NCBI GenBank assembly: GCA_002457155.1
Contig: NTJS01000014.1
Coordinates: forward strand, 1 to 37,466
Length of the DNA: 37,466 nt
From: Marine Group II euryarchaeote MED-G35
GTDB lineage: Archaea > Thermoplasmatota > Poseidoniia > Poseidoniales > Thalassarchaeaceae
Reading direction: 5' to 3'
In this document: one piece after another, positions 1 to 37,466 of the stretch
How positions within the stretch are numbered: position 1 is the stretch's first letter
Layout of the letters: the number at the start of each line of letters is the position of its first letter
Program-made: the position numbers and the translations under genes
The notes under the pieces: model-generated
What the model was told of the DNA's origin: nothing
The model's database searches: none
What the model saw: only the letters and a program-made list of their open reading frames with translations

Positions 1-329
1 ACCAGGAGAAGTCGTACATGTCAGCTCATGACTGTGTGAAGTCTATGCTTCACGTGATTGGCCTAGGTGATGAGGGGCCGGCCCTAAACAACCTGGGGAC
101 CGGAGACACTTGCTCTGTTTCCAGGATTGCCGAGATAGTGATTGAGGAAAGTGGTCTCGAAGGCGTTTCGATAGATTATACCGGGGGAAGGAGGGGCTGG
201 GCAGGAGATGTCCCCAAGACATACCTGGATGTGACCAAATTGCTTGCGACTGGTTTCGAGCCTACTGCCATGTCAGAGCAAGCAGTGAGGGATACTGCTC
301 GAGTTCTAATTTCCGAGATTGGCCTGTGA
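1..329 (+). CDS. NAD-dependent epimerase/dehydratase family protein, C-terminal part (5' end outside window)
   Basis: The open frame is already running at the left edge (codons from base 3 read QEKSY before the track's first Met), so only the last ~108 residues are present. The stretch EKSYMSAHDCVKSML matches the region of extended short-chain dehydrogenase/reductase sugar epimerases that precedes the C-terminal substrate-binding lobe. The following LNNLGTGDTCSVSRIAEIV is the usual 'N-(I/L)-G-x-G' plus helix seen in UDP-glucose 4-epimerase-like enzymes. The family interconverts or dehydrates nucleotide sugars using bound NAD(P) in the cytoplasm. The Rossmann domain and the YxxxK catalytic pair lie upstream and cannot be checked, so the exact substrate cannot be given. 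The frame closes with TGA at 327-329. Confidence 0.8.
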   Translation, partial: QEKSYMSAHDCVKSMLHVIGLGDEGPALNNLGTGDTCSVSRIAEIVIEESGLEGVSIDYTGGRRGWAGDVPKTYLDVTKLLATGFEPTAMSEQAVRDTARVLISEIGL

Positions 330-406
330 CTCAACATATGGCAAAGGCCCATGCTAGGACCCCATCCATCGTTCGGATTCATAACTGTCCGTCCGAGGGT
401 GGGCGC

Positions 407-1144
407 ATGAGTAAGCGCTGGTACCAGGAGAACAAGCGTGATCCATGGAGGAGGGATGCTAAGTCCAAGGGCTATAGAGCCCGTTCGGCGTACAAACTCA
501 AGCAAATCCAGGAAAAGTTCGGCATACTCAGGAAAGGTGACGCAGTTCTCGACATCGGGTGCCACCCGGGAGGATGGATCCAAGTAGCGATCGAAGAGGT
601 TGGGGAAAGCGGGGCAGTGATCGGGGTCGACCTGCTGGCTACCTCTCCGATAGAAGGTGCAACAATTTTGGTCGGGGACATCACAGATGAGGCTACGATC
701 GAAGAAATTGTTGGCCTCTTGGGGAATCGGAAACTGAATGCGGTAATCAGTGACATATCGCCTAGACTCACTGGCAGGTACGACACCGACCAGGCAATCT
801 CATTGGAACTCTCAACCATGGCACTGGATGTCGCCGCAGAGCTACTTACCCCCGGCGGGTGCTTCGTAACCAAGGTCTTCCAGGGAGCAGGCATCGAGGG
901 ACTAATTGATGCTGCAAAACTCCGTTTCTCCTCCGTCGGCAGGTATTCCCCTACAGCAAGCAGAACCGCTTCCTCTGAGACTTACTTGATTTGCCAGAGA
1001 ATGCTCCAAAGGCCGAAGAAAGAGGGTACTGCCATGGAGCATCTGCAGAGTCACCTGGCCTCAATCGGAATCGTAGTCGATGAAGACGATGAGAAGAGCC
1101 TGGACACAAAGGTCGGTTTCAGAAAGATCCCGAAGCGAGAGTAG
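407..1144 (+). CDS. rlmE: 23S rRNA 2'-O-ribose (uridine) methyltransferase, RlmE/FtsJ family
   Basis: SAM-dependent methyltransferase of the FtsJ/RrmJ family, which 2'-O-methylates a uridine of the large-subunit rRNA A-loop during ribosome maturation. I start it at ATG 407 (245 aa), not the track's GTG 326: from 407 the protein opens MSKRWYQENKRD, as archaeal family members do, and a GAGGGTGGG stretch precedes it. The K-D-K-E catalytic tetrad is present as K30 (SAYKL), D116 (ISDISP), K156 (VTKVFQG) and E191 (SSETY). The SAM-binding motif is VLDIGCHPGGW, residues 48-57. About 45 residues follow the last catalytic residue; no TRAM domain is recognisable there. The gene ends directly against the convergent cupin gene with no intergenic base. 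Confidence 0.93.
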   Translation: MSKRWYQENKRDPWRRDAKSKGYRARSAYKLKQIQEKFGILRKGDAVLDIGCHPGGWIQVAIEEVGESGAVIGVDLLATSPIEGATILVGDITDEATIEEIVGLLGNRKLNAVISDISPRLTGRYDTDQAISLELSTMALDVAAELLTPGGCFVTKVFQGAGIEGLIDAAKLRFSSVGRYSPTASRTASSETYLICQRMLQRPKKEGTAMEHLQSHLASIGIVVDEDDEKSLDTKVGFRKIPKRE

Positions 1145-1648
1145 TTACTCCGAATCCCTATCATATGGCACGATGTTCTGCCACTCCGAGGCATCCGATC
1201 TCGATACAATCGCATGGACCCAATCATCTTCTGAGCAATTGAATACCTCATGTGGAAGTCCTGGCTCAATGTAGAACATGTCACCAGCATTGTGGACAAC
1301 GGACTTCCGGCACCCCTTGCCATACTCGTGCCTTACGCTACCCTTGAGGAGATAGACCATCACGTCAAAACCAACGTGGATGTGTGCCTTCGCTATTCCA
1401 CCGGGAGGGATGTAAGCCCTATTCATCGACAGTCCTGTGGATGGGGTATTCTTGCCGGATAGACCCGCGCCGTACTCTATGTTGTTCCAGCCTCGGACCT
1501 TCTCCACTTCTCTCAGACTCCAAATGCCACCCTCGTCCGTTACAAAATCGGAAAGATCTGATTGGGCACCGGAGAGATTCAATTCCTCTTCGACCATGGA
1601 CATCTTGACTGGGTATATCTTTTCAAATTTCAGCATAATTATGGCCAT
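1145..1648 (-). CDS. Single-domain cupin protein
   Basis: A 167-aa protein with one conserved cupin barrel. Motif 1 is seen as PPGGIAKAHIHVGFDVMVYLLKG (HxH metal ligands) and motif 2 as GDMFYIEPGLPHEVFN (the third histidine). The usual motif-1 glutamate is replaced, with Asp the nearest acidic residue. I place the start at ATG 1648 (MAIIMLKFEK): the track's 88-residue upstream extension is Arg/Pro-rich, low in similarity to anything, and runs antisense through the zinc-ribbon gene. Small cupins of this kind include sugar isomerases, dioxygenases and ligand-binding regulators, so a specific reaction cannot be assigned. A CTTTTACT box about 26 nt upstream fits a leaderless transcript divergent from the zinc-ribbon/EF1B operon. 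Confidence 0.8.
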   Translation of the reverse strand: MAIIMLKFEKIYPVKMSMVEEELNLSGAQSDLSDFVTDEGGIWSLREVEKVRGWNNIEYGAGLSGKNTPSTGLSMNRAYIPPGGIAKAHIHVGFDVMVYLLKGSVRHEYGKGCRKSVVHNAGDMFYIEPGLPHEVFNCSEDDWVHAIVSRSDASEWQNIVPYDRDSE

Positions 1649-1717
1649 TCGACCATGTGGTGGAAGAGTAAAAGCACAATCAACGCTAAAAAGGGACCCT
1701 AGTACGCCAGCAAGTCG
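1649..1717. promoter_or_regulatory. Divergent promoter between the cupin and zinc-ribbon/EF1B genes
   Basis: This 69-bp divergent spacer holds a TATA-like box in each direction. On + it is CTAAAAAGGG at 1686-1695, ending 23 nt before ATG 1718. On - it is CTTTTACT, about 26 nt before ATG 1648. No Shine-Dalgarno sequence precedes either start, so both transcripts are inferred to be leaderless or nearly so. Confidence 0.45.
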
Positions 1718-1894
1718 ATGGCCGGAGCAAGTGGAAGGGCAACTGTCTGTGCGTCCTCGGGGACGCCACTGGTGGAAAGCGAGAGCACCTCTTTCCCGTG
1801 CCCGGGTTGTTCTGCCCCTCTGGGCAGGAGCCAACGGTGCCGAGTTCAGTCCGTGAAATACATCTGCCCCAAGTGCAGGTTCGAGGGACCCTGA
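1718..1894 (+). CDS. Small zinc-ribbon RNA-binding protein (COG2888/HVO_2753-like), absent from the ORF track
   Basis: A 58-aa frame too short for the supplied track. It reads MAGASGRATVC..., then FPCPGC, then SQRCRVQS, and ends KYICPKCRFEGP. This is the layout of the archaeal zinc-ribbon family COG2888 (HVO_2753 type), found throughout euryarchaea directly before EF-1beta and linked to translation. The FPCPxC and YxCPxCxFEGP blocks are diagnostic. The family normally has four CxxC knuckles. Here knuckles two (C28/C31) and four (C50/C53) are intact, whereas knuckle one is C11-S14 and knuckle three is S38-C41, so one of two zinc sites looks degenerate. The stop TGA at 1892-1894 touches the Shine-Dalgarno of the next gene (GAGGTGA), indicating translational coupling with aEF1B. 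Confidence 0.88.
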   Translation: MAGASGRATVCASSGTPLVESESTSFPCPGCSAPLGRSQRCRVQSVKYICPKCRFEGP

Positions 1895-1903
1895 GGTGAA
1901 AAA

Positions 1904-2170
1904 ATGGGACATGTCGTTGTGAAATACAAGGTAACACTAGACCAGCCAGAAGGTGGCAGTCCAAACTACGAAGGAATTGCGAAGATGATCTCTGATCTCA
2001 AAGAGGTCCAGGAGGTGGAGGTCAAGCCCCTGGCTTTCGGGATGATGTACATCGAGGTCCAAGCAGTCCTAGGAGAGGGAGAAGGGATAGTAGATGGTTT
2101 TGAGGACGAGGTAAGGGCAGTTGACGAGCTTGTTGGCCAAATAGAGGCCTTGGAGATGGGTCGACTCTGA
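1904..2170 (+). CDS. Elongation factor 1-beta (aEF1B), EF-1A nucleotide exchange factor
   Basis: An 88-aa protein, the usual length for archaeal EF-1beta. The family promotes GDP/GTP exchange on EF-1A so that aminoacyl-tRNA delivery can continue. Family features visible are the acidic ferredoxin-like fold opening (MGHVVVKYKVTLDQPEG), the central KEVQEVEVKPLAFGMMYIEV strand pair, and the C-terminal DEVRAVDELVGQIEALEMGRL helix. ATG 1904 follows GAGGTGA with good spacing, one of the clearest Shine-Dalgarno sequences in the window, as expected for the second gene of an operon. It sits 9 nt after the zinc-ribbon stop and abuts the convergent truD stop exactly. Confidence 0.95.
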   Translation: MGHVVVKYKVTLDQPEGGSPNYEGIAKMISDLKEVQEVEVKPLAFGMMYIEVQAVLGEGEGIVDGFEDEVRAVDELVGQIEALEMGRL

Positions 2171-3535
2171 TCAGTAATGATCTAGAGGTGAGCGCATTAT
2201 CTCCCGCATCATGACTGTTGCATAGGCCCCGGCCGGCAGAGTGAACCTCAGACGTAGGGATGATCCCTCGGGATGCCATCGATCGCCTTCCTTGGGGCCT
2301 CCTTCCCACCTCTGGGAAAGTACGTCCGCCTCTGGGGCTTGCTCGACGCTGATGTCCCTGAATGGGACGGATAGTGCCCTCCTTGTCCCAGAAGTGGTGA
2401 GTCTCGGAATCTTCTTCACGACCCAATCCACCCCTTCCAAACCTGCTTGGCGGATACCCTCAACCTCAATCTTGCCCGGTCCCGCTTCCGCGAGGGGGGA
2501 GTCGCGTCCTGGAAGAGTCCCTGTCACCACTAACCTTCCGAGTTTGCAGTTCCGACGACAACGCTCGAGGTTTGTTGGGCTTACATGGGCCATCTTACCA
2601 ACGTCGATCCTTCCGTTGGACAAGAGTGGGGCTACAAGATCGCCATCCTCTGGCTCAATCAGGGAAATTCCGGAGCCGATTCTCTCCGAGAGGGAGTGAT
2701 TGAACGCTAATGACTGGGTCGAATGGACCATCAATAGTTGGAGTGAGTTCGGAAGGGTCTTGAATGCCCCAACGTAATCACCCGGCTTCTTGACCAGATG
2801 CTTCAACATTGCAGACTCATAACCCAGTCTCTCAGGTGCCAACTCCAGGGACTTCTGCGGGTCCCCATCCTCCCTCCATGATGCTCTGAACGCATCTGCC
2901 TCTTCCCCCTCTCTAGATCCTGCCATTCCAACGTAAAGATCGACTGCTCGCTCAAAGTCACCCTCTATTACGGCGGCACCGACCTGTGGCGTAACCGGCC
3001 TCGTAGAACCGAACCTCTGAGGTCCAATCCAATTGGGGAATGCATCGGAACCCATGGACCTGGAAAGTCCATCTCTGATGTCGTGGACCCTGCTCATCGC
3101 CTCTTTGGCATCTATTGGATTGCCTGATTTATCGCAACACCCCCTAACAGTGATGGTGAATCTGTTCCCATCATGATCGCCCATGGCAACCTTCTGGTGA
3201 GTCCTGCCAATTACCTCTATTGTGCTGTCTGGGATTTCAACTGATTCGACCTTTCTTCTTGGAGCGTCGATCACTAGAATCTGCGTAGTTATGGCTCGTT
3301 TGTCCTTCAATCCAGAGCTGAAGATCCTGTTCTTGTTTATCCCACAGGCCCTAGCAAGCCTCCTGAGGTACCGATTTGTCTCCCAATTTGTCATTGTGAC
3401 CCTGGCTACAGTGAATCGGCCCTTGTCATCGAGAGCAGGGACCTTGGATGACTCCTCGACTCGGAAGTCCTCTACCCTGGTCTTCAGGAGCCCCCCGATC
3501 CCCTCTGCAGGAACCATCCACGTAGAGAGTCCCAA
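2171..3535 (-). CDS. truD: tRNA pseudouridine synthase D (TruD)
   Basis: Converts uridine to pseudouridine in tRNA (U13 in the characterised family members). The track version is 454 aa. The catalytic block SGLKDKRAITTQ carries the nucleophilic Asp (D78 in this numbering), and NWIGPQRFGSTRP is the conserved family signature; the TruD-specific insertion domain lies between that signature and the C-terminal third. The listed start is TTG, but the true start is probably upstream: the frame stays open to 3574. A GGGGGTGAT element, a near-perfect Shine-Dalgarno, ends at about 3567. The upstream residues SEIEDYLG align with the usual archaeal N-terminus that precedes GIGG. The first suitable codon after the Shine-Dalgarno is CTG at 3562. 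It follows rpo11 in an apparent two-gene operon. Confidence 0.93.
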   Translation of the reverse strand: MGLSTWMVPAEGIGGLLKTRVEDFRVEESSKVPALDDKGRFTVARVTMTNWETNRYLRRLARACGINKNRIFSSGLKDKRAITTQILVIDAPRRKVESVEIPDSTIEVIGRTHQKVAMGDHDGNRFTITVRGCCDKSGNPIDAKEAMSRVHDIRDGLSRSMGSDAFPNWIGPQRFGSTRPVTPQVGAAVIEGDFERAVDLYVGMAGSREGEEADAFRASWREDGDPQKSLELAPERLGYESAMLKHLVKKPGDYVGAFKTLPNSLQLLMVHSTQSLAFNHSLSERIGSGISLIEPEDGDLVAPLLSNGRIDVGKMAHVSPTNLERCRRNCKLGRLVVTGTLPGRDSPLAEAGPGKIEVEGIRQAGLEGVDWVVKKIPRLTTSGTRRALSVPFRDISVEQAPEADVLSQRWEGGPKEGDRWHPEGSSLRLRFTLPAGAYATVMMREIMRSPLDHY

Positions 3536-3562
3536 GTAGTCCTCGATTTCGCTCCCTCTCAG

Positions 3563-3574
3563 GGAATCACCCCC
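3563..3574 (-). promoter_or_regulatory. Strong Shine-Dalgarno for truD pointing to a CTG start
   Basis: Reading the minus strand, the rpo11 stop TGA is followed at once by GGGGGTGAT, one mismatch from GGAGGTGAT. Four to five bases later comes an in-frame CTG (3562-3560). No ATG, GTG or TTG occurs in frame until TTG 3535, about 30 nt further on and too far for this site. Confidence 0.5.
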
Positions 3575-3832
3575 TCAAAGCTTGATGCTGGAGAATTCCT
3601 TTGTGATCTCGGAGCATATATCTTTGAGAATCTTAGTTGCCTTCTTTCCTTTAACCGTGCGAACGTATAGTTCCGGGTCATCGAGGTCCGGGTGGTTCTG
3701 GAAGTAGTTTGCATACTCGACATCATCCCTACCGTTCAGACGAGAGCGGAACAACTGGAGTGCCGTATGATCCCCGTCAATGACTCTGATTCGCAGTTCT
3801 CGACCCTCGTTCTTCAATACTTTGATTGGCAT
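3575..3832 (-). CDS. rpoL: DNA-directed RNA polymerase subunit L (Rpo11/RpoL)
   Basis: An 85-aa archaeal counterpart of eukaryotic Rpb11, which pairs with Rpo3 to form the alpha-like assembly platform of RNA polymerase. Family features are the opening MPIKVLKNEGRELRIRV strand, the DHTALQLFRSRL helix and the NHPDLDDPELYVRT segment. I start at ATG 3832 rather than the track's 3895: the extra 21 residues are unlike any Rpo11 N-terminus, and a TCAAAAGGG box sits 25 nt upstream of ATG 3832, as expected for a leaderless start. The next gene, truD, begins within about 15 nt of its stop, so the two are probably cotranscribed. Confidence 0.92.
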   Translation of the reverse strand: MPIKVLKNEGRELRIRVIDGDHTALQLFRSRLNGRDDVEYANYFQNHPDLDDPELYVRTVKGKKATKILKDICSEITKEFSSIKL

Positions 3833-3940
3833 AGGACGGACGCTCGACTGGAGTGACCCTTTTGAGTCCTTGCATGCCAAAGCCGAGCGAAACACATCAC
3901 AAACTTCCCCTAAGTTTTACACCGGGAGGTTTTGGGGGCG
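3833..3940. promoter_or_regulatory. Divergent promoter region between rpo11 and the RND transporter
   Basis: On the minus strand TCAAAAGGG (3865-3857) lies 25 nt before the rpo11 ATG. On the plus strand GGGAGGT (3924-3930) is a clear Shine-Dalgarno for ATG 3941, and A-rich stretches upstream (around 3899-3912) could serve as its TATA element. The transporter is therefore likely to have a real 5' leader, unlike most monocistronic genes here. Confidence 0.4.
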
Positions 3941-6502
3941 ATGATGTCAGGCATGGACGCCATGACAAAACGCGTGGCTGAATCATTCGAGAGGATGTCT
4001 TTGCCAATCCTACTGGTGAGTCTGCTATTGACTGGTTTTCTAGCATATTTCCTAGTAGGGAGCCTTGCTTTCACGACTGACCTCTCTTCGTTCGCCCCTG
4101 AGACAGATGCCGATGAGGCCCAGGAAAGGATAGAGGAGGCTGTGGGGGCATCCCCGCATCTGGTTTACATCAATGTCAGACCTGCAGCGAGCGAGGACCA
4201 AGTCGCCAACGTTCTAGAAATGAAGGCCCTACAACAATTGGCCGATGATCATGATATGATTCAATCATATTCCGATGAGAACGGCTTTTTCATAGACTCC
4301 CAGATAAATGCCGCCGAAGTACTTGAGAGGTTCTTGGAACAACGTAATCACACGGGGAATCTCTCCGAATTCAATGACTGGAAGGAGATGCTAGACGCAG
4401 TTCTAGGGGACGAGGAGTGTGGCGATGCGATTGGGAGTGACGAGCGGTCGATTGCGACTGCTGCCTTCGCCTCATCTGCCTTGCTCCACAAAGATCTGGA
4501 TTACTCCCCAGTTTGCGATTGGCTGGAGAGCGGCGAGGGGAATCCCACCCCGACTGCTAGCAGCACATTATGGCTCATAGAAATTAGCGGGGGAATAGAG
4601 AGCGATGACCGGCAGAGGCATGCAAACCAGATCAGGGCGATGCTGAGCGAGGAGTCCATCCTTGAGTATGGAGTGATCTCTGACGATCTGATCAGCAACG
4701 ACATCAACGAATCGACCCTCGACAACCTAGTTTGGCTAATTCTCCTCGCGGTGATTGTCGTGGTCTTGCTGCTCGCACTCACATTTCGTTCGGCAACGAT
4801 GGTTGTTGCCCCCCTTGTCGCACTACTGGCATCTCTTGTCTGGACCTATGGGGCGATTTCTCTGATGGGGATGCGTTTCTCCATCCTGGAGATTGCGGTA
4901 GCTCCGGTAGTACTTGGACTTGGGATAGATTACTCAATCCACCTTCAGAGAGCGTACGAACGGGCGAAGGAAGACTCTAGCAGCTCGGCTGAGGCATGGG
5001 CGAAGGCCTTGATGGAGCTAAGGGTCGCCCTATCACTGGCGGTGATTACCACAGTCTTCGCCTTCCTGGCCAATTCGCTATCCCCCCTCCCTCCCCTCCG
5101 GACATTCGGGGCCACATTGGCGCTGGGGGTCATCTGTGCTTTCCTGGCAAGCACGGTAACCGTGGGTGCGATGCACGTTTTCGTCGAGAGGACGATGGGG
5201 GCTACTCGGGGCAGGGGGCTTGAATTGGGGAATTTGGCCGAGAGGGCTGCCGATTTCCAGAGGGGGAACGCCCCCTTGGTCCTCCTGTCCGTGGCGATAA
5301 TCACCGCAGGGTCTGTAGTGGTCGCAATGCAGGGCCTAGACACTAGTTTCGAGTTGACAGACTTCCTATCTGAGGACGAGATGGAGATTATGGAGATCAG
5401 AGAAGATCTGTACCAATCCTACGAAGTTAACGCCCTGAAGTCTGTCTACATTCTTGTTGAGCCTGGGGAGGGAGAGGGGTCATTCGACAGCGAGGAAGTC
5501 CTAATCGAGGCACTGGGTGACTTGGAGGACGCTCTCGCCAGGATGGAGGGGACGGTTGTAACCGAGGCACCGGGGACGAGCAACGAATGGGCCTCTTACG
5601 ACAGCATTTACAGGATTGTGGCCGATGCCATAGAGCAGGATCCTGGATTCGGGTCAGAGCACAACCTGGAGGTGTTCGGAGAGGACCTAGCGCCAAGGGA
5701 TAGCTTCGTCGAGGGTGATCTCGCGTCCGCCCTCTCCTCCCTCCTATCGAATGACACGGTAGGCGACCAACTCAGAGGCACAACCTGGTCAGAGAGAACA
5801 GGGGAGCACGTTGGTTTGACCGAAGACGGGTCCGCGATAAGGTTCCTCAGAATAAGGGTCGACGTAGAGGCCCAGAGCAGTGCAATGGTCGAGCAGATCT
5901 CAATTGACATGAAGGGGGAGTCTTTCATAGTCTCGTCCGATACTGGAGGCAGGGCATATGCCGTCGGAGACCTGATGACGCTGTCCAACCTCCTTTCCGG
6001 ACTGATTTCATCCATCATCAGTTCGACAGCAATCAGCCTAACCGTGTCACTACTGGTGTTGGCGACGCTCACCAGGAGGGTCGGTCAATCCCTGTTAGTC
6101 ATCCTCCCAGTAGGGCTTGCCGGTTCGTGGGTGGTAGGTTCGATGGCAGTACTGGGGATAAACTGGAACGTCCTAACGATAATGATCACAGCACTAACCA
6201 TTGGGCTCGGTATTGACTACTCCATCCACGTGTGGAGGCGGTTCGAGTCGAATAGGGCATCGGGGATGGCGATCTGGCCTGCGATGAAGGACATGTACGC
6301 GAATACTGGGTCCGCGCTCCTCATGTCCGCAGGGACTACTATCTGCGGCTTCATGGTCCTCCTCCTGTCCCCAATTCCTGTGATAAGGGACTTTGGCGTG
6401 GTTAGCTCAATTTCTGTGGCTTTCTCCCTTATACTCGCCCTCCTGGTCCTCCCAGGGCTGCTAGCAGCTGAGGTCAGGACTAATGGGGACGGATCTAACT
6501 AG
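3941..6502 (+). CDS. RND-superfamily exporter, MMPL/HAE3 type (COG1033)
   Basis: An 853-aa integral membrane protein built as two homologous halves. Each half has an N-terminal membrane helix (residues ~23-45 in the first), a large soluble loop, then a cluster of membrane segments. The cluster carries the duplicated family signature GLGIDYSIH (near residues 326 and 757), which contains the membrane-buried Asp used in proton relay. Length and duplication fit archaeal HAE3 exporters, which resemble the MmpL and hopanoid-transporter families and are thought to move lipids or hydrophobic molecules. The substrate is unknown. I start at ATG 3941, 11 nt after GGGAGGT; the track's TTG 3932 is too close to that site. 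The stop codon TAG overlaps the stop of the convergent DUF2240 gene within CTAG. Confidence 0.9.
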   Translation: MMSGMDAMTKRVAESFERMSLPILLVSLLLTGFLAYFLVGSLAFTTDLSSFAPETDADEAQERIEEAVGASPHLVYINVRPAASEDQVANVLEMKALQQLADDHDMIQSYSDENGFFIDSQINAAEVLERFLEQRNHTGNLSEFNDWKEMLDAVLGDEECGDAIGSDERSIATAAFASSALLHKDLDYSPVCDWLESGEGNPTPTASSTLWLIEISGGIESDDRQRHANQIRAMLSEESILEYGVISDDLISNDINESTLDNLVWLILLAVIVVVLLLALTFRSATMVVAPLVALLASLVWTYGAISLMGMRFSILEIAVAPVVLGLGIDYSIHLQRAYERAKEDSSSSAEAWAKALMELRVALSLAVITTVFAFLANSLSPLPPLRTFGATLALGVICAFLASTVTVGAMHVFVERTMGATRGRGLELGNLAERAADFQRGNAPLVLLSVAIITAGSVVVAMQGLDTSFELTDFLSEDEMEIMEIREDLYQSYEVNALKSVYILVEPGEGEGSFDSEEVLIEALGDLEDALARMEGTVVTEAPGTSNEWASYDSIYRIVADAIEQDPGFGSEHNLEVFGEDLAPRDSFVEGDLASALSSLLSNDTVGDQLRGTTWSERTGEHVGLTEDGSAIRFLRIRVDVEAQSSAMVEQISIDMKGESFIVSSDTGGRAYAVGDLMTLSNLLSGLISSIISSTAISLTVSLLVLATLTRRVGQSLLVILPVGLAGSWVVGSMAVLGINWNVLTIMITALTIGLGIDYSIHVWRRFESNRASGMAIWPAMKDMYANTGSALLMSAGTTICGFMVLLLSPIPVIRDFGVVSSISVAFSLILALLVLPGLLAAEVRTNGDGSN

Positions 6503-7044
6503 GGAATCTCTACCAGTTGGCCCATCTCGAGATTCTGCTCCCTAGCAAGAAGAAGCAGTGCGACATCTAGTGAAACAGGGCCCAATGCCCTCCTCTTCCT
6601 CTGTGCCCTGCGGATAACCTCCCTCTTCTCCAATCCTGACATCGCGGCTATCCTAGAGGCTAACTTACCCCTCGAATCCTCTTCCGAATCGGGTTGATCA
6701 TCGAGTGCGACAGGGATTGGTTTTTCCGGTGGCCTCACAATCTTCTCGGATGGACGGATGGACGGTTTAGGGATCTCGTCTACTCTGGACAAGAATGGCC
6801 TCCACCCCAGTTCCGGGGAGTGTTCTAATGAAGAGTCGCACGGAGATAGAGAATCAGCCTCACCAACCAGCCATCCAGAAGCATGCAGCCTCTCTACTAG
6901 AGATTGTGCGACTTCGGGGGAGAACCATTGCATCTCCAATGACCACATGCGAGCTAGGTCCCCCAAGCCAATCGGCTCCCCGGACCCTCCGTTGAAAGAA
7001 GAGTGTAATAACTTGGAAATCTCGATTTCTACCTCTGAAGTCAT
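6499..7044 (-). CDS. DUF2240 family protein (COG3373-like)
   Basis: 181 aa. The N-terminal half (EPIGLGDLARMWSLEMQWFSPEVAQSLVERLHASGWL) looks like the winged-helix-like segment of DUF2240, a euryarchaeal family in which the WFSPxxAxxLV pattern is characteristic. The C-terminal half (KLASRIAAMSGLEKREVIRRAQRKRRALGPVSLDVALLLLARE) matches the family's paired helices. They are joined by a Pro/Glu-rich linker (residues ~85-125) that is probably disordered. Function is unknown; a nucleic-acid or protein-binding role is only a guess from the fold. It is convergent with the transporter, overlapping by 4 nt at the stops, and divergent from the HEAT-repeat gene. Confidence 0.72.
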   Translation of the reverse strand: MTSEVEIEISKLLHSSFNGGSGEPIGLGDLARMWSLEMQWFSPEVAQSLVERLHASGWLVGEADSLSPCDSSLEHSPELGWRPFLSRVDEIPKPSIRPSEKIVRPPEKPIPVALDDQPDSEEDSRGKLASRIAAMSGLEKREVIRRAQRKRRALGPVSLDVALLLLAREQNLEMGQLVEIP

Positions 7045-7141
7045 GTTTCAGGCTCTGCTAGGGGCAAACGTGCTTCATGGTTGCCCCGAGCAATGTCGCG
7101 CTTGGTTGAAGTGTGATGCCTCTATCCGCGTGCGGTTTTCT
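7045..7141. promoter_or_regulatory. Divergent promoter between the DUF2240 and HEAT-repeat genes
   Basis: A 97-bp spacer if the HEAT gene starts at ATG 7142. On + a TTGAAGTGTG box (7106-7115) ends 27 nt before that ATG. On - an ATGAAGCACG box lies about 33 nt before ATG 7044. Having a usable box in each direction supports the shorter HEAT-gene start. Confidence 0.4.
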
Positions 7142-8350
7142 ATGCCTAGGGAGTACATTGCACGCGACCCGAGGACGGGGAAAAGAATCGGAGTTGGAAA
7201 AAAGAGAGGCAGGAAAACAGCCGGTTTTGCAGCCCTGTCCCCTGACAGCGGACCCTGGCAGCGACTGGAGATTTCCGAAATACTCCCCCTTGCAACGGGA
7301 GAGTCGGACAAGGTTGAGATTCTAGCGGATGGAATAAGATGGAAGCTCGGAAAAATTGATGCAATTAAGGCCCTTAGCAAAGTGGGAGAGAGAGATGTCG
7401 AGAGGGCTTACGAGGCCCTAGTTGACGCCCTGGAGGATAACTTCCCAGACGTCAGAATCGCTGCCCTGAAGGTCCTCCCATCATTCGCACTTCGGAGACA
7501 GGGGATACTGCTCCACTGCCTTTCTGACAGGTTGCTTGACGATGAGGAACCAGTCAGAGAGGAGGCTATGAACTGCCTGAAGAAGATATCTCCGCTTTTT
7601 CCCTCCGGGTGCGAGGAGATTATTCGAAGGGAGTTGCGAGACGAAAGGAAGGAGCATCGAGACAACGCATTCACGGCCCTCAGGCTTACTGCGAGAGAGT
7701 GGCCCGAGGTGGGGTGTCTGCATCTCGACGAGATTATCAGGGAGGATGACGTTGATCTCAGAATCAGGGGCTCATTGATTCTCAGGACGGTAGCCTCCAA
7801 GGGAGGAGCCGAGGCATGGGACCTCATCACATGGTCGCTCCAGGACGAAGAAGTCAGGGTCCGGAGGAATGCGGCCAAGACCTTGACGGTTCTCGCCGAC
7901 GTAGAGCCCAGAGTGGCGGTCATCCTGGTTGAGTCGAGCCTCGGAGAGAATGACAGGGGCATCAGAAACTCTGTCATCAAGGCACTTAGGAAGCTCGACA
8001 TCCAGAGCCCCAGGGTAGTCCAGATGATTCTGAAGGGGGCGTCCGACGATGACTTGGAGATGAGGAAGGCCTGCGTGAGCCAGATGTCCATCATCCTGTC
8101 AGGTCAAGAGCTGCGAGAAGCTGCGGGAGAACTGCTGAAGAAGGAGAAGGACCCAAGCCTCAAGAAGAGGCTCCAGTCCCTTGCTTTGGACCCCGATTTC
8201 GAGGGTTCGGAGGAGGAGAAGAACCGCAAGCTTGCACCTGCCGAGTATGTGCCGAAGGAGGATGAGGACGTCCCCCTCCCCAATCTCCCCCCCTTGGGTG
8301 AGGATGATAAACGCCAGTCAGGTCGGCCGGCCAGCGAGGAAAGCAGATGA
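7142..8350 (+). CDS. HEAT-repeat protein
   Basis: A 402-aa protein made mainly of tandem ~35-40-residue helical hairpins with the HEAT/PBS-lyase-like pattern, for example DNFPDVRIAALKVLPSF, DEEPVREEAMNCLKKI and DEEVRVRRNAAKTLTVLADVEP. The first ~65 residues are basic (DPRTGKRIGVGKKRGRK), and the last ~55 are acidic and Pro-rich, probably disordered. HEAT solenoids are protein-binding scaffolds, so no enzyme function is expected. I use ATG 7142 because the track's start at 6758 runs antisense through DUF2240, and ATG 7043 would overlap that gene's start codon. The stop overlaps the next ATG (ATGA), so it is translationally coupled to the 95-aa gene and probably in an operon with the helicase. 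Confidence 0.78.
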   Translation: MPREYIARDPRTGKRIGVGKKRGRKTAGFAALSPDSGPWQRLEISEILPLATGESDKVEILADGIRWKLGKIDAIKALSKVGERDVERAYEALVDALEDNFPDVRIAALKVLPSFALRRQGILLHCLSDRLLDDEEPVREEAMNCLKKISPLFPSGCEEIIRRELRDERKEHRDNAFTALRLTAREWPEVGCLHLDEIIREDDVDLRIRGSLILRTVASKGGAEAWDLITWSLQDEEVRVRRNAAKTLTVLADVEPRVAVILVESSLGENDRGIRNSVIKALRKLDIQSPRVVQMILKGASDDDLEMRKACVSQMSIILSGQELREAAGELLKKEKDPSLKKRLQSLALDPDFEGSEEEKNRKLAPAEYVPKEDEDVPLPNLPPLGEDDKRQSGRPASEESR

Positions 8351-8634
8351 GTGACGAATTCGACGATAAGTTGGCTCGATTCGAGAAACTGTGGGACGGC
8401 GTTACACCCAAGGGAGTGAACCGAACCAAGGCCCTGAAGTTCAGGCAGTACATGAGAAATCATGTCCTCCAGAAGTTCCACAAGCGCCGCAAGGACCAGT
8501 GGGCCAATGCAGACAAGGGCCACTACAACCACGGCTTCTCGAGCAAAGACCAGTTCCTGACCAAGGATAATTGCAGGAAGTACTGGATGGGAGAGCTCCA
8601 GAAGGACATCAGAGAAGCCGAAACCTGGTCCTGA
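8347..8634 (+). CDS. Conserved-looking small protein of unknown function
   Basis: 95 aa, highly charged and aromatic (HKRRKDQWANADKGHYNHGF, KYWMGEL), with no signal peptide or membrane segment. I do not recognise the family. The start codon overlaps the stop of the HEAT gene as ATGA, and the DEAD-box helicase begins 9 nt after its own stop, so it is the middle gene of a tight three-gene unit. Basic and Trp/Tyr-rich composition would suit an RNA- or protein-binding accessory of the helicase, but that is inference from position only. Confidence 0.8.
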   Translation: MSDEFDDKLARFEKLWDGVTPKGVNRTKALKFRQYMRNHVLQKFHKRRKDQWANADKGHYNHGFSSKDQFLTKDNCRKYWMGELQKDIREAETWS

Positions 8635-8643
8635 GGCCATAAG

Positions 8644-10056
8644 ATGTCCGCCCTAACCTTCAACGACTGGGACCTTGATGGTGATGTCTCCGAGGCTATC
8701 AAGGGCATGGGCTGGGAAGAGCCCACTCAGATTCAATCTGAGTCAGTACCAGTAGCCCGCAAAGGAAAGGACGTAGTGGGACAGGCCCGGACTGGTTCCG
8801 GAAAGACCGCTGCATTCGGGATTCCGATAATTGAGTCATGTGGACCAGATGGTTCCTTGCAGTCGCTCGTTCTCTGCCCTACAAGGGAGCTAGCTGTCCA
8901 AGTCGCAGAGGAGATGAACAACCTCCAGGGCAAGAAGGGACTCAGGATTGAGACGGTCTACGGTGGAACTGACATAGAGAAGCAGGCAAAACTGCTCGAC
9001 AAGGGGGTTGACGTCATAGTTGGAACCCCCGGAAGGGTCATCGACATGAGCAAGAGGGGGCACATCGACCTCCCGGCTATCAGAATATTCTGCCTCGATG
9101 AGGCTGACAGGATGCTAGACATGGGATTCTTCCCAGACGTCCTATGGATCGTGGAGAAGATGACCGGGAGGAGTCAGACGCTGCTATTCAGCGCCACGTT
9201 CCCCCAGGAGGTTCTCGATGCCACGGAGGAATTCACCAACGACCCCGTCCACGTAATGAGCGAGGACCTTGAGGTCGAGGTCCCGGAGATTGACCAATTC
9301 GCGATAAAGGTCGGTCGACTCAACAAGATGTGGGCCCTCGGTAGAATCGTTGCAAACATGTCCGAAGGGGACCAGATGCTAATCTTCACCAACACGAAGA
9401 GGATGGTCGACATGCTGGATGAGAGGCTCGGCAGGCAGGGAGTCGACTCAGCCGCCCTCCATGGAGACATGGCGCAGAACAAGAGAGAGAGAATCCTGGA
9501 CAGTTTCCGAGAGGGTAAGAAGAGCATCCTGGTAGCCACGGACGTAGCCGCAAGGGGACTGGACGTTGATGGGATCACGCACGTGGTGAACTACGACCTC
9601 CCCGATGAGACGGAGTCGTACGTTCATCGGATCGGCCGCACCGGAAGAATGGGCAGGAGTGGTCAGGCCTGGAGCTTCGTGGGCGGATCGGAAATGTCGC
9701 AACTCGACAAGATCGCGAACACATGGGGTATGACGATACCGATGGTGGACGCACCAGAACTGCCAGACGGGTCCAAGGAAATGGCTAGGCTGAAGGAAGA
9801 CTGGGACGAGATCTCGGATTGCTTCGGAATGGTCACTGTCAAGCTCTCCCTCGGAAGCAGGGACGCAAGCAAGCTGGCACTAGCTGATTGGATTGTCAAC
9901 CAAGCGAGGGTCCCAGAGGTGGCTATCGGGGAAATCTCGATGGGGGATAGCGAGTCCACCGTCGAGGTGCACGTGAAGAAGGCCTCTTACGTAATCGACG
10001 TGCTAAAATCGAGAGATTTCCAAGGTAGAAGACTCCAACCAGCGATAGTTAACTAG
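8644..10056 (+). CDS. DEAD-box RNA helicase with DbpA-like C-terminal RNA-binding domain
   Basis: 470 aa, with all the core superfamily-2 motifs in order: Q motif (EEPTQIQSE), motif I ARTGSGKT (48-55), Ia PTRELA, Ib GTPGR (127-131), II DEAD (152-155), III SAT (183-185), V ATDVAARGLD and VI HRIGRTGRMG. The family unwinds short RNA duplexes with ATP in ribosome assembly and mRNA turnover. Residues ~395-470 (MVTVKLSLGSRDASK... through VEVHVKKASYVIDVL) resemble the RRM-like DbpA domain (PF03880) found at the end of bacterial DeaD/DbpA helicases. That suggests a bacterial-type DeaD rather than a plain archaeal eIF4A-like protein. Last gene of the HEAT/95-aa/helicase unit. Confidence 0.93.
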   Translation: MSALTFNDWDLDGDVSEAIKGMGWEEPTQIQSESVPVARKGKDVVGQARTGSGKTAAFGIPIIESCGPDGSLQSLVLCPTRELAVQVAEEMNNLQGKKGLRIETVYGGTDIEKQAKLLDKGVDVIVGTPGRVIDMSKRGHIDLPAIRIFCLDEADRMLDMGFFPDVLWIVEKMTGRSQTLLFSATFPQEVLDATEEFTNDPVHVMSEDLEVEVPEIDQFAIKVGRLNKMWALGRIVANMSEGDQMLIFTNTKRMVDMLDERLGRQGVDSAALHGDMAQNKRERILDSFREGKKSILVATDVAARGLDVDGITHVVNYDLPDETESYVHRIGRTGRMGRSGQAWSFVGGSEMSQLDKIANTWGMTIPMVDAPELPDGSKEMARLKEDWDEISDCFGMVTVKLSLGSRDASKLALADWIVNQARVPEVAIGEISMGDSESTVEVHVKKASYVIDVLKSRDFQGRRLQPAIVN

Positions 10057-10106
10057 ACAAGTAGTGGAAGGAAAATTTTGATTCGTCGGGAGGGACCTTC
10101 CGCATC

Positions 10107-10116
10107 CTAAATATAT
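10107..10116 (+). promoter_or_regulatory. TATA box of the coiled-coil gene
   Basis: CTAAATATAT, the closest match to a canonical archaeal TATA element in the window, ends 21 nt before ATG 10137. No Shine-Dalgarno follows, so the transcript is probably leaderless. Confidence 0.55.
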
Positions 10117-10136
10117 CCGGACTAACAAGACCCTAC

Positions 10137-12758
10137 ATGGCTGACGGCAAGGGGAGCAACGCGGCCAAAGATAAGCAGGCAGCAGACGCGGCGAAGAAGG
10201 CTGCAGACGCGGCGAAAAAGAAGGCTGACGCGGCGAAGAAGGCTGCTGACGCGGCGAAGAAGGCTGCAGACGCGGCGAAGAAGGCTGCAGACGCGGCGAA
10301 GAAGAAGGCCGATGCGGAGAAGAAGGCTGCAGACGCGGCGAAGAAGAAGGCCGATGCGGAGAAGAAGGCTGCAGACGCGGCGAAGAAGAAGGCCGATGCG
10401 GAGAAGAAGCGTCTGCAAGAGCAGAAGAAGGCTGCAGACGTGGCATCACAGGAGAGGACGGCGGCCGAGAAAAATCTCGAGAGTGCCAAGAAAGCGAGGG
10501 ACAAGGCCGAACAAGAACTCAAGAAGACAACAGAATCCATCAAAGAGACATCCAAAAAGATTAGCGATCTGAAGAAGTCCAAATCGACCACAGAGAAGGA
10601 CCTAAGGAACCAGGACTCGATTAGGAAAAGGGCCGAAAGCGACCTTGTCCGAAAGAAGAGGGCGAGCACCGCGGAAGCGAAGCAGCTAGAGAACCTCGAA
10701 AGACAGGTGAAATCAGTCAAGGCGGGGTTGGAGGACTCCAAGAAGGCCGCCTCGGAGGCAAAGAGCCGATTGGAAAAGGAAATGGCCAGATCCAGCAAAA
10801 ACGCAAAGAAGTCTGGAGACCTGTCCAAAGAGCTGTCCTCCCTCCAAGGTGACCTCAAGAAGTCACAGAACGAGCACATGAAGGCGGAGAAGGAACTCTC
10901 TGAGGAGTCGAAGAAGGGTGCTTCCGAGAAGGCCAGGCTGCAACAGGCCACAGATTCACTGAGGGCCCTAAGGGGCAAAATATCCGAATTGGCGAAGAAG
11001 GTCAAGGTCACGAGAGCGAGGACGGAGGATCAGGCGAAGATGCTGAAGGACTTCGAAGGCAGGCTAGCCGAGGAGACCAAGGCCAAGGCAGAGGCGGAGA
11101 AAAGGCTGGAAAGGGCCAAGAAGGAGACCGAATCGGCCATCTCGAAGAGGAAAGAGGCAGAGGCCAAGACGAAAGGTGCAGAGAAGACATACCAATCCAC
11201 AGTGAAGCCCAGAAAGGACGCCGAGGACAGGGCCAAGAGGGCCGATTCCGACAGGAAGAAGGCTGAGAGGGAGCTCGAGAAGAGAGAGGTCCTCCGGAAG
11301 AAGGCGGAGGCGGAGGCGAAGAAGGGAGTGGCCGACAGGAAGGCCGCCGAGAAGACCAAAACGGAGGCCGAGAAGACCAAAACGGAGGCCGAGAAGGCGC
11401 GCGACGAGAGCATCAAGGCGACGGACAAGGCAAGGGCCATTCTCACCGAGGCGAGGACCAAGCTAAAGGGGATCAGGGAAGACCTACAAAGGGCAGAGAT
11501 AGAGCGCAAGTCAGCCCAAGACAAGTCAGCCAAGGCCAAGACCGAGGCAGAAGAGCTAGCCAAGAAGGCAGCGTCCAGCAAGGCGAGCGCAGAGAGCGCG
11601 GCCAAGAGGGTGAAGGACGAAAACAAGGCCGGCAAGGAAGCGAAGGCCAGGTACGCGGAGCACCAGAAGAGGGGCGAAGGGGCGAAGAAGGAGGCTGCCG
11701 AGGCTGACAAGGAGAAGGAGAAGTCACTGAGCAAACTCGGGGAAGTAACCAAGGCCAAGCAAGCATACCAGAGAAGGGCCTCGGAAGAAAGCAAGAAGAG
11801 AGAGGCCCTGGAAGATGAGACCCGGCAGAAGAAGAAGTTGACCTCGGACACCAACAAGAAGGCGGAGTCCGAGGCCAAGATGAAGGCGGAGGCAGAGAAC
11901 AAGGCAAAGTCGGAAGCACAGTCCCACAAGAAGGCCAAGGAGGACCTGAAGAGCGAGACCGAGGCCTGGAAGGAAGCGGAGAAGGAACTGGGCAAGGCGA
12001 CCGGAGCCAGGAAGAAGGCACAAGCAGAGGAGGCGAAGGCCAGGAAGGAGAAGGAAGCCACCCAGAAGGAGCACCGAGACGCCAAGCAGAGCAGGATTGA
12101 GGCCGAGAACGCTGCCAAGCAGGAAGAGAGGGACATGAGGGAGTCCCAGAGGCTAGCAGAGGGGGAGGCGAAGGCCAGGCGGGACCTCGAGAAGGGGATA
12201 GAGGAAGAGGAGAAGCGCCAGAAGATAGCAAGGGCCAAGAAGAAGGCAATGGCGAAGAAGAAGCTCAGTGCAGAGGAGCTTGCCAATGAGGAGGCGCGCA
12301 AGCGCCAGGCGGCCAAGGACAAAGTCAAGAAGAAGGCCGAGAAGAGGCGGAAGAAGGCCGAGGAAGCTCGCCAGAGGAAGAGCCTTGCCGAGGCCGAGGC
12401 AGAGCGGGAAGCGGAGGTGATCAAACTGGAGGTGGAGATGAGGCTGAACGACCTGAAGACCCAGGAGGGGTCCATGGCCAAGGAGGACTACATCAACGCC
12501 AGGATAAAGATCAAGGCGATCACAGTGGACTTCTCGGTCATCGGAGAATCCGAAGGCAGGGACGACGACCTGCAGCAGATAGACGGGATCGACGATGCTC
12601 TCGAGAAGAGGCTGAACACCCTCGGCATCACCACGCTGGACCAGCTATCGAAGATGGGCGACGACATGTCGGACGACGTCAACGACGCGATAGAATACAT
12701 GCCTGGGAGGATTCGCAGACAACTGTGGTCAGACCAGGCGAAGATCCTGCTGGAGTGA
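10137..12758 (+). CDS. Cytoplasmic Lys/Ala/Glu coiled-coil protein with C-terminal helix-hairpin-helix module
   Basis: 873 aa with no signal sequence or membrane segment. Residues ~10-105 are a near-perfect KADAEKKAADAAKK-type repeat, histone H1/TolA-like in composition. Residues ~105-770 are one long heptad-rich, Ala/Lys/Glu coiled coil, with the look of SMC or myosin-rod proteins but no ATPase head. Residues ~797-873 form a compact domain (DDLQQIDGIDDALEKRLNTLG ... MPGRIRRQLW) of the COG3743-like helix-hairpin-helix type. The same module ends the giant protein next door twice. A rod with a C-terminal docking or nucleic-acid-binding head is the best description; polymer or nucleoid-associated functions are inference. 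A canonical TATA box precedes the gene, and a perfect hairpin follows its stop. Confidence 0.85.
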   Translation: MADGKGSNAAKDKQAADAAKKAADAAKKKADAAKKAADAAKKAADAAKKAADAAKKKADAEKKAADAAKKKADAEKKAADAAKKKADAEKKRLQEQKKAADVASQERTAAEKNLESAKKARDKAEQELKKTTESIKETSKKISDLKKSKSTTEKDLRNQDSIRKRAESDLVRKKRASTAEAKQLENLERQVKSVKAGLEDSKKAASEAKSRLEKEMARSSKNAKKSGDLSKELSSLQGDLKKSQNEHMKAEKELSEESKKGASEKARLQQATDSLRALRGKISELAKKVKVTRARTEDQAKMLKDFEGRLAEETKAKAEAEKRLERAKKETESAISKRKEAEAKTKGAEKTYQSTVKPRKDAEDRAKRADSDRKKAERELEKREVLRKKAEAEAKKGVADRKAAEKTKTEAEKTKTEAEKARDESIKATDKARAILTEARTKLKGIREDLQRAEIERKSAQDKSAKAKTEAEELAKKAASSKASAESAAKRVKDENKAGKEAKARYAEHQKRGEGAKKEAAEADKEKEKSLSKLGEVTKAKQAYQRRASEESKKREALEDETRQKKKLTSDTNKKAESEAKMKAEAENKAKSEAQSHKKAKEDLKSETEAWKEAEKELGKATGARKKAQAEEAKARKEKEATQKEHRDAKQSRIEAENAAKQEERDMRESQRLAEGEAKARRDLEKGIEEEEKRQKIARAKKKAMAKKKLSAEELANEEARKRQAAKDKVKKKAEKRRKKAEEARQRKSLAEAEAEREAEVIKLEVEMRLNDLKTQEGSMAKEDYINARIKIKAITVDFSVIGESEGRDDDLQQIDGIDDALEKRLNTLGITTLDQLSKMGDDMSDDVNDAIEYMPGRIRRQLWSDQAKILLE
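10183..10412 (+). repeat. In-frame tandem repeat, 42-nt (14-residue) unit at its 3' end
   Basis: The codons for KADAEKKAADAAKK recur exactly every 42 nt (GCCGATGCGGAG at 10308, 10350 and 10392). Shorter 18-21-nt variants of GCAGACGCGGCGAAGAAG lie upstream. Fourteen residues equal two heptads, so expansion by whole units keeps the coiled-coil register. The near-identical DNA indicates recent slippage or recombination. Confidence 0.9.
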
Positions 12759-12763
12759 GTCAA

Positions 12764-12789
12764 CAGACACCCCCCTACAGGGGTGTCTG
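12764..12789 (+). other. Perfect 10-bp stem-loop after the coiled-coil gene
   Basis: CAGACACCCC (12764-12773) pairs perfectly with GGGGTGTCTG (12780-12789) around a 6-nt loop. It starts 5 nt after the coiled-coil stop. No T-run follows on either strand, so it is not a textbook intrinsic or archaeal T-tract terminator. A 3'-end stabiliser, processing site or attenuator-like structure are alternatives. Confidence 0.75.
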
Positions 12790-12805
12790 AAATCGAAAAC
12801 AAGAG

Positions 12806-12819
12806 TTATCCGCGGATAA
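12806..12819. promoter_or_regulatory. 14-bp perfect palindrome, candidate operator of the giant gene
   Basis: TTATCCGCGGATAA is fully self-complementary. It ends 2 nt before the TCAAAAGCGG box (12822-12831) and 31 nt before the giant gene's ATG, where a dimeric repressor would block TFB/TBP loading. The palindrome is certain; the operator role is inferred. Confidence 0.5.
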
Positions 12820-12821
12820 TA

Positions 12822-12831
12822 TCAAAAGCGG
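12822..12831 (+). promoter_or_regulatory. Promoter box of the giant surface-protein gene
   Basis: TCAAAAGCGG ends 20 nt before ATG 12851. It shares its AAGCGG end and spacing with the boxes before the TusA gene and the gene at 34902. A purine-rich TTGGGAGAG just before the ATG could act as a weak Shine-Dalgarno if there is a short leader. Confidence 0.45.
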
Positions 12832-12850
12832 AATTTCACGTTGGGAGAGT

Positions 12851-15800
12851 ATGCGAGCGCAAGCAAGGGCCTCCGTACGGGCCCTGACACTGGTTCTGCT
12901 GATGCTCACGAGCACACAGCTGATGCTCCTCTCTTCCATGGACCACTCCGTCCGGGAGCTCGAACGGGCACCGCAGAGGTTCGACATCGACAACTCCGAG
13001 GTCTCCATAATCGACTTGGGAAATGACCACGCTTGCGTTATCGGTACATCGAACCAGATGAAGTGCTGGGGAGGAGGTGATGCGGGCAAGACCGGTCACG
13101 AGAACACTGCCGACTACGGTGACGACGAGAAGGAGATGGGGCAGTACCTCATGTTCACGGACCTCGGTATTGGGATCGTAGTCACGGAAGTTAGTGCTGG
13201 GTCGGATCACACCTGCGCCCTGATAAGCGATGGGTCAGTGAAGTGCTGGGGCAGCAATCACCTCCTCGGATCCGCCTCCGGAGCCGAGGACACGGGAGCT
13301 AGGGGGGACGGTTTCATGGAGATGGGGGACAACGTCCCCACGGTATACGGCTTCGGACCGGGGTCTTCCAGTTCAGAATGGAACGCGGTTTCCATCTCAG
13401 TCGGTCACACGCACGCTTGCTCCATAGTAAACGACACGACTCAGGACCAGCTGAGGTGCTGGGGGTTGAACGACTATGGCCAACTAGGCCTAGAGTCAAC
13501 AGACACAATCGGTGACGATGCCTCGGAGGGAATGGCAGTGGACCTCCCGGACAGGGGTGGCATTGGGATTTCCCAGGTCTCTGCCGGATACAGCCACACC
13601 TGCGTACTTTGGGTCGATGGCGAGATGGCCTGCTGGGGGTCCAACGGCTACGGGGAGCTTGGCATTGGCAATACTAGCACAATCGGCGACGAATCCGGCG
13701 AGATGGGCGAGAGCCTGGGCCTAGTCAGCCTCCCCTCCGGGAGAACGGCCACGCAAATAGCAGCGGGAGAGCACATGACCTGCGCCGTGCTGGACGAGCA
13801 GGTTGATGGGAACCTTGTATGCTGGGGATGGGGTGACAGCGGCAGGCTCGGAAGCGAATCCGTCGGAACAACCGGTGACTCCTCTGGTGAGATGGGGGAT
13901 AACCTGGAAGTGGTGGAGCTCGGAACCGGTCTTACAGTCGATTCCATTGGAGTGGGGTACGGATCCTCATGCGCAATCATGAACAACAGCATGGTGAAGT
14001 GCTGGGGATTGGGTGACAGCGGCGCTCTTGGTTACGAGGATGCCGTTTCCAGGGGCTTCGGGCAGAATCAGATGGGGATTTACCTCCCGGCTGTTGACCT
14101 AGGTTCCAACGTTCATGCGACGAGCGTCGATGTTGGCGAGTCATTCGCATGCGCAATCATGAACAACAGCATGGTGAAGTGCTGGGGAACTGGTTTGGAC
14201 GGGAGGACCGGACTGGGCATTTCCGGCGCAACTGGCGACACTGAAGGGGACATGGGAGATAACCTGCCATACGTGGAGCTCTACCTGCCCGAGGAGACTC
14301 TGGACCAGCCCTGCGACCTCCCTGCTGAGGGGTCGCCCCTCTCCCAAGACACACTCGACAGCAGCAGCCAGTACGTAGGCAACAAGATCTCGACTACCAT
14401 GACCCCAGAGGGGTGCGGTGCCGTTGCCTACATCGACGAGACGAACCTATTAGCCAGGTTCGGAATCTTCAACAAGGGCAAGTGGGCCACGGAGAACGTC
14501 TACGTCTTGACCGGTTACACCGACGCCAGGTTTCTTGACGTGTCTCTGACCATCGACTCCAGCGGCACCCCGCACATCGCCATATCCCTGACGAACAACG
14601 GGGCGTCCGGCTATGGACTGTTTTACGTAACCAAGGTGGATGGGGAATGGTTGAGTAACGAGGTTTCCGGCCAGAGGACGACTGCCAATTCCATAGAGTT
14701 GGATGAGGACGGCAACCTGTACGTCATCTTCCAAGACTACAGTGAATCAGGAGGAGATTGGCTCGGAAAGGTGTACGCCATGACATGCTCCTCCGCCCAA
14801 TACGAATCCACCCAATGCGTGGGATCTGGTGACTGGGAGACACCCCCCAGCGACAGTTGGGTGGGCCCATCGTCCTTCTCCAACTCTCTCGACACCGACG
14901 TCGCCTTCGACGGGATGATCCAGATTGCCTACATCAGCAATGAAACCTGCTCCACCACATCCTGTCTAGGCGAACCGGGGTACGTGATGGTAGTAGAACT
15001 AGACTCGAGTGGATTTGGGACCCCCGTCAACACAAGTGGACTAGCAAACGTACCGGGGCAATGGGATAACTGGGCAGTTGCGGGGAACTCCTCGCTCGCC
15101 ATGGACCTGGGTCTGGATGGCTCCATCAACATCGCCTACCTAGGAAGCACCGAGGGGGTCCACTACACGTCTTGCACCTCGGACTGCGGCAACCCCGGCT
15201 CATGGACCTCGGAGGACGTGACGGATTCCGTAGACGTCTCCGACACAGGGATCATCGACATCGCGGTGGGAGCGGACCTGTCCACCCTGATTCTCGCTGG
15301 CACCTCCGACGGGACGTTCGCGCTGCACAAGAGCGACGGCTCGTGGGAGAAGACCGAGCTGGAGGACTCGGGGGGAGCGGGATGGGTGGGAGTCGAGCTC
15401 AGCGGACAGGGGAAGATGTGGGGGTACTCGTACTACCCAGGGACTCCAGCATCAATGTCACTTTTCACCCAGGAGGGCCTCGCCACTGCGGGCCTGCTAA
15501 CCGACATAGACGGCGATGGGTGGACGAGGCTCGACGAGGCCCGATGCGGCACTGACTACTCAAACTCGTCCTCGACGCCAGTGGACGCCGACGGCGACGG
15601 TGTGTGCGACCTCTTCGACGACTGGGAGGACTCCTCGGTCTCGGCCGAGTCCGATGCCCTCTCCATCGGGGAGGAGTTCGGGTGCGCGGTGCTGTCCAAC
15701 AGCTCCGTGGCATGCTGGGGCGACAACTCCGAGGGGCAGCTGGGAAGCGCGTCTGCTGGACCCAGCAGCGCCTACGCGGTGCTCGTCGATCTCCCCGCCG

Positions 15801-18800
15801 GCTTCGAGGCGGGGGCCGTGGACGTCGGCTCGGCCCATGCCTGCTCCACGGGACTCGATGGCAGCCTGGTCTGCTGGGGCAGGAACGCCAATGGGCAGCT
15901 CGGACGCGGGACTGCCACTGCCAACGAGCTCCCCGGCTACGTGAGCCTGCCGTCCGGGGTCACGGTCTCGCAGTTCGCTGCGGGAGCGGACCACAACTGC
16001 ATGACCGGCACGGACTCCAACATGTACTGCTGGGGCAACGGGGGCGATGACAGGACTGGAAAGATCGTCAACAGCGAGAACACTGTAATCCAGTACGAGA
16101 ACTTCACCGACAACTCGAGGTCTTGGACCAGCACACACACGAGTCTCCTGCTGGGCCCGGCAGAGGGTCTGGATTACATAGAGAAGCTGTACTACTATAC
16201 TTGGCTATATCCCGAGATATACTCCGATGACTCGTTCGACGTCTCCCCAGGAGACGTGGTTTCCTTCAAGATGAGGGGCAAGGGCCATGGCGACAACGGG
16301 TACACCAGCGAGTACATCAGGTTCTACGCTGATAGCCAACAGGTAGTCCAAATCGACTCCAACTCCACGACACAATCCTCGAGCTGGTCGGACTGGCAGG
16401 ACGTCTCGTTCACCGTTCCGGATTCCTATACGGGAACCGGTCAAGTCTCTATCAAGATCTACATCAGGGGTTACAGGAACTACCTCCAGATTGACGACCT
16501 TCGAATAGCCACCCCTTCCTTTGGATCGATGAGCTCAGTCCCCTCCCCGAGTCGAGTATTGTGGGACGAATCCGGTGGCGTCTCGCAGATAGCCCTCGGT
16601 GCACGACACTCCTGCGCACTGCTAACCACTGGCAGCGTGAAGTGCTGGGGGCACAACGGAGGGAGCTACTCGAACGTCCTCGGGAGCCCTACATACACCG
16701 GGATGAGCACCTACGACCCGAAGGAGGTCGACCTGTCTGGCTCGAGCAGCCTGGTCTCGTCCAACTGGACCAGCAGCACCGTGGATGGGATTAACGCGGG
16801 CGATGGGGTGACTTGCGCGATAATGAGGAGCGGCGAGGCGCTCTGCTGGGGGACATCGTCACAGACCTCATACGCCGACCCGTCCGTTAGCACAGTGGCT
16901 TCGACGGGTGATGTCGGCAGGAGCCCGGCACTGACCACGGATGCTAATGGAAACTGGCTGTTGGCCTACAACGACGGGGATGGGATCTCGTACGCGAGGT
17001 ACGACGGCTCGAGCTGGAGCATGGCTTCCGTCTGCTCCGACTCCGACGAATGCGACAGCGACCGGGGCATCGGAGTCGGTGAGGAATCTGGGGGGGGCCT
17101 GCACTTCCTGAGCTACGACGAGGCTGCGGAGAAACTAGTCCACACTAGGCACCTGAGCAACATCACCACCATGGTCTCCGTGACCGGCCAGGACCCGAGG
17201 TACTTCGGCATCGCTAGGGACCCATCCACAGAGGAACTGCACCTGGCATACTACAGGGCGAGCGGCAAGAAGTTGATGCACAAGACGTTCAATGGCACGG
17301 GTTGGTCGGACTCGGTAGTCATAGATGACGACAAGTCATACACAGGCTACTCGTGGAACGGCATGAAGATAGATGCGGGAGGAAACCTGCACCTCTCATA
17401 CTGGTCCTGGTCGACCTCTGGGACCGATGACACGTGGCTGAAGTACGCCCATTACAACGGGACATCCTGGACCGTGGAGACCCTGCAGTCGATCATGGAC
17501 CAGAACAGCCCCACACTGCACACATCCCTGGACCTGGACAGCAGCGGCAACCCGCACATCTCCTACTACGACCACAAGAACGACACTCTCCGCTACACCT
17601 ACTACGACGGCGCAGACTGGGTCGACCAGAACCTCACGGTAGACGACTCGAACGACAACGGCAGGTACAACTCGATAGCACTGGACAGCAGCGACTACCC
17701 CCGGATAGCTTACAGGAACGAGACGTCGGACGACCTGGAGCTCGCCACATGGAGCGGTACGGAGTGGACAAGGGAGGTGGTCGACAGCACCAACAGCGTC
17801 GGCAGCTGGGCCTCCATCGCCATCGACAGCAGCGACTTGAGCAGGATAGCGTACTTCTACGACTCGGGATCCGACCTCAGGTACGCCTCGCACGACGGGG
17901 CCTCATGGTCCTTCCAAGACATCGACACGAGCGTGCAGTCCCACAGCATAGTCCTCGAGCTGGACGACAGCGACAGGCCCCGGATAGCATACCAGGACTA
18001 CTACAGCGAGCCTTGGCTCGCATACAACAACAGCGGGACTGGGGGGCAATGGGAGACGGTCCAAGTCAGGGACGGGTATGACCTTGGGGACCACATGGCA
18101 ATGACGCTTGACTACTCCACTGGGACGGCTTACATGGCATACCGGCAGCTTGACTGGCCGGCTGACGGCGGACTGCTCACGACGGTCTACACAGGGACGG
18201 CGTTAGCGTCAGACGCGGTGGCCAACAGCGGTGAGACTGCCAACTCGATCGGCATGGACCCGGAGATTCACATCTCGGGCAGCACCGTCATGGCCCCGTT
18301 CCTCAATGGGACGGACGGAGCATCACCGGCATTCGTCGAGATGGCGACTATCAGAGCCCCCGGTTCGGGCATCACAACTGTGGACGGGGAGAGTTACAAC
18401 GTCGGCAGCTATGGCATCTCCATGGCGCTAGACGGCGCTGGGAACCAGCACATCTCATACTACAACCAAAGCGGGACCAGCCTGATGTACGCAACGTTCG
18501 ACGGAGCCTCGTGGCAGGTCGAGGAGGTTGACAACGGAGTATCCTACGTCACCTCGTCGATAGCGATAGACGATGCGGGGAACCCCCACATCTCCTACGT
18601 TAACTCAACCCCGTCTCCAGATGCGGTCATGTACGCCCACCACAACGGCTCGGCATGGTCCATCGAGGTAGTCGCCACACCCTACTATGCCTATGACACC
18701 TCGATCGACCTGGATTCCAGCGGCAACGCGCACATCTCATACGCTGCATACAACAACTCCATCGGGTCCTACAACCTGAGGTACTCTTACCACAACGGCA

Positions 18801-21800
18801 CCGAGTGGGTCTACGAAGATGTCAAGGATTACAGCTCCAACTGGGGCTACGGGAACACCGGCAGGAACGGCCAGATCAAGTTGAACAGCACAGACGTCCC
18901 GCACGTAGTCTTCTTCGATGACTACTGGGACGACGTGTACCTCTCCATCAGGGTCAACGGCTCCTGGTCATCGAGCAGCGTGGATGACTACGGTGGCCTT
19001 TACACCGCGAATGGCGAGAGGGGGATATCCCTCGCAATCGACTCCGCGGATGGCCTGCACGTCGCCTACTACGAAATGAATGGCAGATACCTGGAGTACG
19101 CATACAGGGATCTTGGTGGCTCCTCCTGGACGAAGACCAACGTCAACGACCAGGGGGGCCACTACATCGGCACCTCCGTCTCCATCGCAGTCGACAGCGC
19201 CGACAGGCCGCACATCGCGTACCATGACAGATCCCAGTGGGATCTGGAGTACGCTTGGTTCGATGGCGCCGACTGGTTGGTGGAGACCCTTGATGGGTAC
19301 TACAGCTCTGGCAGGTACCCCAGCATCGCCCTCGACGACGGAGACCAAGTCCACATCGCCTACGAGAACAACTCGGGCAGCAGACTGATGTCCCTTGTGA
19401 TCTCCAACGGCATCGCAGCAACGGACAAGATCTCGCAAGTCGGCACCCACAGCTACGGGATGGGGTTCGCAGTAGGGACCTCGGGAGGAATGCACCTGAG
19501 CTTCTACAACGGCTCCGACTCATCGGGGTCCCTGCAGTACGCATCCAAGAGCGGTTCGTCATGGACGAGCGAGACGGTCGATGACAGCTCGACCATGATC
19601 GGGACGCATTCCGACCTCGCCCTCGACGACAGCGGCAACCCCCACATTTCCTACGTCGACTCGACGAACGGGTTGCTCCGCTACGCATATCACGACGGCA
19701 ACTCATGGGCACTCTCTACTGTGGACCCCAGTGGCAGCGTCCTGGGCTACACCTCGATCACAATAGACGATGATGGGCATCCACGGATAGCCTACCACGA
19801 CGGGAGCCTACGCCTCGCGGAATCGGACGGGTCATCGTGGACGCTGACGATCCAGGACGCGGGTTCCGCGGGCCAGGGGGCCCAAGTCACAGTTGACGAT
19901 GACGGGAAGGCGAGGATCGCCTACTTCGACGAGGACAATGACGACCTGGCGTTCTCCCTCGCCGGCCACCAGTCCCCAGTAGTCATGGGGAGCTCACAGT
20001 TCCACCCCACCGGGACCTCAATGGGATCGGGGGCCAGTGGGCTCTCGTCCCTCGACGTCGGGGAGACGCATGGGTGCGCCGTATCTTCCAGCAGCGTGAT
20101 CTGCTGGGGGGTCGCTACGGGCGGTCAGCTCGGCAACGGAGCAGTCGCAGTCATCTCCGAGGACCCAGTCAGCGTCACCACCGTAGCCGGCTGGACCCCC
20201 CTGGAGGTCTCCGTATCCACCAGCTCCGGCTCGGGAGGGGGGACCACATGCGCACTGTACTCCAGCGACTCCACGGAGGACCGTCGAGTCATGTGCTGGG
20301 GCGATGGGTCCTCGGGACAGGTGGGAGACGGGGGGACGTCCTCACTCACATCACCGGCATCCACCGACCTCGTCATGCTAGACTCTATCACTCCCCTCGG
20401 GGCGTCCGACGGGAGTGTTGCGCTCTCCTCCAGCCCCTATGGCGTGGCGGAGATCTCCTTGAGCGATGGGGGCAAGTTCGGATGCGCTAGGTCGTCGCAA
20501 GGGCACGTGAAGTGCTGGGGCTACAACGGCTACGGGCAGCTGGGGCATGGAAACACCTCGACGGCCTCCGATGGTGCGGAGGAGATGGGATCCAACCTGG
20601 CATTCGTCCCACTGGGTGCCAACCGGACCGCGTCAAGCGTCTCCGCTGGAGGGAGGCACGCCTGTGCGCTTCTGGACGACGGGAGCGTCAAGTGCTGGGG
20701 CTACAACGGCCACGGGCAGGTGGGGATAGGGAACGCAACCCAAATCGGGGACGGTGCGAACGAGATGGGGGCATACCTATCCGCAGTCGATCTGGGCACG
20801 GGCAGGACAGCCACCGACATCGCCACGGGGCTTTTCCACTCATGCGCCGTTCTCGATGACGGGAGCGTCAAGTGCTGGGGCTACAACGGCTACGGGCAGT
20901 TGGGGATAGGGAACACAACTAGCATCGGGGACGGTGCGAACGAGATGGGTGACGACCTCGCTGTGGTCGACCTCGGCACAGGGAGGTCCGCGATAGCGAT
21001 AGAAGCAGGAGAGCATTACACCTGCGCCATCCTAGACAGCGGCGTTCTGAAGTGCTGGGGCTACAACTACTACGGGCAGCTGGGCCAGGGCCACAACGAG
21101 AACATAGGCACAGGGCCGGACTTCGACTCCAACGGGGTATCGTGCCACCCGACTCAGAACTCGGACCTCAACACGAGGGAGTGCAATGCCCGAATGGGAG
21201 ACGGGCTTCCCGCGATCGACCTGGGCGACGGGCGGACGGCTACTGCAGTCTCGGCCGGCCTATCCTCGACATGCGCGATTCTCGATAACGGCAGCATCCG
21301 CTGCTGGGGGTCGAACGCGGACGGACGGACGGGCATCGGGACGTACAGCGGGTACACGGGAGACGCAGCGGGCGAGATGGGGGACGACCTTCCCAACGTA
21401 GACCTCGGTAGCGAGAGGACTGCCGCGTCCATCAGCGTGGGTTACAGCCACTCTTGCGCCCTCCTGGACAACCTCAGCATAGCATGCTGGGGCGACAACT
21501 ACTACGGGGAGCTGGGGATTGGTTCCAACGACGACGTCGACACGCCCGAGGAGATGGGGTCCGGGCTCGAGAACGCCCTCCTGCCAACGGCGAAGTCCAC
21601 CGCCGTCGCCTCGGGGAGCTACTACACCTGCGCGATCATCAAGGACGGGACCGTCAGATGCTGGGGCGAGGACTCCGAGGGCAGGCTGGGAGTCTACGAT
21701 GGCGAGGATGACAACATCGGCGACGAGAGCGGCGAGATGGGAGGGAACCTTGTCCTCACAAACCTGTACATGGTCCCCCCCGACTTCGATGGTGACGGTT

Positions 21801-24800
21801 GGATAGACATCTGGGACTCCGATGACGACAACGATGGCTACATCGACACAAACGACGACCTTCCCTTCGACCAGAGGGACTGGTTCGACCATGATGGCGA
21901 CGGCATCGGCGTAAACACAGACACCGATGACGACGATCCCGATATCACGACCGCGGATCAGGACACAGTCACGAAGTGGTCCGATGCCGAGGAGATCGCC
22001 TGCGGGACTCTATGGTGGAGCAGCATGTCAGAGCCCACAGACTACGACGGGGATGGCATCTGCGACGCTATCGATGATGATGTGGACGGCAACTCATGGA
22101 ACGACACCTACCAAATCGAGTGCTACGGCGGTGAGCCATCTGCATGGTCGCAGAGGGGGGTCTGGGACAATGCAGGAGACTTGCCTACCAGTTCTGGTGA
22201 CAGCCCAACATACGGATACGACTTCTTCATCTCCGATTACGGAATACGCTTATTCTCCACATATGGCAATGACTGGTCGTACAATAGCCTATTGAAGTTC
22301 GATGGGACGGTTAGTGCGACCCAGTCAATTTACGATAACAACGATTTCGACTATTGGGGAGTGGAGGAACGCAATGGAATAATCTACGTTATTGATCAGT
22401 ATGGGATCACAAGGGGCATCGACGCGAACGGCAGCATCTCATCGCTCGGCTACAGATCGGATCACTCGATAGCATCGACACAAGACGTTGCAATCAGCGT
22501 CGAGGGAGACATGGTTGTCAGGTGGGACGACTCGGACGGTGGGTCCGACATCAAGGGATGGTACCTCAACGGAACGGAATTCTCCATCAATGTCCCAGGG
22601 GGACTTTCTGACAACTACAATCACCACCCACAAATCGACTTTGGGCCAAATGGAAAGCTGCATCTGCTAACCGTAAACATCTCTGCAAGAGACGCTGGAC
22701 TACCTGTGGGTTTCTACCACTACACGGCTGATCTAAATGGCAGCCTCTCGGGAAGCGCGACCGTCTCGTGGAGCTCTCCGAAACTGGTTCTAGAGCGGAA
22801 CCAGAGCACGTCATGGGCCAGCGACACCGACTATTCCAGTACCGATCACGGTAGAGCGGAACTGCACGTTTCGAGCGACGGAACCGCATACGCAGCGATG
22901 TACAACGGGACTAACCTGTGGTTCTCGGCCTTAGGGGGTTCATCTTGGAGCACCGAGGAGATTGCATCTTCAACGGGTAGGAACGAGGGTGTCGAGATTG
23001 CAACCAACTCGACGGGGGTGGCTCACGTCGCATGGATCAATCACACCTCGGACAAGCTAATGCTGTCCCACAAGTCAGGAGTTTCGTGGATTCACGAAGA
23101 AGTATGGCAGAGCAATGGGTGGAATGAAGGAAGCACTCTGCAGGAGTTGAACTATGCTGGGCTGAGGCTGGAGTTCGATCGCCAGGACGACCCGTACCTG
23201 TTGTCCATTGATGCCAACGACAGCAGTTCGGCAATTCTCCATCACAAGGGGGCTCTGTTAGACCCGTCGTACACATTCCAGCCCACGGACGCCGGTGGTG
23301 ACGGGGTGTGCGACACGCTGCAGTACGCCGTCATGGACTACGGCACCGCCTCGTTGGTCGCAACGAAGGGGGAGTTAGTCTCCTTGTCGCCGACCTTCGA
23401 GGGTCAGGCCCTGGTCGAGGTGTGGGCACCGTCGCTACCTGCTGGACTCTCCGTCAACAACACCACCGGAGAGATAACAGGGGTGCCGACAGTGGTTGAC
23501 ACGACAGGTACTGCCCACACGATCTACTCGAACAGCAGCGACGCATCCTATCCCGTCACCATCACCTTCACGGTCAGGTCCCCGACACCAGTTCATGCTG
23601 GTTATGGCCAATGGGACGACCACCAGTACACATCAGTCAACAATGGAAGGGGATACGCGTTACACGAGTACGACTCGGACAGTAACCTGTACTACTACGG
23701 GAGATACCAATCTACCTCTGCGTGGTCAGCCGACGGACTAAGCGTATCAATCAGTTCGGGTGACCTATACGTCGCCAAGAGATGGGCGAACGGGACGTGG
23801 GCATGGGTCGTGCCAATCACACCGACCTCCGGGATTCCCGGAGCCATGGCCGTTGACGGTTCTGGTAACACCTACGTAACCGGGTATAGGGCGAGTGGTG
23901 CCCTGGACCTCCCGGGGACTGAGCATGACCTCCCCAACAGGGAGGCTGCCTTCTTCATCTCGCTGGACACCAACGGCAGCACCAGGTGGTCGCAGGATGC
24001 TTACATCCCAGGATCAACCGATGCGAACTGGAAAGTCTCGACACAGGCCAGCGTGAACAACTACGGATTCACCAGGATGAGCGTCAATGAGACTACAGGA
24101 AATCTCACGGTTGCCGGCCAGATCTCTACCAACTCGGCCTCATACAGGATGGTGACCTTCGGAAACGTCACCATGGAGATCCCGAGTACCAACTACAACT
24201 ACTACAGGCCATTCGTGGTCAGGATCAACGCGACCGGCAACTTCTCATGGGCCACTACCTTGACTCCAGCCTCCTCCAGCCACAGGACCCTGCAGGGTAT
24301 GGGTGTGCATGACGACGGAAGCGTCGAGGTCCTGATGAGGGCCAACGGGGACACCCAACTGGGGGACCATACCGTGGGGAACGACACCTACCACTACGTC
24401 ATCGGGAGGATGAACGGAACCGGAGCATGGACTGGTGCATCCAAGATCACGTCTGAGAGCCCTGCGGGATTCGACGGTAACTACGACTCTGCCATGATGG
24501 AAGTTACCCCCTCGGGAGATATGGTCATGGCCATCTGGTCCGTGAACGACCTCAGCAGCCTGAACGTGACCAGTTCGGTGTCATGGTTCAACGAGACCTG
24601 CTCCGACAGCCTCGTGGTAATCAGGCTGAGCGGAGCCGAATGGAGCACAGAGGCATCACGGGAGTTCTGCCTGTCCTCCAATGCGGGATACTATGCGGAG
24701 TACTACAGCCTGCTTGAGATTGACCCCCAGGGGAAGCCGGTCCTCCTCCTCGGGCAACGGGCGTACAGCGTTGCGAGCCACCATAGGATACTGAGGCTCG

Positions 24801-27800
24801 ATTCGAACCTGAACCCGGACTTCGAGGAGTACCTGGTATCCGCCAACAATCCTGCGAACTCCCATACCTTGGACTGGGAGGACGTTGCCTTCGACCCCAT
24901 TGGCAACATGCTGGTGAACTACTACGATAATACATGCAATCTATACTGGAACGGGAGCTACATGGGGAGGCCCTCGTCCAATTGCTACTACAACAGCCAA
25001 TTCTTCATGGAGACCGTGGGGCATACCATCGACGGTGCGAATCTGGTGGAGGGCGAGCCCGCCACCCTCTGGGGGGTCACTGGCCTGAGTGCCATGGGGG
25101 CGACTTGCAGCCAGGGGACGAGCTACTGCGACGAGTACCTCGACTCCTGGGGGTCGACCGCCCTGCCGGAAGGCTTGAGCATGAGCTCGGACACCGGCCT
25201 TGTCTCGGGGACTGCGACCAGCAACATGTCACTATCAGAATTCACCCTATGGATGAATGACACCGCCTTGGGCAACAACCAGTTCAACGTCTCATTCCTT
25301 ATCCTGAATGGCAGGCCCACGATATCATACAACCAGACGGCCTTCGTCATGGAGCGTGGGCTGGAGATCGAGCCGATCGCCCCCTACGAGGTCAATGGGA
25401 CCATCCTGAACTGGACCTTCGTACCAACACTGCCATCCGGCCTCATACTGGGGGACAGCAACGGGACGGTCTACGGGACCCCGACGGTGAACCTGACAGA
25501 GCAGACATTCCAACTACGAGTCACGAGCGAAGGGGGCACGACCGCAGTCAACTTCCAGTTCACGATCAACGAGCCAATCGCCAACATCTCCTACGGTAAC
25601 GGAACATACAACATCCCGAGGGACGCTCTAGTCAGCATCCAACCGACCTTAGAGGGGGGTGCCGTGGAGAGCTTCGCGATTAACTCAACGGATTACCCGC
25701 TAGGACTGACATTCAACACCACCAACGGGTTCTTCGAGGGCATCCCCCTGCTAGTTACCAATCTGACTACATACACAGTCTGGGCCAACAACTCAGGAGG
25801 GAGCGCGAGTACCGAGGTCTCCATCTGGGTGATCGGGAACGGGATCTTCCTCAGCTTCCCCACGGACGACCTGCTGCTGACCGAGGGTTTGCCGATGCAA
25901 CCGATAGCCGGACAGACGTCCGGCTCCACCCCCGAGAGCTGGGAGGTTTACCCAGACCTCCCTCTCGGACTGACATTCGGAGCCTCCAACGGTTCGATAT
26001 GGGGGACCCCCACCCAAGTACAGAACCAGACGAACTACACCATCTGGGCGAATGCCACGGGAGACCAGACCAGCTCCGTGACCATCTCAATCACGGTCCT
26101 CGTGGACACCGATGGCGATGGAGTCGCGGACCTTTACGACCCCGATGACGACAACGACGGGTGGAATGACACCGCTGAGCTCGATTGCGGGACAGACCCC
26201 CTGGATTCGGCTGACACCCCCTCCGACATAGACAACGACGGCGTTTGTGATGCCCTGGACGAAACGGATGACCGTGCTATAGCCATGGCTTATGGGGTCA
26301 CTAATCTAGAACTGATAGTGAACGTCTCCAACGTCTCCCTGGTCCCAATAACTTCTGGAGGGGGAATCACCTCCTGGGAGGTATCCCCCTCCCTGCCAGG
26401 AGGCCTATTCTTGAACAATACCACTGGTGAGATATCCGGAACCCCAACTACGACATACAATACTACAGTGCATGTTTTCTGGGCCAACAACTCAGCCTAT
26501 TCCGCATCATTCAATCTGAGCATTTCCGCCTCGCTACTTGATACCGATGGAGACGGCGAGCCTGACATCACCGACGAGGACGATGATGGCGATGGCTGGT
26601 CCGACGTGAACGAGACTGCTTGCTCCACTGGACCATTGGACGAGGATGACTTCCCCCCTGATAGTGATGGGGACGGGGTCTGTGACTCCCTGGATCTCGT
26701 CGACGACTCTCCGGTTTTCCTTGCCTATGCGGTGTCAGCGGTCAATCTGACTACGAACATCACATCATTGGAGATGGCTCCAATTGTCCTAGGTGGAGAT
26801 GTGCGGGCATGGGAAACCTCCCCCTCGATGCCATCTGGGTTGTTCTTCAACAATAGCACCGGAGAGATTTCAGGAGTTGCCAACGTTACATTCACGCCCA
26901 CGAACTTCACGATTTGGGCCAACAACAGCCAATACTCCTCGAGTTTCGTCATCAACATCTCCTCATGGCGGCTCGATACCGATGGCGATGGGGTTCCCGA
27001 TGAGGACGACTCCGACGATGACGATGATGGTTGGACCGACGAAGAGGAGCAGACGTGCAATACGGAGCAGCTAGACAATACCAGCATCCCCTCCGACTCG
27101 GATGGCGATGGGATGTGCGATCTCGTGGACCAAATCAATGACAGCCCCATTAGCCTGGCTTATCCACAGAGCACTGTTGTGCTAGTCGTCAACATAACCC
27201 CAGTTCAGATCCACCCGATAGTGTTCGGAGGCGATGTCAGGGAATGGAGCATCCATCCGGAGCTTGGCACAGGGCTAGTATTCAACAACAGCACCGGACA
27301 AATCTCCGGCCATTCCACGGAACCATTCAACGCTACCAATTATGACGTCTGGGCGAACAATAGCCAATATGGCTCCAACTTCTCAATTACCATCTCGTCG
27401 GCCCTACTCGACACCGATGGCGATGGGATTCCTGATGAGTCCGACACGGACGACGACAACGATGGCTGGGGCGATTCCGAAGAGACGTCGTGCCTCACCG
27501 ATATTCTGGATCCACTGTCATTCCCAGAGGACCATGATGGCGATGGTCTCTGCGACGGCCTCGATGACATCGACGACTCTGACCTCTTCCTAGTCTACAG
27601 CATGACCTCCCAGCTGCTGTTCGTCAACGAACCGATGGATTCCATAGTTGCGACGACCTACGGAGGAGACGTCCGGACCTGGGAGATATGGCCTCCGCTT
27701 CCCGATGGTCTGAGCCTGAATGGCGCATTGGCCCGCTCTGGCCAGGTGAACGGGACCATTAGCGGAGCCCCGATGTTCGAGTTCGAACTCCAGGTTTTCA

Positions 27801-30800
27801 CAGTGTGGGCGAACAACTCACAGTACCACAGCTCGGTGGAGATAACACTCCAATCGGTCACTCCCGACCCGGATGACGACGCCTTCGACCTGATCTACCT
27901 GGATAACGAGCTCAATCTCACAACCAACGTGGATGAGGTGTACATGGAGCCGCAGATTTTCGGAGGTAATGTGTCATCGTGGTCAATCTCGCCCGATCTT
28001 CCGGAGGGTTTGGAATTCAACACGACCAATGGACTGATCACGGGATTCGCAACAGAGGAGGTGAATGGCTCAACCTACACGGTCACGGGGAGCAACTCAC
28101 TCTTCATGGACACCTTCCCCATAACGATCTTCGCCACGCACCTGGACACGGACGAGGATGGGGTGCCGGACATATTCGATCCAGATGACGACGGTGATGG
28201 ATGGAACGACACGGACGAGATCGAGTGCGGTACTGACCCCTTGTACATCGTCAGCAGCCCCGAAGATCACGATGGGGACTGGATATGCGATCCGAACGAC
28301 GAGTTCGACGACTCCCCGATCGTATTCTTTTACCCCAATGACAAGCTAGTCCTCACCGTTGGAGAGGAGATGGAGCCACTGGAGCCTCTAATCGCGCCCA
28401 ACAGCGGAGGGATCATGCTATTCTCGGTTCTGCCTGACCTTCCGGCAGGACTAGTGCTAGACAACGCGACCGGAGTCATCTCCGGGACTCCAGAGGAGGC
28501 ATGGAGGCACGTCATACTCGAGTACTCGCACACCTTCAAGGCCGAGAACTCCCAGTGGGACTTCTCCTACAGGGTCGACTTCGATATCTTCTGGCCAGAG
28601 GACAACACCACGGACGAGGACGGGGATGGGTGGGCCGACCTGATCGAGCTCGAGTGCAATACCGATCCGACCAACGCTTCCTCCTTCCCGGAGGACATCG
28701 ACTTGGACGGCATATGCAGCCACATCGACGAGGATGACGATGGCGACAACATAGGCGACCCGATCGACAAGTTCCCGAAGGACCCCACCGCATGGGACGA
28801 CACTGACAACGACACCATGCCGGATGAGTTGACCTGCAGGTACCTGACCGACTCGGCAAACTGCACATTCGACCTGGTTGAGGACCTTGATGACGACAAC
28901 GACGGATGGCTTGACCTAAACGAGACAAGCTGTGGAACGGACTCAAAGGACAATCTCTCGGTTCCCGAGGACGATGACGGCGATGGAGTTTGCAACCTAT
29001 TGGAGGTGTACGTCCCAGATGCTGTGAAGATACTGTGGATATGCTGCTTCCCACTCCTCCTTCTGCTGCTTCTCCTACTCTGGGTAATCAACCCGTTCAC
29101 AGTGAGGGAAGAGGAAATCCTAGGGCCCGAACCGGAGTATACCAGCACTGAGGACGGGTGGCAGGGAGGAAGCGGTGAATACGACGACCCGTATGTTCTC
29201 AAACCGATGAAGGGGATTCGCAAGGGCTCCTTCGCACGGAGTCACGAGGTGATCAGTGTCTCGAACATCACCCCTAGGCTGAAGTGCGACTTCACGGACA
29301 TGTCATCGGAAGACAACGGCAGTCGCTTCCGCATGCAGTCGATCAAGTCCAATTCCAGGGGGGACATAGAGTTCAGATTGGAGTTCAATGACGATGGCGA
29401 CACCGTCAACACCACTGATTACACTGGACTGATCAGACTAGGTAAGGCGACGGTTTACTTCCAGTGGGAAGTAGAGGTCGAAGTGCAACACGACACCCCC
29501 GAAGAGGAGCGGGCGAAGAAGAGGGCGAAAAGAATCGAGAGGGACGCGAAGAAGAAGGCAGCGCAGTTGGAGCGAGAGGCGGTCGAGAAGGCTGCCGATG
29601 CTGAAATCGACGCTAAGAAGAAGGCAGCGCAGTTGGAGCGAGACCTGAAGACCAAGATAGAGAGGGTCGAAAGAGAAGCCGAGAAGAGGACCGCGGAAGC
29701 GGATATGAAGGCCGCAAAGGCCGAGATGAAGGCAGCAGAGGCCGAGAGGGAGGCCGCAATGAAGCTAGCAGAGGCACGGCGAGAGTCCAAGCGAGAGGAA
29801 GAGGAGAGACTCCAGAGGGAGAAGGAAGAGGAGAGGAGAGCTGCGAAGGAGGATGCAAAGAAGGCGGCAGAGGAAGATGAGAGGCTTGCAGAAGAAGAGA
29901 GGAAGGCCGAGGAAGAAGCTGCAGAACTACGTGCGATTCTGAGGAAGAAGGCGGAAGCTCGGAAGGTAGAGGAAGAGGAGAATAGAGCTGCGGAGGAGGC
30001 TGCGAAGAAGGAGGCAGAGGAAGAGGCAAAGAGGATCGAGAGGGCGGCAGAAGAGAGGGCGGCCCTACTGAAGAGAGAAGCAGAAGATAGGGCGGAGAGA
30101 ATCGAGAGGGATGCAGCCAAGAAGGCTGCTGAAGTGGAAAGAGAGGCTCAAATTAAGGCCGTGGAGGCCAAGGAGAAGCTGAGGAAGAGGGCGATAGAGA
30201 GGAAGCGCCAGATGGATCTCGAGGAGCGGGACAACCAACTAGCTCGCGAAAAGGCTGCAGAGAGATTCGCAGCCATGGAGGAGGAGCTAGAAGAGAGGAA
30301 GTCGAAACTGGAAGAGCTCGATGCAGAGGCCAAGAAGAAGGAAAGTGCCCTCCTCAGGGTCGCCGAGAAATCGAAGGACATAGACTTCGGGATTCTGGGC
30401 TTCGCCACCGCCGACAACAAGGACCAACTCCAGGAAATCAAGGGAATTGGGCCGTTCATCGAGGAGAAGCTCAACGCGCTCGGGATATTCACATTCGCCC
30501 AGATATCCCGAATGACCTCCGAATTGGAGGACAAGGTCAACGATGCGATAGAGTTCTTCCCAGGGAGAGTGAAGAGGGACGAGTGGGCAAATCAAGCTAG
30601 GAGTTTTGTCGACCTGGGGGAGGAATCAGCTAGCAAACCCCCCCCTCCCGAAGGGGACATTGCCTCGTCCACGGACAAGGAACTGCTAGACCGAGCCAAA
30701 GAGGATATCAGGGAGAAGGAAATTGCAGACGAGAAGGAAAGGGAGCTACAAATCAGGAGGGAGAGGGCGGCAGAGCTCCTGAGTAGGAGCAAGAGCGAGG

Positions 30801-31072
30801 AGAAAACCGATAGAGGCGAGGGGGATGAGTCGGGAGTCGACTTCGCAACGATTGGTTTCGGTTCCGAAGAGGACAGAGATGACTTGCAGCAAATCGACGG
30901 CATAGGGAGGTTCGTCGAGAAGAAGTTGAATGCGATAGGCATCTACAAGATATCCCAGATCGCTAACATGGATCAATCAATCTCTGACGAGGTGAATGCC
31001 ACAATTGGCCTCGGTCCTGGGCGGATTGACAGAGACGAGTGGGTCCAACAGGCCAAGCGCCTGATACGATAA
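12851..31072 (+). CDS. Giant (6073-aa) single-pass surface protein: RCC1 propellers, Ig-like/TSP3 stalk, membrane helix, cytoplasmic coiled coil and two helix-hairpin-helix modules
   Basis: One uninterrupted 18.2-kb frame. In order: signal sequence (~residues 10-30); RCC1 blades 1-7 (51-482); a propeller-like block (483-880); a thrombospondin-3 (TSP3) Asp-box segment; RCC1 blades 8-12, interrupted by a ~150-residue beta-sandwich-like insert (1078-1230); a ~1030-residue block of SSGNPHISY-type repeats (1349-2375); RCC1 blades 13-21 (2397-2974); TSP3; further propeller-like blocks (3090-4057); alternating Ig-like (He_PIG) and TSP3 units (4060-5384); membrane helix (5394-5415, CCFPLLLLLLLLLWV); a small beta domain (5434-5547); coiled coil (5550-5840); two helix-hairpin-helix modules (5844-5921, 5996-6073). 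The signal and membrane helix put ~5360 residues outside and ~660 inside. Adhesion, ligand capture or envelope-to-cytoplasm linkage are possible; the function is unknown. Confidence 0.92.
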   Translation: MRAQARASVRALTLVLLMLTSTQLMLLSSMDHSVRELERAPQRFDIDNSEVSIIDLGNDHACVIGTSNQMKCWGGGDAGKTGHENTADYGDDEKEMGQYLMFTDLGIGIVVTEVSAGSDHTCALISDGSVKCWGSNHLLGSASGAEDTGARGDGFMEMGDNVPTVYGFGPGSSSSEWNAVSISVGHTHACSIVNDTTQDQLRCWGLNDYGQLGLESTDTIGDDASEGMAVDLPDRGGIGISQVSAGYSHTCVLWVDGEMACWGSNGYGELGIGNTSTIGDESGEMGESLGLVSLPSGRTATQIAAGEHMTCAVLDEQVDGNLVCWGWGDSGRLGSESVGTTGDSSGEMGDNLEVVELGTGLTVDSIGVGYGSSCAIMNNSMVKCWGLGDSGALGYEDAVSRGFGQNQMGIYLPAVDLGSNVHATSVDVGESFACAIMNNSMVKCWGTGLDGRTGLGISGATGDTEGDMGDNLPYVELYLPEETLDQPCDLPAEGSPLSQDTLDSSSQYVGNKISTTMTPEGCGAVAYIDETNLLARFGIFNKGKWATENVYVLTGYTDARFLDVSLTIDSSGTPHIAISLTNNGASGYGLFYVTKVDGEWLSNEVSGQRTTANSIELDEDGNLYVIFQDYSESGGDWLGKVYAMTCSSAQYESTQCVGSGDWETPPSDSWVGPSSFSNSLDTDVAFDGMIQIAYISNETCSTTSCLGEPGYVMVVELDSSGFGTPVNTSGLANVPGQWDNWAVAGNSSLAMDLGLDGSINIAYLGSTEGVHYTSCTSDCGNPGSWTSEDVTDSVDVSDTGIIDIAVGADLSTLILAGTSDGTFALHKSDGSWEKTELEDSGGAGWVGVELSGQGKMWGYSYYPGTPASMSLFTQEGLATAGLLTDIDGDGWTRLDEARCGTDYSNSSSTPVDADGDGVCDLFDDWEDSSVSAESDALSIGEEFGCAVLSNSSVACWGDNSEGQLGSASAGPSSAYAVLVDLPAGFEAGAVDVGSAHACSTGLDGSLVCWGRNANGQLGRGTATANELPGYVSLPSGVTVSQFAAGADHNCMTGTDSNMYCWGNGGDDRTGKIVNSENTVIQYENFTDNSRSWTSTHTSLLLGPAEGLDYIEKLYYYTWLYPEIYSDDSFDVSPGDVVSFKMRGKGHGDNGYTSEYIRFYADSQQVVQIDSNSTTQSSSWSDWQDVSFTVPDSYTGTGQVSIKIYIRGYRNYLQIDDLRIATPSFGSMSSVPSPSRVLWDESGGVSQIALGARHSCALLTTGSVKCWGHNGGSYSNVLGSPTYTGMSTYDPKEVDLSGSSSLVSSNWTSSTVDGINAGDGVTCAIMRSGEALCWGTSSQTSYADPSVSTVASTGDVGRSPALTTDANGNWLLAYNDGDGISYARYDGSSWSMASVCSDSDECDSDRGIGVGEESGGGLHFLSYDEAAEKLVHTRHLSNITTMVSVTGQDPRYFGIARDPSTEELHLAYYRASGKKLMHKTFNGTGWSDSVVIDDDKSYTGYSWNGMKIDAGGNLHLSYWSWSTSGTDDTWLKYAHYNGTSWTVETLQSIMDQNSPTLHTSLDLDSSGNPHISYYDHKNDTLRYTYYDGADWVDQNLTVDDSNDNGRYNSIALDSSDYPRIAYRNETSDDLELATWSGTEWTREVVDSTNSVGSWASIAIDSSDLSRIAYFYDSGSDLRYASHDGASWSFQDIDTSVQSHSIVLELDDSDRPRIAYQDYYSEPWLAYNNSGTGGQWETVQVRDGYDLGDHMAMTLDYSTGTAYMAYRQLDWPADGGLLTTVYTGTALASDAVANSGETANSIGMDPEIHISGSTVMAPFLNGTDGASPAFVEMATIRAPGSGITTVDGESYNVGSYGISMALDGAGNQHISYYNQSGTSLMYATFDGASWQVEEVDNGVSYVTSSIAIDDAGNPHISYVNSTPSPDAVMYAHHNGSAWSIEVVATPYYAYDTSIDLDSSGNAHISYAAYNNSIGSYNLRYSYHNGTEWVYEDVKDYSSNWGYGNTGRNGQIKLNSTDVPHVVFFDDYWDDVYLSIRVNGSWSSSSVDDYGGLYTANGERGISLAIDSADGLHVAYYEMNGRYLEYAYRDLGGSSWTKTNVNDQGGHYIGTSVSIAVDSADRPHIAYHDRSQWDLEYAWFDGADWLVETLDGYYSSGRYPSIALDDGDQVHIAYENNSGSRLMSLVISNGIAATDKISQVGTHSYGMGFAVGTSGGMHLSFYNGSDSSGSLQYASKSGSSWTSETVDDSSTMIGTHSDLALDDSGNPHISYVDSTNGLLRYAYHDGNSWALSTVDPSGSVLGYTSITIDDDGHPRIAYHDGSLRLAESDGSSWTLTIQDAGSAGQGAQVTVDDDGKARIAYFDEDNDDLAFSLAGHQSPVVMGSSQFHPTGTSMGSGASGLSSLDVGETHGCAVSSSSVICWGVATGGQLGNGAVAVISEDPVSVTTVAGWTPLEVSVSTSSGSGGGTTCALYSSDSTEDRRVMCWGDGSSGQVGDGGTSSLTSPASTDLVMLDSITPLGASDGSVALSSSPYGVAEISLSDGGKFGCARSSQGHVKCWGYNGYGQLGHGNTSTASDGAEEMGSNLAFVPLGANRTASSVSAGGRHACALLDDGSVKCWGYNGHGQVGIGNATQIGDGANEMGAYLSAVDLGTGRTATDIATGLFHSCAVLDDGSVKCWGYNGYGQLGIGNTTSIGDGANEMGDDLAVVDLGTGRSAIAIEAGEHYTCAILDSGVLKCWGYNYYGQLGQGHNENIGTGPDFDSNGVSCHPTQNSDLNTRECNARMGDGLPAIDLGDGRTATAVSAGLSSTCAILDNGSIRCWGSNADGRTGIGTYSGYTGDAAGEMGDDLPNVDLGSERTAASISVGYSHSCALLDNLSIACWGDNYYGELGIGSNDDVDTPEEMGSGLENALLPTAKSTAVASGSYYTCAIIKDGTVRCWGEDSEGRLGVYDGEDDNIGDESGEMGGNLVLTNLYMVPPDFDGDGWIDIWDSDDDNDGYIDTNDDLPFDQRDWFDHDGDGIGVNTDTDDDDPDITTADQDTVTKWSDAEEIACGTLWWSSMSEPTDYDGDGICDAIDDDVDGNSWNDTYQIECYGGEPSAWSQRGVWDNAGDLPTSSGDSPTYGYDFFISDYGIRLFSTYGNDWSYNSLLKFDGTVSATQSIYDNNDFDYWGVEERNGIIYVIDQYGITRGIDANGSISSLGYRSDHSIASTQDVAISVEGDMVVRWDDSDGGSDIKGWYLNGTEFSINVPGGLSDNYNHHPQIDFGPNGKLHLLTVNISARDAGLPVGFYHYTADLNGSLSGSATVSWSSPKLVLERNQSTSWASDTDYSSTDHGRAELHVSSDGTAYAAMYNGTNLWFSALGGSSWSTEEIASSTGRNEGVEIATNSTGVAHVAWINHTSDKLMLSHKSGVSWIHEEVWQSNGWNEGSTLQELNYAGLRLEFDRQDDPYLLSIDANDSSSAILHHKGALLDPSYTFQPTDAGGDGVCDTLQYAVMDYGTASLVATKGELVSLSPTFEGQALVEVWAPSLPAGLSVNNTTGEITGVPTVVDTTGTAHTIYSNSSDASYPVTITFTVRSPTPVHAGYGQWDDHQYTSVNNGRGYALHEYDSDSNLYYYGRYQSTSAWSADGLSVSISSGDLYVAKRWANGTWAWVVPITPTSGIPGAMAVDGSGNTYVTGYRASGALDLPGTEHDLPNREAAFFISLDTNGSTRWSQDAYIPGSTDANWKVSTQASVNNYGFTRMSVNETTGNLTVAGQISTNSASYRMVTFGNVTMEIPSTNYNYYRPFVVRINATGNFSWATTLTPASSSHRTLQGMGVHDDGSVEVLMRANGDTQLGDHTVGNDTYHYVIGRMNGTGAWTGASKITSESPAGFDGNYDSAMMEVTPSGDMVMAIWSVNDLSSLNVTSSVSWFNETCSDSLVVIRLSGAEWSTEASREFCLSSNAGYYAEYYSLLEIDPQGKPVLLLGQRAYSVASHHRILRLDSNLNPDFEEYLVSANNPANSHTLDWEDVAFDPIGNMLVNYYDNTCNLYWNGSYMGRPSSNCYYNSQFFMETVGHTIDGANLVEGEPATLWGVTGLSAMGATCSQGTSYCDEYLDSWGSTALPEGLSMSSDTGLVSGTATSNMSLSEFTLWMNDTALGNNQFNVSFLILNGRPTISYNQTAFVMERGLEIEPIAPYEVNGTILNWTFVPTLPSGLILGDSNGTVYGTPTVNLTEQTFQLRVTSEGGTTAVNFQFTINEPIANISYGNGTYNIPRDALVSIQPTLEGGAVESFAINSTDYPLGLTFNTTNGFFEGIPLLVTNLTTYTVWANNSGGSASTEVSIWVIGNGIFLSFPTDDLLLTEGLPMQPIAGQTSGSTPESWEVYPDLPLGLTFGASNGSIWGTPTQVQNQTNYTIWANATGDQTSSVTISITVLVDTDGDGVADLYDPDDDNDGWNDTAELDCGTDPLDSADTPSDIDNDGVCDALDETDDRAIAMAYGVTNLELIVNVSNVSLVPITSGGGITSWEVSPSLPGGLFLNNTTGEISGTPTTTYNTTVHVFWANNSAYSASFNLSISASLLDTDGDGEPDITDEDDDGDGWSDVNETACSTGPLDEDDFPPDSDGDGVCDSLDLVDDSPVFLAYAVSAVNLTTNITSLEMAPIVLGGDVRAWETSPSMPSGLFFNNSTGEISGVANVTFTPTNFTIWANNSQYSSSFVINISSWRLDTDGDGVPDEDDSDDDDDGWTDEEEQTCNTEQLDNTSIPSDSDGDGMCDLVDQINDSPISLAYPQSTVVLVVNITPVQIHPIVFGGDVREWSIHPELGTGLVFNNSTGQISGHSTEPFNATNYDVWANNSQYGSNFSITISSALLDTDGDGIPDESDTDDDNDGWGDSEETSCLTDILDPLSFPEDHDGDGLCDGLDDIDDSDLFLVYSMTSQLLFVNEPMDSIVATTYGGDVRTWEIWPPLPDGLSLNGALARSGQVNGTISGAPMFEFELQVFTVWANNSQYHSSVEITLQSVTPDPDDDAFDLIYLDNELNLTTNVDEVYMEPQIFGGNVSSWSISPDLPEGLEFNTTNGLITGFATEEVNGSTYTVTGSNSLFMDTFPITIFATHLDTDEDGVPDIFDPDDDGDGWNDTDEIECGTDPLYIVSSPEDHDGDWICDPNDEFDDSPIVFFYPNDKLVLTVGEEMEPLEPLIAPNSGGIMLFSVLPDLPAGLVLDNATGVISGTPEEAWRHVILEYSHTFKAENSQWDFSYRVDFDIFWPEDNTTDEDGDGWADLIELECNTDPTNASSFPEDIDLDGICSHIDEDDDGDNIGDPIDKFPKDPTAWDDTDNDTMPDELTCRYLTDSANCTFDLVEDLDDDNDGWLDLNETSCGTDSKDNLSVPEDDDGDGVCNLLEVYVPDAVKILWICCFPLLLLLLLLLWVINPFTVREEEILGPEPEYTSTEDGWQGGSGEYDDPYVLKPMKGIRKGSFARSHEVISVSNITPRLKCDFTDMSSEDNGSRFRMQSIKSNSRGDIEFRLEFNDDGDTVNTTDYTGLIRLGKATVYFQWEVEVEVQHDTPEEERAKKRAKRIERDAKKKAAQLEREAVEKAADAEIDAKKKAAQLERDLKTKIERVEREAEKRTAEADMKAAKAEMKAAEAEREAAMKLAEARRESKREEEERLQREKEEERRAAKEDAKKAAEEDERLAEEERKAEEEAAELRAILRKKAEARKVEEEENRAAEEAAKKEAEEEAKRIERAAEERAALLKREAEDRAERIERDAAKKAAEVEREAQIKAVEAKEKLRKRAIERKRQMDLEERDNQLAREKAAERFAAMEEELEERKSKLEELDAEAKKKESALLRVAEKSKDIDFGILGFATADNKDQLQEIKGIGPFIEEKLNALGIFTFAQISRMTSELEDKVNDAIEFFPGRVKRDEWANQARSFVDLGEESASKPPPPEGDIASSTDKELLDRAKEDIREKEIADEKERELQIRRERAAELLSRSKSEEKTDRGEGDESGVDFATIGFGSEEDRDDLQQIDGIGRFVEKKLNAIGIYKISQIANMDQSISDEVNATIGLGPGRIDRDEWVQQAKRLIR
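13001..14295 (+). repeat. RCC1-type propeller I, seven blades
   Basis: Seven units of the form HxCA...G.VKCWG...G.LG, with CWG codons at 13064, 13244, 13457, 13631, 13820, 14000 and 14180. Each blade carries a Cys pair, suited to disulfides outside the cell and absent from eukaryotic RCC1. Units 6 and 7 share a 41-nt identical stretch (13968-14008 and 14148-14188) exactly 180 nt apart. Confidence 0.85.
14296..15640 (+). other. Propeller-like block and TSP3 calcium-binding segment of the giant protein
   Basis: Residues ~483-880 show beta-rich repeats such as DSSGTPHIAISLTNNG and DGSINIAYLGS, similar to the larger block further on. They end in a TSP3-like stretch, DIDGDGWTRLDEARCGTD...DADGDGVCD (15497-15640). 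The DxDGDGxxD loops are calcium-binding, and the Cys pair probably forms a disulfide. Confidence 0.65.
15650..16870 (+). repeat. RCC1-type propeller II, blades 1-5, with an inserted domain
   Basis: Five RCC1 units with CWG codons at 15713, 15872, 16028, 16643 and 16844. Between the third and fourth lies a non-RCC1 insert (16081-16540) with beta-sandwich character (DSFDVSPGDVVSFKMRGKG ... LQIDDLRI), reminiscent of carbohydrate-binding jelly rolls. Confidence 0.75.
16895..19975 (+). repeat. ~1030-residue array of SSGNPHISY-type beta repeats
   Basis: About twenty units of ~45-55 residues of the pattern (I/L)DSSGNPHISYYD....LRYAYHDG..W..E.VD. This is characteristic of sialidase-like or YVTN-like propeller blades, with at least two propellers' worth of sequence. 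Unit borders vary and the DNA repeats are diverged, so this array is older than the 180-nt RCC1 repeats. Confidence 0.7.
20040..21770 (+). repeat. RCC1 blades 13-21, including a perfectly phased 180-nt tandem tract
   Basis: Nine units with CWG codons at 20102, 20294, 20513, 20693, 20873, 21053, 21302, 21485 and 21659. Four successive units (20513-21053) are spaced exactly 180 nt and share long identical DNA, such as GTCAAGTGCTGGGGCTACAA and GGGGACGGTGCGAACGAGAT, showing recent duplication. The first two blades are separated from the last seven by a linker (~20330-20440). Confidence 0.85.
21781..25020 (+). other. TSP3 segment and mixed propeller-like blocks of the giant protein
   Basis: 21781-22110 encodes dense DxDGDG/DxDDDNDG calcium loops. 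22120-23290 is another propeller-like block. 23330-23580 holds one He_PIG Ig-like unit (LPAGLSVNNTTGEITGVP). 23590-25020 has SBBP-like blades (AVDGSGNTYVTGY). Asn-x-Ser/Thr sites are abundant, fitting an N-glycosylated archaeal surface protein. Confidence 0.6.
25030..29000 (+). repeat. Alternating He_PIG Ig-like and TSP3 stalk
   Basis: At least ten Ig-like units recognised by LPxGLxxNxTTGxISGxP, the later ones separated by TSP3 units (DTDGDGVxDxxDxDDDxDGW ... CGTDPLD ... DxDGDGVCD). Each TSP3 unit has a Cys pair and multiple Asp ligands. The array leads directly to the membrane helix, so it probably forms a long calcium-stiffened stalk holding the propellers away from the cell. Confidence 0.8.
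29500..31069 (+). other. Cytoplasmic tail of the giant protein: coiled coil plus two helix-hairpin-helix modules
   Basis: Residues ~5550-5840 are Glu/Lys/Ala/Arg heptads (ERDAKKKAAQLEREAVEKAA). Two modules follow, DQLQEIKGIGPFIEEKLNALG...PGRVKRDEWANQA and DDLQQIDGIGRFVEKKLNAIG...PGRIDRDEWVQQA, separated by ~75 charged residues. The GIG hairpin and the PGR-x-x-RDxW-xxQA end match the COG3743-like module also found on bacterial NuoE and other proteins, where DNA binding is not established. Confidence 0.8.
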
Positions 31073-31075
31073 GCA

Positions 31076-31085
31076 TTTGATAGAG
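31076..31085 (+). promoter_or_regulatory. Promoter box of the MscS gene
   Basis: TTTGATAGAG begins 4 nt after the giant gene's stop and ends 21 nt before ATG 31106. The channel may therefore have its own promoter rather than depend on an 18-kb read-through transcript. Confidence 0.35.
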
Positions 31086-31105
31086 GGTCTGTTGGGAGTG
31101 ATTGG

Positions 31106-32443
31106 ATGGCTGACCCGATAACAGATGCATTTTCAACCCTGATTGGTTATCTCGACGAGGTAGAGGAGGTTGGCGTATTAGCCCAAGTTGGGGTCTCCCT
31201 GGGTCTCACACTATTCTTCCTACTGTTCGCCAGATACGTCGTCCTAAAGGTGGCATGGCGAATCGTGAAGAAGACTGATGCGTCATGGGACAACGAAATG
31301 CTAGAACCAATTGCGAACCGGGTTTACGTTTTCGTGCTATTGGCAGGAGTGGAACTCACGATGATGTGGACACTCGGTAGGAACGATGCAATCTACACCG
31401 CGGTTGCACCGTACTTCTCGGGCATATACATCCTACTCTCAGCCTCGATAATTAGCGTTTCAATCAAGTTCATCGTCCCTGCAGCCTTGGACAGATACAA
31501 CACCAACAAGAGCGTCACAGTCACTGGAGGGAATCCCCTGGTAGTCTTCTCCTCCAGAGGGATAGTCGGGTTCATGGGCATTTACCTAGCACTACAAGAA
31601 GTAGGGATCGAGCTCCTAGGCATACTAGCCTCCCTTGCGGTTTTCTCACTGATCATTGGACTGGCAGTCCAGCAGACCCTTGGCAACATGCTCAACTCAT
31701 TCATGCTGGCTATCGACCAACCATTCGAAGTAGGAGACAGGATAGAAGTCCAGGGAGTTACTGGGACAGTGATGTCAGTTGGGATCCTCTCTACAAAGGT
31801 GCTGACCCTAACCGAGCAACTGGTAGTCATCCCCAACAACCGGCTCGTCGACTCGACGATAACCAACTTTGCCAGAGGAGGTGGTGATGGGACGGGTTCC
31901 AGGCACACCCTCACGCTGGATATAGGGGTAGACTACGATGAGAGGTCCGCCCATGTCAAGCAAGTCATCATGGAGGTGGCCAAGAGATGCCCCAATGTAG
32001 AGGAAGACCCCCCTCCGAGAGTCCTCCTCAGAGAGCTATCGGACTTCTCGAAGAACTACAGGCTCTACGCATGGATTGCGGATTATAGCGATGAGTTCCT
32101 AGCCACCGACTGGCTACTCAGGGAGATAGACAGCTCATTCAGCAGAGAGGGCATCAGCATCCCTTACCCAGTCGCAGTAGAGCTCCCGGTAAAGCCGAGC
32201 CCCTTCCCAGAAGGGGATGCAGGCGAAAGGATGCGTCGAATGAAATCGACGCGCCAGCATGTTTCTAGGATAAAGATGCTCAGGGACGAGGCTGAAATGG
32301 AAGAGGAGAGGGATTCTGCCAGAACCGAGCTGGAGGTCCTGAAAGCCAGGCTGGAAGAAGGGGACATCAAGAAGGCGGAGAGGGACATCCTGGAGAACGA
32401 CGTGCGGGCTCTGGAGACTCTTCTAGCACAGTTCTCGGAGTGA
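31106..32443 (+). CDS. MscS-family mechanosensitive ion channel with C-terminal coiled coil
   Basis: 445 aa. Several membrane segments occupy residues ~25-200. They are followed by the MscS pore helix and beta domain: GLAVQQTLGNMLNSFMLAIDQPFEVGDRIEVQGVTG, then VVIPNNRLVDSTITNF, then the alpha/beta vestibule domain. The channel opens under membrane tension to release solutes on hypo-osmotic shock. An extra tail of ~75 residues (HVSRIKMLRDEAEMEEERDSARTELEVLKARLEEG onwards) is a predicted coiled coil beyond the usual MscS end. That tail makes this the third consecutive gene with a C-terminal coiled-coil-containing cytoplasmic region. ATG 31106 is the only sensible start. Confidence 0.92.
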   Translation: MADPITDAFSTLIGYLDEVEEVGVLAQVGVSLGLTLFFLLFARYVVLKVAWRIVKKTDASWDNEMLEPIANRVYVFVLLAGVELTMMWTLGRNDAIYTAVAPYFSGIYILLSASIISVSIKFIVPAALDRYNTNKSVTVTGGNPLVVFSSRGIVGFMGIYLALQEVGIELLGILASLAVFSLIIGLAVQQTLGNMLNSFMLAIDQPFEVGDRIEVQGVTGTVMSVGILSTKVLTLTEQLVVIPNNRLVDSTITNFARGGGDGTGSRHTLTLDIGVDYDERSAHVKQVIMEVAKRCPNVEEDPPPRVLLRELSDFSKNYRLYAWIADYSDEFLATDWLLREIDSSFSREGISIPYPVAVELPVKPSPFPEGDAGERMRRMKSTRQHVSRIKMLRDEAEMEEERDSARTELEVLKARLEEGDIKKAERDILENDVRALETLLAQFSE

Positions 32444-32457
32444 TTCTGCGAAACCTC

Positions 32458-32467
32458 TTCAAACCTA
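32458..32467 (+). promoter_or_regulatory. Promoter box of the topoisomerase IB gene
   Basis: TTCAAACCTA ends 19 nt before ATG 32486. This spacing favours that ATG, as a leaderless start, over the track's GTG 32468, which would overlap the box. Confidence 0.4.
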
Positions 32468-32485
32468 GTGGCACAATATTGCCGT

Positions 32486-33778
32486 ATGAAGGCTGAGGAC
32501 TCCGGGACATCGGCAGAGAAAGCGGGTTTGATCCTAAGCGATAGGGAAGAGGCAGGGATCACCAGAAAGAAAGTAGAGACCCCATCTGAAGAGGAGGGCG
32601 GGGGCCCGACGATCTCATGGGACTATCACCTCCCAAACGGGAAGAATCTGTCGGATGAAGACAGAATAGGTTTCCTCGACACACTGGCGGTTCCACCAGC
32701 TTGGACCGAGGTGTGGTTCTGCCCGGACGAGAATGGGCACATCCAAGCCACAGGGAAGGACTCGAATGGGAGGCTCCAATACCGATACCACCCAAAGTGG
32801 AACGAATACAAATCTATTCTGAAGTACCAGAACGTAGATGAGTTCGCGATCGCACTAAATGAACTCAGAAGAAGGGTCAATTCCGATCTTGGCGGGGGCC
32901 CGATGGACAGGGCCAAGGTGGTGGCCATCGTGGTTAGGCTGATTGACAGATACCACATCCGTGTCGGGTCAGACCAATATGCCCAGGAGAACGAGTCGTA
33001 TGGGCTTACGACTCTCCGGGAGGGCCATGTGAAATTCTGGAAGGGGAAGAAGGCGATAGATGGGGACATAGACGCCGTGTTGAATTTCACAGGCAAGTCG
33101 GGCAAGGAGTGGAAGCTGTTGATCAAGGATGACCAAGTTGCCAAGTTGATTGAGGAGTCAGGAAAAATTGGAGGCAAGGAGAAGACCCAGGATCTATTCA
33201 GATACTTGGATGATAACGGGAATGACTACGACGTCAAGGCGGAGCACATCAACGACTACCTAGAGGACCACATGGATCACCGATACACAGCGAAGGACTT
33301 CAGAACTTGGGCCGCATCGTGGAAAACCGCCGCAAGGCTAGCGATGGTTTCGGAAGCAAGTGAGAGTCAGATAAAGAAGCTGCCAAAGCTACACAAGGAT
33401 GCTGTCGAGGAATCGGAGAAGACTGGTTTCCCCCCTTACTTGACATGGGCCGGGAGGACTCTGAAGGGTACAGAGGGGCTTGCTAAACTCGCAGAAGCAG
33501 GGAAACTCCCCGGAGACGGGGAAAACGAGCGGAATGCCACCATGCTGGCAGTAATCGACACGGTCGCTGCTGACTTGGGCAATACCAGAGCTGTTTGCAG
33601 ATCCTCATACATACGCCCCATGTTCATGAACGACTGGGAATCGGAAGTATTCATGGATAGATGGGAAGAAGCAAAATCCGGGAAGAAGCGTGGCAGAGAA
33701 CTGATTGAAGATGAAAATACTGCAATCAACTACATGAGGACCCACGAAGACGATGAGTTCCAATTCTCAAAGAACTGA
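32486..33778 (+). CDS. DNA topoisomerase IB (poxvirus/bacterial-type)
   Basis: 430 aa from ATG 32486. Type IB enzymes relax supercoils by forming a 3'-phosphotyrosyl link with one strand. The short bacterial/poxvirus organisation is visible. An N-terminal beta domain contains ISWDYHLPNGKNLSDEDRIGFLDTLAVPPAWTEVW and YRYHPKWNEY. The catalytic domain then has RVGSDQYAQENESYGLTTLREGHV (catalytic Arg), FTGKSGKEW (Lys), KDFRTWAASW (second Arg), and LGNTRAVCRSSYIRP carrying the nucleophile Y375. The residue aligned with the vaccinia active-site His is Asn, which I believe is usual in bacterial relatives. It is not the longer eukaryotic/thaumarchaeal TopIB form. The track start (GTG 32468) adds six residues overlapping the promoter box. 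Confidence 0.92.
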   Translation: MKAEDSGTSAEKAGLILSDREEAGITRKKVETPSEEEGGGPTISWDYHLPNGKNLSDEDRIGFLDTLAVPPAWTEVWFCPDENGHIQATGKDSNGRLQYRYHPKWNEYKSILKYQNVDEFAIALNELRRRVNSDLGGGPMDRAKVVAIVVRLIDRYHIRVGSDQYAQENESYGLTTLREGHVKFWKGKKAIDGDIDAVLNFTGKSGKEWKLLIKDDQVAKLIEESGKIGGKEKTQDLFRYLDDNGNDYDVKAEHINDYLEDHMDHRYTAKDFRTWAASWKTAARLAMVSEASESQIKKLPKLHKDAVEESEKTGFPPYLTWAGRTLKGTEGLAKLAEAGKLPGDGENERNATMLAVIDTVAADLGNTRAVCRSSYIRPMFMNDWESEVFMDRWEEAKSGKKRGRELIEDENTAINYMRTHEDDEFQFSKN

Positions 33779-33783
33779 GAATG

Positions 33784-33793
33784 TTTGAAGCGG
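33784..33793 (+). promoter_or_regulatory. Promoter box of the TusA/ribA unit
   Basis: TTTGAAGCGG ends 20 nt before ATG 33813, with no Shine-Dalgarno between. It is almost identical to the box before the gene at 34902 (CTTGAAGCGG). Confidence 0.45.
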
Positions 33794-33812
33794 GGCCCTC
33801 CTTGCTAGTGAC

Positions 33813-34058
33813 ATGAGCGATGGCGTCAAGAAGAGGCTCGACTTGCTGGGCTTCCTCTGCCCAATTCCTGTTCACGAGACTCGTAGAGTACTGAAGGGAT
33901 GCGAAAAGGGCGATAAGATAGAGGTGATCTGCGACGACCCGGAGACGCTTTTCGACATCCCAGCACTTTGTGATAGGTTAGGGGTGGTACTTGAGAAAGT
34001 GGAGGAGAAATCAGGCGAGTTCAGATTCGTGATCATCAATGTGACTGGTGACCTGTAG
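33813..34058 (+). CDS. TusA-family sulfurtransferase-like protein
   Basis: 81 aa, the usual length for the TusA/YedF/SirA family. The N-terminal LDLLGFLCPIPVHETRRVL contains the CPxP signature, whose Cys (C16) carries the persulfide sulfur in TusA. The remaining two-layer alpha/beta fold is seen in GDKIEVICDDPETLFDIPALC and EEKSGEFRFVIINV. Family members pass sulfur to tRNA thiolation, molybdopterin or other acceptors; which acceptor applies here cannot be read from the sequence. The downstream ribA start lies 7 nt beyond its stop, so the two are probably cotranscribed. Confidence 0.88.
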   Translation: MSDGVKKRLDLLGFLCPIPVHETRRVLKGCEKGDKIEVICDDPETLFDIPALCDRLGVVLEKVEEKSGEFRFVIINVTGDL

Positions 34059-34065
34059 GATTCAA

Positions 34066-34719
34066 ATGAGTATTTCACTTCGAGGCACCATGAACGCTGG
34101 ACGAGTATACGAAACAGGCGAGGTCCCTGCTGATGCTCACCTTCCCACCGAACACGGGGAGTTCAGAATCAGAGTATTTCACGAAGAAGAGACGGGTCTA
34201 GACCATGTTGCACTTCTGCTCGGAGACATGGAGGGCCCGGACCCAGTCCTAGTCAGAGTCCATTCTGAATGCCTTACCGGGGATGCTTTCAGCAGTCTGA
34301 GATGCGACTGTGGACCTCAACTACAGGCGGCAATGAGATTGATCCAAGAGATTGGTTGGGGATGCTTGATCTACCTAAGACAGGAGGGCAGGGGAATTGG
34401 CCTAAATGCAAAGATTCAGGCATACAACCTGCAAGACAGAGGTGCTGACACTTTGGAGGCGAACCTAATGCTGGGCCATCCAGCGGATGCCAGGGACTAC
34501 GGAATCGCCTCGGAGATGCTAGGTTCGGTCGGAATAGACAAGGTGAACCTGATGACGAACAACCCGGACAAGGTGGATCAGCTTTTGGAGTACGGAATAA
34601 ACGTGGTTGAGAGAATGCCATTAGTTGCTGGCGTGGGAGAGGGGAACGTAGACTACCTCTCGACCAAAGCAAGAAGAATGGGCCACAAGATCAGTGAAGA
34701 ATCCCTTGGAAAGGAATAA
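34066..34719 (+). CDS. ribA: GTP cyclohydrolase II (RibA)
   Basis: 217 aa from ATG 34066, standalone RibA length with no DHBP synthase fusion. Opens GTP to 2,5-diamino-6-ribosylamino-pyrimidinone 5'-phosphate, formate and pyrophosphate, the first step of riboflavin synthesis. The zinc site C-x10-C-x-C is exact (C69, C80, C82 in SECLTGDAFSSLRCDCG). YLRQEGRGIGL and MTNNPDK are the GTP-binding and catalytic blocks. Archaea usually use the unrelated GCH III (ArfA) for this step, so this is a bacterial-type enzyme, as reported in some euryarchaea. The track's GTG 34048 lies inside the TusA gene; ATG 34090 (MNAGRVYETG) is another possible start. Confidence 0.93.
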   Translation: MSISLRGTMNAGRVYETGEVPADAHLPTEHGEFRIRVFHEEETGLDHVALLLGDMEGPDPVLVRVHSECLTGDAFSSLRCDCGPQLQAAMRLIQEIGWGCLIYLRQEGRGIGLNAKIQAYNLQDRGADTLEANLMLGHPADARDYGIASEMLGSVGIDKVNLMTNNPDKVDQLLEYGINVVERMPLVAGVGEGNVDYLSTKARRMGHKISEESLGKE

Positions 34720-34721
34720 CC

Positions 34722-34797
34722 TGGGGCCGTGACCGGGACTCGAACCCGGGCCGGCGGGACCACAACCCACCGTGCTAACCGCTACACCATCACAGCC
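34722..34797 (-). tRNA. tRNA-His (anticodon GTG), with encoded G-1 and CCA
   Basis: On the minus strand: G-1, acceptor GCTGTGA pairing with TCACGGC, D arm GTGT...GCAC, anticodon stem GTGGG/CCCGC around loop TTGTGGT (anticodon GTG at 34763-34761), and T arm CCGGG-TTCGAGT-CCCGG. C73 opposite G-1 is the histidine identity pair, and CCA is encoded. No intron. Its 3' end is 2 nt from the ribA stop on the other strand. A TTGAAATACGG box lies ~38 nt upstream, within the leader of the next plus-strand gene. Confidence 0.96.
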
Positions 34798-34870
34798 AGA
34801 AGTAAGTCAGTCGTGTGTCGGCCCGTATTTCAACAGTTATGCTGTCAGCCTACGAGCCTAGTACCAACGC

Positions 34871-34880
34871 CTTGAAGCGG
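34871..34880 (+). promoter_or_regulatory. Promoter box of the CARDB-like surface protein gene
   Basis: CTTGAAGCGG ends 22 nt before ATG 34902. It lies inside the track's version of the ORF, which argues that translation starts at 34902 and not at GTG 34815 or ATG 34839. Confidence 0.45.
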
Positions 34881-34901
34881 GGAAAGCCTTCGTTCGTTGC
34901 G

Positions 34902-37268
34902 ATGAGGGATTACAGTGCCGCCTCAGCCCTCGCATTATTGACTGTAATTGCTCTGCTCTCCCCTATTGCTTCTGGCGATTCTGTGATATCTTCCGAGGAA
35001 GTCGAGATTCTCGAAGCAGGGAGTTTCCAGAATAGTTCCGATTGGTCGTTCAGCAGCACGAAGGGATTCACTTCGGAGCAGGCTGACTATACGGTTGGGA
35101 TGATTGCTGATGGTGAGATGTCTTTCACTCACTCCCGGCCGGACAACTTCGATGAATACACTTCTTGGGCTAGTAGTGGATGTGCAGACTGCAATGCCAC
35201 GTTCGGCGAACCTGACGGATTCTACTCATGGTCAAAGGGACCCGACATAACGATGGGGGGGTACAGTTTCTTAGGATTACATTCAATGGAGATCGAGAAT
35301 GTTTCGCTAGTTCTGCACATCTCTATCCCAGATGAGCTCCCCAGTGATGAGGTCAACGTAATTCTGCAAAACCAAGGATCGGACATCTTGGTAACGACAT
35401 TTGCAAGAACCCTCAGTGCTGTGAACAGGATGAGCAACCCCCTGGTTCTGGATCTGGATAGTTTCTTAGAGTGGGATTGGTCAAAGTTGGAACAGACACA
35501 ATTCAACGTAGACTACGTATCAGACAACCAGGGTGCTGATGACTCCGAAGTGCGGGTCGATGCTGTCGGACTGAGGGTTAAATTCCACCAGCCTTGGTTC
35601 TCGTTCGAGAACGCCAGAGCGGATCACTCCGTCATTCTGGATGAAGTCCCGGTAATAGACATCGGACCATACGAGGGAGATATCACTGGTCTTTCTCATG
35701 TTACCTGTGGACTGACTCCCGATAGTTCTGAGGGAGGTTTGTGGGAGTTCCATGTCACTCCACCGCCCAATCAAAATTTAGGTAGAATCCATGTCTTCGG
35801 AGTTGGGAATCACACGATTTGGACCTCATCAGTAGAATCTGGCGGGGAATATCATGAGATTGAACCTGGAAGGCTGATAGGGACTGCAAATTCGGAGCAA
35901 CACTTCAGAGTAGAAGTCAGTGATGGGTGTATTTCTGGAGTAAGGATTGACATTAACGATCCTCATTTGGTAGTCACAGGAAGTGTTTCTGGGGGTTTCG
36001 CTGGACTTTCAGGGGAATCCAGCAATATTTTGTTCGCAGTAGGAAAAATCCTGGTTCACTCTGAGGAGATGGATTCTGGTCAATTCTTAGTCTCCGTCCC
36101 AGTTGGGCATGCTCTACCGATGGAAGGTGAGGAGCTTAGGTTCGGAGTTGCGACTAGATTCCAGTGGTCATCCAACGGAACCGCGGAGAATACGGTTGTT
36201 CATATTAGTTCGATGTCAATTACTGGAGGATTCTCCATAGAATGGGACAGAGACCCATTCTGCGAGGAAATTGGGGACTTAACCCTAGTTGAGGATGGGG
36301 GAGGGCAGATTATCCCCCTATCGCCCATCTGCTCGGATGACATTACTGACTCCAATGACCTAATTGTAAGTGCTTCGACATCAGATGGCGATCTGCTCAA
36401 GGCTACCGGAGAAGGAAGCTCATTGACAATTGAACCAGGAGAAGAAGAGAATGGAATAGCTCAAGTCTTTGTTAAAGTAACTGACGAAGCAGGGAATTCT
36501 TGGGAAGGGTCATTTTCTGTGGAAATTCAAGAAGTTCTGGACCCCCCGCAAATAGTCCACATCCCAAGCACCCTATACATTGAACTAGGGGAATCACACG
36601 AGTTTACCCCGGATTTACTCGATCCAGACACATCACAGCTAACTATCACTACGAGTAAGTCTTGGGCCTCAGTGAGTGAGAACGGAACCATACTGATCGA
36701 ACCGGTGGAAATTGGGGAACACGTTCTGATCATCTCAATAAGTGACGGGACATCAGTAGTTACGAGGAATGTCGTTGTCTTTGTCACGGCAAAACCGGAT
36801 TTACTGGTCGAGTCAGTTGAGATTAGGGTAGGCGGTTCGGAATCACAGATGCTAACAAATGGTGATGTGATCGAAATTATTGGTTTCATTCGCAACCAAG
36901 GAAGAGGTTCTGCACAGAATGTCACCTTCTACTGCAGGATTGATGGCATCTTAGTCGGGACTGGGGCAATTTCTGATTTGGGGCCCGGGGATCTGAAAAT
37001 GGCAATCTGCGATTTGCAATTGGTGGAAACCTCTGATATTGCTACTTTCCAAATTGAAATTGATGGGACGAACTCGATCGAAGAGACCCTTGAGGGAAAC
37101 AACCTCCTCGAAATCACCATTCCAGTGGGAAATACCGAGGTAGGTCCTGAAGGTGGGGGCAAGGGTGCAACGGTTGTGATAATCTCATTACTCGTTTTGG
37201 TGATGTCGCTAGCCGCATTTCAACTGGGACCAAAGTCGTTGAAGAAGGATTTCAACCGTAGGAAATAG
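34902..37268 (+). CDS. Secreted, C-terminally membrane-anchored protein with CARDB-like domain
   Basis: 788 aa from ATG 34902. MRDYSAASALALLTVIALLSPIASGDS is a clear signal peptide, and the C-terminal VVIISLLVLVMSLAAF followed by PKSLKKDFNRRK is a membrane anchor with a positive cytoplasmic end. Most of the protein is extracellular beta-sandwich sequence. Around residues ~540-630 are cadherin/Ig-like segments (DPPQIVHIPSTLYIELGESHEFTPDLLDPDTS). Residues ~635-740 (PDLLVESVEIRVGG ... IRNQGRGSAQNVTFYCRIDG ... GTNSIEETLEGNN) are a good CARDB-type adhesion module. The upstream 29 residues in the track overlap the promoter box and would bury the signal peptide. Codon use appears more A/T-rich than in the giant gene. 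Ligand unknown. Confidence 0.82.
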   Translation: MRDYSAASALALLTVIALLSPIASGDSVISSEEVEILEAGSFQNSSDWSFSSTKGFTSEQADYTVGMIADGEMSFTHSRPDNFDEYTSWASSGCADCNATFGEPDGFYSWSKGPDITMGGYSFLGLHSMEIENVSLVLHISIPDELPSDEVNVILQNQGSDILVTTFARTLSAVNRMSNPLVLDLDSFLEWDWSKLEQTQFNVDYVSDNQGADDSEVRVDAVGLRVKFHQPWFSFENARADHSVILDEVPVIDIGPYEGDITGLSHVTCGLTPDSSEGGLWEFHVTPPPNQNLGRIHVFGVGNHTIWTSSVESGGEYHEIEPGRLIGTANSEQHFRVEVSDGCISGVRIDINDPHLVVTGSVSGGFAGLSGESSNILFAVGKILVHSEEMDSGQFLVSVPVGHALPMEGEELRFGVATRFQWSSNGTAENTVVHISSMSITGGFSIEWDRDPFCEEIGDLTLVEDGGGQIIPLSPICSDDITDSNDLIVSASTSDGDLLKATGEGSSLTIEPGEEENGIAQVFVKVTDEAGNSWEGSFSVEIQEVLDPPQIVHIPSTLYIELGESHEFTPDLLDPDTSQLTITTSKSWASVSENGTILIEPVEIGEHVLIISISDGTSVVTRNVVVFVTAKPDLLVESVEIRVGGSESQMLTNGDVIEIIGFIRNQGRGSAQNVTFYCRIDGILVGTGAISDLGPGDLKMAICDLQLVETSDIATFQIEIDGTNSIEETLEGNNLLEITIPVGNTEVGPEGGGKGATVVIISLLVLVMSLAAFQLGPKSLKKDFNRRK

Positions 37269-37404
37269 TCGGGCTTTTGGCAGAAATTGACTGTCGTTTG
37301 GCTGATAATCAGAGCAAATTAGGGAATGGTTATACAGGGATCGAAAGCGAAACCAAACTACCGCACTAGTGGCTTAGGCCGCGAATGCGGTGGTGTGTGA
37401 GAAA
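37269..37404. other. Intergenic spacer before the last gene
   Basis: 136 nt without a coding frame I can support. GTTATACAGGG (37329-37339) is TATA-like but lies 66 nt from the next ATG, implying a ~40-nt leader. That leader contains an inverted repeat, ACCGCA (37360-37365) with TGCGGT (37386-37391), and a small CCGC-GAAT-GCGG hairpin. Confidence 0.3.
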
Positions 37405-37466
37405 ATGATGGTATTGAAAATTAGGCTGGAAACAGACGAGTGGATCTACGAAGAGCACGAGTCCGC
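37405..37466 (+). CDS. Start of an unidentified gene, cut by the window end
   Basis: An open frame from ATGATG reads MMVLKIRLETDEWIYEEHES and runs off the right edge. In-frame GTG codons at 37390 and 37393 are alternative starts; a TAG at 37375 limits it upstream. Only about 20 residues are visible, charged and non-hydrophobic, too few to assign a family. Confidence 0.5.
   Translation, partial: MMVLKIRLETDEWIYEEHES

Follow-up and report, generated by a model that had tools for sequence, protein, structure and literature searches.

The C-terminal module shared by a coiled-coil rod and the giant envelope protein encoded next to it in a Marine Group II euryarchaeote is, judged by its sequence relatives, a widely used tag, not a lock exclusive to this pair. 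We tentatively read the giant as a surface adhesin or receptor whose tail would dock, by this generic module and a coiled coil, onto a scaffold that includes the rod, with an MscS-family channel as functional neighbour. The window, i.e. the whole stretch of 37,466 nucleotides analysed here, is one contig of a 1.2 Mb assembly that is ~68% complete; the locus has public relatives in Marine Group II / Poseidoniales genomes, e.g. REDSEA-S11_B3N4, Guaymas_23 and the single cell AG-422-I22. The features of the block are the following.

10137..12758, + strand: soluble coiled-coil rod, 873 aa (ORF), with the coil at aa 1-795 and orthologues in genera g1 and g16
12525..12755, + strand: C-terminal HHH-like module of the rod, net charge about -11, hairpin GID (profile and alignment)
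12851..31072, + strand: giant envelope-spanning protein, 6073 aa (ORF, hydropathy, Pfam)
12851..12946, + strand: predicted N-terminal signal sequence of the giant, about aa 1-32 (hydropathy)
12947..29029, + strand: predicted ectodomain of the giant, with RCC1 propellers, He_PIG Ig-like repeats and TSP3-like Ca2+-binding motifs (PF25390, PF13540, PF00415 and PF05345 above cut-off; PF18884 weak)
29030..29089, + strand: predicted transmembrane helix of the giant, aa 5394-5413 (hydropathy), with a CFP motif conserved in related giants
29108..29506, + strand: post-membrane Ig/PapD-like domain of the giant without a Pfam match (conserved in Poseidoniales giants; AF2)
29504..30370, + strand: predicted cytoplasmic coiled coil of the giant (periodicity)
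30380..30613, + strand: HHH-like module 1 of the giant, closest to NuoI, eL21 and Bacteroidota modules (AF2 pLDDT 90.6)
30836..31069, + strand: HHH-like module 2 of the giant (profile, module tree)
31106..32443, + strand: mechanosensitive channel of the MscS family whose place beside the giant is conserved (PF00924 and PF21082 above cut-off; synteny)

The rod and giant ORFs lie on the same strand with 92 nt between them, and the MscS gene starts 33 nt past the giant. ORFs, alignment and BLASTP agree with the initial annotation that the two proteins are neighbours ending in the same module, present once in the rod and twice in the giant. The rod coil shows a strong period of 3.5 residues (windowed power 1.34 vs a shuffle maximum of 0.46) and the giant coil one of about 3.6 residues (1.01 vs 0.75). 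In the giant, hydropathy predicts an N-terminal hydrophobic signal and one strong transmembrane helix. Its ectodomain contains RCC1-repeat propellers, recognized by PF25390 with 447.6 bits in 7 stretches, as well as He_PIG Ig-like domains that exceed the Pfam cut-offs, while the TSP3 match is weak. Behind the membrane, residues 5420-5552 are predicted by AF2, at moderate confidence (pLDDT 75), to form an Ig/PapD-like sandwich that is kept in many giants across the order.

The placement of the giant's modules on the cytoplasmic side, as first proposed from the signal and the single helix, is well supported by sequence evidence. A receptor-like protein of G015 (L061:2020-4398, single cell AG-422-I22) runs from a signal through TSP3 repeats and a transmembrane helix to a rod-type module and a protein kinase. 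The module is thus likely to be cytoplasmic because in this relative it lies between the helix and the kinase, and because other carriers, namely NuoI, eL21 and a soluble esterase, reside on the cytoplasmic side. The composition on either side of the giant's helix agrees with this: the ectodomain of 5393 aa contains 82 Cys and 113 N-x-S/T sequons, the tail of 660 aa 1 Cys and 4 sequons.

The module measures ~75 aa and aligns between the rod and the giant copies over 77-79 columns, with 27 invariant positions and 45/43% identity (BLASTP E 6e-24 for rod vs giant module 1). NCBIfam models for alphaproteobacterial NuoE (PRK12373), L21 (PRK12278), S2 (PRK12311) and phasin PhaH cover each module end to end; the C-terminal stretch of PRK12373 spans 68-75 residues per module (E 8e-11 to 6e-18), and in the PDB 8yy9_O, the RC-LH1 protein-O matched over the full module, and 9wqv_a are found at 3e-11. 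The C-terminal position and the PGR..RDxW core are common to both sides, whereas the alphaproteobacterial hosts are respiratory, ribosomal, storage-granule and photosynthetic proteins and the module here sits on a rod and on a giant surface protein. Furthermore, the aligned archaeal and Bacteroidota copies, unlike the alphaproteobacterial-type domain, have an [IV]DFxxIG lead-in. AF2 predicts a compact, all-helical HHH fold (pLDDT 90.6, pTM 0.83). Foldseek returned no significant match to it in the PDB, its weak neighbours being HHH and SAM-like folds, among them RadA N-domains and NusA AR2 complexed with SuhB (6ib8), and a trypanosome mitoribosome chain. Against Pfam HHH_5, with a gathering cut-off of 27, the window modules score 16-18 bits each and a piece of the giant tail 25.3, while some relatives' modules exceed the cut-off. 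According to the protein-O paper, NuoE, ATP synthase subunit E and an endonuclease bear this domain too; its function is called obscure there, and the RC-LH1 structure does not resolve it (PMC12079452). Literature searches for the module as COG3743 or as L21/NuoE fusions gave nothing useful past that paper, and sequence searches found no phage relatives. Altogether, these matches identify the module as an existing, unnamed helix-hairpin-helix-like domain, which the initial annotation missed.

Besides the rod and the giant, at least eight other kinds of protein carry the module. The same genome encodes a 504-aa coiled-coil protein carrying a single copy, and a UPF0227-like alpha/beta hydrolase in which two copies accompany a coil. 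In other Poseidoniales, it is found at the C-terminus of NuoI inside the nuo operon (L055:7984-9351), fused to ribosomal eL21 in genus g8 (L067:4098-4772, L071:4548-5264), on a multi-TM EF-hand protein, one version of which adds a SAP domain (L056:7218-9659), and on a TSP3/ephrin-like transmembrane protein; bacterial bL21 and uS2 likewise bear it. Across the phylum sample, nearly all strong matches fall in Poseidoniales or a single sister family. Three contigs labelled Rhodobiaceae, Flavobacteriales and Pedosphaera (L086, L099, L149) carry Poseidoniales-type genes, namely archaeal NuoI, the EF-hand transmembrane protein and the post-membrane domain, and are probably mis-binned. A HEAT-repeat protein of Marine Group III also bears the module, and a 530-aa HEAT-repeat protein is encoded upstream in the block of the window (6758-8350). 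In the module tree, which has too few columns for deep order and separates rod, giant-1 and giant-2 copies, the rod modules form a separate supported group joined by the kinase module, and giant module 1 falls near the NuoI, eL21 and bacterial modules.

Rod orthologues are limited to two genera (g1, g16) of one family. Here the expected conservation of the gene pair was borne out, as the giant follows the rod on the same strand in all 14 orthologues with visible downstream DNA, one per genome and from both genera, far from being a rare neighbour; in G018 and G019, whose assemblies break the frame in between, pairing means order and spacing. In G015, the giant beside the rod (L062:3335-17299) runs into a TruB-like end, and it is probably a chimera or frame error because the TM-module end lies elsewhere on the same contig. 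Seven genomes were rescanned for module matches, at a completeness of 84-94% at which a second gene may be missing in any one, and six of them have a single match, on a long frame in G068, G029, G059 and G072 and on a short one in G069, where it is eL21, and G075. G016, of the same genus as the present locus, has two matches, on the rod and on a 554-aa frame, and none on the giant (L075:5005-8097), whose coil runs into a stop codon a short way ahead of MscS; rod, coil and MscS are kept. Taken over these genomes, module pairing between rod and giant is not a general mechanism, because genomes with a single module-bearing gene exist.

The initial annotation overlooked the MscS gene, which adjoins the giant and is its most widely conserved neighbour, kept in the two families that lack the rod. 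The window copy has both the beta and the C-terminal domain (PF00924 66.9 bits, PF21082 49.8 bits). MscS comes after the giant throughout the genus. It lies directly downstream in g1 and, behind a module-bearing giant, in genera g16, g10, g5 and g20; in g8, g5 and g2 it is found upstream. An upstream MscS adjoins the giant in G040 and is one gene away in G052, G130, G035 and G036, the gene between being an HTH_10 regulator where tested. Among the 19 genomes with MscS and the post-membrane domain on one contig, a selection biased upward by fragmented assemblies, 18 have MscS next to the giant or one gene away, with both genes in the same orientation; in G035 the frame is broken. In the one complete genome, G025, the MscS among the matches listed is not near a giant; genomes have ~two MscS genes each. 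Outside g1 and g16, MscS identity is 39-52%, and neighbours such as TopIB are missing in the more distant giant-MscS cases. That the strands agree and that MscS identity is low between lineages argues against simple recent inheritance. A search of the open-access literature found nothing on Poseidoniales giants, RCC1 or MscS pairing.

With this in mind, we tentatively propose that the giant crosses the membrane once and acts as a surface adhesin or receptor, with RCC1 propellers, Ig-like domains and Ca2+-binding repeats outside and an Ig-like domain, a coiled coil and two HHH-like modules inside. The modules would be copies of a promiscuous, mostly C-terminal docking domain by which these archaea, and bacteria, gather membrane complexes, ribosomes and enzymes at a shared cytoplasmic partner or link them to one another. 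The rod, strongly basic along its coil, would then most likely cross-link or scaffold the acidic tail of the giant in the cytoplasm, binding through coil and module, and because an MscS channel adjoins, a unit in cell-surface mechanics or attachment is suggested. HHH domains that serve in protein contacts are known, and one such case, the NusA AR2-SuhB entry, is among the nearest folds, at weak similarity. Against this proposal stand the G016 giant without modules, the restriction of the rod to two genera and the fact that gene adjacency need not mean protein contact. A further-reaching reading, which we consider doubtful, is that the module might serve across domains of life as a docking tag for one common cytoplasmic scaffold; carried by complex I (NuoE, NuoI) and ribosomes (bL21/uS2, eL21) in bacteria and archaea and, in marine archaea, by giant surface proteins beside a mechanosensitive channel, it would couple respiration, translation and envelope in space.

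It is unlikely that the module is a nucleic-acid-binding HHH by which giant and rod hold DNA, RNA or ribosomes at the membrane, a role also considered by the initial annotation. The weak similarity to HHH_5, the Pol IV / Y-family polymerase thumb and RadA, the carriers eL21 and bacterial L21 and S2, the SAP domain on an EF-hand multi-TM carrier and the net charge of +70 of the rod coil would fit such a role. Yet neither a basic surface nor intact hairpin glycines were found, as most copies are acidic (net charge -3 to -12) and the hairpin GIG is changed to GID in the rod; moreover, complex I subunits, phasin, RC-LH1 protein-O and the esterase are carriers without a nucleic-acid role. The mostly C-terminal position on unrelated abundant complexes, the patchy occurrence across genera and the loss in G016 would also suit a regulatory or stability tag, e.g. 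for turnover or stress-state assembly, with the block kept for co-expression of envelope genes, but giants with two or three copies and the combination of coil and module point to architecture, and we regard this, too, as unlikely. That rod and giant touch mainly through their coiled coils while the modules serve something else is quite unlikely: in G016 the giant's modules are gone while rod, coil, TM tail and MscS remain, but this is one genome, and low-complexity coils give no evidence of pairing in sequence. Very unlikely is the private two-component scaffold of the initial annotation, with rod and giant joined by like-with-like modules, whose conserved adjacency and common module stand but whose exclusivity fails, given NuoI, eL21, kinase, esterase and other carriers, the single-module genomes, the module-free G016 giant and a giant module 1 that is 75% identical to the NuoI module vs 41% to the rod's.

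Our tentative proposal of a docked surface protein has partial counterparts elsewhere. Bacteroidota carriers combine a transmembrane helix, a long coil and one or two modules, and in 7 of 7 tested loci an OmpA-family gene lies directly upstream, likewise placing an envelope gene beside a membrane-anchored coil with modules; the ectodomain there, however, is a separate OmpA-family protein, and the rod-giant split is absent. Thrombospondin genes have been noted in Poseidoniales (PMC6461757). Archaeal TSP3/Ig-like surface proteins have similar ectodomain repeats, from which the giant differs by its RCC1 propellers and its large tail with Ig-like domain, coil and modules. LINC and integrin-talin linkers couple outside ligand domains via one helix to cytoplasmic rods; they are an analogy only, with no homology to rod and giant, for which mechanical coupling is putative.

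In summary, Poseidoniales are abundant, uncultured archaea of the ocean surface, and the construction of their envelope is poorly understood; the conserved rod-giant-MscS block is a testable envelope-to-cytoplasm unit. As the module occurs on complex I and ribosomal proteins across two domains of life, and in this case on envelope proteins as well, an "obscure" C-terminal domain becomes a problem that can be approached experimentally in many ways in laboratory bacteria.
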